63,873 nt of DNA from a virus. The notes beneath the pieces were generated by a model that was given only the letters and a program-made list of their open reading frames with translations, was not told the origin of the DNA and searched no databases. The position numbers and the translations under genes were made by a program. Shown here in pieces: positions 1 to 63,873 of this stretch (positions within the stretch are counted from its first letter, which is position 1; each line of letters starts with the position of its first letter). The DNA lies in IMG/VR virus record IMGVR_UViG_3300013006_000032, positions 1 through 63,873 of that record; one strand, written 5' to 3'.

Positions 1-1042
1 AATCCTTTTCAGGTACCTGCTCATATCTTACATCAATACAATGTTTAAATATTTTAAGGAATGATTTATCATACTCTGCAGGTGTTAATTTATCGTTTGG
101 ATTAGGAGCAAGATTGTTATCTAACGTCCAGCGCTGTACAGCTCTCTTCTTAAAGCTAATACCCGCGTACTTTTCATATTCAGCAACGGTACGTGTTTTT
201 CCAAAGTCATAAACACCGAAGTCCATATCTTTCTTCTCACCATCCATTTCAAATAGTTTTCTATTTCTTTGATGTGATAGCTTATTGAGATCACCCCATT
301 TATGAACATCATCCCAATGCTTAGATCTACCTTTTCTTGTATACTCATGCCACGCAATGACCATATGAGGGTGAAATAAATCATAACCCCACGTATATGA
401 TCTAACAGCAAGGTTTATCTCTTCACCGTGGAAATAATAATACGGGTCATAAGGCACTTCCTTTACCCATTTTCCTAAGGTAAATATAAAGTGTGCGGAT
501 AAGAATCTTGCAGGAATAGGTTCAGTACGCTCTTTAAAGTCATCAATTGAAGCAGGTAAGAAGAATACTGCACCTTCTGGAATAAACCTATCAAAATTCA
601 TCTTCCAGGGAATATCAATACGCTCAGCAGGATCGTTTTCAGGATTGAAGCTAGAAATATAGCCAGTTAACAGAGGCTTCTTATGACCTTTCTTTTGCAA
701 TTGTTTGACCATACCAATACACTTCTCATCCCAATTCTTAACAAAACGATGATGGCTATCTAATTGAAAATAGTATTTTTCATCTTTATAATTCTTTTGT
801 ACAAGATTACGAGCCCAGCAAGTCCCCTTACTTTCATTATATGGGATATCAATTACTCTAAATCTTTTATCTTTTGCAAACTCTTGAAGAGATTCTGTCT
901 CATCTCTTTGCCAGCAGATGCTAAATACTAAATTTTCGGGATGCTTAGCATTGGCAATACAATCTCTTAAGGTTGGCAACAATTGTGGATCTCTGTATGA
1001 AGCGATAGAAATAAATATTTTTTCGTTGGGCTGTTTTTTCAC
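1..1042 (-). CDS. Glycosyltransferase, GlcNAc-transferase-like family (3' end outside window)
   Basis: The frame is open from a GTG at 1042 to the window edge, about 347 codons with no stop seen, so the C-terminus is missing. The N-terminus reads KIFISIASYRDPQLLPTLRD, a GT-A opening typical of the GlcNAc glycosyltransferase family (Pfam Glyco_transf_GlcNAc type). A QLDSHHRF segment at about residues 93-100 supplies the DxH/DxD-like metal and sugar-nucleotide site, and a FHGEE segment lies further on. It probably transfers a sugar to a glycan or protein. It lies directly downstream of the threonine/proline-rich adhesin on the same strand, so glycosylation of that fibre is a reasonable inference, though not shown. 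Host surface glycans are an alternative substrate. The GTG is the only plausible early start. Confidence 0.8.
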   Translation of the reverse strand, partial: MKKQPNEKIFISIASYRDPQLLPTLRDCIANAKHPENLVFSICWQRDETESLQEFAKDKRFRVIDIPYNESKGTCWARNLVQKNYKDEKYYFQLDSHHRFVKNWDEKCIGMVKQLQKKGHKKPLLTGYISSFNPENDPAERIDIPWKMNFDRFIPEGAVFFLPASIDDFKERTEPIPARFLSAHFIFTLGKWVKEVPYDPYYYFHGEEINLAVRSYTWGYDLFHPHMVIAWHEYTRKGRSKHWDDVHKWGDLNKLSHQRNRKLFEMDGEKKDMDFGVYDFGKTRTVAEYEKYAGISFKKRAVQRWTLDNNLAPNPNDKLTPAEYDKSFLKIFKHCIDVRYEQVPEKD

Positions 1043-1084
1043 AAGAATATTTTAATATGAAGTAATATTAAATCAAGACTAGTG

Positions 1085-3049
1085 TTATAGTGTACTACTC
1101 AATGTCATGGTGGGCGTGGGTGTCTGGGTAGGCGTCTGGGTGGGTGATGCACCTGGTGAAAGAGTCACGGTGGGCGTGGGTGTTACAGTGGGTGTTACAG
1201 TGGGTGAAATGGTAATGGATGGTGTTATGGTATTGGTTACAGTGGGTGAAATGGTGATAGATGGTGTAGGTGTCACAGTTTCTGTTACAGTGGGTGTTAC
1301 AGTGGGTGTACGCGTTTGTGTAGGTGTGTTAGTTACCAGCGGTGATAGTGCATGAATTCTTAGTTCTGCTTTATAAAGACTGCCAGTATCAATACCAGCA
1401 AAGTCTTGTATGAATAACTTCCAAGTACCGTTTGCACTTGAAGCAGGTATATAGTTATAAACACTTAGATCGGTGTTGTATGGACCTGCAGGGCAGGGAC
1501 TATTGAATGGGAATGTGATGTCAGATGTATTGGTATTGAATGACCCTGATGAATAACCATCCCATGGCACAGGGTATATGCTATCAAGCACGGTGATTGC
1601 ATTTGTAGCAGCATCAGTTCCAATTCTGCCTGCTATTATAACTGCATCATTTGAAGGTGATACAAGCAACATGGCTACGTCAGAAGGTGCAGTATGTGAG
1701 TAACCGGATAGCTTGATAGATACCCTTGTAGTAAAGTTAGTAATACCGCTAACAGTGAATGTCATTGGATATGGTGAAGCAGGCAAACCGTCTGGTATTA
1801 CAGTATTAACATTATTGGATGGGAACATTATAAAATCAGGCCACGGTGTAGTGGTAGGCGTCTTAGTTATTGTAGGTGTCATTGACGGTGTTCTGGTTGT
1901 CGTAAGTGTAACAGTTGGTGAAATAGTAATAGAAGGTGTATTTGTAGGTGTTATAGTAGGTGTAGGTGTAAGTGTAGTTGTGGGTGATCTAGTTGGCGTT
2001 CTTGTCGGTGTTCTGGTTATTGTAGGTGTTCTTGTAGGTGTATCGGTTACCGTCGGGGTCAAAGTAGGTGTTTCAGTGAGTGTAGGCGTTAGCGTAGGCG
2101 TCTCGGTAAATGTCGGTGTAAATGTCGGCGTCTGTGTCAATGTTGGTGTGACAGACTTTGTTGGAGTTAATGTTGGTGTAATAGACTTTGTCGGTGTAAT
2201 CGATGGTGTAATAGTTTTCGTCGGTGTAATGGTTGGTGTAATGGATATTGAAGGTGTAATAGTTGGTGTAATTGTTTTGGTAGGAGTAATAGTCGGTGTA
2301 ACTGTTTTAGTAGGTGTTACAGTCGGTGTAACGGTCATTGTAGGTGTAATTGACGGTGAGATGGTAGGTGTCTGAAAGAATCCACTTTCATTAATATTTT
2401 TAACAGAAAAGCTTGTTGAATCTATACCATTACTAAAAGCTAAAACAGGAAATACTGTATCTGGGAGCGAATAATTTAATTCTTGGGTTACTACATTTTT
2501 ATAAATTCCACCTTTACTCTTATGATCAATAATTAATAATTTACCGAGATTACTAATACGCACTCTAAAACTATTATAAGGTGTAGCTGTTGTAGATTGG
2601 GTGTAGAGTGTAATGTTTTTAGTATCTAAATTCGTTTTAGATAGAAGAGAGAAATTTTGTTCATACCCGGCGCGAATTGAGAGGCTATTGGGAACGGGAT
2701 CAGCACTACCATCTAGTCCCAGAATATCAGTACCAAAGTAACCTGTAATATCAAAACCAATAGCTGCTGCAGCATTACGAACACCGCTAAATGTAATACT
2801 ATATGTACCTACCCCGCTTGCTGTAAGAGCGGTACCGCTTGTAACACCTAACCCCGGTCCCGGGCTAGCTCCTGAAATATATTTATCAGCTTCATCGCTA
2901 TCGACAAAAAATAGACTAAATCCTTCCGAGCCGTTGGCGTTGATGCCATAACACGAGTAGTCAAACGAAACTATTACATCTGTCACAGTGCTTATAAATT
3001 TTTTATTATATACAAGCGCAGTCTTATTTGCATCTGTTAATGTATACAT
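1085..3049 (-). CDS. Adhesin/fibre-like protein with Thr-Pro repeats and a P-domain
   Basis: From the ATG at 3049 the product is 654 aa. Residues about 1-225 are a beta-rich, legume-lectin-like region. Residues about 227-402 are Thr-Pro repeats with a 10-residue period (TPTxTPTKTx type). Residues about 403-569 resemble the proprotein-convertase P-domain, with PSDVAMLLVSPSND and GTWKLFIQD segments. A second Thr-Pro tract runs to the C-terminus. This looks like an extracellular binding protein: two globular heads on extended stalks that may be O-glycosylated. An in-frame TTG at 3079 would extend it into the upstream gene, but the ATG lies 4 nt past that gene's stop and is preferred. It sits at the distal end of the baseplate operon next to a glycosyltransferase, so a receptor-binding or fibre role is inferred. 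Confidence 0.75.
   Translation of the reverse strand: MYTLTDANKTALVYNKKFISTVTDVIVSFDYSCYGINANGSEGFSLFFVDSDEADKYISGASPGPGLGVTSGTALTASGVGTYSITFSGVRNAAAAIGFDITGYFGTDILGLDGSADPVPNSLSIRAGYEQNFSLLSKTNLDTKNITLYTQSTTATPYNSFRVRISNLGKLLIIDHKSKGGIYKNVVTQELNYSLPDTVFPVLAFSNGIDSTSFSVKNINESGFFQTPTISPSITPTMTVTPTVTPTKTVTPTITPTKTITPTITPSISITPTITPTKTITPSITPTKSITPTLTPTKSVTPTLTQTPTFTPTFTETPTLTPTLTETPTLTPTVTDTPTRTPTITRTPTRTPTRSPTTTLTPTPTITPTNTPSITISPTVTLTTTRTPSMTPTITKTPTTTPWPDFIMFPSNNVNTVIPDGLPASPYPMTFTVSGITNFTTRVSIKLSGYSHTAPSDVAMLLVSPSNDAVIIAGRIGTDAATNAITVLDSIYPVPWDGYSSGSFNTNTSDITFPFNSPCPAGPYNTDLSVYNYIPASSANGTWKLFIQDFAGIDTGSLYKAELRIHALSPLVTNTPTQTRTPTVTPTVTETVTPTPSITISPTVTNTITPSITISPTVTPTVTPTPTVTLSPGASPTQTPTQTPTPTMTLSSTL
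1970..2359 (-). repeat. 30-bp tandem coding repeat (10-residue Thr-Pro units)
   Basis: About a dozen degenerate 30-nt units encode 10-residue blocks of the form TPTxTPTKTx, drifting to TPTxTETPTL and TPTxTRTPTR towards the C-terminal side. The period holds through the block, which suggests unit duplication. The plus strand shows the mirror GTV/GVI-rich pattern, which creates false open frames. Confidence 0.8.
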
Positions 3050-3053
3050 ATGT

Positions 3054-6000
3054 TTACTCGAATGTAAAGGCTCCGTCAATAATAGATCCTGGTCCTGATC
3101 CTACTACTGTATATGTTGTGTAAGAAGAAGAAAGGGCTCCAGCGAAATTAAGTGTATCTGTCTCAGGCATAAGTTTAAATAAGGTATTTGTTATATTAGT
3201 TATAACTCCATTCACATATTTAAAGAACGTCTTAATAATATAAAAGGTGTTTGATAGATCTTTGCCTAAATAGGTAATACTATACGTGCCGGTATCACTA
3301 TCGTATGCAAATAAAGGCTTCTCTATCTCAATAATATTAATATTAAGCCCGGTACCAGAGAGTGAAAATTGTTTTAATTCATCAAATGTTAGCAACGGTT
3401 GTTCAATTACAGGAAATAGCCTGTTGAACTCTAGAGTGCCAAGATTTAAGGAATATATCTCTGGATAGACTATTTTATTATTGGTAGCGCTTAGTTGAGG
3501 ATACAGAACAGTTCTACATAAGAAAAGAATATTTTCTGTTTCATTAAACCAAACAGTAGAGAGCTTTTCAAGGTCTTTATTATCACCTCTTTTGAAAAAT
3601 AAATCATTTTTGGTTGTATTAATAATTGTATTTGTCTCGTAATCGAATTTAATTTTATCAAATACTATATAATTTTCTGTTTCAAATTGAATTGTATCGT
3701 AGTATATATCGAAGTTAATAAGATTATTAACGATTTCATTGTTTATTTCAGTATTATATTTGATTAAAAGACCGCTAAGTGCAGCTGAACCGGGTAATAT
3801 TATAGTAGAATTAGAATTTCTATAATAAAGCGCACCATAATCGAGATATTTCGTCTGATACATTGTACGTTTAATATCTAACCCAGATATACCTTCAATT
3901 ACTTTCGTATTTCTAAGAGGAATATGATAATTCAAATAATTACTTGGCTCAGTATACGAAACAACAAAATCAAGCGCATCACCGCAAGGAGATGCACTAT
4001 TATACACAAAAATACTTCCATTAACATCAGTAATAGCAGATAAAGGCGGGATGAATAAGAATTCTGCAGGATTAACGAAGTTAGGTATAAAATTTGGCTC
4101 TAGCGGAGTACTCCCACCATCGATAAGTTCCATATAATATACATTAGCGTTTTGCGGATTAAAGGTAGGTTCATCAGATGGGTAATCAGGTAGTAGCCCT
4201 GAGGAAGGCGATACAAATGTAACGCCGTCCATTACGCTACAAAGAAAAACAACATCTATTTTTGATGGGCAAAACGTTTCTAATTGATATCTATAAGATA
4301 CAAGTGGAAGTACAGTGCCAGTAAGCGCAAACATAGGAGCACCATTATCATAAAACGATGCAGAAAGCGGTGTAGGGGTAAAAATGTTAGGTCCGGGGAG
4401 ATAAAATCCGGTACCGGGTGGTATATTTGTAGTTGTTTTTAATATAATACCAGAATAATTTTTTTCTTCATCAACTTCTTTGTAATTGAAATTATATCCT
4501 GAGATAGGATCAAAAAACACATAGCCATCAACCGTTAAGCAATATATTAACTTAGCGTTAGTGTTGTTTACTTTATTATTCGATGCTATTTTTATCGGGT
4601 GTACATCTTTGTATAAGCTAAATTCATTACCGTAGATGTCGTTTTTGTACTGCACAACAGTCTTACCAAGAGATACTAGCTTTTCAATTCTATTATCGAG
4701 AGGAAATTCGTTTTGCGGTACAACAGGGTATATATCTTTATTAGCCCAAATGCTCTTTAAATCGCCTTTAAAAAATTCTTGAGGATCTGTATACTTAGCA
4801 ATACCTTGTAGGCTTGTATCAAGGGTTTGCTCTCTACTTTGATAACTTCTAAACGTTTGATAATACGAATTAGTTTCAGAGTCACCAAATCTAAATTGAT
4901 TAGAAAAATCGATTTTATTAAAATATGATAATTCTGTAAAAGATAAAGGATTTAAGAACTCCTCCTCTGTCAACCCAGAGATGTTACCAAATTTATTAGG
5001 ATCGGGAAAAATATATAAGGTATTAGCGCTAAGGGCATCAGGGTTGACTTCAAAATTTAATCCGAAATTATGAAAATTTGAAAGACCTATTTTATCTGGT
5101 TTAAAGAAGAGTCCGATTTCTTTAGCAGTTTTTATAAAGGTTGTATCTGCTATAGCTGCTACTGCGGGATATCTTTTGTTTAAGTAGTTAGCAAATTCAT
5201 TTTCAGCAGAAAATAAAATACCTGAAATATAATTAGTAGATGTACTGTTTGTAGATATGTAATAAAAATCTGTACCAATATATTTCTTAATACCAGTTTG
5301 TGTTAAATTAAGATTTAAATTATCTAATTGTTGCGTATTTATCGTATTGATAAAATCAGCATCTTTTAGGTACTGTAACTGAGTTGCATCAACTTGTGGT
5401 GTTATATTAAAATTATTTGTACCTAGCTCGGTAAGAAAAAACGGATATGATGTTATGGCGTCAACAATTGAATAGTTAAAGTCTAAAAATAAATTAGGAT
5501 CGATATCGTATTGATTAAGAGAAAAATAATCTTTACGCTTATTTGTTGCGCTATATGCTGATGCAGGCATAGTAGGACTGACATCTAAATAGCTTGTATA
5601 TGTATCGTATAAATCCTCTACGTCGATAACCATATTATCGCGTATTGATGATAGGGTTATTGCGAGAGATCTGGTGAGGTCGGTTAAATCTTCTGTCTCT
5701 AAAGACTTAGAAATTTCGTTATAAATTAATTTTTCAACACCTAAATTAGATCCTTTAAGATTGTATCTAAGACTGCCTGTTTTAATATCATCTCTTAAAG
5801 TGCTATAATATAAGCAGATTTCTTTAATCTTTTGTGCAAAAAAAGGCACAGCTATAGCTAAATCTCTATTATTATTAAAATCTATATTTTTTAAAAAGCG
5901 CTTTTCATCTGATGATGTGAAGGAAAGAACAATTTCATTAATAAGAGTTGTATATAGCGATTTCGTAATATCAATGCGGCTTGTTTTGACTGTATTTTTA

Positions 6001-6194
6001 ACTTCATACCAATTATTAAGGTATGATTGATAGCGAAGTAAAAAGTCGTTAGCGTTAGTATAAAGCGAATTATTATACTGTAACCAAGCTTGAAATGTTA
6101 AAGGCTCGTTACTATCGATAGGGTTATCTGGCTTTATTAACGAAGTAATTGATGCTGAAAGCCGTTCATCTATAAATCTGCTTGAATCTAACAT
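3054..6194 (-). CDS. Large virion structural protein, probably baseplate-associated
   Basis: A protein of 1046 aa with no domain I can name. The N-terminal third is helical and charged. The rest is rich in Asn, Tyr, Ser and Leu with short beta-like stretches and no signal peptide or membrane segment, a composition typical of phage tail and baseplate proteins. The start is fixed by an ATG preceded by TAAATA with exactly 5 nt between, and there is no Shine-Dalgarno. It follows the PKD/propeller protein by 8 nt and ends 4 nt before the adhesin start, all downstream of gp25 and gp6. By position it corresponds to the T4 gp7-gp12 wedge and fibre region. A specific T4 equivalent cannot be assigned. 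Confidence 0.6.
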   Translation of the reverse strand: MLDSSRFIDERLSASITSLIKPDNPIDSNEPLTFQAWLQYNNSLYTNANDFLLRYQSYLNNWYEVKNTVKTSRIDITKSLYTTLINEIVLSFTSSDEKRFLKNIDFNNNRDLAIAVPFFAQKIKEICLYYSTLRDDIKTGSLRYNLKGSNLGVEKLIYNEISKSLETEDLTDLTRSLAITLSSIRDNMVIDVEDLYDTYTSYLDVSPTMPASAYSATNKRKDYFSLNQYDIDPNLFLDFNYSIVDAITSYPFFLTELGTNNFNITPQVDATQLQYLKDADFINTINTQQLDNLNLNLTQTGIKKYIGTDFYYISTNSTSTNYISGILFSAENEFANYLNKRYPAVAAIADTTFIKTAKEIGLFFKPDKIGLSNFHNFGLNFEVNPDALSANTLYIFPDPNKFGNISGLTEEEFLNPLSFTELSYFNKIDFSNQFRFGDSETNSYYQTFRSYQSREQTLDTSLQGIAKYTDPQEFFKGDLKSIWANKDIYPVVPQNEFPLDNRIEKLVSLGKTVVQYKNDIYGNEFSLYKDVHPIKIASNNKVNNTNAKLIYCLTVDGYVFFDPISGYNFNYKEVDEEKNYSGIILKTTTNIPPGTGFYLPGPNIFTPTPLSASFYDNGAPMFALTGTVLPLVSYRYQLETFCPSKIDVVFLCSVMDGVTFVSPSSGLLPDYPSDEPTFNPQNANVYYMELIDGGSTPLEPNFIPNFVNPAEFLFIPPLSAITDVNGSIFVYNSASPCGDALDFVVSYTEPSNYLNYHIPLRNTKVIEGISGLDIKRTMYQTKYLDYGALYYRNSNSTIILPGSAALSGLLIKYNTEINNEIVNNLINFDIYYDTIQFETENYIVFDKIKFDYETNTIINTTKNDLFFKRGDNKDLEKLSTVWFNETENILFLCRTVLYPQLSATNNKIVYPEIYSLNLGTLEFNRLFPVIEQPLLTFDELKQFSLSGTGLNINIIEIEKPLFAYDSDTGTYSITYLGKDLSNTFYIIKTFFKYVNGVITNITNTLFKLMPETDTLNFAGALSSSYTTYTVVGSGPGSIIDGAFTFE

Positions 6195-6199
6195 TTAAA

Positions 6200-6205
6200 T
6201 ATTTA
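6200..6205 (-). promoter_or_regulatory. TAAATA late-type box, 5 nt before ATG (6194)
   Basis: ATTAAATA on the minus strand, overlapping the preceding stop codon region. Serves the 1046-aa structural gene. Confidence 0.6.
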
Positions 6206-9200
6206 ATTGTTATATACTATGTCGCTACCACTTAAAAACAGTCTAAGTCCTTTAGTAAGCTCATAGCTTAATAGATTTTGCATTATACCGCTGTCTTTAC
6301 TCCATTCATTAAAAGAACTACTAGTAAACTGTAGAGTAGTTTGTGGGTTGTCCCAGTCTATAATATTATTATAATACGAACCTTCAAATACCGGTATATA
6401 ATTAAAAAACCTATAATAATCAGATATCATTATACCGGAAACGCCTCGAGGCGCGATTAACCCCCAACCCCAGTCGTAATTATACCCCGATAGGCTTATT
6501 GGATCGTTTAATTCATAGCCATTAATTGCAACATTGTTTATTAGTGTATAATTTCCGGAGAATATTTCGTAAGCTATAACAGGCTCTCCGCAGAAAATAA
6601 TACTTGAAAGAATTGATAGCTGGGTACCTAAATTGTTAGGAGCGCTGTTGTATATACCAGATCCTGGTTTATAAAAATTTTGCTGAAATTTATTTCTCTC
6701 TCCCCAAAGGTTTTTATGTTTAATTGATAGTATGTCAACTAATCGTCTTAATTGTGGTGGAAAGGGGTAATTATATTGCTCAAATTGAATCGATAACTCT
6801 CTGCAAAAAGAAATAACTTGATTAAGATTAGCTTTATCTACATCTGTTGTATTAGAAACATAATTAGCTATTTTTTCATAGATCGTTCTTCCCAATTCGT
6901 AAGGCTGTGCAGAAGCGCCTCCAACTATAGTACCGAGAAAATCGTTAAAAAAGATATTTTTATCTTCTAAGCTTTCAGTGAAGATAAGCGATTTATAAAA
7001 AGCAGCAGCATCAAAATCTTCGTTAATTTTGTATAAGTTATACTGACCGTTGGTTGGAAGTATGTTAAACATATTTGACTGCCCTGTAATAGTTCTAAAA
7101 GCAGTTGTCTGTATCATATACTTGTTAATCCATCTACTTCCTAGCCAATCACCATATGCTTGAAATGACTGCTCTTCAAAAGCAGAGACAGGATTCTGCT
7201 CACTATTAGGAGGGAATGTTAAGTCGACATTAGGATATTCATTCACCCCCGATACTGGTTCTGCTAGTGAATCAACAAAATACATTTTACCGGTGGTGTT
7301 ATTAATTACCCAAATATATGATGCGGTATCAGAAGCGATACCACCTATGCTATTGTAATAGTTTGTAATATTGCCTGATCCTGCAATATAATTTGTACGA
7401 TTGCCGTCACCTGCATCTACTCTCGTAAGAGTGTCTCTGTCCTGCACTACCCAAGCATTTTGATATCCATCAACAGTAATATCACCTATAAAATTGAACC
7501 CTGTTAAAGGATACCCTGATGTGAGTTTACCAAGAGAAGAGAATTTAAACAAATAATCATTTTTACCGGTAAGACCTGTAATATTATTGTTGTTATAATT
7601 ATATGCGGTAACCCAAACATTTTTATTTCGATCAATACATATAGCTGCGGGTGTTATAAGGCTAGGAAACGGAATAACAGTTAAGAGAGTACCGTATGTA
7701 TCATATTTTACAATAAAATTAGATACAGGGTGGGTATATGATACCCAGATATTATCATCTCTATCTGTATCAATACAAGAAGGTAGAAATAAATTTTCAC
7801 CAGCAAACCCACTTAGCGACTTAATATTATAATCTCCGCTCAAATAATAAACAAAATTTGTACCAGTAGGGTAAGCTACAGACTTTATATATCCGCCTGA
7901 TGCATCAACTTTAATACATGAAACAGAATCAAATAAGGCTATCCAAATATCGCTTTTGCTATCCATAGCAATACTTCCTGGCGCGGCGCTTGAGAGCACC
8001 GGTGAAAGTAGATTAGTATATGCTAATTCACCGGGCGCAGATAGATATGGAAAATTAGAAAAATTAAATGAGGATAATGTATTACCACTAGCATCAAATT
8101 TAAATAATTTATCACTTGTACCGTCTGCAAACCAGGTGCAGAAATCTAACCCCGGACCATTACCCGATGGTGCAACTTGAATAGCGTATACGTTTCTATC
8201 ATTATTAGAATTAAAATAATCTCCTCTAGCAGAAATAGTAGTTGTTAAATACCCCGGGCACATACTATATATCTGTTGTCTAAAGAATCTTAATAGCATG
8301 TTAAATTGTGGGACTGCTACCCAGCCAATAAGAGAATCTTTTGGAAAATTAAGCGGATCCTGGATACTTACACTTGCAGTTAGTATGCAATTATTAGTAG
8401 CATACGGAACGGTAAAGTATCCCTTATAAAATGCGCCTATAGACTGAGGAATATCTGGTAAAAAGTCTTCGTAAAATTTTATATCCTCTAGAGGAATATA
8501 CCTACCGGTGAGAGTATCTTGTATTAGGCCAAAAGTTACATTAAAAGCGGTTAATGTAGATAGATTTGAATATATAGTAGAAGAAGATAGGGGTGGATAT
8601 GTTTTTGTAGTAAAATTATCAATATCTTTCATTCTAATAACAAAAGGTATTTCGGTATTTTCCCAGCTTATCTCAGGTATATCGAATTTAGTACTCGAAA
8701 GGGTACCTTCTCCTACAATACCGGTTGTAGAAATAGATAGTTTCTCTGCAGGGTTATGTCTAACTTTAATTATCGGTAATACTGCAGGTTTAATATTTTG
8801 AAACCCGTAAGGTGGATACGATATATACTCAAAACTATTATTAGCTATTGAATAGCTATCATTAAATTTAGAATTATCGAGCGTAGCAAAAACAAAAATC
8901 GGGGGTTCGCGAGTAGTATAATTTTTAGTAGTATCGTCGACATAATAAAAGCTACATGTTCCAGTAGTGCCTGCAAAGACACTGCCTTGATCATTTTTAC
9001 CACAAATACTAAGTTCGCCATTATTAACACGTGCATATACTTCAACGGTAGATGTTTGTATTTTATCAATTAATGTATATTCTTGATAATTTCCCAACTG
9101 CGATTGCTTATAGAATCTACTTAGTGCACGCAGATGTGACCATTTGTCATTGAAGAAGCTGGCTTGATCTTGATATTCACCTAATGCGCCTGAAGCGTAT

Positions 9201-9670
9201 AGGTTAATCGTATATCCAGTAGCACTAAGAGCGTTATATGATTGCCAGCTCGACTGCCTATTCAGTATTATCGGGTCTAAAATCTTACTTGCAGGCACAT
9301 CGTATATAAATTTTATATAATCTTGAAACAATATTTGATCAGCAACAAAATTATGTATATAGACTGTAGGGCGGTATGAACTATCAAATGCATTACCAAA
9401 TCTATCATAAACTGTAAGTCTTACTGGGTATGAACCGGGTGATTTGTAGTGATGTATAGCAGTAAGTTCACTTGAAAATGTACCGTCACCAAAATCCCAG
9501 CGTACGAGCTTATTTGATAAATTACTTGTAGATGTCAATTCAGGTGAAGTTGTAAGATCGGGATAGAACGTGAGTGGTGTATTGCTTAAAGTATAGGATG
9601 ATAGAGCAAAGCGTCCAGTATAATCTCTTACGTTGATAAATACGTAAGTATAGTTTACAAAGTTAGCCAT
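6203..9670 (-). CDS. Giant baseplate/fibre protein with PKD and beta-propeller domains
   Basis: A protein of 1155 aa. A PKD fold is visible at residues about 40-110 (WDFGDGT at 58-64, then HHYKSPGSYPVRLTVYD). Residues about 495-800 carry five or six NHL/SMP-30-like propeller blades with repeated DIWIA, NIWVS, NVWVT, NAWVV and YIWVI strands, each following an Asp-rich turn. The C-terminal 350 residues are helical, include DILSIKHKNLWGERNKFQQ, and probably anchor the protein in the baseplate. The start ATG overlaps the gp6 stop (TAATG). PKD and propeller modules usually bind glycans or proteins, so this is a candidate wedge-plus-receptor-binding protein at the T4 gp7 position. The domain assignments are by motif; the role is inferred. 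Confidence 0.7.
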   Translation of the reverse strand: MANFVNYTYVFINVRDYTGRFALSSYTLSNTPLTFYPDLTTSPELTSTSNLSNKLVRWDFGDGTFSSELTAIHHYKSPGSYPVRLTVYDRFGNAFDSSYRPTVYIHNFVADQILFQDYIKFIYDVPASKILDPIILNRQSSWQSYNALSATGYTINLYASGALGEYQDQASFFNDKWSHLRALSRFYKQSQLGNYQEYTLIDKIQTSTVEVYARVNNGELSICGKNDQGSVFAGTTGTCSFYYVDDTTKNYTTREPPIFVFATLDNSKFNDSYSIANNSFEYISYPPYGFQNIKPAVLPIIKVRHNPAEKLSISTTGIVGEGTLSSTKFDIPEISWENTEIPFVIRMKDIDNFTTKTYPPLSSSTIYSNLSTLTAFNVTFGLIQDTLTGRYIPLEDIKFYEDFLPDIPQSIGAFYKGYFTVPYATNNCILTASVSIQDPLNFPKDSLIGWVAVPQFNMLLRFFRQQIYSMCPGYLTTTISARGDYFNSNNDRNVYAIQVAPSGNGPGLDFCTWFADGTSDKLFKFDASGNTLSSFNFSNFPYLSAPGELAYTNLLSPVLSSAAPGSIAMDSKSDIWIALFDSVSCIKVDASGGYIKSVAYPTGTNFVYYLSGDYNIKSLSGFAGENLFLPSCIDTDRDDNIWVSYTHPVSNFIVKYDTYGTLLTVIPFPSLITPAAICIDRNKNVWVTAYNYNNNNITGLTGKNDYLFKFSSLGKLTSGYPLTGFNFIGDITVDGYQNAWVVQDRDTLTRVDAGDGNRTNYIAGSGNITNYYNSIGGIASDTASYIWVINNTTGKMYFVDSLAEPVSGVNEYPNVDLTFPPNSEQNPVSAFEEQSFQAYGDWLGSRWINKYMIQTTAFRTITGQSNMFNILPTNGQYNLYKINEDFDAAAFYKSLIFTESLEDKNIFFNDFLGTIVGGASAQPYELGRTIYEKIANYVSNTTDVDKANLNQVISFCRELSIQFEQYNYPFPPQLRRLVDILSIKHKNLWGERNKFQQNFYKPGSGIYNSAPNNLGTQLSILSSIIFCGEPVIAYEIFSGNYTLINNVAINGYELNDPISLSGYNYDWGWGLIAPRGVSGIMISDYYRFFNYIPVFEGSYYNNIIDWDNPQTTLQFTSSSFNEWSKDSGIMQNLLSYELTKGLRLFLSGSDIVYNN

Positions 9671-11523
9671 TAGAACTCTCTCTGTATAGACTGTATAGAG
9701 GGTGTAACGATTCTTATTTTATTAACAAAATCTAAGGGGTTATTAAGGTAGGGAAACTTAAAGTAAGGAAGCTTAATATCCTGTGTTGTTATAATTGCAT
9801 CGCTTTCAGGGTATACAGGATTGTATATTAATAAGCTTATGCCAGGTATAGTAAGAGTCTCATTACCTTCAGTCCTCTTTGTTCTAATATCGTTTACGCC
9901 TTCTAAGGATATGATTTCGTTTGTAATTTGAGTTAAACTTAAAGTGAGTCCGAGATTATCTTTTAAAGTAGAAAAATAATTAGCAAATATATTAGCTATC
10001 TGTTGTCTTAACGCTTCAGGGTTACGCTTTGCAGTTATATCCCTAGTAATTTCGAGATAAGACGTTTCTGCAGTGGCGGGAGAAAGTATTTCACCAGGGA
10101 ACCTTACGCCTAGATCTACACCTACATAAACAGGATCGTTTATTACAACTTCTGCAGTTGTGAGTTTTACGTTTTGTAGATCGTTAAGGATAAGTTGTTT
10201 CTGGGCTGTATTAAGATAGCTAGCCCTTGTAGTGAGTGAAGTGAGCTTCTCGAGCTTTGGTACCGCATAGATGTATACGTTATTAAAGTTACAAGAATCA
10301 GAAAACTTTACCTGATTAAACAATACCCTGCTTTCACTATTAGGCTTAGAAACTCCAAGATCAAAATAATATTTTAAATGACCAGATATATAATCCCAGT
10401 TATTAATAGCTACAGTAGATGAAATTATATTGCTATAATTTTTAGAAATATAATTTGTAAAATCCTCAGCAGTAATTAATCTGAATTGGCTTCTAAATGT
10501 ATTAGTAGCATTATTCTTTATACGTGCAACAGATTCTCGTGAAACAAAACTAGTGGATGCGTCAATATTGGAGAATTCAATTAAATTTGATTGCCCGGTC
10601 GTAATAAGTGTAAGATTTTCAGGTGTCGTATCGGTCTTTATCTGATTAAATCGAGGTGAGCTATAGAAGAATAGTTTATTACGGTTTAAAAGCCCGGCGC
10701 CAACCTCACCCTTTGTACCGTCAGATTTAATATAATATATAGCTACTTCATCATTTGCATTAAGCTTTTTGCCTGTCACATTATTACCAAATTTAATTTC
10801 ATATCTCTCGTTTTCGTTTAACCTTATTTCATAAACTTTAGAATTTGACCTTTCAAGAAATAAGGATTGTGTTGATGTCCATTTTTCCCATTTAGGATTA
10901 GTGACAGAATTATCCCGTACATATACGTCGATATTAAAGTGATCAATAATTATATTATTACCGGAATTATCAACCAGTGTCATAGTCAAAACTTCAAATG
11001 GCTCGCCAGTAGAAACATATGTGGGGTATTCATTGTAACCTCCTTGATATAATAGATTATTTTCTTGTAAATTGGTTAACGCTTCGATTCCTTCACCATT
11101 TTTAGAGAAAGTTACATCTTCATTAAATGCATATGATGCGCCGTTGAGAGTAAAATATGAATAGCGAGGAATAGTATATGTACCGGGTAGCAAGGCGTTT
11201 TGGGCGGTAGCTAAAAAGGAAAGAATAGCAGTTTGATTACCAATTGGATTATAATTTATAAGCTTTACAATTTTATTAATATTTTCATATAATTCTGCTG
11301 TAGTAAATGTACCTTCAGCGCCTGTTCTATTGAGATAAAAAATTAATACATGGTAAGCATAAGCAATAATATCGATAATTGAGGATATATTACTCCCTTC
11401 AAAGTTCTGATCAGTAAAGATATTATTTGTATTAAGTCTAGTTGTAATTAGACTCTTTAAGCTTGTTGCATCAAACGCAACATATCCGTCAGTAGGTAGA
11501 TCAAAGTTATTAAATGTTGCCAT
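9670..11523 (-). CDS. 6: Baseplate wedge subunit gp6 (baseplate J-like)
   Basis: A protein of 617 aa, close to T4 gp6 (660 aa). It opens with the gp6-type region (NFDLPTDGYVAFDATSLKSL, then NIFTDQNFEGSN and a helix running into SIIDIIAYAYHVLIFYLNRT). It has the internal baseplate-J-like part (RIKNNATNTFRSQFRLITAEDF) and the C-terminal ITNEIISLEGVNDIRT region. gp6 dimers form the continuous ring of the wedge that controls sheath contraction. It lies 1 nt after gp25 and overlaps the next gene by 1 nt, the usual 25-6 wedge order. The identification rests on motifs and gene order together. Confidence 0.88.
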   Translation of the reverse strand: MATFNNFDLPTDGYVAFDATSLKSLITTRLNTNNIFTDQNFEGSNISSIIDIIAYAYHVLIFYLNRTGAEGTFTTAELYENINKIVKLINYNPIGNQTAILSFLATAQNALLPGTYTIPRYSYFTLNGASYAFNEDVTFSKNGEGIEALTNLQENNLLYQGGYNEYPTYVSTGEPFEVLTMTLVDNSGNNIIIDHFNIDVYVRDNSVTNPKWEKWTSTQSLFLERSNSKVYEIRLNENERYEIKFGNNVTGKKLNANDEVAIYYIKSDGTKGEVGAGLLNRNKLFFYSSPRFNQIKTDTTPENLTLITTGQSNLIEFSNIDASTSFVSRESVARIKNNATNTFRSQFRLITAEDFTNYISKNYSNIISSTVAINNWDYISGHLKYYFDLGVSKPNSESRVLFNQVKFSDSCNFNNVYIYAVPKLEKLTSLTTRASYLNTAQKQLILNDLQNVKLTTAEVVINDPVYVGVDLGVRFPGEILSPATAETSYLEITRDITAKRNPEALRQQIANIFANYFSTLKDNLGLTLSLTQITNEIISLEGVNDIRTKRTEGNETLTIPGISLLIYNPVYPESDAIITTQDIKLPYFKFPYLNNPLDFVNKIRIVTPSIQSIQREF

Positions 11524-11524
11524 A

Positions 11525-12013
11525 TTAGTTTATAAAGTTGAATCCAGTATTACTTAATATTCCAACTAGCTGAAAACTACTTGAAACATCGATAGTAAGT
11601 ATTGAGACGTTAAGAGTTATCACGTATTGTTGGTTTACTTCATCAGCTGTGACATTTATATTTTGTACACGAACTCTAGGTTCAAATGTTGTAATACCTT
11701 TTAGAACATCGTTTCCTATGTTATACGCTGTCGTCTCGCTAACAGGGAGAAAAAGGTACTTCTGTAAGCCTAAGCCAAATAAAGGTGTTAATATGCGCTG
11801 GCCAGGAATAGTAGTAAATAGGTTAAATATAGAGTTTCTTACTGCAGCGTAATCATAATCGATTTGAAGATCTTTAATCTCTTTTCTTCTTAAGAACTCA
11901 TTGTTCTTTGTATAATCTATCTTTAAATCGAGTAATAAATCAGTATAAGTAAATTTACTTGTAGATTGTTCAGGCTTTGCAATCGATTGAATTTTAATAG
12001 TCGCCACATACAT
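11525..12013 (-). CDS. 25: Baseplate wedge subunit gp25 (lysozyme-like fold family)
   Basis: A protein of 162 aa from the ATG. It contains the gp25/W-like signature: AVRNSIFNLFTTIPGQRILTP followed by FGLGLQKYLFLP, then EPRVRVQNINV. This protein connects wedge and sheath in contractile tails and has homologues in type VI secretion. The start is ambiguous. The ATG at 12013 overlaps the TAAATA box itself, whereas a GTG two codons in (12007) lies exactly 5 nt from the box, the spacing seen at most other boxed genes here. A 160-aa product starting MATIKIQS is therefore plausible. It is the first gene of the wedge operon that continues into gp6. Confidence 0.9.
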   Translation of the reverse strand: MYVATIKIQSIAKPEQSTSKFTYTDLLLDLKIDYTKNNEFLRRKEIKDLQIDYDYAAVRNSIFNLFTTIPGQRILTPLFGLGLQKYLFLPVSETTAYNIGNDVLKGITTFEPRVRVQNINVTADEVNQQYVITLNVSILTIDVSSSFQLVGILSNTGFNFIN

Positions 12014-12018
12014 ATTTA
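12013..12018 (-). promoter_or_regulatory. TAAATA box at gp25 start
   Basis: CATAAATA overlaps the ATG at 12013 and is 5 nt from the in-frame GTG at 12007. Confidence 0.5.
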
Positions 12019-12065
12019 TGTAAACTTTATTCTTTTAAAAACAGTTTTATTCACATAAAAAACAA

Positions 12066-12071
12066 TAAATA
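12066..12071 (+). promoter_or_regulatory. TAAATA late-type box, 6 nt before ATG (12078)
   Basis: AATAAATA with no Shine-Dalgarno between box and start. Confidence 0.6.
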
Positions 12072-12077
12072 ATTTAA

Positions 12078-12686
12078 ATGAAGAGAAATTTTGTCAAACT
12101 CTATGAATCAACACTGCAGCGCTATACAAATGGTGGGTTTTTAACGGGTGATGTTGTTGTCTTTAAAGAAGGTGCACTGAAAGCTGATTGGTTTAAATCC
12201 TTAGGCTCTAATACACAAGAAAAGATTAAAAAAATGGTAGAAAGCGGGTTAAACTTACGTGTATCTGCTGTTAAAAACGTTCTTCCTAATGTTATGGGTG
12301 CAGGTAATACGGATTATACAGGTACTGATGTTAATGTTGATATTACATCAGAAATTGCACCAGGTAGATATATGGATTTTGCTACTGTTCCAGGTAATGC
12401 ATTAGCTTCAAAATGTTCATATCCTAATCTTCCAGAAGTACCTGAAGTTTTAAAGAAAGACGATCCTGCAAGACGTACTAATATCAAACCTAAAAAGGTT
12501 AAAGATGAGCAGGAAGAAGTACCTTTCTATTCCCCAGCGCGTACTAGAGAATCTGATTTAGGCAATCTCAAGATGTCAGCAGGAGATAGAGTATTAAACA
12601 ATCAAAACGTTAAAATACCGTCATCGCCTGCAGTGGGCAATGCAGATCCTGCTACATATACAGCAAAATACCTACCCAAAAAATAG
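12078..12686 (+). CDS. Unknown protein with capsid-targeting-like N-terminus
   Basis: A protein of 202 aa with no domain I recognise. It starts MKRNFVKLYES, a short amphipathic helix with Phe and Leu spaced ahead of Glu, similar to the T4 capsid-targeting sequence and to several other plus-strand genes here. The middle and C-terminus are Pro, Lys and Asp rich and look largely disordered (PEVPEVLKKDDPARRTNIKP and onward). TAAATA lies 6 nt before the ATG and there is no Shine-Dalgarno. It diverges from gp25 and ends directly against the clamp-loader stop with no gap. An internal virion protein is inferred. Confidence 0.6.
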   Translation: MKRNFVKLYESTLQRYTNGGFLTGDVVVFKEGALKADWFKSLGSNTQEKIKKMVESGLNLRVSAVKNVLPNVMGAGNTDYTGTDVNVDITSEIAPGRYMDFATVPGNALASKCSYPNLPEVPEVLKKDDPARRTNIKPKKVKDEQEEVPFYSPARTRESDLGNLKMSAGDRVLNNQNVKIPSSPAVGNADPATYTAKYLPKK

Positions 12687-13616
12687 TTAATCTGTATTAG
12701 ATAACGCAATAAAGCAAGAATAGCAGTTTATTTCTTGATCAACTACAAAACTACTGCGGTAAATATATTCAGATAACGTCAATAAAAATGTTTTCTTTAT
12801 GTTATTGTCTATGTTTTGCTGATCGACATAGTTAAACAAATTTCTCATTAATGTTACATAGTCATTATTAAATTGACTCTCATTTTCAATTAATGCTTTA
12901 CGAAGAGTAGTAATGTTTTTCTTCATTATCTCGCTATATATAAGGCTTAGTACTTCATTATTACATGAGTCCACCAGCTTGAGAGTGCCAGATGATGAGT
13001 ATTTCTGTAATTCATTTAAACTTTTTCTTAAATCAGGATATGTAGATTTAAGAAATTCTATAAGCTTTGTTTTTTCATTATCCGGAATAGTTATTTTCTC
13101 TAATTTTAATACTTGTGCGCACCGTTTAACTACACCGTCCAGTGGAGGTGTTAGATCAAACCCTTGACATCTACTCTGAAGCGCAGGGATGACTCTGTAT
13201 TTGTAATTTGCAGTAAGAATAAAGCGAGTAATTTTAGCAAATTCCTCCATGGTATTGCGTAATGCGCGCTGTGCATCTATAGAGAGACCATCGGTCTCGT
13301 CAAGAATAATAACTTTAATTTTACCATCAAAGCTTTTTGTTTGCGCAAAACCTGTTACTTTAGTTCGTATAGTGTCGATACCATTTTCATCGCTAGCATT
13401 AATATACAGATACTGACAATCTAGTATATCATTTACTAAAATCTTAGCTAATGTAGTTTTACCTAGCCCGGGTGTACCAATGAATAAAAGATTAGGTATT
13501 TCTTTTTTTTCTTTAAATGAGTTAATAAAGGCTTTATTCTTTTCCGATATTACAAAATCGTCTAATGTCTTTGGACGATATTTTTCAACCCACAAATTAT
13601 TAAATTCTGTATTCAT
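12687..13616 (-). CDS. 44: Sliding-clamp loader ATPase, gp44-like (RFC small-subunit type)
   Basis: A protein of 309 aa (T4 gp44 is 319). It opens with WVEKYRPKTLDDF, the RFC box. Walker A is GTPGLGKTT (47-55), Walker B is IILDETD (DETD at 106-109), and the arginine-finger SRC motif is at 148-150. The ATPase ring opens and loads the gp45 clamp found at 37118-37849. The start ATG overlaps the dut stop (TAATG). T4 also has a small partner, gp62, and no gp62-like gene is recognisable nearby. The stop abuts the convergent plus-strand gene with no gap. Confidence 0.93.
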   Translation of the reverse strand: MNTEFNNLWVEKYRPKTLDDFVISEKNKAFINSFKEKKEIPNLLFIGTPGLGKTTLAKILVNDILDCQYLYINASDENGIDTIRTKVTGFAQTKSFDGKIKVIILDETDGLSIDAQRALRNTMEEFAKITRFILTANYKYRVIPALQSRCQGFDLTPPLDGVVKRCAQVLKLEKITIPDNEKTKLIEFLKSTYPDLRKSLNELQKYSSSGTLKLVDSCNNEVLSLIYSEIMKKNITTLRKALIENESQFNNDYVTLMRNLFNYVDQQNIDNNIKKTFLLTLSEYIYRSSFVVDQEINCYSCFIALSNTD

Positions 13617-14080
13617 TATTTACCTGATGATCCAAATCCCTTGTCACCGCGGGTACTCTCTTCAACATTACCCCACTCAACAGGCATCGAGAAGTTAAGA
13701 TATATGGCAAATTGTGCAATTCTATCTCCTGATTTAACTTGGTATTCATTATCAGTTAGATTGTACAGTTTTACTCCCGCATCTCCTCGATAGCCACAAT
13801 CAATAATACCGGGATGAGCCATTATACCATGTTTAAATCCTAATCCACTTCGCGACTCAACTTTTACCCAGTATCCATCAGGAATAGAAGCGAATTTTAA
13901 GCCAACACTTACTACGGCGCTGCCCCTAGCAGGTATTGCTTTATCCTCAATAGAGTAGACATCATATCCTGTGTCGGATTCGTGGTTTTTAGTAGGTAAT
14001 TTAGCTAAATCATGTGTTTTCTCAAACTTTAGCTTAGGTAAAAACTGCATATTAGGATCCACATCTTTAGTATTATACAT
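13616..14080 (-). CDS. dut: dUTP diphosphatase (trimeric dUTPase)
   Basis: It hydrolyses dUTP to dUMP and pyrophosphate, keeping uracil out of phage DNA and supplying dTMP synthesis. From the ATG at 14080 it is 154 aa, normal for the trimeric family. All five motifs are visible: DTGYDVYS (36-43), SRSGL (77-81), GIIDCGYRGD (91-100), a fourth around SGDRIAQFAI (117-126), and the glycine-rich C-terminal arm RGDKGFGSSG (144-153). A longer TTG-start form from 14113 is possible, but its extra residues do not match the family. It is co-transcribed with gp44, whose ATG overlaps its stop. Confidence 0.93.
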   Translation of the reverse strand: MYNTKDVDPNMQFLPKLKFEKTHDLAKLPTKNHESDTGYDVYSIEDKAIPARGSAVVSVGLKFASIPDGYWVKVESRSGLGFKHGIMAHPGIIDCGYRGDAGVKLYNLTDNEYQVKSGDRIAQFAIYLNFSMPVEWGNVEESTRGDKGFGSSGK

Positions 14081-14120
14081 ACTTCTATTATAATATACCT
14101 TTATAAAAATCAATAGCTAA

Positions 14121-14126
14121 TAAATA
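14121..14126 (+). promoter_or_regulatory. TAAATA late-type box, 5 nt before ATG (14132)
   Basis: AATAAATA, then TTATT, then the ATG. Confidence 0.65.
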
Positions 14127-14131
14127 TTATT

Positions 14132-14596
14132 ATGAGCGAAGAACTTAACGAAATGGTAGGGGATTTATTATCTCAGCTTAATGATGCTAATAAGAAGGCA
14201 GAAGTTGTTGCAAAAGAAAATAACCCTTTAATAAAAGAAAATATAGAAAAGTTTGTTATTGAGAAAGCAGGCAAATTAGTTGAAGAGAGTATTGACGTTG
14301 TATCTAATGTTAAGGAATATATCTCTTCGGCACCTGAGAGTAAAGATGTTGGTTCACTCGCTGATTTAATTGCTGCTACGTCTACTGCTATTGAAACGCT
14401 TAATAAGATTATTGTAGCAGATAAGAGAAATGATACAACTATTAAAACAAAAGAAATGGATATTGCGTCACGTAAGGAAATGAAAGAAGCAGATAATACT
14501 TCAAAGTTGCTCACAACGAGAGAACAAGTATTTAAAATGCTTATTGATAGTGCAAATAAGAGTGCAAAAATTATAGATGCTGAGATAGTGGATTAA
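14132..14596 (+). CDS. Helical protein, candidate small terminase subunit (gp16-like)
   Basis: A protein of 154 aa, almost wholly alpha-helical and charged, with likely coiled coils at about residues 45-120 (a KDVGSLADLIAATSTAIETL segment followed by KRNDTTIKTKEMD). Length and layout resemble T4 gp16 (164 aa), whose central coiled coil contains a similar helix, but there is no decisive motif. TAAATA lies exactly 5 nt before the ATG. It diverges from dut, and its stop overlaps the hub peptidase gene by 4 nt. The large terminase is about 14 kb away on the other strand, so the usual 16-17 adjacency is absent. The call is tentative. A scaffold or chaperone is an alternative. Confidence 0.35.
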   Translation: MSEELNEMVGDLLSQLNDANKKAEVVAKENNPLIKENIEKFVIEKAGKLVEESIDVVSNVKEYISSAPESKDVGSLADLIAATSTAIETLNKIIVADKRNDTTIKTKEMDIASRKEMKEADNTSKLLTTREQVFKMLIDSANKSAKIIDAEIVD

Positions 14597-16725
14597 TTAT
14601 CCGTAGAATTTTCACACTCAAAGAATGTTTGATAGAAGTTTTTCCAAAGCTGCTTAAAGTCGGGTATAAGCCCTTGGAAGAATTTAGCAATATCACCGTC
14701 AGTAGGTCGCTTGGGTAATATAGCTAGTAATTTCTTTTGCAGTTGCTCGAAACTAAAGTCTATATCATTGTCAAGTATACTTAAGAAGTCGACTTTACCT
14801 ATGATAGGCAATCTAAAATTACAAATAATATTTTTTAACTGTTGAATACTGTCAAATATTGATGATGCGTTAACATTCTTAAAATCAGTGCCAGCTAGGA
14901 GAGCATATATTTCAGGGAACGAGCCGGGGTCTACAGAAGGTAGCGCGTTAGGTAGATTATTAATAGGAGAGAGTAGTATATTTTGTATAGAACTTATAGA
15001 CCCTGCTAACCCCTGAAGGGGTGATGTAACCCCACTAATTAAAGGCGCAGAAATTTCTTGTAATCCCGGTACATCGCTAATACCAGTCTGTTGTATTAAA
15101 TTATCTAATTTAGCTAATGCTATGTTAGGCGCTGCAACAGCTCCAAGTGCAGAATTAATTTTTGTATTTGCTGCTTCAGTAAGAGATATCGGTGTACGTG
15201 TAACGTTGTATTGTCTGATTTGATTTAAAAATCTCTCATTAAGTTGGTCTGTAGTAACGCCATTTGATTGTTCATCGCTTCCACAGTCTTTAACACCTAA
15301 AAATCCTTGTATTGTTCTCGTACTACTTGATTCTCTGTATTTTTTCTGTAAAAGATCTACTAATTGTATTTGACCCTCAACGTTTATTTCATAATAAATA
15401 TCTTCAATACGCTGGAGATTAGAATTTTCAGTATCTCTAGGGTTATAGCCCGGTGTTTGATTTAAATTAGTAAAATAACTACTATATTCAGCAGTTTCAG
15501 GCACATAATCAACAACTTCAGTAGTATAAGTCGTTTGTGAAAATACGTTATGAGTGTAATATGGTATATCTGTTATTAGATTAGCAGAATGAGGTACTGT
15601 AGGATCAGCTATTAAATTATCTTGCTGATCATCTGATACTTTTTGAAGATTATATGTATTAGCTTTGAATAGGCTTGTTGTTTCATTACTAAACGAAAGA
15701 TTAAATATGTTAGTATCGGGAGAGAGCTTCATTTCTAAGATAGGTGGAACGGGATCCGGTGCACCATAGTTGTTAGGTATGTCGAAAACAGGAGAGACTG
15801 AATCTGTATAAGCTGTATTTGTCAAAGTTCCAAAGCTATCAGAAGGAAAAGCAAACATATTATCAAAATTAAAGAGATCGTTTTCACCATCCGGTGTAAG
15901 AAATAATTCAATTTGAGATTTTATTTCTGTTGGTGAACTATAATATTGTTTGAACCAGAAAAACGTTTCATCATTATTTAAATCTTTTAAACTAGTATTT
16001 AAACTGCTATAAAATTTAGTTTGCTCTGTGATGGGATTAGGCGATGTCTTAGTTTTATTATATTGGATAGCTGTTTCTACGGTCTTATTTAAACTACCCG
16101 GCACAGGTTGATTAGGTAGCGTGGGCTTTGGAAACGCACTGCTAGTTGGTAAATATTCTGTCGGTACTCTTTCAGGCCTAATTTCCCAATGAGGTCTATC
16201 GTTAGCTAGTCCGCTAAAATTAAACCTATTCGCATTGCTTTTTAACCACTGTAATGTTCTTGGGTCACTATTTACATCTAGATCAATCGCAAATCCAAGA
16301 CCGTGATTACTCAGTCCTGGAGCTGCTGCAGGGAGACCACCACTTTGACCGCGTTTAAACTTATCATATAATGCCTGTTGCTTCTCCCAATCACGGTAAC
16401 CTGAAATTATTTTCAAAGAAATACCATCAGCTGCAGCTGCAGCTTGCATTTGCTGAAATTGATTTGCAACATACGGATTGAGATAATATCCACCTTCAAC
16501 TTGCACTAGCTGCAATCTATCTCCTTTATTGAGCCTGGCATTTAATGCAGCTAGACCCTTTCTCCCGCTGTTACTAGCACCTAAATCACCACCACTTTGT
16601 GTATTACCACCAATTGCTTCAATAAATCTAGTGTTACGCGAAACAAGCGCCATATTTTTTGATGGTGCAACCTGTGCTAAATTAGGATAACTTGTTCTTG
16701 TATTTGTTTTTGTTTTAGCTGCCAT
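14593..16725 (-). CDS. Baseplate hub protein with D,D-carboxypeptidase (VanY-like) domain
   Basis: A protein of 710 aa. Residues about 65-185 form a VanY/peptidase M15 domain: SGYRDWEKQ (108-116), SNHGLGFAIDLD (139-150, giving the zinc ligands His141 and Asp148) and HWE (179-181, the third ligand and catalytic Glu nearby). It would cut peptide cross-links in peptidoglycan during tail penetration. The long C-terminal part has no named domain but lies in a hub operon, so this is probably the functional counterpart of T4 gp5, with a peptidase in place of a lysozyme. The start ATG overlaps the stop of the next hub gene (TAATG). The enzyme class is well supported; the hub role is inferred from context. 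Confidence 0.8.
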   Translation of the reverse strand: MAAKTKTNTRTSYPNLAQVAPSKNMALVSRNTRFIEAIGGNTQSGGDLGASNSGRKGLAALNARLNKGDRLQLVQVEGGYYLNPYVANQFQQMQAAAAADGISLKIISGYRDWEKQQALYDKFKRGQSGGLPAAAPGLSNHGLGFAIDLDVNSDPRTLQWLKSNANRFNFSGLANDRPHWEIRPERVPTEYLPTSSAFPKPTLPNQPVPGSLNKTVETAIQYNKTKTSPNPITEQTKFYSSLNTSLKDLNNDETFFWFKQYYSSPTEIKSQIELFLTPDGENDLFNFDNMFAFPSDSFGTLTNTAYTDSVSPVFDIPNNYGAPDPVPPILEMKLSPDTNIFNLSFSNETTSLFKANTYNLQKVSDDQQDNLIADPTVPHSANLITDIPYYTHNVFSQTTYTTEVVDYVPETAEYSSYFTNLNQTPGYNPRDTENSNLQRIEDIYYEINVEGQIQLVDLLQKKYRESSSTRTIQGFLGVKDCGSDEQSNGVTTDQLNERFLNQIRQYNVTRTPISLTEAANTKINSALGAVAAPNIALAKLDNLIQQTGISDVPGLQEISAPLISGVTSPLQGLAGSISSIQNILLSPINNLPNALPSVDPGSFPEIYALLAGTDFKNVNASSIFDSIQQLKNIICNFRLPIIGKVDFLSILDNDIDFSFEQLQKKLLAILPKRPTDGDIAKFFQGLIPDFKQLWKNFYQTFFECENSTDN

Positions 16726-18323
16726 TATCTAGACCCCGTAATTAGTTGAAGGTTATCATAACTGTAAGTTTTTATACATCTTATTTCGTTAAAGTATTCG
16801 TTGCCCTGAAAAATATGTTTTACTTCCACTATAAAATATACGCCTAGTATTTTACTATCAAAATCGCTAAAAGAAAACGCGTTATCTCGATTTATTCCTA
16901 TAAACGAACCAGCTATTCTATGTGTAGATCCTGGGACTTTAAAAAGCAATGTATTGTTTAAGAAAATATTATTATATAAAGCTCTATTTCGACCGGATGA
17001 AAATCTTTGAGTGCTGTCTTTTATAATAGTAAAAACATTTTTTACGTTTTTTTGCTGCATTCTATATTGACCTGGAAAGAAATTAGGATATGCGCCAGCG
17101 AAGCTTACCGGATTAAACGGTTGCACGTAATTAGCATCATATGCACACAGTGTGCTTTGTATACTGTGTTGATTTTGTTCTACAGTAAACTGTTTTTCAT
17201 CATTATTGTAGCTATGTACTAATACAGATACAAGATCTTGCTGTGAATGTGCGCCAGGCATAGGATCATAATTAAAATTATTAATCGTTCCATATTTATC
17301 TAGAAACATGGCATCAGGAGGCGTGAAAGAAACATTTTCAATTGTAAATTCGTTATTAACGTCTGAATAAACGCCGAGTTTAAACGTTTCAAGATAACTA
17401 CTTCCTACTTGCGGGGTACTACTATTAGCTTCTGTATTTAAAGCTTTTTTAAAAATATCTCGTAAACTTTCTAGATTAAAAACTGAAGTATTTCTCTCTA
17501 CACGCAAAAATGCTTGATCATAATTATTATCAGAATTAGATACATGTCTGGATAAAAGATATTCCAGGCAATCTGCTCCTTTATACCCTGCAGGAGAAGA
17601 AAAAAAGACTTTTGTAGCTCCTTGATCAAATATATCACCAATTGTAATAGGCCAGCCGTCTTCTTCATTGAAAAATTCAGTTAAAAATGACTTAATAGCT
17701 TCACCAGTATATATACTTCTATTACTATCGTCAGAATTACTTACATCCTCTGAATCTGTATAATTTGCAGTAGAAAAGTAAGAGTTTTTTTCTCTTAAAA
17801 GCTCATAATACATATCCCAAAAATAAAGCTTTTTAAACTTTTGACCGGGTGCAGATCCGGGTATTTCTTCCGTATTGTTTATACTAAAAGTAAATGACAT
17901 TTTAAAGAAATTTTCAGCTTCTTTATCTGTTGTATTAAAATTAAAATCTGAATCTTCGGATAATACTGGCATAATATCTACAACAAGTAAATCTCTTGAA
18001 TCGCCTTTAAAAATAAATCCTTTTTTAGGTGAAACAGTATTAATAGTAGAATTTGCAGCAATACTTTGCTGTGTTTCAAAATCTACCATACGTTCTGCGG
18101 CATCAAAAGTATTGTCTATTATTATATAACCGTAATGATAAAAATTTGTAAAATTATCGATTAAAACCAGACTATTGATAGCCCCCATTTTAAGCTGTTG
18201 ATAGCGACCATCCGAGGTAAATAAGCCTATATTAAACCTGTAAGGGTTATTATTAATAATATTAATAAATTCCTTAGGGTCTTGCGCAGGAGAATCAGTA
18301 TTTTGAGTAGTTACTATTGCCAT
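16725..18323 (-). CDS. Baseplate hub structural protein (gp27-like position)
   Basis: A protein of 532 aa with no catalytic motif. Beta-rich segments at the N-terminus (PYRFNIGLFTSDGRYQQLKM, AINSLVLIDNF) and the C-terminal ILGVYFIVEVKHIFQGNEYF are in keeping with hub proteins of the gp27/gpD class, which make the ring joining tube to spike. It sits between the gp53-like gene (1 nt upstream) and the peptidase hub gene (1 nt overlap). Gene order and fold-type segments are the support, and no direct T4 similarity is claimed. An unrelated adaptor protein is possible. Confidence 0.55.
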   Translation of the reverse strand: MAIVTTQNTDSPAQDPKEFINIINNNPYRFNIGLFTSDGRYQQLKMGAINSLVLIDNFTNFYHYGYIIIDNTFDAAERMVDFETQQSIAANSTINTVSPKKGFIFKGDSRDLLVVDIMPVLSEDSDFNFNTTDKEAENFFKMSFTFSINNTEEIPGSAPGQKFKKLYFWDMYYELLREKNSYFSTANYTDSEDVSNSDDSNRSIYTGEAIKSFLTEFFNEEDGWPITIGDIFDQGATKVFFSSPAGYKGADCLEYLLSRHVSNSDNNYDQAFLRVERNTSVFNLESLRDIFKKALNTEANSSTPQVGSSYLETFKLGVYSDVNNEFTIENVSFTPPDAMFLDKYGTINNFNYDPMPGAHSQQDLVSVLVHSYNNDEKQFTVEQNQHSIQSTLCAYDANYVQPFNPVSFAGAYPNFFPGQYRMQQKNVKNVFTIIKDSTQRFSSGRNRALYNNIFLNNTLLFKVPGSTHRIAGSFIGINRDNAFSFSDFDSKILGVYFIVEVKHIFQGNEYFNEIRCIKTYSYDNLQLITGSR

Positions 18324-18324
18324 A

Positions 18325-18687
18325 TCACTTTAAAGCACTTCTAATTTCGTTTAAAACAGCGTTAACAGATTCAGGTTTTATAAGCTTAATAAGCTTTCCT
18401 TGTTCAGGGAATTTAATAGGATTATATACTTTATTAGTAAGACATATTAACCACCATAAATCTATCGTTTTATATGCGTTATAGCTAATAATGGTCCAAG
18501 GCATTTTTTGTGATACTAATTGATAATAAATATATTCTTCGCTAATATTGTCAGGTAGGTATACAGATTGTATGAGATTATAGTAATATTGGTTAGCATC
18601 TGTTGCATAAAGCTTAAAGATGTTCTCGTATCTTGTAGTCTTAAGACTTGGTAAATCAGTAACATTATTTTGAAAAACGCCATTCAT
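18325..18687 (-). CDS. 53: Baseplate protein, gp53/LysM-like
   Basis: A protein of 120 aa. The central segment KMPWTIISYNAYKTIDLWWLICLTNKVYNP followed by a glycine turn and LIKLIKPE matches the LysM-like fold of T4 gp53 and of tail protein X: a Trp-Trp helix, an N-x-x-NP loop and a short final strand. T4 gp53 (196 aa) joins wedges around the hub. The start is well fixed, with a full TATAAATA box 5 nt before the ATG. It is the promoter-proximal gene of a three-gene hub operon. A LysM tail-terminator-type protein is the alternative. Confidence 0.65.
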   Translation of the reverse strand: MNGVFQNNVTDLPSLKTTRYENIFKLYATDANQYYYNLIQSVYLPDNISEEYIYYQLVSQKMPWTIISYNAYKTIDLWWLICLTNKVYNPIKFPEQGKLIKLIKPESVNAVLNEIRSALK

Positions 18688-18692
18688 TTAAA

Positions 18693-18700
18693 TATTTATA
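18693..18700 (-). promoter_or_regulatory. 53: Full TATAAATA late promoter box, 5 nt before ATG (18687)
   Basis: An exact T4 late consensus octamer upstream of the gp53-like gene. The best single instance in the window. Confidence 0.75.
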
Positions 18701-18717
18701 CGGTTAATAAGATATTG

Positions 18718-20061
18718 TCAAGGTGTCGGTAATCCTGGAGCAGTTGCATTGGTATCAAGCGGATTTTGGCCTGCAGCAGAACTATTAGCAGCTGCTTCTC
18801 GTAAGAACGGATTTAATACATCGTTAATACCTGCACCTAAAGTATTTGTAGTGACAATATTGTTTTTATTTAAAACAGAATACATAAAATTCTTTGATTC
18901 AGGAAGTAGACTTTTAACTGTTATTCTGATATTATATGCATCTGGTACAATTGTGGTTACGTTTCTCGGTGTTGCGACATTACTGAACCCTCTAACTACT
19001 GTTTCGAGGGTTTGTTGTGGGTTAAGTGTCGGGCCTGCTACGGGTATTGATGCATCTACATTTAAACTGTCAGTTACTGATAGTCCGAAAGATAATTCTC
19101 GACGCGATCCTTGAAATTCAACAGCAAGATCTGAAATATAGCAAAACGGTAAAAACTTTACCCCGGGTATTTCGACTTGATATATTACCGGTGGGTCAAT
19201 AACTGATACATTCTTTCTAGAAGGCTTGTTATTATATAGGATAAGAAATAATAATTCCCAGTTTCTAATAACATCATCAAATGATGCAGATCCTGTATTT
19301 ATTAGAGGAAAAGAAAATGAAAAAGAATCGCCTTCCGTTGGGTAATTATAGAATTTAGCTTTTTCAACAAAAGTAATTTGAGTAGGGTTATTAAGTACAG
19401 ACAGCATTGCAGCCCAATCGGTAACCATATTAGCTCCTTGCTGTAATAACCCGAGAAATGCACCGCCGCCCGTATCATTGGAAAATGTGTTAGCTTGTGA
19501 GTTATTATAATTGGTAAAATAAGGCATTATAAACTGCCACCCAGTAGGCTCGGTAATGTAAAGGTTTTGATAGGGTAATAAATAGGGATTATTTTCATAC
19601 ACATCATTGGTGTCTTGAAACCCGGGTATAGAATTATAGTAATCACGAACCGCTTGACCAGCATCAGAGTTTACTGCAGCGCTATAAGTCTTACTTATAA
19701 AAGAATTTAAACCTTTTGAGATATTGTTAGGGAGCTTATTAATTAATGCTTGTCCGTTTGATTTAACCACGCCGAAAGAGTATTTTAATTGAGATATTAG
19801 TGCATTAGATTTTAATCTCTTTTCTGTTAAAATGATACGCGGGACTTCTTGCCTGGACTCCTTTAATTTAGAATATGTCCAATAGAAATCATTTACAACA
19901 TTGACAACTCCTCCGTTAGAAGTATTGCTATTAGTACCGATCCCTGATCCTATGGGTGTATTTGAAGGAGATATTAGTACTGGTGGCTCTACGTCTACTG
20001 AATTATCTTTTTTAAAGTTTACGTAATTCTTTGTTCTTGAAATAGAGAAGACGTGCTGCAT
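18718..20061 (-). CDS. Tail structural protein, tube-cap/baseplate type (gp48-like candidate)
   Basis: A protein of 447 aa. The N-terminal 170 residues are Ser/Asn rich. The C-terminal half holds beta segments seen in tube-fold baseplate proteins (YPTEGDSFSFSFPL, PPVIYQVEIPGVKFLPFCYI, DAYNIRITVKSLLPESKNF). T4 gp48 and gp54 join the hub to the first tube ring, and this gene lies next to the tape measure, the right place for such a protein. No exact homologue can be named by eye. The upstream region has TATATA rather than the TAAATA box. Confidence 0.5.
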   Translation of the reverse strand: MQHVFSISRTKNYVNFKKDNSVDVEPPVLISPSNTPIGSGIGTNSNTSNGGVVNVVNDFYWTYSKLKESRQEVPRIILTEKRLKSNALISQLKYSFGVVKSNGQALINKLPNNISKGLNSFISKTYSAAVNSDAGQAVRDYYNSIPGFQDTNDVYENNPYLLPYQNLYITEPTGWQFIMPYFTNYNNSQANTFSNDTGGGAFLGLLQQGANMVTDWAAMLSVLNNPTQITFVEKAKFYNYPTEGDSFSFSFPLINTGSASFDDVIRNWELLFLILYNNKPSRKNVSVIDPPVIYQVEIPGVKFLPFCYISDLAVEFQGSRRELSFGLSVTDSLNVDASIPVAGPTLNPQQTLETVVRGFSNVATPRNVTTIVPDAYNIRITVKSLLPESKNFMYSVLNKNNIVTTNTLGAGINDVLNPFLREAAANSSAAGQNPLDTNATAPGLPTP

Positions 20062-20073
20062 ATATATACTTAA

Positions 20074-21981
20074 TTAAAATCTCGTCAAATGAGACATGTC
20101 TTTTCTAAAATCAAGATTTGAGGAAGATTTCTCATTAAAGACTAAATTACTAGATGAATTATTAACAAGGACATTAGATTTTTGTTCTTTATCCTTAATT
20201 GCTGCTAGTAAATTCATATTTTCATTCATTAACTTCATTTCATTCTGTTGCATCATTGATGTGCTTTTAGCGTAAGATTCAAAGCTCTTTCTCAATTCTG
20301 TAACAACACCAGTTAATTGTTTAATAGAATTATTTGTCATTTCGTCTCTACGACCTATTATTTTATCAATCGGACCGCCTTTTTTTAGAGCTACTAATTC
20401 ATCGTTCTTATCAAACGAATAAGATTGCCCGTTAGAAAACAGAGTTCTATCTTTAGTATCATATAAATCACCTACCGGTTTTTTCTTTTGCTTGGACGCA
20501 TTTATTTTTGCTACAGCTCTATCGTAATCACTTGTATCCTCTTTAGGACTCATTCCAAATAAACTTTTAATTTTATTCCATAGGAAATTCCAGAGCTCTG
20601 CAATTGTATCAGATAGTGAATTGTCTTTAAAGAAATCAGTAATTGCTTTACCCCATTCTTTACTAAAGAATCCGACCGCCCAGCCAATTGCTTGACCGAG
20701 AGCATCGCCCAAAAGCTCAGGTAATAATGCCAAAGAACGTAAGACTGATTCCACAACATTACCGGATTTCCATGCTTTCATAATTTTGTCTGTATATTCC
20801 TTAACCACTTTAAAATTAACAAGACCAAAAGTAATGAATTTTAAGAACCCGCCTAAAACACCATCAAAAACTGCTTTAAGATTAGCACCTTGTTCCATAA
20901 CTGATTTAAAAGTCTCCGTTGCCACATCAATTAATGCAAAAATCCAGAAAAATGCCTTTTCTGCAAGTCTAAAAACTGGACTTTCAACTATAAACTTGAA
21001 TGCATTATTAAAAACTCCTAAAAAAGGCTCAAATAATTTAAAGATACCTTCTGCCCAGCCGAATAATGTATCTTTTACTGCACGTACCTTACTCAAAATC
21101 ATACCAATTATACCTTCTTCTTTAAAAACGTTACCTATACTTCTTATAAACCCACCAATTATACCTTCTTCTGCAAAAAGACCTTTAAATCCTGCCCATA
21201 ATTTACCAATTGTACCTTCTTCTGCAAAAAAACTCTTTATGTTACCGAATATTTTACCTAATACTCCCTCTTCTGAAAAAAGTGCTCGTATTCTTTTGAC
21301 CACACCGCCAATAACGCCTTCTTCAGCAAATAACCCCTCCATGCTCTTAATAATTTTACCTATGGCGCCCTCTTCAGTAAATAGAGCTTTGAACCGCCTG
21401 TATGTGCTACCGATTATACCTTCTTCTGCAAAAAGTCCTTTAATCCATTTCCATAACCTACCAAAAATACCATCTTCTTTAAATGCACCGGTTATTTTGA
21501 GAAACCAATCTCCTGCCCCCACCTTTAAGACTTCCCACCAACCCTTGAAGCTGGAAAAAATAGTTTTTAGAACTGTATAGAAATTTTTTATGTATCCATA
21601 TAAGAATTTTACAAGCCCTGAGATTAGACCAGCAATTACAGTACCAACAAACAGCCAGGGAAAGGGTTTTTTCTCTTCTTTTTTTGTTTCAACAGCAAAA
21701 GATGTGGTGCCTTTTAGAACTTTAGCAATTTCTTTTTTCCCATCCACTGTAATGCCATCAATTACTATGGGCACTGCTTGATACGTTTTTTGCTTTTGTT
21801 TTAATCTTCTAATTTTCTCTTGATCTTTATCTTGATTAGAGAAAGTATTTTTTACAGCATCAAACCAGGACGCTTTTTCATCACCATTATCTGTTTTTTT
21901 ATTTTTAGAGAGAAAAGCGACGACAATATCCAATTTGTTACTGATGTCAAGTATATTGCTTTCCAGAGCATTCTCGTTCAT
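20074..21981 (-). CDS. Tape measure protein
   Basis: A protein of 635 aa, mainly helical. A hydrophobic segment (WLFVGTVIAGLISGLVKFL, about 109-127) is followed by eight tandem 17-residue repeats (167-302), each opening F-x-E-E/D-G-x-x-G and closing with a basic/hydrophobic helix. A further hydrophobic stretch follows, and the C-terminus is a charged coiled coil. This is the usual plan of a tape measure, which sets tail length inside the tube and may pass into the host membrane. The paralogous assembly-protein pair sits directly upstream. TAAATA lies 6 nt before the ATG. Compared with T4 gp29 (590 aa) the length is similar, but the repeats are distinctive. Confidence 0.8.
   Translation of the reverse strand: MNENALESNILDISNKLDIVVAFLSKNKKTDNGDEKASWFDAVKNTFSNQDKDQEKIRRLKQKQKTYQAVPIVIDGITVDGKKEIAKVLKGTTSFAVETKKEEKKPFPWLFVGTVIAGLISGLVKFLYGYIKNFYTVLKTIFSSFKGWWEVLKVGAGDWFLKITGAFKEDGIFGRLWKWIKGLFAEEGIIGSTYRRFKALFTEEGAIGKIIKSMEGLFAEEGVIGGVVKRIRALFSEEGVLGKIFGNIKSFFAEEGTIGKLWAGFKGLFAEEGIIGGFIRSIGNVFKEEGIIGMILSKVRAVKDTLFGWAEGIFKLFEPFLGVFNNAFKFIVESPVFRLAEKAFFWIFALIDVATETFKSVMEQGANLKAVFDGVLGGFLKFITFGLVNFKVVKEYTDKIMKAWKSGNVVESVLRSLALLPELLGDALGQAIGWAVGFFSKEWGKAITDFFKDNSLSDTIAELWNFLWNKIKSLFGMSPKEDTSDYDRAVAKINASKQKKKPVGDLYDTKDRTLFSNGQSYSFDKNDELVALKKGGPIDKIIGRRDEMTNNSIKQLTGVVTELRKSFESYAKSTSMMQQNEMKLMNENMNLLAAIKDKEQKSNVLVNNSSSNLVFNEKSSSNLDFRKDMSHLTRF
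21076..21483 (-). repeat. Eight 51-bp in-frame repeats in the tape measure gene
   Basis: Eight consecutive 17-codon units each encode F-x-E-E-G-x-x-G followed by nine residues ending in a basic/hydrophobic helix, for example FAEEGIIG, FTEEGAIG, FSEEGVLG and FKEEGIIG. No unit is interrupted. The nucleotide copies have diverged, but the acidic-glycine core is constant. Confidence 0.88.
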
Positions 21982-21987
21982 TAATAA

Positions 21988-21993
21988 TATTTA
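21988..21993 (-). promoter_or_regulatory. TAAATA box, 6 nt before tape measure ATG
   Basis: GTTAAATA then six A/T bases then the ATG at 21981. Confidence 0.6.
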
Positions 21994-22007
21994 ACAATTT
22001 CTACTGT

Positions 22008-22757
22008 TTAAACAGTAAAAAGCGTAGGGTCAACACTGACATCAACTACATTATCATTATGCGTAAAGTATTTTCTCTCAAACAGTTTCACCCTATTAAT
22101 ATAGTCTAATAGCTTTGTATTAACTGTTAAAGGTAGTTTTTCTATTAGTTGCACTTTTTGAAGCACAGTTAATTCATCAAAATTTATATCGGTTACAGCA
22201 CCGTTATCGACAATGGTAAGCTTATCTATATACTTGACTAATTCATTAATATAAATCTCACCAACAACCTCTTTGGGTAGATCATCGTTATCAGGTAAAG
22301 GTAGTAATTTTTTCTTTGTTTCAATATTGACTATACTATCACGAATAAAAGTGGGTATAGAAAGCGTGAGTTTAATATTATCTTCACTAATTTCAGCTGT
22401 CTTTAACTCTACGGGGAGAGGAATATTATTAGTGAGTACAAATGTGAGATCTTGCTTATTTTCGTCTTTTCCGTAAATCGGTGATAGAGATAAAACGCGC
22501 AAGCATGCAGCTATATAGCTGCGATCAGTTAGTAAAAATTCTACTTTTTCTTGACAATTTTCTTTTAAAATCGAATTTAATAAAAGCGAGAAAGATAAAC
22601 CTGCAGATGTTTTTTCTAATGCGCTTTTTACAGCATCTTTCTGTTGCTTGGTGTTAAGTCCTTTAAATTTAACCTTACGATTCAGAGAGGGTACAAATAT
22701 TTCGTAACTTTTAGTAAGACTATCTAATGAATTAAGGGCGCTGGATAATTTCTCCAT
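22008..22757 (-). CDS. Tail/baseplate assembly protein, gp51/gp26-like (paralogue 2)
   Basis: A protein of 249 aa. It opens YEIFVPSLNRKVKFKGLNTKQQKD, which matches in layout the start of the next gene upstream (FYIPTQKRNVKIRELSFAHYKT). This pattern belongs to the T4 gp26/gp51 baseplate-hub assembly family (Pfam T4_baseplate). gp26 and gp51 act as hub assembly factors in T4. Lying directly before the tape measure, the protein could equally act as a tail assembly chaperone. TAAATA is exactly 5 nt before the ATG and sits inside the 3' end of the upstream gene. The family call is moderately sure; the exact role is inferred. Confidence 0.6.
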   Translation of the reverse strand: MEKLSSALNSLDSLTKSYEIFVPSLNRKVKFKGLNTKQQKDAVKSALEKTSAGLSFSLLLNSILKENCQEKVEFLLTDRSYIAACLRVLSLSPIYGKDENKQDLTFVLTNNIPLPVELKTAEISEDNIKLTLSIPTFIRDSIVNIETKKKLLPLPDNDDLPKEVVGEIYINELVKYIDKLTIVDNGAVTDINFDELTVLQKVQLIEKLPLTVNTKLLDYINRVKLFERKYFTHNDNVVDVSVDPTLFTV

Positions 22758-22761
22758 AAAG

Positions 22762-23601
22762 CTATTTATTTACAGCTAACGGGTTTTCAAGCCCTTTGGT
22801 TTGCTCTTCTTTTAAGCTCTTTATCTCTGTCTCATATATATTAACTAAAACTAAATTTTCGGCCAACGTATTTTTGTCGATATATTCAGGACTGTAAAAT
22901 ATTTTACTTACTAAAACATATTGAAGCTCGATAATGCTTTTTAAATTAGCAGTAAAAAGCGCTTTTAAAATCTCCAAAAGCGAAAGGTTATAGGGAGATA
23001 ATGAAATTTTAGTATCTTGTTGTATGCCAATATCTAAAATTAAAGATCTAAATTCTTCAGTCATTTTATCGCTAAATTTCTTTAGGTGGGTCATTACTTC
23101 TGCGGGCAGCATTTCTAATAAATCGTTTCTGTTTGGTGGATATACAATTTCTTTCTTATTAAAAAAGACTTTTGAAATGGAATCATGAAGAACGTCAAAA
23201 ATCGTTTCAAAATTTAATACTTTTGGTAATGTCAATTGTATATCCAGATTATCTATAGTAATTGTTTCAGTAAAGTCTGTCTTAAAATCAATACACTTTT
23301 GTAAAAAGGGTAATATAGATGCTTTATTGTTGGTTATACCGCTTTTAAACTCAATATCAGGAGAAATGCATATACAACGCAATAAGAGAAGTGCGCAAAA
23401 TTTATCGAAACTTGTAAAACTATTAAAATCTTCACTATCAACAAGACATTCTTTAAGAATCCCATCAAAATAATCTGCAATATGCTGATTGTTGTTGTTA
23501 ATTAAAAATTTATTAATGGTCTTGTAATGTGCGAAAGATAATTCTCTTATCTTGACATTTCTTTTTTGTGTAGGTATGTAAAAATTTATGTAAAATGACA
23601 T
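22762..23601 (-). CDS. Tail/baseplate assembly protein, gp26/gp51-like (paralogue 1)
   Basis: A protein of 279 aa. The N-terminal beta segment with the Arg/Lys-x-Val-Lys-hydrophobic pattern, followed by a helical body with ADYFDGILKECLVD, parallels the downstream gene (LLNSILKENCQEKVEFL). The two are probably duplicated copies of a gp26/gp51-family assembly factor. The start ATG overlaps the stop of the tube-fold gene upstream (TAATG). The C-terminus is Lys/Glu rich. No frameshift signal is visible between the pair, unlike the gpG/gpGT chaperones of lambda-type tails. Confidence 0.55.
   Translation of the reverse strand: MSFYINFYIPTQKRNVKIRELSFAHYKTINKFLINNNNQHIADYFDGILKECLVDSEDFNSFTSFDKFCALLLLRCICISPDIEFKSGITNNKASILPFLQKCIDFKTDFTETITIDNLDIQLTLPKVLNFETIFDVLHDSISKVFFNKKEIVYPPNRNDLLEMLPAEVMTHLKKFSDKMTEEFRSLILDIGIQQDTKISLSPYNLSLLEILKALFTANLKSIIELQYVLVSKIFYSPEYIDKNTLAENLVLVNIYETEIKSLKEEQTKGLENPLAVNK
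22763..22768 (-). promoter_or_regulatory. TAAATA box, 5 nt before ATG (22757)
   Basis: AATAAATA lies inside the final codons of the upstream paralogue. Confidence 0.6.
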
Positions 23602-24509
23602 TATAAAAAGCCTAAGGGATTAATACTACCAATTCCGTTCTGGAAGCTTGTAACCCTTGGAATAGATCCATTGCTTATTCTATTCACAATATCAGCAATA
23701 GGCAAGTAAAGATTGTTTTCAACAGTATAATTGGAGTATGTCCAGCGAGTTTGATATGTTATAAGTCTCTCATCAGTATAATCTAAGGACTGTTCGCTGA
23801 CTTGATAGGGCATACAATTAAAAAAGCTGAATACTTTTCTAGGTATCATGGAGATACCGTTAAAAGTACGGGTATATTGTAACAGAGTCATATTTACTTT
23901 CATATTACGAAAATCTTTTTTACCATTAACGTCGCCAGGACGTGCAGTCATTCCAAAATGTGACCCCAGAATGACCCAAGGGCGGATAACGAAGTCGATA
24001 AAGGATGTATTTGTTTCTTTAAAATCAATTACAAGGGAAGGTGGTTCTGTATTTCTCCCACCCCCGAGTATACCGGGTAAAAATCCGCGATTATTATCAA
24101 CGGAAGCGCTTTTAATATCAAATTGTTCTGTTGGAATTGTAATTTCATGAGCGAACAAGCATCCCACAATTTTTTGAAGCGGAAAACTCTTTAATATATT
24201 AACTGCTGTATCTACATTAAACCCTTTTTTACTTCCATCTACTCGTTCTAAGCCTTGTAATATGCTTGTTCTAATTGCCGGTGGGTATCTATCAATAACT
24301 ATAACCCACTGCGTAGAATTAGGAATCGCTGTAAACCAAGACTCCATTTGTACAAGAAAATAGTCGCGAGGACTAATTAAAGGTACACCGGGAATATTAA
24401 ATCCAAATAAGCTGGATACTTGTGGAGCAAACGCGGGGTTGGTACCATCTACCAATCCAGTAAAATTATTACCTAAGGAATTAAGAGCATCAGTGAACGG
24501 ATTATTCAC
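23601..24509 (-). CDS. Baseplate tail-tube initiator-like protein (gp54-like)
   Basis: A protein of 302 aa (T4 gp54 is 320). The C-terminal half has the tube fold pattern: FNGISMIPRKVFSFFNCMPYQVSEQSLDY, then a strand ending RWTYSNYTV. The N-terminus is a Gly/Pro-rich arm. Proteins of this type sit on the hub and seed gp19 polymerisation. The start is a GTG with TAAATA exactly 5 nt upstream. It lies just after the tube gene and before the assembly-factor pair. gp54 is the best match by size, fold and neighbourhood, but other tube-fold adaptors are possible. Confidence 0.55.
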   Translation of the reverse strand: MNNPFTDALNSLGNNFTGLVDGTNPAFAPQVSSLFGFNIPGVPLISPRDYFLVQMESWFTAIPNSTQWVIVIDRYPPAIRTSILQGLERVDGSKKGFNVDTAVNILKSFPLQKIVGCLFAHEITIPTEQFDIKSASVDNNRGFLPGILGGGRNTEPPSLVIDFKETNTSFIDFVIRPWVILGSHFGMTARPGDVNGKKDFRNMKVNMTLLQYTRTFNGISMIPRKVFSFFNCMPYQVSEQSLDYTDERLITYQTRWTYSNYTVENNLYLPIADIVNRISNGSIPRVTSFQNGIGSINPLGFL

Positions 24510-24514
24510 TTAAT

Positions 24515-24520
24515 TATTTA
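24515..24520 (-). promoter_or_regulatory. TAAATA box, 5 nt before GTG (24509)
   Basis: ATTAAATA then ATTAA then a GTG start codon. Confidence 0.6.
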
Positions 24521-24534
24521 ATGGAGCGTCTAAA

Positions 24535-25083
24535 TTATCCGATGTTACGCCAGTAATGATATGATACAGTAGCAGTAAATTCGATTGTTTCGCCGGTACC
24601 GGTAGCAATATTGTATTGAATAGGGCCAACGTTTCTTACAGAAACGCCTACTAATTGATACTGTGCAATTTTATTAAGTTGATTGTCGAGCTGTACGAGG
24701 TCAATGATAGCTGTTTGTTTTGGTGCAAAGTAATTTCCGGTTGATGTACCGTCGTTAAAGATATCCTGTGACCACTGTTCAAATTTTTGACGGATTTGTG
24801 AATTTGCATCTGCATAGAATGTTAAATCATAAGCATCGCTACCAGGATACTGTGATACACCGGGAAGATTGAAGTTTAAACCCATATAAGGTACTTCTAC
24901 ATTTTTAATAGAACGGGCAGGTAGAGTAGCAGTCTTTACGTAAACGAGGTCATCTTGATCAAATGTAACGGTACTTGCGCCGCCAGTATTAATTGATAAT
25001 ACTCTGAAGTTAAAATCACGCGCAAACTCACGATTTGATGCTACTCTGTAGAAGTCGGTAATAAGTTGATTTACGTCTGCCAT
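24535..25083 (-). CDS. 19: Tail tube protein gp19
   Basis: A protein of 182 aa (T4 gp19 is 163). Key segments are NFRVLSINTGG, the ATLPARSIKNVEVPYMGLNF loop typical of gp19, then LTFYADANSQIRQKFEQWSQ and a C-terminal strand TIEFTATVSYHYWRN. It stacks in hexameric rings to form the inner tube. It lies 15 nt after the sheath gene, the standard 18-19 order. TAAATA is exactly 5 nt before the ATG, so it can be expressed separately from the sheath in the large amounts needed. Confidence 0.92.
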   Translation of the reverse strand: MADVNQLITDFYRVASNREFARDFNFRVLSINTGGASTVTFDQDDLVYVKTATLPARSIKNVEVPYMGLNFNLPGVSQYPGSDAYDLTFYADANSQIRQKFEQWSQDIFNDGTSTGNYFAPKQTAIIDLVQLDNQLNKIAQYQLVGVSVRNVGPIQYNIATGTGETIEFTATVSYHYWRNIG

Positions 25084-25088
25084 AAAAT

Positions 25089-25094
25089 TATTTA
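25089..25094 (-). promoter_or_regulatory. 19: TAAATA box, 5 nt before tail tube ATG
   Basis: GATAAATA in the 15-nt gap between sheath and tube genes. Confidence 0.68.
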
Positions 25095-25098
25095 TCCG

Positions 25099-27414
25099 TT
25101 AGGTTACAATCTCCTGGAAAGTTGTACCTGTTCTTGTGCAGTAAAAATTACAGAGGATATACTCTGCGGCTCTTACTGGCTTGACATAGATATCAACGAC
25201 TATTGTATTATCATCGATGACAGCTGGTGTATTATTTCTTTCATCACAAATTAAGAGATAATCGTATATACCTTGTGTATTTTTAGCATTATCAAATATT
25301 GGTGTTAAGCTATTAATAATCTGTGTACGGGTAAACAATGTATTCGGTTCGAATAAGAAATACTTAACTGTATCTCTTGTTGATGTTTCTAAACTTAGGA
25401 ATAACCTGCGTACATTAATACGATCAAATGCGCTTGGTATTTTTTGTAGTGTTTTTTGACCGAAGATCACATAACCTTCAGAAGGGAAAAACGCAACAGG
25501 GTTAAGACTGATTTTGTATATATTGTCACGATTTTTCTGCTTAGGATAAACTCCGAGATCTGAGACTCCTGTTAGCACGCCACGGGTAAATCCTGCAGGA
25601 GCGAACCATGGTTGGAAGTTATTATCGGTATTAGCCATTGCAGCTGCAGCAAACCCAGAAAAAGGAACCCAAATTTGCTGGTTTGTTCCTATATCAGCTA
25701 CTTTAACAATATTTGCAAAAGCACAGGCATAGCTAGTATTAATAGCAGCAAATTGATTTCTTAATGGCCAGTAAATATTGGTTGAAAACGATGTATTTGG
25801 TTGATCTAAAGTCTTGACATTAGCGCCTTGTACAAATATATTTGTTAATGCATCGGCAATAAACATATGGTCTTTTCGTGACTCTGCTAAACCTAGAAAA
25901 GCATTTGCTACAGCCGTATATCTAACTGCAGGAGCGGGAGCTGTAGGTGGATTTTGAATAGTCAGTGCATCAACAAGTGATTTATAGGGGACAGTATCGT
26001 CGAAATAACCATAAGTTGATGGGTTAAATGAATTGGCGTAAATTGTTCCCAAGCCAGCCTCAGTGGTAATTGTTAGAGGAAATAGATCAACATTACTCAT
26101 CTTTTCCGCAGCTAGAGTTACTTTAGCAGGTACATTACCGATGACTTTTGTTGAGAGATCTTGGTTACTATAATCTCCTAATGCAAAAAGAGAGTTTGTC
26201 TGGCCGTAAATACCAGCTGCTCCGATAACAATTGCTGAAGGCGCTCCAACACGAGTTAGATATTCGTTATATGTTTCACCATCTAGAGGTGTAACGAGCT
26301 GCTGACTTAAAAAGCGAACTTTTTTAGTAGGTGCTCCAGACATATTTAACCATGTTGTACTATTTTTATTAGAAATATAAGGGTTAATAATTGTTGTAAT
26401 ATTGGTTGAAGCTTGATCAGCTATTTCTACGAAAAAGCTAATAGCAGGACCACCATTTTCGCTATTAATTTGTCTATTAGCATCTAACGAGCCAGTATAA
26501 CCTTCTTGTAAGATATAGTCTAAAGCGATAGTATCGGGAGAGAAGACAGACTGTCTTAATTTAAATACACCCATTATAATTGTATCATCGTATCTATCGG
26601 ATGATATATCAAAAGATGCAATGTTTTCAAGAACTTCGGAAACGCTACCTTGTAGAGCTCCTGAATCGGCAGAAAGAGTAAAGTTTAACCTCACATCAGG
26701 TACTTCAACATAAGCACCTTCAGTAAAGAACTCGCTGTTTGATATGGATGCGGCTTCAGAATTAATTGAAAGTACAGAATTAATATCGTTAAACGGTGTT
26801 GCAGGGTTTAAATTAGTATTATCAATTATACCAAGGTATGTTCCTTCAAATTTGGAGTTAATTGTTGATTGTGCTTTATTGAGAACTATCATACCAGCTG
26901 CGCTTAATGTGCCAAGATCTGTAAAATATACAACTCCTTGTGTATCAGTAGCCCACGTAAAGGCATCGCCCCTGAGTAATGAAAGATATTCACCTTGTGT
27001 AAGTTTAAGATGTGTTGGTGATCCGAATAAATATACACTATCGGAGGGCGTTAAGCTCGTACCGAGAACGTCTTGCGAAGGGCTATATGTTCCAACTGGA
27101 TAAACTAATGCGCTATATTCATCACTTGTATCTAGCCCTGTACCTTCACCATAAGGAAGACGGTATACAAGAACACTTGCAGGTGACTGTAAGACAGCCT
27201 TAACAGTGTGATAAAAGTAGCGTTCTGCAGAATTTGTAGGTGTACCGAAGATTGATTCAAATTCTGAAATTGATGTTACACTAATTGGCTCTGAGCTGGG
27301 TCCATTTGCTGCAAAACCAGGGATAAATACTGTTGTTGCTGGTGAGCCAACATTTCTTATCGATAGATCAAATTCATTAATTTCAACACCAGGGCTTTGG
27401 ATTGTGCGTGCCAT
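25099..27414 (-). CDS. 18: Contractile tail sheath protein gp18
   Basis: A protein of 771 aa (T4 gp18 is 659). The N-terminus ARTIQSPGVEINEFDLS and the VFIPGFAANGPSSEPISVTS segment are classic sheath openings. The C-terminal part (IFGQKTLQKIPSAFDRINVRR, LETSTRDTVKYFLFEPN) is the conserved contractile core. Extra residues in the middle probably make a larger protruding domain than in T4. TAAATA is 6 nt before the ATG. It forms the outer contractile tube around gp19. Confidence 0.95.
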   Translation of the reverse strand: MARTIQSPGVEINEFDLSIRNVGSPATTVFIPGFAANGPSSEPISVTSISEFESIFGTPTNSAERYFYHTVKAVLQSPASVLVYRLPYGEGTGLDTSDEYSALVYPVGTYSPSQDVLGTSLTPSDSVYLFGSPTHLKLTQGEYLSLLRGDAFTWATDTQGVVYFTDLGTLSAAGMIVLNKAQSTINSKFEGTYLGIIDNTNLNPATPFNDINSVLSINSEAASISNSEFFTEGAYVEVPDVRLNFTLSADSGALQGSVSEVLENIASFDISSDRYDDTIIMGVFKLRQSVFSPDTIALDYILQEGYTGSLDANRQINSENGGPAISFFVEIADQASTNITTIINPYISNKNSTTWLNMSGAPTKKVRFLSQQLVTPLDGETYNEYLTRVGAPSAIVIGAAGIYGQTNSLFALGDYSNQDLSTKVIGNVPAKVTLAAEKMSNVDLFPLTITTEAGLGTIYANSFNPSTYGYFDDTVPYKSLVDALTIQNPPTAPAPAVRYTAVANAFLGLAESRKDHMFIADALTNIFVQGANVKTLDQPNTSFSTNIYWPLRNQFAAINTSYACAFANIVKVADIGTNQQIWVPFSGFAAAAMANTDNNFQPWFAPAGFTRGVLTGVSDLGVYPKQKNRDNIYKISLNPVAFFPSEGYVIFGQKTLQKIPSAFDRINVRRLFLSLETSTRDTVKYFLFEPNTLFTRTQIINSLTPIFDNAKNTQGIYDYLLICDERNNTPAVIDDNTIVVDIYVKPVRAAEYILCNFYCTRTGTTFQEIVT

Positions 27415-27420
27415 ATAAAG

Positions 27421-27426
27421 TATTTA
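27421..27426 (-). promoter_or_regulatory. 18: TAAATA box, 6 nt before sheath ATG
   Basis: CATAAATA then CTTTAT then the ATG at 27414. Confidence 0.68.
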
Positions 27427-27455
27427 TGTTTTTTGAGATAAAACTTTTAATTTTT

Positions 27456-28055
27456 TTACAAACTATCTACAGTTTCCACTAAAGAGACTAATAATTTAGA
27501 ATAATTAAATGTAAAAGAGGTCTCAATTTCACCGCCATCGCGGTTATTAAAATCAATACCACCTAAAGAAGTAGGAAAGGCATTATTGTATACAAACTCA
27601 ACAACTCTTTTATCATATTCATCTAATGCAAAAATAGATATGTCCGCTGCATATTTTAAATTATTTGTTTTTGCAGTGGCTAATATATTCTCGTTATCTA
27701 CTAAGCCTGTTTTACTATCGTTTAAAATATTAAGCCATTTATATATGGCCCAATAATTATTAAACCTGTTATCTATTGTAAAATTAACAGTACATGCTGC
27801 ATATGGGGGTCTCACATGACTTGAAGCTACATATGTTTGTCCTGCATAAGGAATATTTGTAGCTGGTATATCAATATCCGGAACTATTGCACCGTAAACA
27901 GAGAATTGTATTGAATCGGGGAGTATTGATACGTTGTTTCTTTCGATTTTTTTAGAGATAGATTTTAAACTGTCAGGAAAATTTAAAACAAGTAAAAATT
28001 TATCTTTACGAGATTTATTGAAAGGGCTTTGAGCATACGGGACTGTATTAGTCAT
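27456..28055 (-). CDS. Tube-fold tail protein between terminase and sheath
   Basis: A protein of 199 aa. It has DKFLLVLNFPDSLKS, then SVYGAIVPDIDIPATNIPYAGQ and YAACTVNFTIDNRFNNYWAIYKWLN, a pattern like gp19 and gp54 tube-fold proteins (strand, proline-rich loop, strand with a following helix). It is therefore a possible tail completion, terminator or second tube-type protein. T4 has no gene between 17 and 18. TAAATA lies 6 nt before the ATG. No precise function is claimed. The fold guess is from pattern only. Confidence 0.5.
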   Translation of the reverse strand: MTNTVPYAQSPFNKSRKDKFLLVLNFPDSLKSISKKIERNNVSILPDSIQFSVYGAIVPDIDIPATNIPYAGQTYVASSHVRPPYAACTVNFTIDNRFNNYWAIYKWLNILNDSKTGLVDNENILATAKTNNLKYAADISIFALDEYDKRVVEFVYNNAFPTSLGGIDFNNRDGGEIETSFTFNYSKLLVSLVETVDSL

Positions 28056-28061
28056 ATAATA

Positions 28062-28067
28062 TATTTA
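28062..28067 (-). promoter_or_regulatory. TAAATA box, 6 nt before ATG (28055)
   Basis: GATAAATA then six A/T bases then the ATG, in the 13-nt gap after the terminase gene. Confidence 0.6.
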
Positions 28068-28068
28068 T

Positions 28069-29787
28069 CTATAATCTTTTCCACCCCTGTGATTCTAAAT
28101 CACTGATTTCATTAAAATCTTGAGAATTATCACCCTGAATAACAATTGGTAGAGATGGAAAGTTTGGCGAATTACCGTTTTTTTCGTTATTGTAAATAGA
28201 AGCGGGATTTACAAAATATCTGATACCGTAGTCTAATGCTTTGACTTTAAGTGGTTTTCTATTGCTATCATATTCTGCTATTTCAAAATATTTTTCAACT
28301 AAATCGTTTTCTAAAATCATTAACCCCCACATCAGGCTCATCACTCTATCATCCCAGTTATCAGCTCCAGGTTTTGCAGCCCAAGTACCGTTAGGGTAGC
28401 GTACGAAATTTTTTAATTCGTTTAACGTTTTAAAATCTCTTATGCGTAAAACTTTTAACTCGCTCATCCAATAGCGCATATTCATTACTCCTTTATATTT
28501 TGTGTTGGTATGTGCTTGTACTCCTATTTTATTAAAGTTTACAGGCCCAGCTTTTATTCCATATGAAACTATATTCTCGTAGTTCAAGGTATTTTTTAAT
28601 TGATCTACAACTTGTGCACCGCAATTATTTCTTTCTATCATTGCCAGGGGTGATCCCCAGTGTTTTAATATTTCATAAAGCTTGGTTGTAAAGTTATATG
28701 GACTTATAGTGCGATCATGATAACACGCAACTTGCTTTATTTCTCTCAAGTCAGTAATATCAAGTACCTGGATAACACTTGCAGCTTCTCCTACTCCCTC
28801 GCTTACGTCAACCCCTGCAACGTAAATTTTATCTTGTGAGGGCTCGTCCCACATTAAATATTTTCCTTCATCAAACACAAAACTCGGTTCACTACATTCT
28901 GCTTTCATAGCTTCGAAGAGGTGCTCATCGAGTGCGCTTTCTCCGGTCTGTAAAAATACATTTCCGAACTCTTGATCAAAAACTTCTCTACTACCCAAAG
29001 TACGAATAGTCTTTTCTTTCCAAGCTTCATCGCGACCAGGAAATTCCCACCAATCAACCTTTTCTGCTTTCCAATCATTCTTATCTTCAATAGCACCAGT
29101 GTAGAGATCGTGGAAGAGATTACCTGTACCGTTTGGCGTTGACGCTACAAATATCTTAGACTTTTTAGAAGATGAAATAATTGGATATACAGAGCTCCAG
29201 AACTGCTCTACAAGGTGATTGTCAATAAATGCTAGCTCGTCTAAGATAAGAACATTACAGCTATCACCTCTACCTGCATCGCTACTAGTTGTCGAAATAC
29301 CTATACTAGATCCGTTACCCAGGGACATTGATGTTTTACCATATTCTACGGTTCCTGGTTTAAGATAGTTTGGTAGTTTTTCGTAAGCTAAGCGAACTCT
29401 CTTAAAAATATTAATAGCGGTTTGTTCTTTATTAGCGACAATAAGAATACGTTGGTCCTCAAAAAAACAAGCAATCCATAGCGCATATATTGTCATGAGA
29501 GTTGTCTTTCCCACCTGTCTCGATGCTAATAGGCATACAAATCTGCTATCTCTTAGACTTCTCAATATACGCTTTTGATAACTGTGAAGCTTAATCTTCA
29601 TCTTACCTTCATCAAGATTTGTAATAAAGAAAAAGTTTTCTGCAAAATAGAGTATATTTTTTCTTGACTTTGCAATATCGTCTACCCATTCGGGGTGTGA
29701 AGCATAGTCAAAAGCTGTATCTGCTGTAGGTAGGTTTTGATTACCTAAATAAAATTTAGTTTCTGGTTTTTTAGGCATATATGACAT
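28069..29787 (-). CDS. 17: Large terminase subunit gp17 (packaging ATPase/nuclease)
   Basis: A protein of 572 aa (T4 gp17 is 610). Walker A is SRQVGKTT (89-96). Walker B is NVLILDELAF with the DE pair at 183-184, and a coupling motif IFVASTPNGTGN follows. The C-terminal RNase-H-fold nuclease starts YVAGVDVSEG and continues to MIERNNCG and DNWDDRVMSLMW, giving the acidic triad. It pumps DNA into the prohead and cuts concatemers. The ATG lies only 11 nt from a divergent plus-strand start, and a second in-frame ATG (codon 4) is an alternative start. No TAAATA box is seen on this strand. Confidence 0.95.
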   Translation of the reverse strand: MSYMPKKPETKFYLGNQNLPTADTAFDYASHPEWVDDIAKSRKNILYFAENFFFITNLDEGKMKIKLHSYQKRILRSLRDSRFVCLLASRQVGKTTLMTIYALWIACFFEDQRILIVANKEQTAINIFKRVRLAYEKLPNYLKPGTVEYGKTSMSLGNGSSIGISTTSSDAGRGDSCNVLILDELAFIDNHLVEQFWSSVYPIISSSKKSKIFVASTPNGTGNLFHDLYTGAIEDKNDWKAEKVDWWEFPGRDEAWKEKTIRTLGSREVFDQEFGNVFLQTGESALDEHLFEAMKAECSEPSFVFDEGKYLMWDEPSQDKIYVAGVDVSEGVGEAASVIQVLDITDLREIKQVACYHDRTISPYNFTTKLYEILKHWGSPLAMIERNNCGAQVVDQLKNTLNYENIVSYGIKAGPVNFNKIGVQAHTNTKYKGVMNMRYWMSELKVLRIRDFKTLNELKNFVRYPNGTWAAKPGADNWDDRVMSLMWGLMILENDLVEKYFEIAEYDSNRKPLKVKALDYGIRYFVNPASIYNNEKNGNSPNFPSLPIVIQGDNSQDFNEISDLESQGWKRL

Positions 29788-29792
29788 AAATA
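29787..29792 (+). promoter_or_regulatory. TAAATA box, 6 nt before ATG (29799)
   Basis: CATAAATA overlaps the first base of the divergent terminase start codon. Confidence 0.6.
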
Positions 29793-29798
29793 CTTAAT

Positions 29799-30686
29799 AT
29801 GAACCGTACAAGAGAGCTAGTTGAAATGGGTGACTTCTATGAGAAGTCAGTTATTGAAGAAAAGAAGTCTGTTTTCCCGCCAAAAGGGACATTTAAGCTC
29901 GCTACAGATAAAAAGCCCGTAGAAGTCGAGGCGGATAAGAATGCTTTTACAAATAAAAAGTCAGGACCTGAAAATGCTGACGGTTTTAAAAAGGATATTG
30001 TTGATCCTAAAACAACAAAAAAAGAAAATTTTTATGACCCTAAAAAATTCTCACAAAACCTTGAAAAAACAGAGGTACGAACAATAAATACTTTTATGAA
30101 CAAATCTATTTTTGATAAACTATATGAGGATGTAATGTCCGATCAGCAAGAAGACGCTGGTATTAATGATGCCGAAGCCCTTGGTCTTCCTTCCGGCGAT
30201 ACCGAAGAAGGTGCTGGCGGCGAAGAAGTAACATTGACACTACCACGTGATGTTGCTCAAAAGCTTTGTGATATGCTTCACGGAGTTCTCGATGCAGGTG
30301 CAGAAGAGACTTCTGGTGAAGGTGAAGTTAACGATGAAGAAGGCACCGGTGAAGAAGGTGTTTCTGATGAAGCTAACGAAGAAAAAGATGAAGAAGAAAA
30401 AGATGAAGTTGCTAAAGAAGCTACTGAACTTAAGGAAGTTCCTGCTTCAGCCGGACAGAGCCTTCAGAAGAAGGATAATAAGGTCGGCGATGTAACAAAG
30501 AGTTTAGTCTCAAGCGGTGCTGGCGATGCTAAAGTTACCGATAAGGTCGGTAATGACGGTGAAAAAGGTCATGCCTTAGTTGGTGCTGGTGTTAAGGGCG
30601 GTGCTCCCACATCACCAAAGGGCAAGGCTAACGTTGTAGCTAGCAAGACATCAAAAGTTGGTTCTTACTTAGCTGGTTTAAAATAA
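29799..30686 (+). CDS. Acidic protein with nested internal start; possible internal head/scaffold-type protein
   Basis: The full frame is 295 aa from an ATG with TAAATA 6 nt upstream. A second ATG at 30096 has AATAAATA exactly 5 nt upstream and begins MNKSIFDKLYEDVMSD, itself a capsid-targeting-like N-terminus. Two in-frame products (295 and 196 aa) are therefore likely. The middle is extremely acidic (Glu/Asp/Gly runs around residues 165-220), and the C-terminus is Gly/Lys/Val rich and probably disordered. No family is recognised. The composition suits a head-core or packaged internal protein. A strong terminator follows. Confidence 0.65.
   Translation: MNRTRELVEMGDFYEKSVIEEKKSVFPPKGTFKLATDKKPVEVEADKNAFTNKKSGPENADGFKKDIVDPKTTKKENFYDPKKFSQNLEKTEVRTINTFMNKSIFDKLYEDVMSDQQEDAGINDAEALGLPSGDTEEGAGGEEVTLTLPRDVAQKLCDMLHGVLDAGAEETSGEGEVNDEEGTGEEGVSDEANEEKDEEEKDEVAKEATELKEVPASAGQSLQKKDNKVGDVTKSLVSSGAGDAKVTDKVGNDGEKGHALVGAGVKGGAPTSPKGKANVVASKTSKVGSYLAGLK
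30085..30090 (+). promoter_or_regulatory. Internal TAAATA box, 5 nt before nested ATG (30096)
   Basis: AATAAATA lies inside the 295-aa frame and precedes an in-frame ATG that begins a targeting-like peptide. Confidence 0.6.
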
Positions 30687-30714
30687 TTAGTTAAGTCAAA
30701 AATAGTAAAAATTA

Positions 30715-30746
30715 GGGCCTTAAATCAAATTAAGGCCCTTTTTTTT
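30715..30746 (+). terminator. Rho-independent terminator
   Basis: A perfect 9-bp stem GGGCCTTAA / TTAAGGCCC (30715-30723 with 30730-30738) closes a 6-nt loop and is followed by eight T residues. It ends the acidic-protein gene and is the only clear intrinsic terminator I found in the window. Confidence 0.93.
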
Positions 30747-30749
30747 GCT

Positions 30750-30755
30750 TAAATA
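30750..30755 (+). promoter_or_regulatory. TAAATA box, 5 nt before GTG (30761)
   Basis: CTTAAATA directly after the terminator T-run. Serves the small basic gene and the gp14-like gene. Confidence 0.65.
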
Positions 30756-30760
30756 TAATT

Positions 30761-31081
30761 GTGAATACTTTTAAAGACCACTGGCGTAAATTTAATAGTA
30801 AGGGTGATTTTGTAAAAAAACGTCATGAAGGTGTCGGTACAACACTACCATCGCAATCAAGATTTGTACCAAAAGCTCATAGAACTATTTTAAAAAACCA
30901 AAAAGTTGAGAGCTTACTACGTAAAAAGAGCGGAAAGATAGTTTTAAATAATGCAGAAGTAAGGCAGATAGAAGACGAGTTTAATTTAAAGTATGCAAGT
31001 ACTACGCCTAAGAAATTAGGTAATACAGGTATTAGTATAAGTTTTGATCCTGCTATAGGTAAACCAGTTCTGGAGAAATAA
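30761..31081 (+). CDS. Small basic protein of unknown function upstream of neck gene
   Basis: A protein of 106 aa, rich in Lys and Arg in the first 80 residues (NTFKDHWRKFNSKGDFVKKR), with a C-terminal NTGISISFDPAIGKPVLEK segment. The start is a GTG with TAAATA exactly 5 nt upstream and no Shine-Dalgarno, immediately after the terminator. It lies 1 nt before the neck-protein gene and is presumably co-transcribed, so a head-completion or connector role is possible. The N-terminal MNTF opening is shared with the gene at 33630. No family is recognised. Confidence 0.55.
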   Translation: MNTFKDHWRKFNSKGDFVKKRHEGVGTTLPSQSRFVPKAHRTILKNQKVESLLRKKSGKIVLNNAEVRQIEDEFNLKYASTTPKKLGNTGISISFDPAIGKPVLEK

Positions 31082-31082
31082 T

Positions 31083-31808
31083 ATGTCAGTACAATATTAT
31101 ACAGGTAATATCGATCCCAAGGTTTATCCTTTTCCTTTTGAAGATAATACCTGCGTAAGATATACGGATAAATCTAAAAATGCAGATGAAAGAAATATAG
31201 TTTCCAATTACTGGAGAGAGCAAATTAACTTATATGGACAGAAGGTTGGCTATATTGTTAATAATACTACAACTTTAAGTGCAGATATGCTTTACGGTGA
31301 GCAAACAACTCAAAGATATTCACCGCCAGTAAACTTAATTATTGCAATCAATTTAAATGAAAATGCATTAATGTTAAGTAAATTTGGACTTGTTTCTGAT
31401 GATGAAGTTACTGCTTTTGTTCATATAAGTGCATTTTATGAAACGTTTGGATATGGTGCTGAACCTAAGTCTGGCGATTTGTTCCAATTAACAGAATACG
31501 GGAGTGATAGACCAGGGGGTAGAAACGGTAATATCTATGAAATAACGCAGCGGTTAGATCAAGATATTGCACAAATTAACCCACTAGCGGGCCATTATGT
31601 ATGGTTAATAAAGGCGAAAAGATTTGAATATTCTTTTGAACCAGGTGTTACGCCAGAGGCACAGAACGATCAAATATTTGATGATACACAAAATCCAACA
31701 GCTTCTGGAGCGACTAAACCATATTCAAATAGCGTAGATAACGATTCCAAAAAGATTTTTGATTATACACAGACTAATTACGGTGATGTTTACGGTGGTT
31801 ACTATTAA
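31083..31808 (+). CDS. 14: Neck / head-completion protein gp14-like
   Basis: A protein of 241 aa (T4 gp14 is 256). The diagnostic pattern is visible: VSNYWREQINLYGQKVGYIVNN, then DMLYGEQTTQRY, PKSGDLFQLTEYGSDRPG, INPLAGHYVWLIKAKRFEYS and EPG. gp14 with gp13 closes the filled head and makes the platform for tail joining. No gp13 gene is recognised in the window. It starts 1 nt after the small basic gene and overlaps the convergent minus gene by 4 nt. The late box upstream of 30761 probably serves both genes. Confidence 0.8.
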   Translation: MSVQYYTGNIDPKVYPFPFEDNTCVRYTDKSKNADERNIVSNYWREQINLYGQKVGYIVNNTTTLSADMLYGEQTTQRYSPPVNLIIAINLNENALMLSKFGLVSDDEVTAFVHISAFYETFGYGAEPKSGDLFQLTEYGSDRPGGRNGNIYEITQRLDQDIAQINPLAGHYVWLIKAKRFEYSFEPGVTPEAQNDQIFDDTQNPTASGATKPYSNSVDNDSKKIFDYTQTNYGDVYGGYY

Positions 31809-32086
31809 TCATCAGTAACAGTATCAATAACAGAAGAAGATACATCGTAATTCGGAATATTTTCATTACGGATTCTTGATATAAACACATCTGCGTCTCT
31901 ACAACTATTAAATTCGACATCAAATCTTGATCGATCAGCGCCTATAAAAGTGTAGAGGGCTTTATCTTGCTTTTTGCTAATATGCAAAAGGCTATAGCTA
32001 TTCCCTGGTTTAAATCGTTTATCTCTCACCCCAGATTTACTAGGATTAGGATTTACTGTAAAGTTGGTTCCAATGATGTAGTGCAT
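31805..32086 (-). CDS. Small protein of unknown function
   Basis: A protein of 93 aa with no recognised domain. It reads as a mixed beta protein (IIGTNFTVNPNP, YSLLHISKKQDKALYTFIGADRS). It starts inside the 3' end of the upstream small gene (34-nt overlap), so translational coupling is likely, and its stop overlaps the gp14-like stop of the opposite strand by 4 nt. It is last in a chain of five small minus-strand genes reading from 33595. Confidence 0.5.
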   Translation of the reverse strand: MHYIIGTNFTVNPNPSKSGVRDKRFKPGNSYSLLHISKKQDKALYTFIGADRSRFDVEFNSCRDADVFISRIRNENIPNYDVSSSVIDTVTDD

Positions 32087-32361
32087 TTTGGTTTTCTTAA
32101 AGTTAATTTTATACCTTCGTTAGATGATACTTCGTCGATCATCGATTCATACCTCTCCGTAATATATTTCTGAAATGCTAAAGGCTTAACCCAATCAACA
32201 TCTTTACCGTGAAGGTCCATTTTAAATTGAGTAGCCTTTCTAGATATAATATCTAAAGCCTCAATTAAACATAACCACCTAGCATATTCACTTGCTTTTA
32301 GTTTATGTTTATTTTTTTCTGTTTCAACTATTACGTATTTTTTTGATAAGTCCGATTGCAT
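32053..32361 (-). CDS. Small protein of unknown function
   Basis: From the ATG at 32361 it is 102 aa; a TTG at 32367 would add two residues. It is helical with several charged stretches and two Trp residues (ARWLCLIEALDII, DWVKPLAFQKYI). The start lies inside the preceding gene (38-nt overlap), indicating coupled translation. No motif was recognised and no clear role follows from context beyond being part of the early-type small-gene chain. Confidence 0.45.
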   Translation of the reverse strand: MQSDLSKKYVIVETEKNKHKLKASEYARWLCLIEALDIISRKATQFKMDLHGKDVDWVKPLAFQKYITERYESMIDEVSSNEGIKLTLRKPKCTTSLEPTLQ

Positions 32362-32776
32362 ATCCAAGTATTATGAAGGTAATATTATTAACGTCAAGTA
32401 AATTCTTTTGTTGGTTTAAGTTAAATAAAATATTGTATAATGCGTCAATATTTGTACCTATACTCTCAATTAACTGTTTTGCGTTAAAGGAAATATTATC
32501 TCTATAATCAACGTTAATATCGCTTTCTTTAATTGCACGATCTAAGTATTCATTCAATAAATAAATGAAATTTTTAATGACTTGTCTATCTGAACTAATA
32601 TCTTTTCTGTAAAATGCTAAACCGTGTTCAAAATCTGATAATGTTTTTGATGTTAAAGATTTTTTAATAGCAAAAATAATCTCCTCGATAGGAAGATCTT
32701 GAGGCCTCGTTAATATATTAAATTTATCTGCCTCTACGTCTTTAGTTAATTTATTAATGCTTTCAGGGATTTGCAT
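32324..32776 (-). CDS. Helical protein of unknown function with hydrophobic C-terminus
   Basis: A protein of 150 aa from the ATG at 32776, which has an AAAGGA Shine-Dalgarno 6 nt upstream. A longer TTG form at 32803 lacks such support. It is mostly helical. The C-terminus has a hydrophobic stretch (NNITFIILGYAIGLIKK) that could be a membrane helix. The start overlaps the end of the zinc-ribbon membrane protein gene, so the two are coupled and might form a membrane complex (inference). No family recognised. Confidence 0.5.
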   Translation of the reverse strand: MQIPESINKLTKDVEADKFNILTRPQDLPIEEIIFAIKKSLTSKTLSDFEHGLAFYRKDISSDRQVIKNFIYLLNEYLDRAIKESDINVDYRDNISFNAKQLIESIGTNIDALYNILFNLNQQKNLLDVNNITFIILGYAIGLIKKIRNS

Positions 32777-33197
32777 TCTGTATTCCTTTACCGAGTATAG
32801 CATTCATATGCTGTATGCTTGAATCTTGCGGTTCTGTTACAACTGCTGTTTCTGTATTAATAAGCACACTGATGGCTTTACTACACCCCGAACACCTATA
32901 GTAAGTTGGGGTGTTTAATCTCACAGGTATAAAATCGTTAATTTGTTTATAACAAGGACATGTAACACCTAGACCCTGATATGATAATTCTTTTAATCTC
33001 TCATTATCAAGCTCCTTGTTTTTTAATGCAACATATGTATTTAGAGTTATAATAAATGTATAATAAGCAAGAAATTGTATAACAATACCTACAAAAAAAC
33101 TAGCAAAAATATTTATACCAAAATGATTCAATATAATAGCTGTAAGTGATGCGATAGATACAAGTATTGCAACTTGGGTAAAGATTCGTCTTAACAT
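32763..33197 (-). CDS. Small membrane protein with zinc-ribbon-like Cys motif
   Basis: A protein of 144 aa. Two hydrophobic helices span about residues 7-25 and 31-57. A cytosolic-type tail follows with Cys80, Cys82, Cys102 and Cys105 (CPC...CSGC spacing) that looks like a zinc ribbon. It could anchor a nucleic acid or protein complex at the inner membrane. The next gene begins in its 3' end using a good Shine-Dalgarno that lies within this coding sequence. No family name can be given. Confidence 0.55.
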   Translation of the reverse strand: MLRRIFTQVAILVSIASLTAIILNHFGINIFASFFVGIVIQFLAYYTFIITLNTYVALKNKELDNERLKELSYQGLGVTCPCYKQINDFIPVRLNTPTYYRCSGCSKAISVLINTETAVVTEPQDSSIQHMNAILGKGIQNANP

Positions 33198-33217
33198 CTA
33201 TATATTATACTATTAGA

Positions 33218-33595
33218 TTATTTTTTTGCAACCGGTTTTGCAGTAGCACCAAATATACCTTTGAGCTCATTAATAATATTAGATAACTTAGACACCACCA
33301 TAATAACCTGTTCTTTGGCTTCTTTATTATTTTGTATAACAGGATTATTAAGTGAATTTTTAAACAGCATTTTAGCATTACCAGCATTTATATAGAGCTC
33401 ACCAAGCTGCTCTATTACACTAGGGAGAGGGTATGGCAGAGCTTTTTCTGCTTTAGCGTCGTCAGGAAATTGACTAACATTTTTATCAAATAAGTCTTTT
33501 AATGTAACTCTTTGCGCACCAAGCTCTCTTGAAGCCATGCCAGACGTCCACTTGTTGTAGCTCATTACTTCCTCAAATAAAAGCTTTCTTTTCAC
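33218..33595 (-). CDS. Unknown protein with capsid-targeting-like N-terminus
   Basis: A protein of 125 aa starting at a GTG with TAAATA exactly 5 nt upstream. The N-terminus MKRKLLFEEVMSYNKW has the hydrophobic-x-Glu-Glu pattern shared with plus-strand genes thought to be packaged. The body is helical with Pro-rich turns (ALPYPLPSVIEQL). It is divergent from the gene at 33630, and their two boxes lie 12 nt apart. Function unknown. A late, virion-associated role is inferred only from start signal and N-terminus. Confidence 0.55.
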   Translation of the reverse strand: MKRKLLFEEVMSYNKWTSGMASRELGAQRVTLKDLFDKNVSQFPDDAKAEKALPYPLPSVIEQLGELYINAGNAKMLFKNSLNNPVIQNNKEAKEQVIMVVSKLSNIINELKGIFGATAKPVAKK

Positions 33596-33600
33596 ATGAT

Positions 33601-33606
33601 TATTTA
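33601..33606 (-). promoter_or_regulatory. TAAATA box, 5 nt before GTG (33595)
   Basis: AATAAATA, one half of a back-to-back pair with the plus-strand box at 33619. Confidence 0.65.
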
Positions 33607-33618
33607 TTCATCCTATAA

Positions 33619-33624
33619 TAAATA
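33619..33624 (+). promoter_or_regulatory. TAAATA box, 5 nt before ATG (33630)
   Basis: AATAAATA, the plus-strand half of the divergent pair. Confidence 0.65.
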
Positions 33625-33629
33625 ATAGT

Positions 33630-34031
33630 ATGAACACTTTTGAACGTAAATTTAGTTTAGTTTTAGAAGCAGATGCTGATGCACCTGTTGCAGCTCCAGA
33701 AAATGACAAAGAAGCAATGGCGCAATCATTAGATACTGCTAAGCCAAATGATTTTGATGTACAGGGTGGCCGGGAGCAGATTGTCGATCATCGCAAAAAA
33801 GAGCAAGTTCAAAAGCTTACGGAATGGATTGCTCACATAGACCAGTTTATTAAGTATTTAAATAGTACAGATCCCTCATCAATGCAAGTACAGCTCCATA
33901 CTGCAGCTTGTGATTCAATGTTTGAAGACATTGCAAGAAGTGAAAAAAAGAAGATCGCAAGGCTTGCTGCAGAATTAAGCTCTTTGAGCGAGTCGCTTAA
34001 GGGCTACTTAATTTCTGCTAACGATAAATAA
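33630..34031 (+). CDS. Unknown protein with capsid-targeting-like N-terminus
   Basis: A protein of 133 aa. MNTFERKFSLVLEADADA resembles the T4 capsid-targeting and cleavage pattern (hydrophobic helix, L-x-L-E, then Ala). A low-complexity acidic linker follows, then a helical domain from about residue 55 (VQKLTEWIAHIDQFIKYL onward). TAAATA is exactly 5 nt before the ATG. Its 3' end overlaps the primase gene by 14 nt. No known family. Confidence 0.6.
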   Translation: MNTFERKFSLVLEADADAPVAAPENDKEAMAQSLDTAKPNDFDVQGGREQIVDHRKKEQVQKLTEWIAHIDQFIKYLNSTDPSSMQVQLHTAACDSMFEDIARSEKKKIARLAAELSSLSESLKGYLISANDK

Positions 34032-35052
34032 CTGACATCTGTAGCTTAGCTTTAATCCCGCTACTAGAATTGTCTATAAAAAAGCTTGGGTCGATTTTAT
34101 CAAGCTTTTCAGCAATACAGAGATCATTGATATCTTTATATTTTTTTCCTTGCTCTTCAGGCCATATAAACACCGTTTCGCCGCTATCAATAAGTTTTTG
34201 TGTTTTTGTCTTACTAGCGCTGTCTTGCCACTGACTATCGAGTACCCATATTTTTTTATAAAATCTAAAAGGCGCTAATTGCTGCTCTTGTAATAAAGAG
34301 AAAGTGTTACTACTATTTTCTTGAATGCCTGATACAGCAGTTCCATTCTTAACAAAAAATGAATCTATAGGTCCTTCGAAAACAAAAATATAATCTAGAT
34401 CTTGTGATATCTTGTTAATATTATATAGCGATTTTTCACCGTTTATTTTACTTAAATACTTAGGATACAGACGCATATCTTCTTTATAAATTAATCGAGA
34501 TTGATAAAAGATTATATTGTTATGCTCATCGTAAAACGGTATTATAATACGGTTCTTATGTACTTTATCTTTTAGCGATACCCAGAGTGTATCGGGTCTA
34601 TTAATTGCGGTGTCTATTCTTCTCTGTTTCACTAAATCTATCGCATCATTAATAATGTTATTATTTTCAAAAAATTTAATCTGATTTTCGTCAAATATGT
34701 TTATACTATCAAGTGGAAGCCTTTCAACGGGTTTAGCTTTTACCGGGGCATCGTTACTCTTAATAACCTCTAGAGGTAATATATCAAACTCTTTTGCTTC
34801 ATTTAAAATCTCATTAAATGTTAGCCCTGCTACTTCAGTTATCCATTTTATAGCATCGCTATACCACCCGCAATTATGACAGCAAATAGCGTTGTCTTCA
34901 ACAATATATATACATCGTCTTTTCTTACCCCATGATGACCCTTCTCTACAAATAGGGCAGCCTGCAATATACGTATTACTAGATTTTTTAAATTGTGGGT
35001 AGCCTGCGTATTGGTAAAATTTTTGCAGTATATATTCGAACGGTATTAGCAC
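34018..35052 (-). CDS. 61: DNA primase gp61-like
   Basis: A protein of 344 aa (T4 gp61 is 342). An N-terminal zinc finger has CPIC (32-35) and CHNC (58-61) with basic residues between, as in DnaG-type primases. The central-to-C-terminal TOPRIM domain shows the IFVFEGPIDSFF glutamate motif and the WVLDSQ and KDINDL acidic pairs. It makes RNA primers with the gp41 helicase (40358-41686). The start is a GTG with no clear box or Shine-Dalgarno. The 3' end overlaps a convergent late-type gene by 14 nt. Confidence 0.88.
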   Translation of the reverse strand: MLIPFEYILQKFYQYAGYPQFKKSSNTYIAGCPICREGSSWGKKRRCIYIVEDNAICCHNCGWYSDAIKWITEVAGLTFNEILNEAKEFDILPLEVIKSNDAPVKAKPVERLPLDSINIFDENQIKFFENNNIINDAIDLVKQRRIDTAINRPDTLWVSLKDKVHKNRIIIPFYDEHNNIIFYQSRLIYKEDMRLYPKYLSKINGEKSLYNINKISQDLDYIFVFEGPIDSFFVKNGTAVSGIQENSSNTFSLLQEQQLAPFRFYKKIWVLDSQWQDSASKTKTQKLIDSGETVFIWPEEQGKKYKDINDLCIAEKLDKIDPSFFIDNSSSGIKAKLQMSVIYR

Positions 35053-35094
35053 AGTATGAGTATAAAGAATATAATACCAAAAAACAAGCTTTAA

Positions 35095-35286
35095 TTACTG
35101 CTTATTTTCGGGTTTTGGCAAATCCCTAATAGATACAACACCCTTACGTATAAATGTACCGCTAGCGGGATCAATATATTCGGCTTCAACAACTTCTTTA
35201 CCTTCACGAATATAGGTCTTAAGACGTGGTCTGATCGTTTGACCGCTTATAGGTGAGACAATAGGTTTCGGCGTAATTAAGTCCAT
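35095..35286 (-). CDS. Small conserved-looking protein of unknown function
   Basis: A protein of 63 aa, probably beta-rich, with a PKPIVSPISGQTIRPRLKTY segment and a repeat-like VEAEYIDPASGTFIRKG. Its pattern resembles small rubredoxin-like or zinc-less ribbon proteins, but there are no Cys pairs. TAAATA lies exactly 5 nt before the ATG, so it has its own late-type start although it sits among replication genes. No function can be assigned. Confidence 0.55.
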   Translation of the reverse strand: MDLITPKPIVSPISGQTIRPRLKTYIREGKEVVEAEYIDPASGTFIRKGVVSIRDLPKPENKQ

Positions 35287-35291
35287 ATTAT

Positions 35292-35297
35292 TATTTA
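35292..35297 (-). promoter_or_regulatory. TAAATA box, 5 nt before ATG (35286)
   Basis: CTTAAATA between two small genes in the replication region. Confidence 0.55.
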
Positions 35298-35582
35298 AGC
35301 TAATGTATTAGTAATTAAACTCTTATTTTTGGTATATTGTGCCTTACAAACACTATACACATCAGTTGGTATCTTCTGCACGATATCTATTATTTTTTCG
35401 GTTAACCCAAACTTAAACTTATCAGCCGGTACCTCGCGGATAACCATTTCAGGTAATGCAAGAAAGGAATACGTACTATCGTTTTTTTCCATAAAGACCA
35501 GCAACTCTCCGAGATATTTGCCGCCTGTTACAGCATATACAATCTTAGGACGTGGATGGTCATTTTTAAGAAACGAAAACAT
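35295..35582 (-). CDS. Small protein of unknown function
   Basis: A protein of 95 aa from the ATG at 35582, preceded by AAAGGAG at 6 nt, a good Shine-Dalgarno that decides this start over a longer form at 35600. The ATG overlaps the stop of the upstream reductase gene (TAATG). Residues 1-55 are beta-rich (PKIVYAVTGGKYLGELLVFME), and the rest is helical and Lys rich. No motif recognised. Confidence 0.5.
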   Translation of the reverse strand: MFSFLKNDHPRPKIVYAVTGGKYLGELLVFMEKNDSTYSFLALPEMVIREVPADKFKFGLTEKIIDIVQKIPTDVYSVCKAQYTKNKSLITNTLA

Positions 35583-36418
35583 TATAACTCCTTTATACAT
35601 TTATCTAATGATGCATGTGAATCAGGTAGACATAGACCGAGAGATTTGAGCTTATTAGATGATAGTGTACAGTTAGATCTACCGGCAATAATGTTGAGAT
35701 TCTTAACTTCAACAAATTTCCAATTTACGTTTATTTTTCCGTATTTTTTCATAATACTAGTAATCTCTTGTGCATCTAACGGATTAGGGTTTACTACATT
35801 ATATATACCGGGGGCAAAAGCGTCTACAAACTTATATATAAATTCACATAAATCTTCAACAGAAGTTAGGCTATTTTTATAGCTAATAAGATTATCATAT
35901 TTTAATAATTTATAGAGATAATTTTTATTCTCTCTTAATGGAGTAAACGGCATTCTAATACGTAAAATAGCTGAATTATTTTTATTGTATACCGTCTCGA
36001 ATGCATGTTTGCTTTTTGAATAAAAGCTTGAATTTGAGTTAAACAGACCGAAATTAGGTATATCAGTCTCTTCGTATTCTTTTTCATATCCTGAATATAT
36101 ACACCCGCTTGAAACATGCATGCATTTTATATTAAATTGCGCGCAAATTCTATCAATTGTGCTAGCGATTGTGACGTTATACTTCCAGCACATATCCTTA
36201 TTAAGTTCGCAACCGTCTACATTAGGCACTCCGGTATACCCGCAACAATTTATTACATGACTAAAATTATTTTTTTTAAGATACTCAAATAAGTCTTGCT
36301 CATTTGTATAGTTAATAACTTTCTGCGAAATAGATAATACGGATAATTTCTTTTCTGCTAAATAGGTATATAGCTTCGTACCAATAAAGCCGCGGCCGAT
36401 AACTAATATACTAGACAC
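35582..36418 (-). CDS. NAD(P)-dependent sugar epimerase/reductase (RmlD-like SDR)
   Basis: A protein of 278 aa of the extended short-chain dehydrogenase family. The Rossmann motif is VIGRGFIGTK (Gly8, Gly10, Gly13). The catalytic Tyr-x-x-x-Lys is SFYSKSKHAF (Tyr133, Lys137). HVINCCGYTGVPNVD is the RmlD/epimerase-type cofactor loop. It probably modifies a nucleotide-linked sugar (dTDP-4-keto sugar reductase or similar). Other glycan genes are scattered in the window (41718, 44060, 50493 and 1-1042). It is embedded in the replication cluster and coupled to the next small gene. Confidence 0.75.
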   Translation of the reverse strand: MSSILVIGRGFIGTKLYTYLAEKKLSVLSISQKVINYTNEQDLFEYLKKNNFSHVINCCGYTGVPNVDGCELNKDMCWKYNVTIASTIDRICAQFNIKCMHVSSGCIYSGYEKEYEETDIPNFGLFNSNSSFYSKSKHAFETVYNKNNSAILRIRMPFTPLRENKNYLYKLLKYDNLISYKNSLTSVEDLCEFIYKFVDAFAPGIYNVVNPNPLDAQEITSIMKKYGKINVNWKFVEVKNLNIIAGRSNCTLSSNKLKSLGLCLPDSHASLDKCIKEL

Positions 36419-36442
36419 AAATATATTTTATATTAAAAAAAA

Positions 36443-36769
36443 TTACTCTCCAGGATTATTATCCTTTTGAGAATTAAAAAGAAATTTATTAATAAGAGCC
36501 CCCAAGGAGTCAGCTTCTTGCTGATTGTGCGCAGATATTAAATTAACTGGCTCGCCGTCAAAATTATAACCAATTAAAATAAAGCTATTTAAAAATTCTA
36601 ATATTGTACTCGTTAACGCATCGAGATCTCTTTTGTTGGCTACACGATCCTTCATTTGATCGCGAAGAAATGAAATAAGAGCGCGATGGGTAAGTTCTTT
36701 GACTTCTTTATTCTCGTTAGGGTCAAAGCTTTTATTATTATTCTTTGATGATCGTTTGTCTTTCATCAT
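36443..36769 (-). CDS. Small charged protein of unknown function
   Basis: A protein of 108 aa from the first of two consecutive ATGs. TAAATA is 3 nt from the first and 6 nt from the second (36766), so the second may be the true start. The N-terminal 25 residues are Lys/Asn rich. A helical core (ALISFLRDQMKDRV, DALTSTILEFLNSFILIGYN) follows. Its 5' end overlaps the preceding gene by 32 nt. No family recognised. Confidence 0.5.
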   Translation of the reverse strand: MMKDKRSSKNNNKSFDPNENKEVKELTHRALISFLRDQMKDRVANKRDLDALTSTILEFLNSFILIGYNFDGEPVNLISAHNQQEADSLGALINKFLFNSQKDNNPGE

Positions 36770-37118
36770 AATTATTTAATCTTTTTGTCATATATCTATC
36801 GCGACCATGATAATCAGCGCTGTTTGATACACCATGTCTAATGAGATATTCAATAATTACTTCAATACTATCTGTCTTAATAAACATATTCTTAGGTATA
36901 CGACGGCCACCATCGTGTAGTTCGAATACCACTTCATTGAGTGTATCTTTATTACGATAGCATGTAATAAGTACAGAAGTTTCACTAGGATTAACCATTA
37001 TCGACCACTGTCTAGGATCTGATTTTGCATAAACAGCAAAAATCTTTATAACTATAAACCCATTATCACGGAGCCGTTTAATAAAGTAACTTGGGGTTCT
37101 AAGCTTATTCTTGCTCAT
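36738..37118 (-). CDS. Unknown protein downstream of sliding clamp
   Basis: A protein of 126 aa. It has mixed alpha/beta character with YFIKRLRDNGFIVIKIFAVY, DPRQWSIMVNPSETSVLITC and a helix IEVIIEYLIRHGV, followed by a basic C-terminus. The ATG overlaps the gp45 stop (TAATG), so translation is coupled to the clamp. T4 places gp44, gp62 and regA after gene 45. Size (122 aa in T4 RegA) and position invite a RegA comparison, but I see no diagnostic match and do not assign it. Confidence 0.5.
   Translation of the reverse strand: MSKNKLRTPSYFIKRLRDNGFIVIKIFAVYAKSDPRQWSIMVNPSETSVLITCYRNKDTLNEVVFELHDGGRRIPKNMFIKTDSIEVIIEYLIRHGVSNSADYHGRDRYMTKRLNNYDERQTIIKE
36773..36778 (-). promoter_or_regulatory. 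TAAATA box, 3 or 6 nt before ATG (36769/36766)
   Basis: ATTAAATA inside the preceding gene. The spacing favours the second of two adjacent ATGs. Confidence 0.45.
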
Positions 37119-37849
37119 TAGTTTGAAAGCGCCGATACAATAAACTTAAAAGCAGATGTTTCAAGGTTTAGATCAAGCGTAACTACTCCCATTTTAGTTA
37201 TTATTTGTGAGTTTATCTCTTTAAATCTCATAGAAGAAATTATTCTAAATATCTCAAAATTCAACGGTATAGCTAGTGCAAACTGTGTTCCTTGATAATT
37301 ATTGGAAATATTAATACCATATGAGTCTATGTTCGGTCTCATTTTATCTGTTAATTCACCGTAAACAACAGTATCCTTAACAGAAATATATATTTTATTT
37401 GTATCTGTACTAACAGAACTACCTTTTATGAGGTTCATTACTGCAGGGTAAAGTAAGGTAAATTTACCATCAAACTCGAATTGATTTAACTTCTCTACAT
37501 TAAGTTTGGGTGAGGAAATAATATTATCATCATAAAGATGATACTTAAATCTAACGCTATTCGACTTATAGCCAATAAAATTAGATGATATATCTAGATC
37601 GAACGACTCTTCTTCAATACACGATATAACTCTACAAAGCTTTTTAAGATCAGGTACATTTAACGTATTAGTAGATGTATTTGTTTCTTCAGTATGTTCG
37701 ACATATACAATTACTGTATTATCGCTAGTCGATATTAATGAAGTTATTTTTTTATTATCAATTTTAATTACAGCGCTATCTGATACTCTACTTAACGGCG
37801 TTAAAAAATTATTTAAAAACTTTTCTTTACTAGAAACCTTTAAGGTCAT
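37118..37849 (-). CDS. 45: Sliding clamp gp45-like
   Basis: A protein of 243 aa (T4 gp45 is 228). It has the clamp pattern of a long N-terminal helix and strand (SSKEKFLNNFLTPLSRVSDSAVIKID), repeated strand-rich halves, an internal DGKFTLLYPAVMNLIKG and a C-terminal VTLDLNLETSAFKFIVSAL. It tethers DNA polymerase gp43 and, in T4, activates late transcription through gp33 and gp55. The ATG lacks a TAAATA box and has only a distant AGAGG. The clamp loader gp44 is about 24 kb away at 12687. Confidence 0.8.
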   Translation of the reverse strand: MTLKVSSKEKFLNNFLTPLSRVSDSAVIKIDNKKITSLISTSDNTVIVYVEHTEETNTSTNTLNVPDLKKLCRVISCIEEESFDLDISSNFIGYKSNSVRFKYHLYDDNIISSPKLNVEKLNQFEFDGKFTLLYPAVMNLIKGSSVSTDTNKIYISVKDTVVYGELTDKMRPNIDSYGINISNNYQGTQFALAIPLNFEIFRIISSMRFKEINSQIITKMGVVTLDLNLETSAFKFIVSALSN

Positions 37850-37880
37850 TATAATAATATAACCTCTTTATACATACAAA

Positions 37881-38297
37881 TCAATCGTTTTTTATTAAAC
37901 TGATTAATTTATCAAGCTTTCTATCCATTCTATCAATAAGGTCAAATATTTGCTTCGAAAGAGGTGAGCTTTCGAAATTAAATTCTAATTGATTAGGGTC
38001 AGACTGCTGCTGCACAGGAATAGGCGTCAAGGGTTGCTGCATATTAATCCCTGCATTAACAACTGTATGCATTGGCTGTTGTATAGGTACGTGATTAACA
38101 ACTGCAGGAGCTGATAGGGCACCAGGAACCGAATTTAAAACATGCGCTGGATCTAATGTCATACCTCTTAGGGTAGCATTTTGCCCAATAATATTACGAT
38201 TAAGTTCTTTTAAATCGCCTGTAAGGTGCTGCCCCATAAACTGCAGGGCCGCCAGCTTTATCTCTTCAGGCGTTAATTCCTTAAAAGTGTCGTCCAT
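37881..38297 (-). CDS. Unknown Pro/Gln-rich protein between clamp and SSB
   Basis: A protein of 138 aa. An N-terminal helix (TPEEIKLAALQFMGQHLTGD) is followed by a Pro/Gln/Val-rich linker (60-110) and a C-terminal amphipathic helix ending FDLIDRMDRKLDKLISLIKND. The linker plus terminal helix could act as a tether that recruits a partner. It lies 3 nt after gp32 and 31 nt before gp45. The T4 late co-activator gp33 is a similarly small protein, but no motif supports that call. Confidence 0.45.
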   Translation of the reverse strand: MDDTFKELTPEEIKLAALQFMGQHLTGDLKELNRNIIGQNATLRGMTLDPAHVLNSVPGALSAPAVVNHVPIQQPMHTVVNAGINMQQPLTPIPVQQQSDPNQLEFNFESSPLSKQIFDLIDRMDRKLDKLISLIKND

Positions 38298-38300
38298 TAA

Positions 38301-39158
38301 TTAGAGATCCTTTAGCAGTTCGCTAATAGAGTCATCTTCGTCCGTTTCAGCTTTTTTACTCACTTTAGCCGTAACGGCAACTACGGGCGTAGGTGCAGAA
38401 GTCTTTTTCTCGACTACTTCACTTATACTTTCAGCATCTTCCGGGTCTTTTGTACCATGGTAATGCGCATTAAGTGATTCCTTTAATTCGTCATAACTTT
38501 TAACGCTAACATATGACTCGAGATCAAATGCATTGCCGTAGATCTTTTTGAATGCATCTTCATCAAGACCTTCAATTTCCTTAGGAGCGGAAAATTTTGA
38601 AGAAACATATGTAGGATAATCACCTTGTTTCTCTACTTTAATTCTCAAATTACACCCCTTAGGAGAGAGATCAAAAATACGCGGACCGAGATCAGCGGCT
38701 TCTTCACCCTCAATAGCATCCATAATAATTTTGTGAAGCTGACGACCGAAGCGAAGCAGCTTTACTTTTCCGTTATTATCTGCATTTACGGGATCATTAA
38801 CAATATAAACACTAACTAGCCAATTTTCTCTACGTTTAATAGCCAGAGCCTTTTCCTTCTCTTTTTCAGTACCATTGCGTAGTACACGATATCGCTCTTC
38901 AGCAATCGGATCGCGCTGATTCCAAGTGGTAGGGCTAATTAGTGTAATAAGTTGACCGGTTGTTAAGCTATTCCAAGCATAAGAATAATAATGAAAAAAC
39001 GTCTTAGTTGGATCTTTAACGTTAGGTAGTAAGCGGACAATATATGTATTGCCTACTTCACAGCGCAAGTAATCTTTAGCTTTTGAAGACGAAGATTCGT
39101 TATTTTTAGTTAGGGCCCCTTTAATACTTTCAAACATTGAATTGGTAAATGTACTCAT
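38301..39158 (-). CDS. 32: Single-stranded DNA-binding protein gp32-like
   Basis: A protein of 285 aa (T4 gp32 is 301). The core OB fold is recognisable: YLRCEVGNTYIVRLLPN, the aromatic FFHYYSYAWNS, RRENWLVSVYIVNDP, GKVKLLRFGRQLHKII and GCNLRIKVEKQGDYPTYVSS. The acidic C-terminal tail (ETDEDDSISELLKDL) would bind replication partners. The His/Cys zinc-binding set of T4 gp32 is not visible, so the zinc finger appears lost. It coats ssDNA for replication, recombination and repair. Confidence 0.9.
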   Translation of the reverse strand: MSTFTNSMFESIKGALTKNNESSSSKAKDYLRCEVGNTYIVRLLPNVKDPTKTFFHYYSYAWNSLTTGQLITLISPTTWNQRDPIAEERYRVLRNGTEKEKEKALAIKRRENWLVSVYIVNDPVNADNNGKVKLLRFGRQLHKIIMDAIEGEEAADLGPRIFDLSPKGCNLRIKVEKQGDYPTYVSSKFSAPKEIEGLDEDAFKKIYGNAFDLESYVSVKSYDELKESLNAHYHGTKDPEDAESISEVVEKKTSAPTPVVAVTAKVSKKAETDEDDSISELLKDL

Positions 39159-39188
39159 CCCTATATGATACTAGCTTATTAAAATAAA

Positions 39189-39845
39189 TCAAGCACGATT
39201 TGAAATTTTTTTAAAGCCAAGCTCGACTAATTTCATAGCTTTACTAGAATTATATAATTTTGTTCTAAACATTGAAATATTATTATAGATCTCTTCACCT
39301 ATAATAAATCTAACGACTTCAGCATCACGAGACTTAATCCGCTTTTCAAAATCAGAATAACCAAATAGAGTATACAGGCAAATATTATGTTCTCTAAGAT
39401 GTAATATAAAAGAATATTCATTATTAGTTTTATGATCTATATATTGCGGTACTAATATATTGTTTTGTTTACAAAAATTATATATAAAAACCAAGGATGT
39501 TTTAATATTATTAAGTTGTTCTGTGCTATCCGGATCTTGCAAAGTTTGCTTCTTATTATAAAGGGTATATGCTTTAGTCGCTTTAAGAGTAAAATAATAG
39601 TCTAACGGAAAATGTTTTTCATCAGGATAAAGAGCATAAGGCGCTTTAAAATACTCTTCCATTTTTATATGTGGAAATTTTCTTAAAAAAGAAGAGACTT
39701 TCTTAATCGCTACAAAAGTTTTTTCGTCTAATTTTTCGAAATCTTTTCTATATTTAAAGGGTAAATTATTACTCCCGCGAGATACCTTTAAATATGTATT
39801 GTATATGCGCTTATCGTGCTCTGTAATCAACTGTAAAACTTCCAC
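39189..39845 (-). CDS. Unknown helical protein next to SSB and helicase genes
   Basis: A protein of 218 aa, helical and basic, with several aromatic residues (KMEEYFKAPYALYPDE, FPLDYYFTLKATKAYTLY). The start is a GTG inside the end of the bS21 gene (19-nt overlap). By size and position between gp32 and gp41 it could be the helicase loader gp59 (217 aa in T4), but I cannot match conserved gp59 residues, so it stays unnamed. Confidence 0.5.
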   Translation of the reverse strand: MEVLQLITEHDKRIYNTYLKVSRGSNNLPFKYRKDFEKLDEKTFVAIKKVSSFLRKFPHIKMEEYFKAPYALYPDEKHFPLDYYFTLKATKAYTLYNKKQTLQDPDSTEQLNNIKTSLVFIYNFCKQNNILVPQYIDHKTNNEYSFILHLREHNICLYTLFGYSDFEKRIKSRDAEVVRFIIGEEIYNNISMFRTKLYNSSKAMKLVELGFKKISNRA

Positions 39846-40039
39846 TTATTTCTCATCACTTGCTTCTTAATCTTACGAAGCGCACTTGGCTTGTAATAAC
39901 ATCTACGTATACGTAATTCCTCTAAAACACCAGATTTAAGAAATTCTCTATTAAACTTATTGTAAGCCTTATCAAAGTATGCTTTATCTGTACATCTCTT
40001 TTTATCTAAAGTAACTGATGCTTTTATTACTCTACTCAT
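39827..40039 (-). CDS. rpsU: Phage-encoded ribosomal protein bS21
   Basis: A protein of 70 aa. FDKAYNKFNREFLKSGVLEE and LRIRRCYYKPSALRKIKKQ reproduce the bS21 signature (the R-x-F-K-R-x-x-E-K-A-G type helix, then the Arg-Arg-x-x-x-Tyr-x-Lys-Pro motif and a basic tail). bS21 sits on the 30S platform near the anti-Shine-Dalgarno and is needed for initiation on many mRNAs. bS21 genes are known in some aquatic phages. A phage copy could replace the host protein and shift which mRNAs are chosen. The ATG overlaps the preceding stop (ATGA). Confidence 0.9.
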   Translation of the reverse strand: MSRVIKASVTLDKKRCTDKAYFDKAYNKFNREFLKSGVLEELRIRRCYYKPSALRKIKKQVMRNKWKFYS

Positions 40040-40332
40040 ACGGTCAACATTTTCTTATTACTGTTTAAAAATTTCATGATGTATTTACTTTTATATAGGC
40101 TAGAGTCAAATTGCAAGAAAAATTTAACAGCGCTAAAATCATTTTTGAGATCGCAATACTCTTTAAATAAATCTCTTAAATTCTTATTCTTTAATAAGTG
40201 TATAAAAACATTAGCTAAATTAAGTTTTTTTGTATTAATAAGTGTTACGAATGAACAAAAAGATAAGAACAAGTGTGTTTGCTCATATTCTGTTAAGTGT
40301 TCTAGTGGATCGTACCCTTTCACAGTCAACAA
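40036..40332 (-). CDS. Small protein of unknown function upstream of bS21
   Basis: About 98 aa. The start is uncertain: candidates are TTG at 40332, TTG at 40329 or GTG at 40323, with TAAATA 12 nt before the first. The body is a string of helices with Leu/Phe-rich faces (LNLANVFIHLLKNKNLRDLF, SAVKFFLQFDSSLY). Its stop overlaps the bS21 start, so the two are probably coupled. No motif found. Confidence 0.45.
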   Translation of the reverse strand: MLTVKGYDPLEHLTEYEQTHLFLSFCSFVTLINTKKLNLANVFIHLLKNKNLRDLFKEYCDLKNDFSAVKFFLQFDSSLYKSKYIMKFLNSNKKMLTV

Positions 40333-40357
40333 CTAATTATTGACTATTTATTAAAAA

Positions 40358-41686
40358 TCAAATGTCTAGGGCAAGTTTTGATAGAGTACTAATAGAAGAT
40401 GTACTAGCTTCTGTATCGTTTATATGTTCGTCCTCCGTAATAGTTAAGGTTGAATAGTCAATTCTCATAGCGCAATGGCCGAAATTAGGTCCAAATCTAT
40501 TCTTCATAAATCCCATTTTTATCACTCCGAGCTCTTTATCTGTATCTTCTTGCCAAATACTTAAGATAACGTCGCCCGTCATTGCTAAGCCTATACTCTC
40601 TGAGATCGTCTTTAAGCCGGGATCTGTAGTCTCATACCCTTCTCTATTTAATTGTGTAGCTGATATAATTGGACAAGAGAATGTATAAGAAAGAGCGCGT
40701 AACTGCTCGGTGCACATCTTTATACGTTCATAACTACTATCCCCTGTTGTCGAACGTAATAAATTGACATAATCTAATACTATAGCATCTATATGAATGC
40801 CTTTTTGAATAAGTTTTTTGACAAATGCCCTTAAGTGATTTGCTGTAATAGTCGCGGGTGGAAATTCTTTTATAATTAGCTTAGCGTTAGGATTCTCAAC
40901 ACAATACTCATTAATTTGGCTTTTTAACGTTTCAGACTCTATTTTAAGCTGGCTGAGTGGTATCTTAGATACACTGGAACAGAGCCTCTTGGCATAAACT
41001 AATTCAGGCATCTCAAGAGATACCAATAATACGGTTTTACCTTTATTAGCAATATTTACCGCTACATTGCCTAAAAAAATACTCTTACCTATATTAGTTT
41101 CTCCAGCGAACAAGTAAAGAGCGCGGCCCTGCTCAAGAAACCCGCCACCAATCTTGTCATCAAGCCATTTCCATCCAGAGGGAATATAATTTTCATGCGA
41201 ATTTAAATCTGTTATAACTCGATCAATATCGGTAAATAGATCTAAACCTATTTCAGTAGTAAGAGATAAACTACACGCCTTTTCAAACTTTTCAAGAATT
41301 TTAGATGTATCAACTTCACTTTTATTAATGTCATCTACGACTTCCATCATAGTATGGTAGACTGCTTTTTCTTTTAAAAAAGTCTCAGTATTTGTAGCTA
41401 ACTCATCAGGATTAAGATTTTTTTCAATATTATTAAAAAGTTGAATTACATTCTTGAGAGAAGTTTTAAGCTCTTCGGTAATAAGATAAGACTTAATTTC
41501 TGTTACTGTAGGTTTGGTATTACGCTTTTCATAAAAATCACTAATAATACTAAAAATAGCCTTAATGTCTTTATTTTTAAAATAAATTGGTTTGATATAA
41601 TCAATAATTGATGCGAGATATGTTTCATCAGTTAGCGACTTATATGCTATTAATGATTCAAAATAATCTAGATCTAACTTCGACAT
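40358..41686 (-). CDS. 41: Replicative DNA helicase gp41 (DnaB family)
   Basis: A protein of 442 aa (T4 gp41 is 475). The N-terminal helical domain is followed by the RecA-like core: Walker A GETNIGKS (195-202), TVLLVSLEMPE, Walker B-type IDAIVLDYVNLL, and the C-terminal ATQLNREGYET and SIGLAMTGDVILSIW segments typical of DnaB-type proteins. It unwinds the fork and forms the primosome with gp61. It lies 25 nt from the following small gene. Confidence 0.93.
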   Translation of the reverse strand: MSKLDLDYFESLIAYKSLTDETYLASIIDYIKPIYFKNKDIKAIFSIISDFYEKRNTKPTVTEIKSYLITEELKTSLKNVIQLFNNIEKNLNPDELATNTETFLKEKAVYHTMMEVVDDINKSEVDTSKILEKFEKACSLSLTTEIGLDLFTDIDRVITDLNSHENYIPSGWKWLDDKIGGGFLEQGRALYLFAGETNIGKSIFLGNVAVNIANKGKTVLLVSLEMPELVYAKRLCSSVSKIPLSQLKIESETLKSQINEYCVENPNAKLIIKEFPPATITANHLRAFVKKLIQKGIHIDAIVLDYVNLLRSTTGDSSYERIKMCTEQLRALSYTFSCPIISATQLNREGYETTDPGLKTISESIGLAMTGDVILSIWQEDTDKELGVIKMGFMKNRFGPNFGHCAMRIDYSTLTITEDEHINDTEASTSSISTLSKLALDI

Positions 41687-41717
41687 TAGTTATAATATAC
41701 AATCAATTTAACGGTAA

Positions 41718-42398
41718 TCAATGTTGACTATATTCTTTAATAAACTTTTCTTGGCTTTCACGAAAATTTTTATCTTCAAAACTTAATAGCCCAGGCGAAT
41801 TATGGAGCACCCATATCGGAGCAACACCAAGCTTAAGTTTCTTATAATTTGCATCAATGCTGCTTGCTATATCATAATGGTGAAAATTATAGTTTTCATT
41901 AAATTTCCAGCCTACAGACTTTATTTTTCTTGTATCAACACTTAAAAATAATCCGTCTAAAATAGCAACACGGCTTGGCGTGGGGCCAAAGCTTGTAAAC
42001 ATAATTTGATCTTTTGCACAAGGATGAGATACAGCACCACGAAGATTACCGCTCTGAAACCCTCCACACATTAAATGCCATAATGCAGGTTCTTTGATAA
42101 CAGGATTAATACCACCAGCTAGACCAACTATATCAAACTGTGTATGCGCCCGCTCTAATTTCTCGCAAACCCCAAGATCATCGACGTATACATCATCGTG
42201 TATAAAGACGATATGTGTATAATCGGTTTTATGCGTTTCAATTATACTGTTATATAGTATACTTAGCCCTGTTGTGTTGTTTGTATTATATAAAATATCA
42301 ATATTAGAATCTCTTTCTTTTAATCTTTGAAGGGATTTATAAGCAAGCGTCTCTCGTTCTCTAGCACCGCGGGTTGCGAAATAAAAGGCAATTTTCAT
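41718..42398 (-). CDS. GT-A glycosyltransferase family protein
   Basis: A protein of 226 aa. It begins KIAFYFATRGARERET and has THIVFIHDDVYVDD, the DxD-type metal site, and AILDGLFLSVDTRKI, where the GT-A acceptor/loop residues sit. This pattern fits the glycosyltransferase family with a Pfam Glyco_tranf_2_5-like fold seen in many phages. The substrate is unknown. Its ATG overlaps the stop of the amidotransferase gene (ATGA), so the pair is co-translated. Confidence 0.75.
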   Translation of the reverse strand: MKIAFYFATRGARERETLAYKSLQRLKERDSNIDILYNTNNTTGLSILYNSIIETHKTDYTHIVFIHDDVYVDDLGVCEKLERAHTQFDIVGLAGGINPVIKEPALWHLMCGGFQSGNLRGAVSHPCAKDQIMFTSFGPTPSRVAILDGLFLSVDTRKIKSVGWKFNENYNFHHYDIASSIDANYKKLKLGVAPIWVLHNSPGLLSFEDKNFRESQEKFIKEYSQH

Positions 42399-43078
42399 TT
42401 TGTAAAAAATGGTGAGTTTGTTTTAAACTTACCTACTGAAGTTATACCTTCCTGCGTTAAAAGATATAGTACACCTTCTTCTAGGGCAACAAATCCTTTT
42501 TCTTTTATAGATGAAAAATCGTTAGTTAAAAAATTAGCAAATACAGTACTACCCGAACGACCTATATACGTATTTCTTGATCTCTGATTATAAATCCACA
42601 CACCAAATGTGCCCTTGAGCTGTGATAAAGCGAAACATATAGCTGCAACCTCGTCATTACTCTTTTTATACATGGTATGAATAAGAGGTGCAATAACCGA
42701 GGAATCGACAGTATTAAACGACTTCTTATCGGTTAATTGCGCTTTTATCTCTTTATCGTTAGTCAATACACCATTATGAGCAACAAGCCAGTCTTTATAC
42801 TGAAAGGGATGAGATGTCGTGGGCGAAAATGTTCTCTTAGCAGACGTCGGTGCTTGAGTGTGTCCGAGAAACAAATCAAAATCTGCTATTTTTCTCTTCT
42901 TTTTTCCATATTCAATAATGAGATTATCGGCCAACTTAGTTACCCCTGGGGTCTTAAGAATAGCGTGTATCTTATGACCGATCAATAAGCCGCCATAAGA
43001 AAAAGTACCTCTTTTCTTATTACTATTATAGAGCTTTACGTATTTTGTAAATTCTTTAGAGCCAAATATGCCGCAAAT
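42395..43078 (-). CDS. Class-II glutamine amidotransferase domain protein with ATT start
   Basis: An N-terminal-nucleophile amidotransferase of 227 aa. Read from the ATT at 43078, the N-terminus is Met-Cys-Gly-Ile-Phe-Gly, giving the catalytic Cys. GHTQAPT (72-78) and HNG (101-103) complete the class-II site, and GTFGVWIYN follows. Within this frame a TAG lies just upstream, and the first standard start (TTG 42985) would delete the Cys, so ATT is the only start giving an active enzyme. A perfect AGGAGG lies 8 nt before it. The protein has only the amidotransferase domain, so a separate synthase must use the ammonia. The downstream glycosyltransferase and the nearby QueC are candidate partners. 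Confidence 0.83.
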   Translation of the reverse strand: MCGIFGSKEFTKYVKLYNSNKKRGTFSYGGLLIGHKIHAILKTPGVTKLADNLIIEYGKKKRKIADFDLFLGHTQAPTSAKRTFSPTTSHPFQYKDWLVAHNGVLTNDKEIKAQLTDKKSFNTVDSSVIAPLIHTMYKKSNDEVAAICFALSQLKGTFGVWIYNQRSRNTYIGRSGSTVFANFLTNDFSSIKEKGFVALEEGVLYLLTQEGITSVGKFKTNSPFFTK

Positions 43079-43086
43079 ATGTTTTA

Positions 43087-43092
43087 CCTCCT
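43087..43092 (-). promoter_or_regulatory. Strong Shine-Dalgarno for the ATT-start amidotransferase
   Basis: AGGAGG (reverse strand) lies 8 nt before the ATT codon at 43076-43078. It is the strongest ribosome-binding site noticed in the window and supports use of the rare start. Confidence 0.8.
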
Positions 43093-43113
43093 AAATTATT
43101 ATAATAAGAAGAT

Positions 43114-43119
43114 TAAATA
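43114..43119 (+). promoter_or_regulatory. TAAATA box, 7 nt before ATG (43127)
   Basis: ATTAAATA in the divergent gap with the ATT-start amidotransferase. Confidence 0.55.
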
Positions 43120-43126
43120 ATTCAAG

Positions 43127-44017
43127 ATGAATAAAGATGTAAATCTCATCTTCGAAGCGTATAAAAAAGCAAAAACCGTTGTAACGGAAGCACCTATATA
43201 TAGTACCGGTGATTTAGAGTATACTGGCGACGTCGATTCAGCTCCGGGTAAAGGCTATGGTATAGGCAAAGTTGCTTCAAAAGAAGGAAAGTCAAAGGCC
43301 GAAGTAGCTAATACCCTTTTAAGAGCAATTCAAACAAAACTCTTTAAGCCTGCGTTGCATACTATTGACGGTAAAGAATATAAACTCTTTTACCCGGGTA
43401 GTAAGATGAAATTTAGAACAGATTTAGAAAATTTAATTAAAAGTGAGCTTAAAATCGGTGGGACAGAGGCAAAGTATACAGCGAGAATAGTTGATAATTT
43501 GCTTAATGTTTTAAGAGTTGATGCGGAGGGTGGTATTGGTGCTGCCCCAGCTCAAGTCAAGCAAGCAGTCATTTCAGGTATCGAGGGTAAAGATATCGGA
43601 CCAGGTGGTGCATCAGTACAAGCAGCTCCTGCTGCAAATTCGTTTATTAAAAACTCGGGTGTTAGATTTATTAAGGAATGGATGCCTATTTTTGTAGAAC
43701 TTCCGGATGAGATAACAATTGCTAAGGGAGATCTATATGAGTCTCCTGAGCTACGTAATGAAGTTGTTGAAGCTATAACTCGTGCATATGATGAAGCAAA
43801 AGCAAAAGACAAAGAATTGGTTCAAGATTTTATCGACTCATTAAAATTTAAAAATAGTTATACACCTGCAGCCGAGAAAAAAGAAGGTGAAGGAACAGGC
43901 GAAGAGCCCATAATAGATGAGTATCCAGAGGGTGATGATGCGTATTCAGCGGCTAAGCAAGAATTTGGATTAAGACAGCGGCCTGTTGACCAAGGCAATT
44001 TTAGCTACAGTGACTAA
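43127..44017 (+). CDS. Unknown protein with capsid-targeting-like N-terminus
   Basis: A protein of 296 aa. It begins MNKDVNLIFEAYKKAK, an amphipathic helix with Leu-Ile-Phe-Glu-Ala, then a Gly/Ser-rich linker. A compact domain (residues about 55-130, with EVANTLLRAIQTKL and a KEYKLFYPGSK strand) and a C-terminal helical part follow. The last 50 residues are Glu/Pro/Gly rich and probably disordered. TAAATA is 7 nt before the ATG. Divergent from the amidotransferase. No family recognised. Confidence 0.6.
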   Translation: MNKDVNLIFEAYKKAKTVVTEAPIYSTGDLEYTGDVDSAPGKGYGIGKVASKEGKSKAEVANTLLRAIQTKLFKPALHTIDGKEYKLFYPGSKMKFRTDLENLIKSELKIGGTEAKYTARIVDNLLNVLRVDAEGGIGAAPAQVKQAVISGIEGKDIGPGGASVQAAPAANSFIKNSGVRFIKEWMPIFVELPDEITIAKGDLYESPELRNEVVEAITRAYDEAKAKDKELVQDFIDSLKFKNSYTPAAEKKEGEGTGEEPIIDEYPEGDDAYSAAKQEFGLRQRPVDQGNFSYSD

Positions 44018-44059
44018 TTCTAGAGTTGTTTTAATAACTTTTATATAATAAGTAGTCTA

Positions 44060-45049
44060 GTGAAGATTAAGGTTATTGGGTGTGGTATATCGGGTATTAC
44101 TGCTGCGGTATTGCTAGAAGAAAGAGGTCATGATGTTGAAATTTTTGAATCTCGAAATCATATAGGTGGCAATTGCCATGACACTAATTTAGCAGGTACT
44201 TTAGTACATAGTTACGGACCACATTCATTTCATACAGATGACGATGAAGTGTTTAACTTTTTAAGTCGCTACACGGAATGGTTTCCTTTTGAACTTAGAC
44301 CTAAAGGCAATACAGAGCTTGGATTAATCTCGCTACCATACAGCAAAACAACAATTAAAGAGCTTGGAAGAGAGCTTACACAAGAAGAAATTTTAAAATA
44401 TATCTTCAAGGGCTATTCTGAAAAGCAATGGGGTATGCCGTTAGAAAAAATTTCTAATAGTATTTTAAGTAGAATACCAAAAGTAGCAGATAAAGAGAAT
44501 CCCACATGGTTTGAAGGTCAGAAATATCAATGCGTACCTTTAAGGGGTTACACTAAGATGTTTGAGAATATGCTGCGCGATATAAAGGTGCATCTTAATA
44601 CAACTAATAAAGATTGGAAAGAGTATAATACAGATCTGACAATATACACAGGTAAAATTGATGAATATTTTGACTTTTGTTATGGTCGACTACCATACCG
44701 ATCATTAAAGTTTGAACATACTTTGAGCTATGAAAAGATGAATACATTTATTATTAATCAAAATCGAGCTGACATCCCTTATACGCGTGTTTATGATCAT
44801 AGTTATTATACTAAAGACCATAAGGGTCCGACAATTATAACAAAAGAATATTCAATCGACCACACAGAAAATAATATTCCTTTCTACCCAATTCCGTTTG
44901 GCGAGGGTGTAGAGATTTATAAGAAATATAGTGAACTTGCGGGAAAAGAAGAAAATGTTATATTTTTAGGTCGCCTGGCTACTTATAAATATTTAGATAT
45001 GTGGATGGCGGTTAAACAAGCGATACAAAAAGTTTCATATCTCAACTAA
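44060..45049 (+). CDS. glf: UDP-galactopyranose mutase-like flavoenzyme
   Basis: A protein of 329 aa, somewhat shorter than usual (about 370-390). It begins KIKVIGCGISGITAAVLLEERGHDVEIFE, the FAD Rossmann motif, then HIGGNCHDTN and YGPHSFHTDDDEVF, which are UGM hallmarks. Further on are GYSEKQWGMPLEKI, the ring-contraction site region, and the RADIPYTRVYDHSYY segment. UGM turns UDP-Galp into UDP-Galf for surface glycans. The GTG start lacks a box or Shine-Dalgarno. It ends convergently on queC with a 4-nt overlap. Confidence 0.85.
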   Translation: MKIKVIGCGISGITAAVLLEERGHDVEIFESRNHIGGNCHDTNLAGTLVHSYGPHSFHTDDDEVFNFLSRYTEWFPFELRPKGNTELGLISLPYSKTTIKELGRELTQEEILKYIFKGYSEKQWGMPLEKISNSILSRIPKVADKENPTWFEGQKYQCVPLRGYTKMFENMLRDIKVHLNTTNKDWKEYNTDLTIYTGKIDEYFDFCYGRLPYRSLKFEHTLSYEKMNTFIINQNRADIPYTRVYDHSYYTKDHKGPTIITKEYSIDHTENNIPFYPIPFGEGVEIYKKYSELAGKEENVIFLGRLATYKYLDMWMAVKQAIQKVSYLN

Positions 45050-45786
45050 GATATCTTTTTACAGTTATATTTCTCCCAAGGTATCGTAATTTTATAAGAA
45101 ATCGGGTCTATATACCCAGCATCTATAAAGCCTTTTATCCTCAAAGAGCACGCTGTACATTCACCGCAAGCCTGCTCTTCTCCTTCATAGCAGGTCCAAG
45201 TATTACTAAAATTTACATCATGTTTAATACCGAGTTTTATGATTTCTTCCTTAGATTTATCAATTAAGGGTGCTTGCACAGCGATTCTGTTGCGACGGTT
45301 TAAAGCCGATACTTTATTAATTTGCTCTAAAAATTCTTCGCTACCATCCCAAAACCCTGCAACACTATCAGCTTGTGCAGCTCCATGAAAAACAGTACTA
45401 GCCCCTGCGTTTTCTGCAATTGCGAGTGAAATACTTAGTAGCATTAAATTCCTGTATGGAACATAGTTTACCGTCTGTGGATCGCCCATTACATCTTTAG
45501 CCTTAGCAACAGCTATCTTCTTATTAAGAAGTGAAGAGACTTGACAAATATCCTTAAAAAACGGTAGATCTACCCATATATGCTCAACAGGTGTATCAAT
45601 CGATTCAACCTGTAGCGCAGCACAATTGAGCTCTTTATCTTTGTGCTTCTGCCCGTAATTATAACTAATTGCTATAATCTCATCATACTGACTTGCAGCT
45701 AAATGTAACAGTACAGAACTGTCCATTCCCCCAGAAATAGGGACTACAGCTTTACTCGACTGGTGCTTCTTCGCTTTGCGCTTCAT
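45046..45786 (-). CDS. queC: 7-cyano-7-deazaguanine (preQ0) synthase QueC
   Basis: A protein of 246 aa. The PP-loop is PISGGMDSS (16-24). SYNYGQKHKDKEL and TVNYVPYRNLMLLS are QueC signatures. The C-terminal zinc site has Cys199, Cys207, Cys210 and Cys213 (C...CGECxxC). QueC converts 7-carboxy-7-deazaguanine, ammonia and ATP to preQ0. In phages the pathway supplies modified DNA bases or queuosine. FolE (63152), the first enzyme of the pathway, is in this window; queD, queE and a transglycosylase are not. Its start overlaps the end of uvsX by 35 nt. Confidence 0.93.
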   Translation of the reverse strand: MKRKAKKHQSSKAVVPISGGMDSSVLLHLAASQYDEIIAISYNYGQKHKDKELNCAALQVESIDTPVEHIWVDLPFFKDICQVSSLLNKKIAVAKAKDVMGDPQTVNYVPYRNLMLLSISLAIAENAGASTVFHGAAQADSVAGFWDGSEEFLEQINKVSALNRRNRIAVQAPLIDKSKEEIIKLGIKHDVNFSNTWTCYEGEEQACGECTACSLRIKGFIDAGYIDPISYKITIPWEKYNCKKIS

Positions 45787-46870
45787 TGACGTTATACTTG
45801 TATTCCTCTGTTAAGCGCTTGTCGAGTTCAGGAATAATAAATTCCTCGTAGAAAGCGGGGTCTTTAGCAAAAGTCTTTGCATAACCCAGTTTATCACCCT
45901 TCTTATACTTACCGCTAGTAATACCAACTGTATAAGTTGCACCGTTTTGTTCAACGATGCCTCTTGCAGTCGCCATACCGAGCAGCCCGCTATATTTGTT
46001 AAGACCGGTCTTAAAAGAAAGGTACATTTCTGTCTCTAGGAACGGAGGAAGAAAGCGATTCTTCACAGTTAGCGCACGAAGTGTTGTACCGCTATACTTG
46101 TTAGCTTCTGCAAGCTTCTTATCATCAGTATCCATGGAATCACCTTCACCTTCTTTTTCATGGCGCTTAGCAAGCTGTACGAGAATACTCGCCATATATA
46201 CAGGCCCTGAACCGCCAGCTTGGTTTTTTACCAGACTTGGGAACATTGAGGCAGGATCTTCGTATGTATGATTAGTAAACAGAATCGTAACGCCAGCCTT
46301 GGCAGCTTTAAAGGTTAATGTACGGAACATACTTTTTAAAGACTTTGCACGAAGACCCATATCTGATGCAGATTTATCTTTAGCAACGTCATCAAGCTCT
46401 TTCTGTGAAGCGAGATTACCGAGACTGTCAATACTAATAATAAACTTACCTCTTGCGTTATTTTCGATTACACTATCAAGAAAAGCACTAATCTGATTAC
46501 GGCACTGATCAATAGTATCAACCGGTACATATTTTGTACCTTCAGGGTCTAATCCAACTCCTTTTGTACTATTCTCATCAATAGCGATTTCAGTATCAAA
46601 TATGACGGGCGTCAAGCCTTTCTTTTGCGCAGTAGCAAGGATCTTATTAACAATAAAAGTCTTACCCGTCTGACTTGGTCCTGAGAAACCTGTTATTCTT
46701 CCTTGAGGTACGCCACCATTACGACAACTACCGCCGAGAATAGCGTTAAGAGCATAGCATCCTGTATCAAACCACTGATCAACTTTACTAAGTGCATTTT
46801 CGTTTAAAAAAGATGCTTCTGAATTTAACTTATCTAACGACGCGAATACTTTATTAAGATCTTTATTCAT
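45752..46870 (-). CDS. uvsX: Recombinase UvsX (RecA/Rad51 family)
   Basis: A protein of 372 aa (T4 UvsX is 391). Walker A is GPSQTGKT (64-71). TPVIFDTEIAID, FIISIDSLGNL (Walker B) and the loop region with NQAGGSGPVYMAS, a DNA-binding L2-type segment, follow. It performs strand exchange for recombination-dependent replication. UvsY and UvsW are at 55132-56981. The upstream sequence has no TAAATA box, as expected for an early or middle gene. Confidence 0.93.
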   Translation of the reverse strand: MNKDLNKVFASLDKLNSEASFLNENALSKVDQWFDTGCYALNAILGGSCRNGGVPQGRITGFSGPSQTGKTFIVNKILATAQKKGLTPVIFDTEIAIDENSTKGVGLDPEGTKYVPVDTIDQCRNQISAFLDSVIENNARGKFIISIDSLGNLASQKELDDVAKDKSASDMGLRAKSLKSMFRTLTFKAAKAGVTILFTNHTYEDPASMFPSLVKNQAGGSGPVYMASILVQLAKRHEKEGEGDSMDTDDKKLAEANKYSGTTLRALTVKNRFLPPFLETEMYLSFKTGLNKYSGLLGMATARGIVEQNGATYTVGITSGKYKKGDKLGYAKTFAKDPAFYEEFIIPELDKRLTEEYKYNVNEAQSEEAPVE

Positions 46871-46912
46871 AGATCTATTATATATGAAGTATATTTAAAT
46901 ACAAGTAAAAAA

Positions 46913-47263
46913 TTACTCGTCAAACAACTTTACTACTGGTTCAGAAGAAGGTGCAGTAGCTTGCGCGGCGAACAATCTATCATATTGATCAATGAGACGG
47001 GGATCATTGTCAATATCAACACCGATGACAATTGTATTAATATTAAACTTCCAAGTTGTTCCCTCATTACGAGCTTTCTCGCCAACAAACTCCCTAAAAT
47101 AAAGAGGAATTGTTTGCACGTTGAGTTGACCCTGTTGCGTCGGCTGTACGTGTACGATTGCGGGGTTCTTAACTGTTAGATGTGTTTTGTCAAGAGACAC
47201 CTGGGTTGCTAAAATTGTTCTTCCGATGTGATCAATAAATGTTACTAAGTTGTTTTTGCTCAT
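46913..47263 (-). CDS. Unknown small protein, conserved-looking in T4-like phages
   Basis: A protein of 116 aa. Its pattern of short strands (LVTFIDHIGRTILATQV, LTVKNPAIVHVQPTQQGQL) and length remind me of a small Sm-like protein common in marine T4-like phages, but the fold is a guess. It ends VVKLFDE, a short hydrophobic-acidic tail that might bind a partner such as the clamp. It lies between uvsX and polymerase, with only a TATAAAT-like sequence 7-8 nt before the ATG. Confidence 0.5.
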   Translation of the reverse strand: MSKNNLVTFIDHIGRTILATQVSLDKTHLTVKNPAIVHVQPTQQGQLNVQTIPLYFREFVGEKARNEGTTWKFNINTIVIGVDIDNDPRLIDQYDRLFAAQATAPSSEPVVKLFDE

Positions 47264-47297
47264 AAAAAAAATTTATATTACTTTTATTAAAAATCAA

Positions 47298-49883
47298 CTA
47301 CACTTTTAATAATTCAAATAAATCTGTCTGTACTTGTGTTCCTGGTGTCTGTAGCTTCCAATTTACAGCATCATAAAACCTTTCTATTACAGAAAAAATA
47401 ATCTTTTCAAACATAAGTTCATGGTCAGGCTCGAATACACCTTCAAATTCCTTAGGATACGTATACTTGTAGCCTGCAGTTGTTATTCCAAATCGATTAG
47501 GTTGCTTGGCGTAAAAATATCTAACTTTATCGCCAGATGAAATTTTTTCATACTTCTTACCAGTATTAAATCTATCTAATAGTAAATTATAAAAATAAGC
47601 AGCTTTGACATGGATAGGCATATGCTTTGCAGTTTTGAATCCATCACACTGCGCAGCATATTTTTCATATCCTTTGATACCCATAACAAAGGATATATCT
47701 TCAACGGGTAATTTTTTGAATATATCGTATGTTTCATTAAAAATTTTATTTGTTTGTGCTAAATCGTGGGTCATTAGCATTGTTTCAATAATCTTTTTAA
47801 CATATGGCTTAATGGGCGCTGGCATTGTAGTACGTACAACTTCTACTCCAGTGTATTTAAATTTATCGCACGGGATTCCTTCTTCATCAAGAACATGTAG
47901 TACATATCGCTTTTTTTGTAGAAAGAGCCCTGTATCTGCTATGGCTTCGCGTTTAAAATTTAATCTACAATCTATAGAGCCTAGAGCAGATTCACCCCAC
48001 TTGACGATATTTTCGTTAAGATGATCTTCTATATCTTGAACCTGCCTATAGTATTCGGGTGTTATCTTACCCTTACTATCAAACATTTTTAATCCTGTTT
48101 TTCTTACAATATGTTTAATCGAAACGTATGAGCTATCTGTATCATTATAGATAATTGGCGTATCTGTTGTAATCTCATTGTCTGTTAACGATGCTTTTTG
48201 TTTTATATAATTTTCAAGTAGTCTATTCGATTCCTTAATAACTGCTTGACCTGTGAGTGTTATAGACTCAGCCAGTTCATCATCGCCTAGAGGACTGTGC
48301 TTGTTCCCAAAATATCCGTAAATTGTATTAATTAAAATCTTAATTGTATGTTGAGTAATATTTAAATTCTCTACCTGCGTATTTGTTTTTGAATATTCAT
48401 CAGTTAGTTTATCAAGCGTTACAAGCTTCTTCTTAAGAATCTTTAATTGACGTTTAATCTCAACTCTCTTCTTGTAGAAATGATCGACAGTTTCAGGAAT
48501 AATACCTTTCTCTTTCTGTGTAAAGAGAACTTTAGCTTTCGAAATAGCTATTTTTTCTTTCTTAATAAATTCTGTAAAATTAGGAATAGAGAGGGTAAAT
48601 GTTTGACCGTTGACGTGATTAATAGTTATTTCCTTATCTGTCTTCTCTGTAATTACACCAACTTTTGTTTCCGGTGAAAGATTAAGAGTAATCATTACAT
48701 TTGGATATAGACTGTTTGCATCAAAGGAAACAATATTTTCTTGAAATCCCTTTCTAGGTTCTCCAACATATGCACCGGCATTTTGCTCATCATTATGTGA
48801 TTCTTTATTAAATGTAGGTATACGCTGATCTCTCCCCCTAGCCCGGATAGCACATAACCCTGTAATTACGGAGAGCGACCCTAAGGCGCCTTCAAAAGTA
48901 GTTAACCCTGCATATGCAATCATTCTTAATAACTTAAGATATTGCAGCTTTTCTTCGAGTCTAATAAGCAAATTAACGTCTTGTATATTATAATCGACAA
49001 ATAGCTCCCAATTATCGTCGGCAAGACTTGCGAGATTTGTATCCCCATAATCGATCTTATTTTCACCAAGTTCGGTTTCACCAATCGAATCAAGCTTGTA
49101 TGATTCTCGGAGAACAGGGCAAAACCTTTTGTATATATCAAGATAATCAACGCAAGACACGCCTTCTATATGCCAATGTACTTGATCACGTCCGAAGCGA
49201 CCTTTAAAGGTAATAGGGCGGATATACCCTACAGGAGAAAGCTTTTTTGTTTCATCTTCACCTAGAATACGAGTAATCCGGTTAATGATATAAGGAAGAT
49301 CAAAAAATTCACTATTCCATCCCGATAGAATATCTGGATAATCGGAGGAAAAATAACTTATAAACTTACTTAATAAATCTTTTTCTGTCTTACAGTATAT
49401 ATACGTACAATTTTCTTTCGTTTGATAGTAAGGCTTTAACCCCCACGAGACAAATCTTTTTCTTAAAGTATCGTAAACTGTAATAATATTAATAGGGTGC
49501 TGAGGGTCGTCAGGCTTTGGAAATTCGTCAGGACTATAGGTTTCAATATCAATAAATAGTACGCGTATTGGGTGTTTATTAAATTCTTCTTTCTCATTAG
49601 TTTCCCAAAAGCAATCGATTAAAAATTGTTGCTGAATATTGAGATTTTCAAATATACGGGTAATTTTATTATCCTTAAGGTAGCGTGATCTTTCAGCTTG
49701 ATTTTTAAATTTTTTCTTCTTTAACTTAGTATTAAAAATGCTAGTACAATCTGGATGGTTATTTGTCTCGAGATATATGTATGGCTCGCATGTTGAATCA
49801 ACAGCAATACGCTTACCAGTATCGTCCCAGGTAAAAAGACGCATCATTTGATCGCGAGGAAGATAGGCTACGTTACGGTACAC
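47298..49883 (-). CDS. 43: DNA polymerase gp43 (family B)
   Basis: A protein of 861 aa (T4 gp43 is 898). Exonuclease motif I is IDIETYS (Asp112, Glu114), motif II is GWNSEFFDLPYI (188-199), and motif III lies near VDYNIQDVNLL. Polymerase motif A is DANSLYPNV (388-396), motif B is KILINTIYGYFG (515-526) and motif C is YNDTDSS (579-585). The C-terminus TDLFELLKV looks like a clamp-binding peptide. The start is a GTG. All catalytic residues are present, so it is a complete replicative polymerase. Confidence 0.95.
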   Translation of the reverse strand: MYRNVAYLPRDQMMRLFTWDDTGKRIAVDSTCEPYIYLETNNHPDCTSIFNTKLKKKKFKNQAERSRYLKDNKITRIFENLNIQQQFLIDCFWETNEKEEFNKHPIRVLFIDIETYSPDEFPKPDDPQHPINIITVYDTLRKRFVSWGLKPYYQTKENCTYIYCKTEKDLLSKFISYFSSDYPDILSGWNSEFFDLPYIINRITRILGEDETKKLSPVGYIRPITFKGRFGRDQVHWHIEGVSCVDYLDIYKRFCPVLRESYKLDSIGETELGENKIDYGDTNLASLADDNWELFVDYNIQDVNLLIRLEEKLQYLKLLRMIAYAGLTTFEGALGSLSVITGLCAIRARGRDQRIPTFNKESHNDEQNAGAYVGEPRKGFQENIVSFDANSLYPNVMITLNLSPETKVGVITEKTDKEITINHVNGQTFTLSIPNFTEFIKKEKIAISKAKVLFTQKEKGIIPETVDHFYKKRVEIKRQLKILKKKLVTLDKLTDEYSKTNTQVENLNITQHTIKILINTIYGYFGNKHSPLGDDELAESITLTGQAVIKESNRLLENYIKQKASLTDNEITTDTPIIYNDTDSSYVSIKHIVRKTGLKMFDSKGKITPEYYRQVQDIEDHLNENIVKWGESALGSIDCRLNFKREAIADTGLFLQKKRYVLHVLDEEGIPCDKFKYTGVEVVRTTMPAPIKPYVKKIIETMLMTHDLAQTNKIFNETYDIFKKLPVEDISFVMGIKGYEKYAAQCDGFKTAKHMPIHVKAAYFYNLLLDRFNTGKKYEKISSGDKVRYFYAKQPNRFGITTAGYKYTYPKEFEGVFEPDHELMFEKIIFSVIERFYDAVNWKLQTPGTQVQTDLFELLKV

Positions 49884-49926
49884 AAGACAATTATAGTACA
49901 GCTGCTTGTCAAATCAAGTAAAATAA

Positions 49927-50496
49927 TTAAGCAATATCATTATATAGAGCTATTAGCTTACCAAAATTGTATAGCTCTATCTTCTTGACCCCACAGCTTT
50001 TTATTTTATTCTTATTAGTGTCATTAAAGAAGTAGTTTGTTGTTTTTTCAGATGTCGGTGCCTGTAGATCTTCAATAATATAGAGCCCGCCCTTTTTAAT
50101 TGAAGAAAAAAGATTAAAAAAGCAATTCATATGATGATCGTGTAAATGACTTCCATCATCAATAATAATATCAAATTCAGACTGTATTTTTAAAATATTT
50201 AAAATATCTTCCTTGCAGCCAGCGTCGCCTTTTAGTGTCTTAACTCTTTCAATATTAAAGTGACTACAGTCAACTATATCAAAGCCGAAAATATTAGCTT
50301 TAGAAAAATATTCAGATAATACTTTTAAAGACGCTCCAGGAAATAATGGATCTGCAATTCCTATTTCTAAAATATTAATTTTTTTATTCTTAAAGGGTGC
50401 GAATATTTTTTCGTAAGTAAATGAATAACAGTGTTTTTCGCGAACTTCGTCGCCTTTATCAGTCCCGTGTTTATTGCAAAGATCGTTAAAGGTCAT
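49927..50496 (-). CDS. Class-I SAM-dependent methyltransferase-like protein
   Basis: A protein of 189 aa. INILEIGIADP is motif I, ANIFGFDIVD is motif II, and FDIIIDDGSHLHDHH followed by KKGGLYIIEDL is the TylF/cephalosporin-hydroxylase-like pattern. It probably methylates a sugar or another small acceptor. Its ATG overlaps the stop of the glycosyltransferase upstream (ATGA), so the two may act on the same glycan. Confidence 0.75.
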   Translation of the reverse strand: MTFNDLCNKHGTDKGDEVREKHCYSFTYEKIFAPFKNKKINILEIGIADPLFPGASLKVLSEYFSKANIFGFDIVDCSHFNIERVKTLKGDAGCKEDILNILKIQSEFDIIIDDGSHLHDHHMNCFFNLFSSIKKGGLYIIEDLQAPTSEKTTNYFFNDTNKNKIKSCGVKKIELYNFGKLIALYNDIA

Positions 50497-51704
50497 AACC
50501 CATTAATAGAATTTAGGAGCGCTCGTTTTGAATCACCATAAGGATGTGAATACAATTCAACATATTTGTTAATATTATCTTCATTTTCAAGCCATCTACT
50601 TTCTGCAACTTTTCTAAACTTAGCGCAGCTGTTCATATATTTTCCTTTTTTCTCCAAAGTATCCTCAATACAACCGATCATTTCTTCACCCGTTTTAAAT
50701 TTAATAGAGGCGTCTTTATATGTAACAAGATCTTGACATGCAACCGGTAACCCGTAGCTACATGCTTCAATATACTTTAAATCACTTTTAGCTTTGTTAA
50801 AGGTGTTGTCTTGAAGTGGTGCAACCATCATATTAACACGGAGGTTATATATTTTCTCTGGATAGCTATACAGTTGAGACCATGGGTGAAACTCAAAATC
50901 ACCGTTCCTAATATAATTTTGTAGAGGAAGCGGAAAAGCACCTAGAAACACCCATTTATATTTGTCTTTTGTCTTGACAATAGCATCGATTACATGATGA
51001 AAATCGTCTTTCTGGCCTACGCGATTATCGACATCAAAATGTGCCCCTGACCCCGCATAAAGTATTCGAGGCTTATCTTCAAAGGCGTCGTAATTCTCTG
51101 AAATTCTTTTTTCGTTATAAAAATTACCCATCCACCATTTTGGAGGATAATTTGGAATAACCGTAATATTCTGATTCTTTGTTTTACCTAAGTAATAATC
51201 TTTCATGAAATCACATGTTACTGTAATTTCGTCGCATAGCTCCATAATTGCTTGCGCGGTTCTACGAATTGAAGGGTCTGTAAAAGCTGGCTTAAACTTA
51301 TTATACTCAGGAATATCTTCACTAAATACAAGATCGTCGATTTCATATATAATACGGAACCCAACTTTTTGGCTTACCTCCTTAAGAAATTGTACAAATT
51401 TTAATTGACTTTCTGTTGCTTGACGCTGAATTCTAACAGCTTTAACACCTCTATAGTAATTGGGATCAAAGCACATTACAGTGCTGCCATGTACAACTAG
51501 TTTTTGATGCGCATTTAAAAGATGCTCAGGCCAGATCATGCGCCAAAATCCACATCCACTATAGTCGGCGTAGTAATTTAAAGCTCGAGGTAGATCAAGT
51601 TCTGGTGGACGAGGTACATCATTTTGCTTTGGTGCATTACCTACAATAGGTGAGGGAAAAGGTGAAACAAACGGTGAGGGTACGGGAAAGGGGCTAGAAA
51701 ACAT
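50493..51704 (-). CDS. GT-B type glycosyltransferase, phage family
   Basis: A protein of 403 aa. A Pro/Ser/Phe-rich N-terminal repeat (PFPVPSPFVSPFPSPIV) precedes the enzyme. The Rossmann halves show VGFRIIYEIDDLVFSEDI, VIPNYPPKWW, PRILYAGSG and LKYIEACSYGLPVACQDLVTY, the typical GT4-type nucleotide-sugar motif with Glu. Substrate unknown. It forms a coupled pair with the methyltransferase and sits 8 nt downstream of the gp46 stop. Confidence 0.8.
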   Translation of the reverse strand: MFSSPFPVPSPFVSPFPSPIVGNAPKQNDVPRPPELDLPRALNYYADYSGCGFWRMIWPEHLLNAHQKLVVHGSTVMCFDPNYYRGVKAVRIQRQATESQLKFVQFLKEVSQKVGFRIIYEIDDLVFSEDIPEYNKFKPAFTDPSIRRTAQAIMELCDEITVTCDFMKDYYLGKTKNQNITVIPNYPPKWWMGNFYNEKRISENYDAFEDKPRILYAGSGAHFDVDNRVGQKDDFHHVIDAIVKTKDKYKWVFLGAFPLPLQNYIRNGDFEFHPWSQLYSYPEKIYNLRVNMMVAPLQDNTFNKAKSDLKYIEACSYGLPVACQDLVTYKDASIKFKTGEEMIGCIEDTLEKKGKYMNSCAKFRKVAESRWLENEDNINKYVELYSHPYGDSKRALLNSINGL

Positions 51705-51712
51705 ATGATATA

Positions 51713-53524
51713 TTAACTGCTATATTCAATATAATCAACTCGACGAGTAATGCCATTACTCTTCTCAAGGAAAATAATATCGCCTGTAGCTGCTTTTATA
51801 CTTTCTTTTCTATGGCTTATGACCATAATACATTCATTATACTTTTCAACACGTTCACGTAAAATTCCGATAACCAACTCCACACCACGCTCATCAAGAC
51901 TTGAATCAAATAGCTCATCATAAATACTAAAATTAAATGATACATCGCCCTGTAGGCGACGAATATCCATAAAGGTAAATAGACATGCTAAATCTATATT
52001 CTTTCGTTCAGCGCCACTAAAGTTAAAGTAAGAGCATTGCTTTCCTTTGTTATCAACAATTTCTTCTTCAAAATATTCATTGAATGTACATATACAGTTA
52101 GCATCCATCTTCTTTAAATAATAAGCAAGCTTACTGTTAAACAACTGTAATATTTTTTTAACAATATATGATTTAACACCTTCTTCAGAAACAACAAACC
52201 TTACAACATCGAGAGTATTAAGCTTATCTTTAATAGTCTCAATTACTTCTTTTACACCGTTCAATCTATCTTGCTGGTCTTTAATAATAGTATCAAAAGA
52301 ATTCGAATCTTGCTCTATTTCCTTTAAGTCTTGCTCTAGCTCAATTTGCCATCTGTTAAGCTGATCAAGTCTCTGTACTAAATCATCTTTTTCTTTTAAT
52401 TTATGCCTATAAGCTCCTGCGCTATCACGAAGCTTTTGTATCTTAGATTCAACTTTTGATTGACCAGATGTAAATTGTTTTTCTTCTGTTTTAAGATCAC
52501 TAATAGTATCTTCGTGTAATGATATTTCGCTTTTTATCTTTTTCTTTTCTTCTTTGATATGATCTCTATCACCATCTTGAATGCTCCGTAAGCAAGTAGG
52601 GCAGACATCTCTATCAGTACCAACAGATGTAAGTTTTTTATTCGCTTGCGTAATAAGAGTCGATTTCTCAGAAATAGAATGCCTAATTTCTTGAATTTTC
52701 TTATCAATTTTTCTATTATTTTCTTCCTGCTCTTCGATATCCTTTTTAATTTGTGCGACATCTGGTAACTCAAAAGATTCTAATCGTGTACTAATATCTT
52801 TTATCTCTCTCTTATTATTCTCTTGACGAGTTAAATATTTTTCCTTTTTTCGCTGTCTCTCTAGAGATGAATTCTCTTTTTGTTTCTCGAGAGAAATGAC
52901 GCCTTTAGCAATTTCATCGTGTTTTACGACTTCAATATCAAAGACCTTTTTCTGTTCGTTAATATCTATTTTAAGCAAATCAAGCATTTCACCAAATACA
53001 CTTAAATTAAAAATGTCTTCAATAAACTTTCTCTTTTCTTGTTTCTTTTTAGCCATAAACGGTATAGTATTGTTTATGGTCATAATCACACAGTTTTGAA
53101 ATACCTCTGGCGTACTATTAAATTTCGACATTATAAAGGCACTTGTATTAGTAATACTATCGCGAGTTTTATCCTCACCGTTAATATAAAGATAGCATTT
53201 TGATGGTTCGAGCGTCCTTATAATCTGAATATCTTCCTTAGTATCAAGATGCTGTATAGTTACATCTAGAATAACTTCACAATTTTTTCGATTTACATTA
53301 TTAATAATATTTTCTTTTTTAAGATCACGGAGCGTTTCACCAAATACAGCGAAGTATATTGCATCAGCAATTGTCGATTTACCTACGCCATTCCTTCGGT
53401 CTTCTTTATCTTTATTAAGACCGGTAATAATATGAAGCCCGCGCTTAAAATCGACAGTCACAGGTTGATTGCCGACGGAAAGGAAGTTCTTAATGCTAAT
53501 TTTATTAAAACTTATATTCTTCAT
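51713..53524 (-). CDS. 46: Recombination nuclease ATPase subunit gp46 (SbcC/Rad50-like)
   Basis: A protein of 603 aa (T4 gp46 is 560). Walker A is in GLNKDKEDRRNGVGKST (35-51). A long coiled coil is split by a CPTC zinc hook (308-311). The signature YFNFSGAERKNIDLA and the Walker B/D-loop IYDELFDSSLDE are near the C-terminus. With gp47 it resects ends for recombination-dependent replication. The start overlaps the gp47 stop (ATGA). Confidence 0.93.
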   Translation of the reverse strand: MKNISFNKISIKNFLSVGNQPVTVDFKRGLHIITGLNKDKEDRRNGVGKSTIADAIYFAVFGETLRDLKKENIINNVNRKNCEVILDVTIQHLDTKEDIQIIRTLEPSKCYLYINGEDKTRDSITNTSAFIMSKFNSTPEVFQNCVIMTINNTIPFMAKKKQEKRKFIEDIFNLSVFGEMLDLLKIDINEQKKVFDIEVVKHDEIAKGVISLEKQKENSSLERQRKKEKYLTRQENNKREIKDISTRLESFELPDVAQIKKDIEEQEENNRKIDKKIQEIRHSISEKSTLITQANKKLTSVGTDRDVCPTCLRSIQDGDRDHIKEEKKKIKSEISLHEDTISDLKTEEKQFTSGQSKVESKIQKLRDSAGAYRHKLKEKDDLVQRLDQLNRWQIELEQDLKEIEQDSNSFDTIIKDQQDRLNGVKEVIETIKDKLNTLDVVRFVVSEEGVKSYIVKKILQLFNSKLAYYLKKMDANCICTFNEYFEEEIVDNKGKQCSYFNFSGAERKNIDLACLFTFMDIRRLQGDVSFNFSIYDELFDSSLDERGVELVIGILRERVEKYNECIMVISHRKESIKAATGDIIFLEKSNGITRRVDYIEYSS

Positions 53525-54594
53525 GTATTATTAGCCCTCTTATATAGATCTAAGCAATAGCGAGACACATCGCTCTTCTTCTCTATATCAAGTAATGTTA
53601 CGAATTCTTCAATAGCTTTACTCATATCTACACCAGATAAATCATACGCTTGATCTTCATTTACTGTAATTGAATCATTATAGAGAGTGTAGTCAACAGA
53701 TAAATTAAACGGTTTGTGGGTAGATATTTTTTGAATGAGAAGTTCAATATTATCGCTTGTAATTTTCTTGTCTACAATAAGCTTGATAATATTGTTATTG
53801 ACTGTATCTTTTACTTCTGTTGCACTAAGTGATTTAAATGTCATTAAATCAGTTAGTGTTACTTTCTTATGTTTAGGTGAAAGCTTGTTCTCATAAAACG
53901 TATAATTTAAATTATTAAAATCTAAAATATAATATCCTTTGGTTGAGCCGGTATCACCAAAATCCATTTCGAACGGATTACCAACGTATATAATTGTCTG
54001 TTTATCATATTTACGTTCGTCGCGTAAATGAAAATGACCGGTCATTATTAAATCGGCCTTAGCTAAAAGATCTGAAGTTTTCATACCATGATCACAATGC
54101 TTATGGCTATTCATTTTAAAGCTTTCGATCTCTAGATGTCCAAACAATACATCTGACTTTTTAATAGACCTCACATCTGCTCCCCAAGGTAAAAAGGATA
54201 CCTCTTTACCAAGCACTGTATATGTTACAGCTTCACTGATTACCAAGATATTCTTCCAGCCGTCTAGAATAGAGAGTGAATTAATATCGGATCTATCTTT
54301 ATAAAAAGCGTCATGATTACCGACAATAATCACAATATTAAAGTCAGCCCATAGTTTAAGGATCTGATTTACAACATGAATAGTGTTTACAGCAATTTCA
54401 TCTCTATAATGATAGAGATCACCAAGAATAAATATATCTTTTATTCCTTTAGCGAGAAGTTCTTTTTTTAGCCACGCTGCCCAGCTTAGCGCAGTTTCGT
54501 GCCAAAAGATACTATTTTGATGTACACCAATATGTAAGTCTGCAATGCAGCAGACTTTATCGGTACGTATATTTAATTCCTTCGTCGTACTCAC
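53521..54594 (-). CDS. 47: Recombination nuclease subunit gp47 (SbcD/Mre11-like)
   Basis: A protein of 357 aa (T4 gp47 is 339). Phosphoesterase motifs are CIADLHIG (Asp19, His21), ILGDLYHYRD (Gly58, Asp59), VGNHD (91-95) and GHFH (186-189), all the metal ligands. It starts at GTG, overlapping the gp55 stop (GTGA). It pairs with gp46. Confidence 0.93.
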   Translation of the reverse strand: MSTTKELNIRTDKVCCIADLHIGVHQNSIFWHETALSWAAWLKKELLAKGIKDIFILGDLYHYRDEIAVNTIHVVNQILKLWADFNIVIIVGNHDAFYKDRSDINSLSILDGWKNILVISEAVTYTVLGKEVSFLPWGADVRSIKKSDVLFGHLEIESFKMNSHKHCDHGMKTSDLLAKADLIMTGHFHLRDERKYDKQTIIYVGNPFEMDFGDTGSTKGYYILDFNNLNYTFYENKLSPKHKKVTLTDLMTFKSLSATEVKDTVNNNIIKLIVDKKITSDNIELLIQKISTHKPFNLSVDYTLYNDSITVNEDQAYDLSGVDMSKAIEEFVTLLDIEKKSDVSRYCLDLYKRANNT

Positions 54595-55181
54595 TCAGAT
54601 GTGTTATAATTATCGTCATTAGGCTCGACATATATATGTGCGCCGCCTGTTTCTTTTGTATCAAGCATAAGCTCGGTAAATACCTTTTCTCGGTATTCAT
54701 TAAGTACAGCGTGATGTTTATTTTCTTTTTTAATTCGATTGATAAAAGCATGAAACGCAATTGTAGTAAAATATGAGAAAGGACTAAATCCTGTATCGAG
54801 TTTAAATTTTTGATTACGAAGAGCGGAGAACATTTTAACTACAGCATCACCTATCATGTCATCCTTGTAAGAGTAGTTAATAAAGTTAGGAGCGTACGAA
54901 AGACCATGGGCAATCTTTGTCAAACTTTCTCCTAGCTTTTGCGTTACGTGACCAGATTTATAATAAGCGCGAATCTCTTCTTCAAATTCTTTACTATTAA
55001 CATAGTGAACTTTATCCTTAGCTTTTACTTTCTTTTTGACTTCAGGTGTCGTGGATGGAACAGCTAACACACCTGTAGCCAATATTTTTGTTAAAGTAGG
55101 ATCGTTAGTAACATCCTCTGAAAAAACCTCTTTATGGTTCTTTGATTTCTTTGATTGAGTGCTGTATTTTTTCTTTTTCAT
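54591..55181 (-). CDS. 55: Late-transcription sigma factor gp55
   Basis: A protein of 196 aa (T4 gp55 is 185). A sigma-region-2-like segment lies at about 98-160: NFINYSYKDDMIGDAVVKMFSAL, then KLDTGFSPFSYFTTIAFHAFINR. In T4 it directs host RNA polymerase to TATAAATA late promoters. Its presence explains the TAAATA boxes in this window. The C-terminus (NDDNYNTSE) is polar and lacks the short hydrophobic clamp-binding tail I would expect from T4. It overlaps the uvsW end by 50 nt. Confidence 0.85.
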   Translation of the reverse strand: MKKKKYSTQSKKSKNHKEVFSEDVTNDPTLTKILATGVLAVPSTTPEVKKKVKAKDKVHYVNSKEFEEEIRAYYKSGHVTQKLGESLTKIAHGLSYAPNFINYSYKDDMIGDAVVKMFSALRNQKFKLDTGFSPFSYFTTIAFHAFINRIKKENKHHAVLNEYREKVFTELMLDTKETGGAHIYVEPNDDNYNTSE

Positions 55182-56592
55182 AAAGTGTTACGCGTTTCTC
55201 CATATGCGCCAAGCTGTACTTGAAGTTGTCCGCGATGTCGAATATTATAAGCTTATCTTTATCCTTATGCAAGCGAAGACCTCTTCCTATGGACTGTACT
55301 ATCTTTATTTTAGCTTTTCCACCGCATGCAAAAACAATATAATGTAGGTTTTTAATATTAATACCGGTAGAGAATATTTTAGATATAGCTACCACTATAA
55401 TGTCAGTTCTATCTTCCATTAACTTTCTTATCTCGTCTCGCTCAGATACTTCAACCTCTCCTCGTATAAAATAAACCTGTTTGTCGGGGCATTGAGCTTT
55501 TATTGACTGATAGAGCGCTTCTCCGTGTTCAATATAATCAATAAGAATCAATGAATTGTTACTCAATTTACATGTTAGCTTACTAATTACATTATTCCTA
55601 AAATCACTTCTCATTAGAAATCTTAGCTCCTCCCGATATAAATCTGTCGACGATACTGTAGCATTTCTAAAAGGATCGAGCTTATAGCTTAGTTTTAGAA
55701 TTTGTACCTGTACATTACTTACATAGTTCTCTAAGCGTAATTCGTGACTATTTTTTTCATATATAATAGGCCCAATTTTCCCAATAATATTCCATTGATC
55801 TAATAAACCCTCGGGCATAGTACCGGTAAACCCAAATCTATGTGGCGTCTTTATTCTCTTTAAAATTTTATTAACTTCATTACCCTTGCGAATCTTATGT
55901 ACTTCATCAACAAAAAGGCAGTCGATATTTTCTATCCATGTGAGGTCTGTATTTTTGCTTTGAAGAATACCTAAGTTTGCAATAGTTACGTTTGCAGTAT
56001 TACAATCTTCTATACTATGTTTACCTGTCCATTTGCGTGTTGTAAAAGGTACATTATAAGTTGCGAAGTCGGAGAACGTTTGTTCGACGAGGCCTAGATC
56101 CGGTACAATATATAAACACTTAAAAGTACTACCGTGTTGAAGAAATATTTTAGTTAATAACGAAGCAGCTGTGAGCGTTTTACCGCCTGCAGTAGCTAGT
56201 ACCACTGTTCCTCTACCAATAGAAAAGGCCTTCTTAACTATCTCTTCTTGGTAGTCGCGCAAAGGCAGCGCTAGCGGAATAATATTATTACTGTAAAGCG
56301 GACTAGACTGCCATTTTTTTGCAGGGGCGATATGATTGTATAGTTCGTCATCCGTCCTTACTTCACCAACAAATTGATTCGCTGTAAGATACTTCCTTAT
56401 TTCAAAATATAAGCCGGGATCAAACCTACCTGTAGGTGTAATTGCGTATGTGCGTTGTGGGAGAAACCTCCCATAGCGTCTCATAAAAAAAGCAGCTTCA
56501 TTTTTTACAGAAAAAGCTTCACGAATTTCTTCAAATAAATCTCCCGTAAGAATGCCTGCTCCTTTCTTGCTATCAAAAGAAAAATTAATCAT
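55132..56592 (-). CDS. uvsW: SF2 DNA/RNA helicase UvsW
   Basis: A protein of 486 aa (T4 UvsW is 503). Motif I is ATAGGKT (133-139), motif II is DEVH (229-232), motif III is FTGTMP (255-260) and motif VI is QSIGRGLR. An N-terminal domain (residues 1-105) is UvsW-like. It remodels forks and R-loops and helps switch from origin to recombination-dependent replication. The start overlaps the UvsY-like stop (ATGA). Confidence 0.9.
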   Translation of the reverse strand: MINFSFDSKKGAGILTGDLFEEIREAFSVKNEAAFFMRRYGRFLPQRTYAITPTGRFDPGLYFEIRKYLTANQFVGEVRTDDELYNHIAPAKKWQSSPLYSNNIIPLALPLRDYQEEIVKKAFSIGRGTVVLATAGGKTLTAASLLTKIFLQHGSTFKCLYIVPDLGLVEQTFSDFATYNVPFTTRKWTGKHSIEDCNTANVTIANLGILQSKNTDLTWIENIDCLFVDEVHKIRKGNEVNKILKRIKTPHRFGFTGTMPEGLLDQWNIIGKIGPIIYEKNSHELRLENYVSNVQVQILKLSYKLDPFRNATVSSTDLYREELRFLMRSDFRNNVISKLTCKLSNNSLILIDYIEHGEALYQSIKAQCPDKQVYFIRGEVEVSERDEIRKLMEDRTDIIVVAISKIFSTGINIKNLHYIVFACGGKAKIKIVQSIGRGLRLHKDKDKLIIFDIADNFKYSLAHMEKRVTLYEKEKIQHSIKEIKEP

Positions 56593-56981
56593 GTAGTTTC
56601 TAGCTTTATAATCTCAATAATATTTTTTAAGTCGTATGAAGCAGAGCTCAAGGTCTTTTCAGACTTCTCAAGCAATTCAATAATTAGTTCTAATTCCTTT
56701 ATTTGATTGTCTATATCAGCAACTTCACTGCATTTATCGGCTGTTCTTTCAATTGCAGTAAGCGCTAATTTAACAGGACTTTGCTCTTGTATTTTTTCAA
56801 CTAAAGAACGTTTTAACTGTTCACGTTTTTTGCGTAAATCGTTGATCTGTAATTTATGACGTATGCATCTTCCTGCCCATTTGTGCTTTACGCCAGGTAA
56901 CATAAGCTGATAGTCTTTAAGATTTAGCTCGTTAATCTTAAGATCGTTTTCCAGTTCTTTTATGTAATCTTCTAGCAGCAT
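56589..56981 (-). CDS. uvsY: Recombination mediator UvsY-like
   Basis: A protein of 130 aa (T4 UvsY is 137). MLLEDYIKELENDLKINELN, then the HKWAGRCIRHKLQ segment and KKREQLKRSLVEKI, match the UvsY layout (M-x-LED-x-x-x-EL..., a Trp-Leu helix, then a basic helix). Two helical segments follow. UvsY loads UvsX onto gp32-coated ssDNA. It is first in the uvsY-uvsW-55-47-46 run, coupled by start/stop overlaps. It diverges from the gene at 57008. Confidence 0.72.
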   Translation of the reverse strand: MLLEDYIKELENDLKINELNLKDYQLMLPGVKHKWAGRCIRHKLQINDLRKKREQLKRSLVEKIQEQSPVKLALTAIERTADKCSEVADIDNQIKELELIIELLEKSEKTLSSASYDLKNIIEIIKLETT

Positions 56982-57007
56982 TAACTTAAATAATAGTATA
57001 TAGTATT

Positions 57008-57280
57008 ATGAAATCAATAAATTTATTCGAAAAGGCATTTAACAATCTCCTTGAGGAAGATAATGTTGCGGGGGGAGTAGGTAGTGCCTTTGGACCGGGT
57101 ACAGATGGGCCCATTGGATCTTTTGGTAATCAATTTCCTTCGCAAAATGATAAAGCTTATGCACCGGGTGATGCACGGTTGCCTAAGATTCTGGGCGCTA
57201 AAAGAAAGAAGCGTAAAAAGGAAAAATTTATAGTGCAAAGAAGACCACTTCCTGGATTAGAATTAAATTCTGCTAAATAA
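57008..57280 (+). CDS. Small unknown protein with capsid-targeting-like N-terminus
   Basis: A protein of 90 aa. MKSINLFEKAFNNLLEED is an amphipathic helix with L-L-E-E, followed by a Gly/Pro-rich linker (GSAFGPGTDGPIGSFGNQ) and a basic C-terminus (KRKKRKKEK). The basic tail suggests DNA binding, as in some T4 internal proteins. A TAAATA lies 15 nt before the ATG, further than the usual gap. The stop overlaps the next box. Confidence 0.6.
   Translation: MKSINLFEKAFNNLLEEDNVAGGVGSAFGPGTDGPIGSFGNQFPSQNDKAYAPGDARLPKILGAKRKKRKKEKFIVQRRPLPGLELNSAK
57274..57279 (+). promoter_or_regulatory. TAAATA box, 7 nt before ATG (57287)
   Basis: GCTAAATA overlapping the stop codon of the preceding small gene. 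Confidence 0.45.
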
Positions 57281-57286
57281 CTGCAT

Positions 57287-57706
57287 ATGGATTTAGGGCA
57301 CTGGTTATTAGGTGAAGATGTTATTTTAACAGATGATACTTTTGGCTTTATATATGAAATAACTAATACTGTAACGAGCAAGAAATATATAGGAAAAAAG
57401 CAATGTAAATCTAAGCTTAAGCGCAAGCCTTTAAAGGGTAAGAAAAATAAGAGAATAGAAATTAAGGAATCGGACTGGAAGGAGTATACTAGTTCGTCCG
57501 CAGAGCTTAATGAAGATATAAAAAAATTTGGCAAAGATAAATTTATTTTTAAGATATTGCGTGCATGTGGTTCAAAGTGGGAATTGGCTTACTTTGAAAT
57601 ACGCGAGCAATTAGAGAGGAATGTTTTAATGCGAGATGACTATTATAATGGCATTATAAATGTAAGAATTGGTCGTCCTCCAAAGAATTTTCTTGAAAGT
57701 TTGTAA
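57287..57706 (+). CDS. GIY-YIG endonuclease-like protein (SegE-like)
   Basis: A protein of 139 aa. GFIYEITN (20-27) and KKYIGKKQ (32-39) form the GIY-YIG core, with later EYTSSSAELNEDIKKFG, where the catalytic-region Glu may lie, and the DDYYNGIINVRIGRPP end. Many T4-like phages carry such stand-alone endonucleases (SegE type), either mobile or used to restrict competitor DNA. Whether this copy is mobile is unknown; it lies in a compact plus-strand cassette with TAAATA 7 nt before the ATG. Confidence 0.7.
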   Translation: MDLGHWLLGEDVILTDDTFGFIYEITNTVTSKKYIGKKQCKSKLKRKPLKGKKNKRIEIKESDWKEYTSSSAELNEDIKKFGKDKFIFKILRACGSKWELAYFEIREQLERNVLMRDDYYNGIINVRIGRPPKNFLESL

Positions 57707-57726
57707 TCTTTCATTCATAATAAAGC

Positions 57727-58287
57727 ATGCTCGATAAACTGGAATTTAAGCAATATAATTTTAGAATACTTAATTTTAATTATATTTTTAAAGATGTAGA
57801 GGTTAATATTATTAATGATTTACATAAATTTGAACTCTTGAATGGTAGACTTACAAGTAGTGTTAAAAGGCTCTTCTACCATCATATAATATTCGGTTTA
57901 TGCGAGGTTCTTATTCACGACCGTACTAAAGAAAAAACAATTATATACTATAACAATACTCAAACAGAAAATTATCAGCTGTTTAAGTATTTTAAGGAAG
58001 CTGATATTGGTAAAATAATTGATAATATATTACGGAAGATAAAAAGATTACTTCCTATAAAAATCTTTGTTTCAAGTATATCATTTGAGTACTTGGCTCA
58101 TCTTTTACAAAAAAATGACGGGCGAAGTGTTGAATTAATAAACAATATAAGAAGCTATTTAAACTCAATAAACCTTGAGCGATATACATTTAGCAATATA
58201 AAAACATTTACACAGGTAAATGGATTAACGTTTTTAAATAGAGAATATTTTAGCCAATTGAAAGCTAAGCAACTTATTATTATATAA
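57727..58287 (+). CDS. Protein of unknown function
   Basis: A protein of 186 aa, mixed alpha/beta, with segments RLFYHHIIFGLCEVLIHDR, EKTIIYYNNTQTENYQLF and KIFVSSISFEYLAHLLQK. No catalytic motif or membrane segment. Upstream is an ATAATAAAGC sequence, off the box consensus. It lies 20 nt after the GIY-YIG gene and 16 nt before the next boxed gene. I do not recognise a family. Confidence 0.5.
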   Translation: MLDKLEFKQYNFRILNFNYIFKDVEVNIINDLHKFELLNGRLTSSVKRLFYHHIIFGLCEVLIHDRTKEKTIIYYNNTQTENYQLFKYFKEADIGKIIDNILRKIKRLLPIKIFVSSISFEYLAHLLQKNDGRSVELINNIRSYLNSINLERYTFSNIKTFTQVNGLTFLNREYFSQLKAKQLIII

Positions 58288-58292
58288 TACAA

Positions 58293-58298
58293 TAAATA
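58293..58298 (+). promoter_or_regulatory. TAAATA box, 5 nt before ATG (58304)
   Basis: AATAAATA heading the four-gene run to 61854. Confidence 0.65.
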
Positions 58299-58303
58299 AT
58301 AAT

Positions 58304-58750
58304 ATGGCATTTAACGACTTAATAAACAAATATGTTTCTCTTCTCGTAGAACAAGAACCAGCAGCTACCCAAGATGCAGCGGCTCCTGCACCACAAGCAG
58401 AGCAACCGGAGGCTCTTCCGAAGAGCAAAGAACAAACAGTTACCGTACCACCGGAAGGCTACGTAGATATGGTTAGATTGCTTGCTAAAGCTCTAGTAAT
58501 GAATGTACCTGCAGGTTCAATCGACGCGCTTTTCACAACTCCTATTACAAAGGAAAATGCAACAGCAGTTAGAGAGGGCCTTCAGGATGCAATTAATACA
58601 AACGAGAATTATGCAGATAACCCTCAAAAAATTGCAGACCCTCATGTGCAGCATTTTATTAACTCAATAAATGAAAATAATTTTATGGTAAAATATAAGC
58701 AAATTTTAGCTATTATGAAAAATTATAGTAACGATCCTAAATTAAAATGA
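58304..58750 (+). CDS. Unknown protein with capsid-targeting-like N-terminus
   Basis: A protein of 148 aa. MAFNDLINKYVSLLVEQE, followed by an Ala/Pro/Gln-rich linker (PAATQDAAAPAPQAEQ), matches a targeting peptide plus cleavable linker. A helical domain follows from residue about 50 (YVDMVRLLAKALVMNVPAGS, TTPITKENATAVREGLQDA). TAAATA is exactly 5 nt before the ATG. It is the first gene of a tightly spaced four-gene run through 61854. Confidence 0.6.
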   Translation: MAFNDLINKYVSLLVEQEPAATQDAAAPAPQAEQPEALPKSKEQTVTVPPEGYVDMVRLLAKALVMNVPAGSIDALFTTPITKENATAVREGLQDAINTNENYADNPQKIADPHVQHFINSINENNFMVKYKQILAIMKNYSNDPKLK

Positions 58751-58751
58751 T

Positions 58752-59987
58752 ATGCCTATTAAACCGTATAAGAGCTTACACGAGGTATATTTAGCTAAAT
58801 CGTTTGCAAAGCCTGTACCTGCGCTACCTCGTCAAAAGATATTTTTCGAAAAATTAACTCCTAGAGCACCTAAGCCTGGGGAAACTGTACAATATTATTT
58901 GTCCGGCTTTGAGCCTGATGATGGATATAAAACACCTAAAGGAACAAAAAAAGGTACTAAGGTCTTAGCGTATGAAGTGCCAGGAGAAGAAAAAAAAGGT
59001 GAAGTAGAGCTAATTCAACTAGCTATTAAAATAATTGGCGGTAAGGGTCAAGGTACAGAAGATGCCGCTCGTGTAATTGTCTCGAAAATAAGAGAAATTT
59101 ATTATAATAATGATAAAAATGAAGAGTATAGTAATGTAAGGAGCATCCTTATTAATTTACAAAAACCTGAAAATAAAATAAGAGATTTACCTCCAGAAGA
59201 TGAGAAGTTTGATTTAGTTCAAGAAATAATGTCAAAAACTAATAATAAATACCCTGTTGAATTAGTAAGAGCTCTTCTCAATACTTCAGGCAAAGGTAGT
59301 ACAAATTTAGGTAAAGTAGAATTAGGATTAACAATTTTTTATGCAGATGCAAAAAAAGCAGCTAAAGGTGGAGATGTGGCTATGGAGCGCTCTATATACA
59401 ATAGTGTTCCCATACAAATTGGTACAATAACGTATGAGGTGAAGGGACCGGGCGGAAGAATGGGTGATGGCAGTGATAATACCGCTTTAAAGGGTTTGGC
59501 AGATTATATGAATGAGTTTTACAATAAGCATAACATTAATAAGGAATATGAATTAGTAGATATTGGTGGTCGCAGTACGAGATTAATCACAAATATATAT
59601 AACAGTATTAATGAAATATTAAAAATTAATAATTCAACAGTACAAGAACTTTTTAATCTCATTCTAAAAAGCTCACCGAAACCAGTAACCCCTGAAAACG
59701 TTGTCGCTCAATTTTTTGAATCATCCAAAGTCTATACAAAAGAAGATTTTAAAAGTGAAGACTTTATTAAAAAATTATCTACAGCTCTACAGATGCAAAC
59801 TTATAGAGAAACAGATGGTCATAAATTTTTGAAGCTTTTAGCATATAACGATAATTTTAATACCCTCGTTATCGATGTATCGAATTTTACGTTTCTTGAT
59901 TATGCTGCTATGCTCGAAAAGAAATTTTCTATTACAAGGCCGGAATCAGATGCAAAATACAGCGCATTTGGTATAACAATTTTATGA
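58752..59987 (+). CDS. Unknown protein, possible PD-(D/E)XK nuclease-like segment
   Basis: A protein of 411 aa. GNT-type cores are not visible, but IQIGTITYEVKGPGGRMGDG, with an Asp/Glu pair upstream (GKVELGLTIFYADAK), could be the PD-(D/E)XK-like sheet with E-x-K. N-terminal MPIKPYKSLHEVYLAKSF is amphipathic. It lies 1 nt after the previous gene and overlaps the ligase-like gene by 4 nt (ATGA). The nuclease reading is tentative; a structural virion protein is as likely. Confidence 0.45.
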   Translation: MPIKPYKSLHEVYLAKSFAKPVPALPRQKIFFEKLTPRAPKPGETVQYYLSGFEPDDGYKTPKGTKKGTKVLAYEVPGEEKKGEVELIQLAIKIIGGKGQGTEDAARVIVSKIREIYYNNDKNEEYSNVRSILINLQKPENKIRDLPPEDEKFDLVQEIMSKTNNKYPVELVRALLNTSGKGSTNLGKVELGLTIFYADAKKAAKGGDVAMERSIYNSVPIQIGTITYEVKGPGGRMGDGSDNTALKGLADYMNEFYNKHNINKEYELVDIGGRSTRLITNIYNSINEILKINNSTVQELFNLILKSSPKPVTPENVVAQFFESSKVYTKEDFKSEDFIKKLSTALQMQTYRETDGHKFLKLLAYNDNFNTLVIDVSNFTFLDYAAMLEKKFSITRPESDAKYSAFGITIL

Positions 59988-61201
59988 TATCTTTTAAGCA
60001 GTTTTTACTCGAAGGGGGTGCTGCTGGCCATATGGCTCATCCTTTTGATCTCGCTAACGTTAATTCTGGCAGAGATCTAATAAACATCTTCAATAAACTA
60101 GCAAACAGTCTTGCAAAAAAACCTTCCGTAGTCAAGATAGATGGTGTTAATACATCAATAAGACTTATTACAGATGCAGAAGGTAAGAAGCAATTTGCAA
60201 TGGATAGAGGTTCAAATAAAAAAGAAGATGTTGAAGGTGTAACAATCGATAAGTTGAGCTTTCGTTTTCCTACTGGCCATGGTATGATTGAAACGGGTAA
60301 AACAGTTCTTGATATATTTAACACCGCAATTCCATCCATAGAAAAGGAACTTAAAAAACTTGGAATGTGGGATAACGATCAAATTTTATTTAATATGGAA
60401 TATGTTAAAGGAGCAACTAACGTTGTTGGTTATGTTAATAACTTTCTTGCTATACATGGTTTAAATAAAATTATAACAGTAAAGAGTCCGGTAAAAGGAA
60501 GTGTTAGTAGAGCATCGCGAGAAATTCCTTATGATAAGAAAGCACTTCAATCATTAATTGAAAAGGTTGATCCAATTGCTAAGAAAAAGGGGTTTGATGT
60601 TTCGCATGAATTTGTTGTTAAGGTAGATAAAAAAATTGATTTTAATGATGTTTTAAATTCTAAATTCACAGTTAATTATGATACAAGAAATATTGTTACA
60701 AAGCCATTGAAGGAATGGCTTTCAAAGGCAGTAAATCCTGGGGCAGATAAAATTACTCTAGCTTCTGGCAAAAAAATAAATGCGATGAGTTTAGAAAATT
60801 ATAAGAATTTTTCTATAGGTGTACCTATGCATCAGTATATTGGTGATAATACAAAAGATATTGAGAAAGCAATTTCTGGTGCTGTACTATATCATGCAAC
60901 AATTATACTGGGTCAAAAGATTAAAGATGTTACCACATCAGAGCTGGGTGATGTAGGTACGCAGGAAGGTATAGTAGTAAGAGATCCTAGTATATCCCCT
61001 AACCCCGTTAAAATAACAGGCAATTTTATTTTAGGTAAAGAAGCTGGTAAGTTTGCTAAAAAGGCAGAAAATGAAGAGGGTGGTATTACTGGTCAAATAA
61101 GAAACGTTAATCGCGTTAATAATCCATTTAACTACCAAACAAACCCAGTTTACGGTAGAGAGGGCGCAAGACTTACTTTAACACCTGGATCTAATATATG
61201 A
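59984..61201 (+). CDS. Nucleotidyltransferase/ligase-like protein (KxDGxN motif)
   Basis: A protein of 405 aa. Ligase-superfamily motifs in order: motif I KIDGVN (51-56, Lys51 the likely AMP-accepting Lys), a motif III-like FNMEYV (Glu139), motif IV EGIVVRDP (328-335) and a motif V-like VKITGNF (342-348). Spacing between I and IV is longer than in classic RNA ligases. N-terminal MISFKQFLLEGGAAG is an almost perfect T4-type capsid-targeting sequence (L-L-E then Gly). It might ligate, cap or otherwise nucleotidylate RNA or protein after injection. Chemistry is inferred from motifs only. Confidence 0.62.
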   Translation: MISFKQFLLEGGAAGHMAHPFDLANVNSGRDLINIFNKLANSLAKKPSVVKIDGVNTSIRLITDAEGKKQFAMDRGSNKKEDVEGVTIDKLSFRFPTGHGMIETGKTVLDIFNTAIPSIEKELKKLGMWDNDQILFNMEYVKGATNVVGYVNNFLAIHGLNKIITVKSPVKGSVSRASREIPYDKKALQSLIEKVDPIAKKKGFDVSHEFVVKVDKKIDFNDVLNSKFTVNYDTRNIVTKPLKEWLSKAVNPGADKITLASGKKINAMSLENYKNFSIGVPMHQYIGDNTKDIEKAISGAVLYHATIILGQKIKDVTTSELGDVGTQEGIVVRDPSISPNPVKITGNFILGKEAGKFAKKAENEEGGITGQIRNVNRVNNPFNYQTNPVYGREGARLTLTPGSNI

Positions 61202-61854
61202 AATTTGATTTACTAGTAGAAGAGATATTACAGCATCAAAAAAATAATCTTGTAGTTATATTTCCGGGGAGATTTCAGCCTTTTCATATTGGTCATAAGA
61301 GATTTTTTGATATGGCTAAAAAACAGTTTCCTGGAGCTGATTTTTATATAGCTACATCAGATACCCCTGCAAAAGCTGCTTCGAAAGAACCAGATAGATA
61401 TCCTTTTAATTTTGCAGAAAAGAAACAAATTATGCAAGCTGCTGGTATACCCGAAAAGGAGATTTTTCAGGTTGCTCAGCCTTATAAGCCTATTGAAATT
61501 TTAAAGAATTATGATCAAAATGTCGCAAAAGTTATTTATATAGTAGGCGAAAAGGATATGAAGGAGGATCCGAGATTTGCTTTCGGTATAACAAAAAAAG
61601 GTACACCAACGTATTTTCAGCCGTTTAAAAGTTTAAACGAAATGGAGCCTTTCAAGGAGCAAGGCGGACATGGATACATATATTCACCAGGTACTATTAA
61701 ATTTAATGTCGGTGGAAAGAATATAACGAGTGCAACAGAATTAAGAAACCTTTATAAAGCTGCAAACGAAGAGCAAAGAAAAGAATATATTACACAAATA
61801 CTAGGTAAATTTGATCCAAAGATTTATAATATCTTTAACGAAAAGCTGCGTTAA
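61198..61854 (+). CDS. Cytidylyltransferase/NMN adenylyltransferase-like protein
   Basis: A protein of 218 aa. The nucleotidyltransferase motif is GRFQPFHIGHKRFF (24-37, HxGH), and KNITSATELR (174-183) is the ISSTxxR-type motif. This fits the NadM/NMNAT branch that makes NAD from NMN and ATP, or a pyrophosphate-forming relative. An N-terminal 15-residue extension MKFDLLVEEILQ precedes the domain and resembles the targeting pattern. The ATG overlaps the ligase-like stop. It converges on a minus-strand gene with a 4-nt overlap. Confidence 0.72.
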   Translation: MKFDLLVEEILQHQKNNLVVIFPGRFQPFHIGHKRFFDMAKKQFPGADFYIATSDTPAKAASKEPDRYPFNFAEKKQIMQAAGIPEKEIFQVAQPYKPIEILKNYDQNVAKVIYIVGEKDMKEDPRFAFGITKKGTPTYFQPFKSLNEMEPFKEQGGHGYIYSPGTIKFNVGGKNITSATELRNLYKAANEEQRKEYITQILGKFDPKIYNIFNEKLR

Positions 61855-62408
61855 CTGTTTTTAGCTTCTAAAATATTAATTGTTTCAAGAAGTACTTTTT
61901 CTAAAACTTCCTTTGATTCTCTTCTCAAAACGGTTTTTAACTGCTTAACGAGATCATCGCCACCTTTTGAAATAGCACTAAAGAGCTCTTCTTCATTATT
62001 TTCCTCAACACCCATTAATTCCATTTCTTGACGTGCTGATTCATAATCCTCATAACCAAATACTGAGTCTAACTGATCATGCGCATTAGTTATTTTGCTT
62101 AGAACCCAGGCTTCAACATTGCCTTTATTCTTCAATAAATTGTGTAGCATAGCTGAAAGTTTAAAAATTCTAAATAAAAGCTGTCTAGACATTGTACTGT
62201 TGTTGTCGCTATTTTCATCTGTATACCCCTCACAATCCTCGCTTCTATCTTGTACACAGTCTCTTTTAGGAGGCATTGCAATTTTTTGAATTTTTGAAGG
62301 GGAAGGTGTTACACCTTCATTATCCGCTAGAGGCCCAAGACCAAGATTTTCCTTTAAAATCTTCTTATCATAAATTTCGTTTAATGTATCAAAATCTTTG
62401 GCAAACAT
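61851..62408 (-). CDS. Unknown, possibly virion-associated helical protein
   Basis: A protein of 185 aa. N-terminal MFAKDFDTLNEIYDKKILKE is amphipathic. An acidic, Cys-containing linker (about 48-70) precedes a helical region with RQLLFRIFKLSAMLHNLL, EAWVLSKITNAHDQLDSVFG and EDYESARQEME. That helical pattern (W-V-x-x-K-I-T-x-A-x-D/H) recalls small virion proteins of marine T4-like phages. TAAATA is exactly 5 nt before the ATG. Function unknown. Confidence 0.55.
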   Translation of the reverse strand: MFAKDFDTLNEIYDKKILKENLGLGPLADNEGVTPSPSKIQKIAMPPKRDCVQDRSEDCEGYTDENSDNNSTMSRQLLFRIFKLSAMLHNLLKNKGNVEAWVLSKITNAHDQLDSVFGYEDYESARQEMELMGVEENNEEELFSAISKGGDDLVKQLKTVLRRESKEVLEKVLLETINILEAKNS

Positions 62409-62413
62409 ATAAT

Positions 62414-62419
62414 TATTTA
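62414..62419 (-). promoter_or_regulatory. TAAATA box, 5 nt before ATG (62408)
   Basis: ATTAAATA in the 80-nt divergent gap. Confidence 0.6.
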
Positions 62420-62477
62420 ATCAAATTCTTTAAAATTATTCATTGATTTAGATAAATGAAAACCGCTCAATAATCAA

Positions 62478-62483
62478 TAAATA
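62478..62483 (+). promoter_or_regulatory. TAAATA box, 5 nt before ATG (62489)
   Basis: AATAAATA then TATAG then the ATG of the retropepsin-like gene. Confidence 0.65.
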
Positions 62484-62488
62484 TATAG

Positions 62489-63151
62489 ATGGAACCCTTT
62501 AAGGATTTTTATAATAAACCTGTCCTTGGTGTTAATGAATATATTGACATTAACGGCATTGGCCGATTAAAGGCAAAGATTGACAGTGGTAACGAAGCTT
62601 ATAACGTGCTGCACGGTGTTGATGTTGAAGAAAATGGTGAAGAAATAACATTTACTACAGTAGGCAATAAGAGAATAAAGGCACCAAGAAGCGGTGAAAT
62701 AAAGATACATATAGGTAGTGGTGTAAAGGAAGACAGACCAATAGTAATGTTGGATATAAAGATAGATGGTAAAGAATACAAAGGTGTACCTTTTAGTATA
62801 GCCGATAGAACAGAAAATGAAGATCCTATTCTTGTCGGTGAACCTTTTTTGAAGAAGTTAAATGCAGTTATAGATGTAAATAAGAAATCTGTTAACGAAT
62901 CTACGAAATATAATGTTGTGATGCTTAATAAAAAAGATAAATTGGCTAGAGATTGGAAAAAAGCTCGTTATAGTGAAAATGCCTTACGTGCAGTTGCAAA
63001 TAGACAAAAAACTTTAATTGTTTCAAAGACTGGAAATCCAAAATTTAGAGGTAAAAGTATTCTTAAAATAATTAACCCAATTACTAAGAAAGCGTTTATC
63101 ATCTTCAAGAAGAAGACAAAGACCTCAGAAACCGATACAATAGAAAATTAA
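62489..63151 (+). CDS. Retropepsin-like aspartic protease (RimB/Zn-protease family type)
   Basis: A protein of 220 aa. RLKAKIDSGNEAYNVLHG contains the D-S-G active-site triad (Asp32), and VPFSIADRTENEDPILVGEPFLKKL matches the second half of the PF05618-type family, once named ATP-dependent zinc proteases and now seen as retropepsin-like. The C-terminal 85 residues are basic. The N-terminus MEPFKDFYNK resembles the targeting motif. TAAATA is exactly 5 nt before the ATG. It might process virion proteins; a prohead protease of the T4 gp21 type is not in this window. Confidence 0.75.
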   Translation: MEPFKDFYNKPVLGVNEYIDINGIGRLKAKIDSGNEAYNVLHGVDVEENGEEITFTTVGNKRIKAPRSGEIKIHIGSGVKEDRPIVMLDIKIDGKEYKGVPFSIADRTENEDPILVGEPFLKKLNAVIDVNKKSVNESTKYNVVMLNKKDKLARDWKKARYSENALRAVANRQKTLIVSKTGNPKFRGKSILKIINPITKKAFIIFKKKTKTSETDTIEN

Positions 63152-63796
63152 TTAGTTATTTTGCGCGAATTCAACAAACTTATAAAACTCAGCTCGTGAG
63201 TTATCATTGTTATCTAAAAACGCACCAGACATTCTAGCTGTACGCATTGTTGAATCGTGTCTAATACCGCGATTAGAGCAGCAAGTATGATTAGCTTCAA
63301 TCATAACCGCAACGCCGTTATTCTTTTCACAGACAAGATCAATATGCGCATGTATTTGCATGGTAAGATTTTCTTGTACTTGCGGGCGTCGCGCAAACCA
63401 ATCAACAATACGATTAAGCTTACTCAATCCAATAACTTTACCTTCTTTTGAGGGTATATATGCGACATGAGCTACACCAGTAAAGGGTGCATGATGATGT
63501 GAGCAAAGTGATGTTAATTTAATATTATTTTGACAGACCATCCCATCGTATTGGTCAATATTATCAAAAGCTGTAATCTTAGGTGGCTTACTGTAGCAGC
63601 CCCATGCAAAGTCTTCTACAAAGGCCTTAGCCACGCGATGTGGGGTATTATCACTGTTAGGATCATTTCTCCAATCATACCCTAATGCATCCATATATGC
63701 TTCATAAGCTTTAGATGCTCTTTCAATTATTTGTTCTCTTTCTTCTTGAGTATGAGGATGGTTGTGATTAGCGAAAGCGAGTTTTACTTTAGACAT
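63152..63796 (-). CDS. folE: GTP cyclohydrolase I (FolE)
   Basis: A protein of 214 aa. TSLCSHHHAPFTG (95-107) holds zinc Cys98 and His101. VIGLSKLNRIVDWFARRPQVQE, the signature segment, follows, and HTCCSNRGIRH (170-180) supplies the third zinc Cys and substrate residues. It converts GTP to dihydroneopterin triphosphate, the first step of folate and of 7-deazaguanine synthesis. With QueC in the same genome the deazaguanine route is more likely. It abuts the retropepsin-like gene tail to tail with no gap. Confidence 0.95.
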   Translation of the reverse strand: MSKVKLAFANHNHPHTQEEREQIIERASKAYEAYMDALGYDWRNDPNSDNTPHRVAKAFVEDFAWGCYSKPPKITAFDNIDQYDGMVCQNNIKLTSLCSHHHAPFTGVAHVAYIPSKEGKVIGLSKLNRIVDWFARRPQVQENLTMQIHAHIDLVCEKNNGVAVMIEANHTCCSNRGIRHDSTMRTARMSGAFLDNNDNSRAEFYKFVEFAQNN

Positions 63797-63852
63797 ATTA
63801 GCTATTATATTATAAGTTATAACAAGATCAACATAAATAATATTGTATATCT

Positions 63853-63873
63853 ATGGCAGACGTAACCATATCT
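63853..63873 (+). CDS. Start of a further plus-strand gene (truncated by window edge)
   Basis: ATG GCA GAC GTA begins an open frame (MADVTIS) that runs out of the window. TAAATA lies at 63834-63839, 13 nt before the ATG, divergent from folE. Too short to identify. Confidence 0.3.

What the first reader, a model, noticed from the sequence alone, without database searches (positions are those of the whole stretch)
6192..62491. Late-promoter core fixed 5 nt from start codons: apparent leaderless late mRNAs
Seen: TAAATA lies exactly 5 nt before the start at 6194, 14132, 18687, 22757, 24509, 25083, 30096, 30761, 33595, 33630, 35286, 58304, 62408 and 62489, and 6-7 nt before at 12078, 21981, 27414, 28055, 29799, 43127 and 57287. 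Three of the exact cases start with GTG, so the spacing tracks the start codon, not the word ATG. No clear Shine-Dalgarno is present at these genes. Known: the T4 late box TATAAATA spans about -13 to -6 and is read by gp55, which is encoded here at 54591. Inference: +1 falls on or within a base or two of the start codon, so late genes would be translated as leaderless messages, while operon-internal genes use overlaps or Shine-Dalgarno sites. T4 late genes generally have leaders, so this would be a notable change in architecture. An alternative is that an A-rich start context is used for ribosome binding and only looks like a promoter.
Basis: partly seen in the sequence, partly recalled or inferred. 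Interest (0 to 1): 0.9.

Follow-up and report, generated by a model that had tools for sequence, protein, structure and literature searches.

The report
Leaderless genes in a T4-like phage
In a large family of uncultivated relatives of phage T4, promoters sit so close to the genes that the messenger RNA should begin at the start codon itself, with no ribosome-binding leader, which departs from T4 and makes the switch between two ways of starting protein synthesis testable.

Summary
TAAATA lies 5-7 nt before 20 of 68 called starts in the window, against 0.7 in shuffled upstreams. In 74 related IMG/VR loci it lies at 5 nt 243 times, 6 nt 128, 7 nt 12, 4 nt 0 and 8 nt 5, over a background of 0.9. 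The distance is conserved gene by gene.
The promoter reading is best supported. The box precedes virion genes (63 of 119) and no replication genes (0 of 118). Replication genes instead carry TATAAT 5-8 nt before the start (30 of 118; virion 0 of 119). Their TATAAT boxes at 6 nt have a TTG 19-20 nt upstream in 27 of 39 cases, a sigma70 promoter. Both geometries put +1 on the start codon, so early genes look leaderless too. Shine-Dalgarno words are enriched at overlapping operon-internal genes and absent at promoter-proximal ones. T4, cyanophages and pelagiphage HTVC008M have leaders. A late promoter with an in-frame ATG 5 nt downstream is kept inside one gene in 55 of 57 homologues, with constraint at the DNA level. 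No 5' ends have been mapped and the host is unknown.

The parts
6200..6205 (-). late box TAAATA, 5 nt before start at 6194 (gene 3054-6194)
   Evidence: 5 nt in all 9 orthologues
12013..12018 (-). late box, 5 nt before codon 3 of ORF 11525-12013 (baseplate wedge), probably the real start
   Evidence: orthologues begin there
12066..12071 (+). late box, 6 nt before start at 12078
14121..14126 (+). late box, 5 nt before start at 14132
18693..18698 (-). late box, 5 nt before start at 18687 (baseplate wedge)
21988..21993 (-). late box, 6 nt before start at 21981
22763..22768 (-). late box, 5 nt before start at 22757
24515..24520 (-). late box, 5 nt before GTG start at 24509 (tail-tube family)
   Evidence: 5 nt in all 10 orthologues
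25089..25094 (-). late box, 5 nt before start at 25083 (tail tube, gp19-like)
27421..27426 (-). late box, 6 nt before start at 27414 (tail sheath, gp18-like)
   Evidence: 6 nt in all 10 orthologues
28062..28067 (-). late box, 6 nt before start at 28055 (tail-tube family)
29787..29792 (+). late box, 6 nt before start at 29799
30085..30090 (+). nested late box inside gene 29799-30686, 5 nt before in-frame internal ATG at 30096 (codon 100)
   Evidence: kept in 55 of 57 homologues down to 32% identity; codon choice shows DNA-level constraint
30750..30755 (+). late box, 5 nt before GTG start at 30761
33601..33606 (-). late box, 5 nt before GTG start at 33595 (divergent pair with the next)
33619..33624 (+). 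late box, 5 nt before start at 33630
35292..35297 (-). late box, 5 nt before start at 35286
36773..36778 (-). late box, 6 nt before codon 2 of ORF 36443-36769
43114..43119 (+). late box, 7 nt before start at 43127
   Evidence: 7 nt in 7 of 8 orthologues, 8 nt in the other
57274..57279 (+). late box, 7 nt before start at 57287 (not conserved: 4-5 nt or absent in orthologues)
58293..58298 (+). late box, 5 nt before start at 58304
62414..62419 (-). late box, 5 nt before start at 62408
62478..62483 (+). late box, 5 nt before start at 62489
33204..33209 (-). early-type -10 box TATAAT, 6 nt before start at 33197
   Evidence: TATAAT at 5-8 nt in 7 of 8 orthologues
46877..46882 (-). early-type TATAAT, 6 nt before start of the UvsX gene at 46870
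49890..49895 (-). early-type TATAAT, 6 nt before GTG start of the DNA polymerase gene at 49883
49915..49917 (-). TTG of the -35 element of the polymerase promoter, 19 nt from TATAAT
   Evidence: sequence; spacing distribution
54591..55181 (-). gp55-type late sigma factor gene
   Evidence: phrog_234, E 1.4e-26
39827..40039 (-). phage-encoded ribosomal protein bS21 homologue (possible partner in translation, role unproven)
   Evidence: PF01165, 36.4 bits, 11 of 13 contigs have one

Best explanation
TAAATA is the core of the -10 element of a gp55-type late promoter, fixed so that transcription starts on the first base of the ATG/GTG start codon (5-nt class) or within two bases of it (6- and 7-nt classes). 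Early genes do the same with ordinary sigma70 promoters (TTG...N16-17...TATAAT) whose +1 is also the start codon. The first gene of each transcription unit is therefore made from a leaderless mRNA, translated by recognition of its 5'-terminal start codon; genes inside operons rely on stop-start overlap and moderate Shine-Dalgarno help. Shown: motif, spacing, class separation, conservation, absence of Shine-Dalgarno words at promoter-proximal genes. Inferred: the actual 5' ends, gp55 recognition of the box, and the leaderless initiation step.
For: Spacing peak in 885 ORFs of related loci: 243 at 5 nt, 128 at 6, 12 at 7, 0 at 4, 5 at 8, background 0.87. Spacing is conserved per gene: sheath 6 nt in all 11 contigs, tube-family gene 23601 5 nt in all 11, gene 43127 7 nt in 8 of 9. 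T4 late boxes are numbered from -13, an 8-bp box about one helical turn from +1, with A(-13) allowed and AT-rich DNA downstream (PMC2988020); 5 nt puts +1 on the start codon, and here C+G is low at -5 to -1 with no conserved -35. Virion orthologues 63 late-box/0 early-box of 119; replication orthologues 0/30 of 118 (Fisher 2e-24 and 1e-10, rows not independent). Genes without a late box but with gap >20 nt or divergent show, unselected, TATAAT at -12 to -7. TTG lies 19 or 20 nt before that TATAAT in 27 of 39 cases. Shine-Dalgarno 4-mers at 4-9 nt: 27 vs 10.3 expected at overlapping internal genes, 0 vs 5.8 at promoter-proximal non-late genes. Late box at 1 of 128 overlapping internal genes and 64 of 91 divergent ones. 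TTG start codons 0 of 304 promoter-linked genes, 86 of 666 others. In the 7-nt class the base at the expected +1 (-2) is A in 23 of 25. T4, HTVC008M, P-SSM2, Syn9, DSL-LC03, phiM12, Atu_ph04 have no peak at 5-7 nt, and most have clear Shine-Dalgarno signals.
Against: No transcript data exist. Leaderless mRNAs are generally translated poorly in E. coli (own knowledge), and the host here is unknown, so its capacity for them cannot be checked. An A/T-rich start context is also favourable for ribosomes lacking strong Shine-Dalgarno use, so the box could serve both roles. In the 6- and 7-nt classes a 1-2 nt leader is likely. Start calls are longest-ORF calls. Gene classes are inferred from function, not from timing. 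Statistics over relatives are not independent.
Confidence: 0.87

Rival explanations
1. TAAATA before the start codon is an A-rich translation-initiation context (as in Bacteroidetes, whose genes largely lack Shine-Dalgarno sites), possibly read by ribosomes carrying the phage bS21; it only looks like a promoter.
For: Upstream regions are A/T-rich and Shine-Dalgarno poor. The phages encode bS21, and bS21 phages of freshwater Bacteroidetes have been proposed to steer translation late in infection (PMC9723584). The nested box also precedes an internal start, as a ribosome site would.
Against: The word is confined to virion/late-type genes and absent from replication genes and from overlapping operon-internal genes. 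Replication genes carry a bipartite -35/-10 promoter in register with the start codon, whose TTG 32-34 nt upstream is too far away to be a ribosome site. No other late-box peak is found farther upstream, yet gp55 is present. Shine-Dalgarno words are enriched at internal genes, so the ribosome seems to use them. The Bacteroidetes promoter TAnnTTTG shows no peak.
Confidence: 0.06
2. The box does both jobs: it is the late promoter for some transcripts and, in read-through transcripts from upstream, an unstructured A-rich ribosome site. (This is compatible with the best explanation and overlaps it.)
For: Late boxes also stand before genes only 0-10 nt behind a same-strand neighbour (34 of 75), where read-through mRNA would carry the box as RNA.
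Against: Overlapping internal genes do without it (1 of 128). Nothing here shows a translational role.
Confidence: 0.25
3. Base composition or start miscalling: AT-rich upstreams make TAAATA common near starts.
For: The genome is 66% A+T and starts are longest-ORF calls.
Against: TAAATA is under-represented overall (119 vs 178 expected), yet is 28-fold over shuffled upstreams at 5-7 nt. Spacing is conserved per gene across relatives. T4-like phages of similar composition lack the peak.
Confidence: 0.01

Closest known systems
T4 late promoters (gp55/gp33/gp45-dependent)
   Same: TATA-like box in the -10 position, no conserved -35, AT-rich DNA downstream, virion genes, gp55 encoded (PMC2988020).
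   Different: First two box positions changed (A or C at -13, A/T at -12; T at -13 is rare), and the box is 5-7 nt from the start codon, where T4's boxes lie 9-46 nt away with a Shine-Dalgarno site between.
Leaderless (TA-led) genes of bacteria, e.g. Actinobacteria and Deinococcus-Thermus
   Same: A -10 element about 12 nt before the start codon and no Shine-Dalgarno site (criterion of PMC3160421).
   Different: Here in a T4-like phage, with two promoter classes (sigma70-type and late) set in the same register; the actinobacterial marker WhiB is absent from 13 contigs.
Marine T4-like cyanophages and pelagimyophages (P-SSM2, Syn9, HTVC008M, Melnitz)
   Same: Among the nearest cultured relatives by tail sheath; a T4-like late motif was searched for there as TATAAAT (PMC9004378, PMC3037559).
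   Different: Their TAAATA boxes lie mainly 12 or more nt from the start; HTVC008M and AG-345-L05 have strong Shine-Dalgarno signals.
bS21-encoding freshwater phages (PMC9723584)
   Same: Phage bS21 gene in aquatic myoviruses.
   Different: No mention of promoters or leaderless genes there; those phages are assigned to Bacteroidetes hosts, for which no promoter signature was found here.

Membership tests
T4-type late promoter | TATA-like -10 box with core TAAATA | tested here: met
T4-type late promoter | full octamer TATAAATA | tested here: not met
   4 copies against 17.8 expected; consensus (A/C)(A/T)TAAATA. T4 itself allows A(-13) at nine sites, so this is a variant of the consensus and the family name is used with that reservation.
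T4-type late promoter | no conserved -35, AT-rich segment downstream of the box | tested here: met
   positions -50 to -14 at most 0.13 bits in the 5-nt class; C+G low at -5 to -1
T4-type late promoter | drives virion genes, not replication genes | tested here: met
   63/119 against 0/118
T4-type late promoter | phage encodes gp55-type late sigma factor | tested here: met
   phrog_234, E 1.4e-26
T4-type late promoter | transcription from the box depends on gp55, gp33 and gp45 | not testable with these tools
   needs in vitro transcription or infection
leaderless gene (TA-led) | -10 element about 10-12 nt before the start codon | tested here: met
   TATAAT at 6 nt (first T at -12) and TAAATA at 5 nt (first T at -11)
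leaderless gene (TA-led) | no Shine-Dalgarno site at these genes | tested here: met
   0 against 5.8 expected at promoter-proximal non-late genes; 1 of 22 window late genes
leaderless gene (TA-led) | mRNA 5' end at the start codon | not testable with these tools
   no RNA data
Bacteroidetes-type non-SD initiation | A-rich context shared by genes irrespective of class or operon position | tested here: not met
   box absent from overlapping genes and replication genes
Bacteroidetes-type non-SD initiation | host promoter TTTG / TAnnTTTG at early genes | tested here: not met
   no positional peak of TAnnTTTG; early genes carry TTG-N19-20-TATAAT

The most novel reading that the evidence does not exclude
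A whole clade of T4-like phages has gone over to leaderless expression of both early and late first genes, with phage-encoded bS21 and, in some members, an initiator-like tRNA adapting the ribosome to 5'-terminal start codons; one sublineage has returned to leaders with Shine-Dalgarno sites.
Probability: 0.3. Interest if true: 0.85.

Novelty: new variant of a known kind. Interest (0 to 1): 0.7.

Why it matters
T4 is the reference for phage late transcription, and its late genes carry leaders and Shine-Dalgarno sites. Here a large clade of uncultivated T4-like phages (184 IMG/VR stretches matched one distant sheath query) appears to have fused promoter and start codon for both expression classes. 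That gives a natural series for studying how a virus changes its mode of translation initiation: leadered T4 and cyanophages, leaderless members, and a sublineage with Shine-Dalgarno sites. It also gives a simple rule for correcting gene starts, for sorting early from late genes in metagenomic phages, and for narrowing the host to bacteria that translate leaderless mRNA well.

Tried and rejected
Host: tblastn with sheath, polymerase and terminase found no isolate above about 40% identity; a genome-contig scan gave only three weak matches, probably misbinned viral contigs; WhiB absent. Host left open. Bacteroidetes promoter TAnnTTTG: no peak. An extended -10 (TGnTATAAT) was considered from a TTTG bump and dropped: the aligned early promoters show no TGn. 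Alphaproteobacterial T4-likes (phiM12, Atu_ph04) as relatives sharing the trait: no 5-7 nt boxes, and Shine-Dalgarno sites present; phiM9 and Cr30 were fetched but did not enter that table. Literature searches for leaderless late genes in T4-like phages found none; one paper states in passing that phage transcripts are often leaderless (PMC5312081). Only open-licence PMC papers were searchable, so priority cannot be claimed with certainty. Pfam and PHROGs gave no name for the nested gene.
Full report
What the window is. The window is a 63,873-base linear virus record of IMG/VR, 34% G+C, from a T4-like myovirus far from any isolate: tail sheath matches to cultured phages reach 31-39% identity over part of the protein, terminase about 40% at best. 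PHROG hits name tail sheath, tube and baseplate proteins, large terminase, neck protein, family B polymerase, UvsX, UvsW, UvsY, gp46/47, primase, helicase, SSB and the late sigma factor gp55.

The observation. Every listed site is there. In 69 called ORFs TAAATA stands 13 times 5 nt before the start, 5 times at 6, 2 at 7, and 3 times in all from 25 to 99 nt. Shuffling the 40-nt upstreams gives 0.71 such genes, maximum 5 in 1000; 20 are seen. The word itself is under-represented in the window (119 against 178 expected), so composition does not explain it. One listed start, 30096, is internal to another gene. Two further genes gain the box if their start is moved by one or two codons.

Relatives. 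Seventy-four IMG/VR loci carry a related sheath. In their 885 ORFs the box is 243 times at 5 nt, 128 at 6, 12 at 7, 0 at 4 and 5 at 8; background 0.87 per position. Eleven contigs, the window and ten relatives of up to 157,857 bases, were read in full or nearly so. Gene by gene the distance is kept: sheath 6 nt in all eleven, gene 23601 5 nt in all eleven, gene 43127 7 nt in eight of nine.

Promoter or ribosome site? Five tests separate the two. (1) Class: orthologues of annotated virion genes have the late box in 63 of 119 cases and TATAAT in none; replication genes have TATAAT in 30 of 118 and the late box in none. (2) Early genes: those without a late box, and first in a unit, show TATAAT at -12 to -7 without any selection. 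In the polymerase region TATAAT peaks at 6 nt (39 against 1.1), and a TTG lies 19 nt (21 cases) or 20 nt (6 cases) before it in those 39 promoters. That is a sigma70 promoter with a 16-17 nt spacer, and its +1 falls on the start codon. (3) Operon position: the late box is at 1 of 128 overlapping internal genes and 64 of 91 divergent ones; Shine-Dalgarno words run the other way. (4) Start codon: no TTG among 304 promoter-linked genes, 86 among 666 others, as expected if transcription prefers a purine at +1, although miscalled starts inflate the second figure. (5) Register: T4 numbers its 8-bp late box from -13 and places it about one helical turn upstream of the start (PMC2988020), so 5 nt means +1 = first base of the start codon. 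In the 7-nt class the base at that +1 is A in 23 of 25, which suggests a two-base leader.

A nested gene. Gene 29799-30686 has a late box 6 nt before its start and a second one, AATAAATA-N5-ATG, inside it at codon 100 in frame. Of 57 homologues 55 keep TAAATA-N5-ATG in frame inside the gene, down to 32% identity. The other two have shorter ORFs of 206 codons with the box 6 nt before their start, which looks like the same site. Among 40 distinct sequences the Ile codon in the box is ATA in 38 and replaced by Leu CTA in 2, both keeping TA; elsewhere in these genes ATA is 24% of Ile codons. The constraint is therefore on the DNA. The likely outcome is two proteins, about 295 and 197 residues, from one frame, the shorter from its own leaderless mRNA. 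This does not by itself tell a promoter from a ribosome site.

Spread and reversal. T4, HTVC008M, P-SSM2, Syn9, C48C1, AG-345-L05, DSL-LC03, phiM12 and Atu_ph04 lack the 5-7 nt peak; most have clear Shine-Dalgarno signals. Among more distant IMG/VR relatives the short spacing persists to about 42% sheath identity. L066 and L138, at 40-41%, have Shine-Dalgarno words (15 and 20 against 1.1 and 1.9 expected) and almost no short-spaced boxes. A quick sheath tree places these two inside the clade (98% SH-aLRT), next to a group with 15-20 nt spacing, with short-spacing lineages outside them. On that tree leaderless late genes look ancestral to the clade and lost again at least once; the label thresholds are arbitrary and the tree is a quick one.

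Mechanism and what stays open. The most likely account is that the first gene of each unit is made from an mRNA beginning at or within two bases of its start codon, in both expression classes, while internal genes depend on overlap and some Shine-Dalgarno help. The criterion used for bacterial leaderless genes, a TA-like box about 12 nt before the start (PMC3160421), is met. Not shown: 5' ends, gp55 binding, ribosome behaviour, host. A bS21 homologue in 11 of 13 contigs and an initiator-like tRNA in two contigs may belong to the story but are only correlates.

Novelty. T4-type late promoters and leaderless genes are both known. Their combination as a fixed, clade-wide architecture for early and late genes of a T4-like phage was not found in the searchable literature. 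It is rated a new variant of a known kind.

Noticed in passing
window 39827-40039 (-): Ribosomal protein bS21 homologue; present in 11 of 13 related contigs.
   Followed up: partly
G001 contig 14018-14094 (+) (L075); G006 contig 71620-71694 (+) (L110): tRNA-Met(CAT) resembling an initiator tRNA by eye (position 1:72 not a Watson-Crick pair, A11:T24, initiator-like D arm), though without the usual three G-C pairs in the anticodon stem.
   Followed up: partly
L110 14706-15112 (+): One-piece tmRNA whose open frame before the stop could encode an unusually long tag (about 33 residues by eye) ending ...KLELV and not in Ala-Ala; ARAGORN reports AEAKLELV.
   Followed up: no
window 29799-30686 (+): Gene with an internal in-frame start at codon 100 with its own late box, kept in 55 of 57 homologues; no family name in Pfam or PHROGs.
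   Followed up: yes
L066, L138: Members nested in the clade with strong Shine-Dalgarno sites and almost no 5-7 nt late boxes: a possible reversal, perhaps a host switch.
   Followed up: partly
L198, L200-L203, L208, L210, L212: Sublineage with TAAATA 15-20 nt before the sheath start and little Shine-Dalgarno signal: short leaders of another design.
   Followed up: no
window, both strands: TATAAATA is depleted (4 against 17.8 expected) and TAAATA is under-represented overall (119 against 178), as if stray late promoters were avoided.
   Followed up: partly
window 44060-45049 (+): UDP-galactopyranose mutase-like gene (PF03275, E 2e-53) found in only one of the ten other contigs.
   Followed up: no
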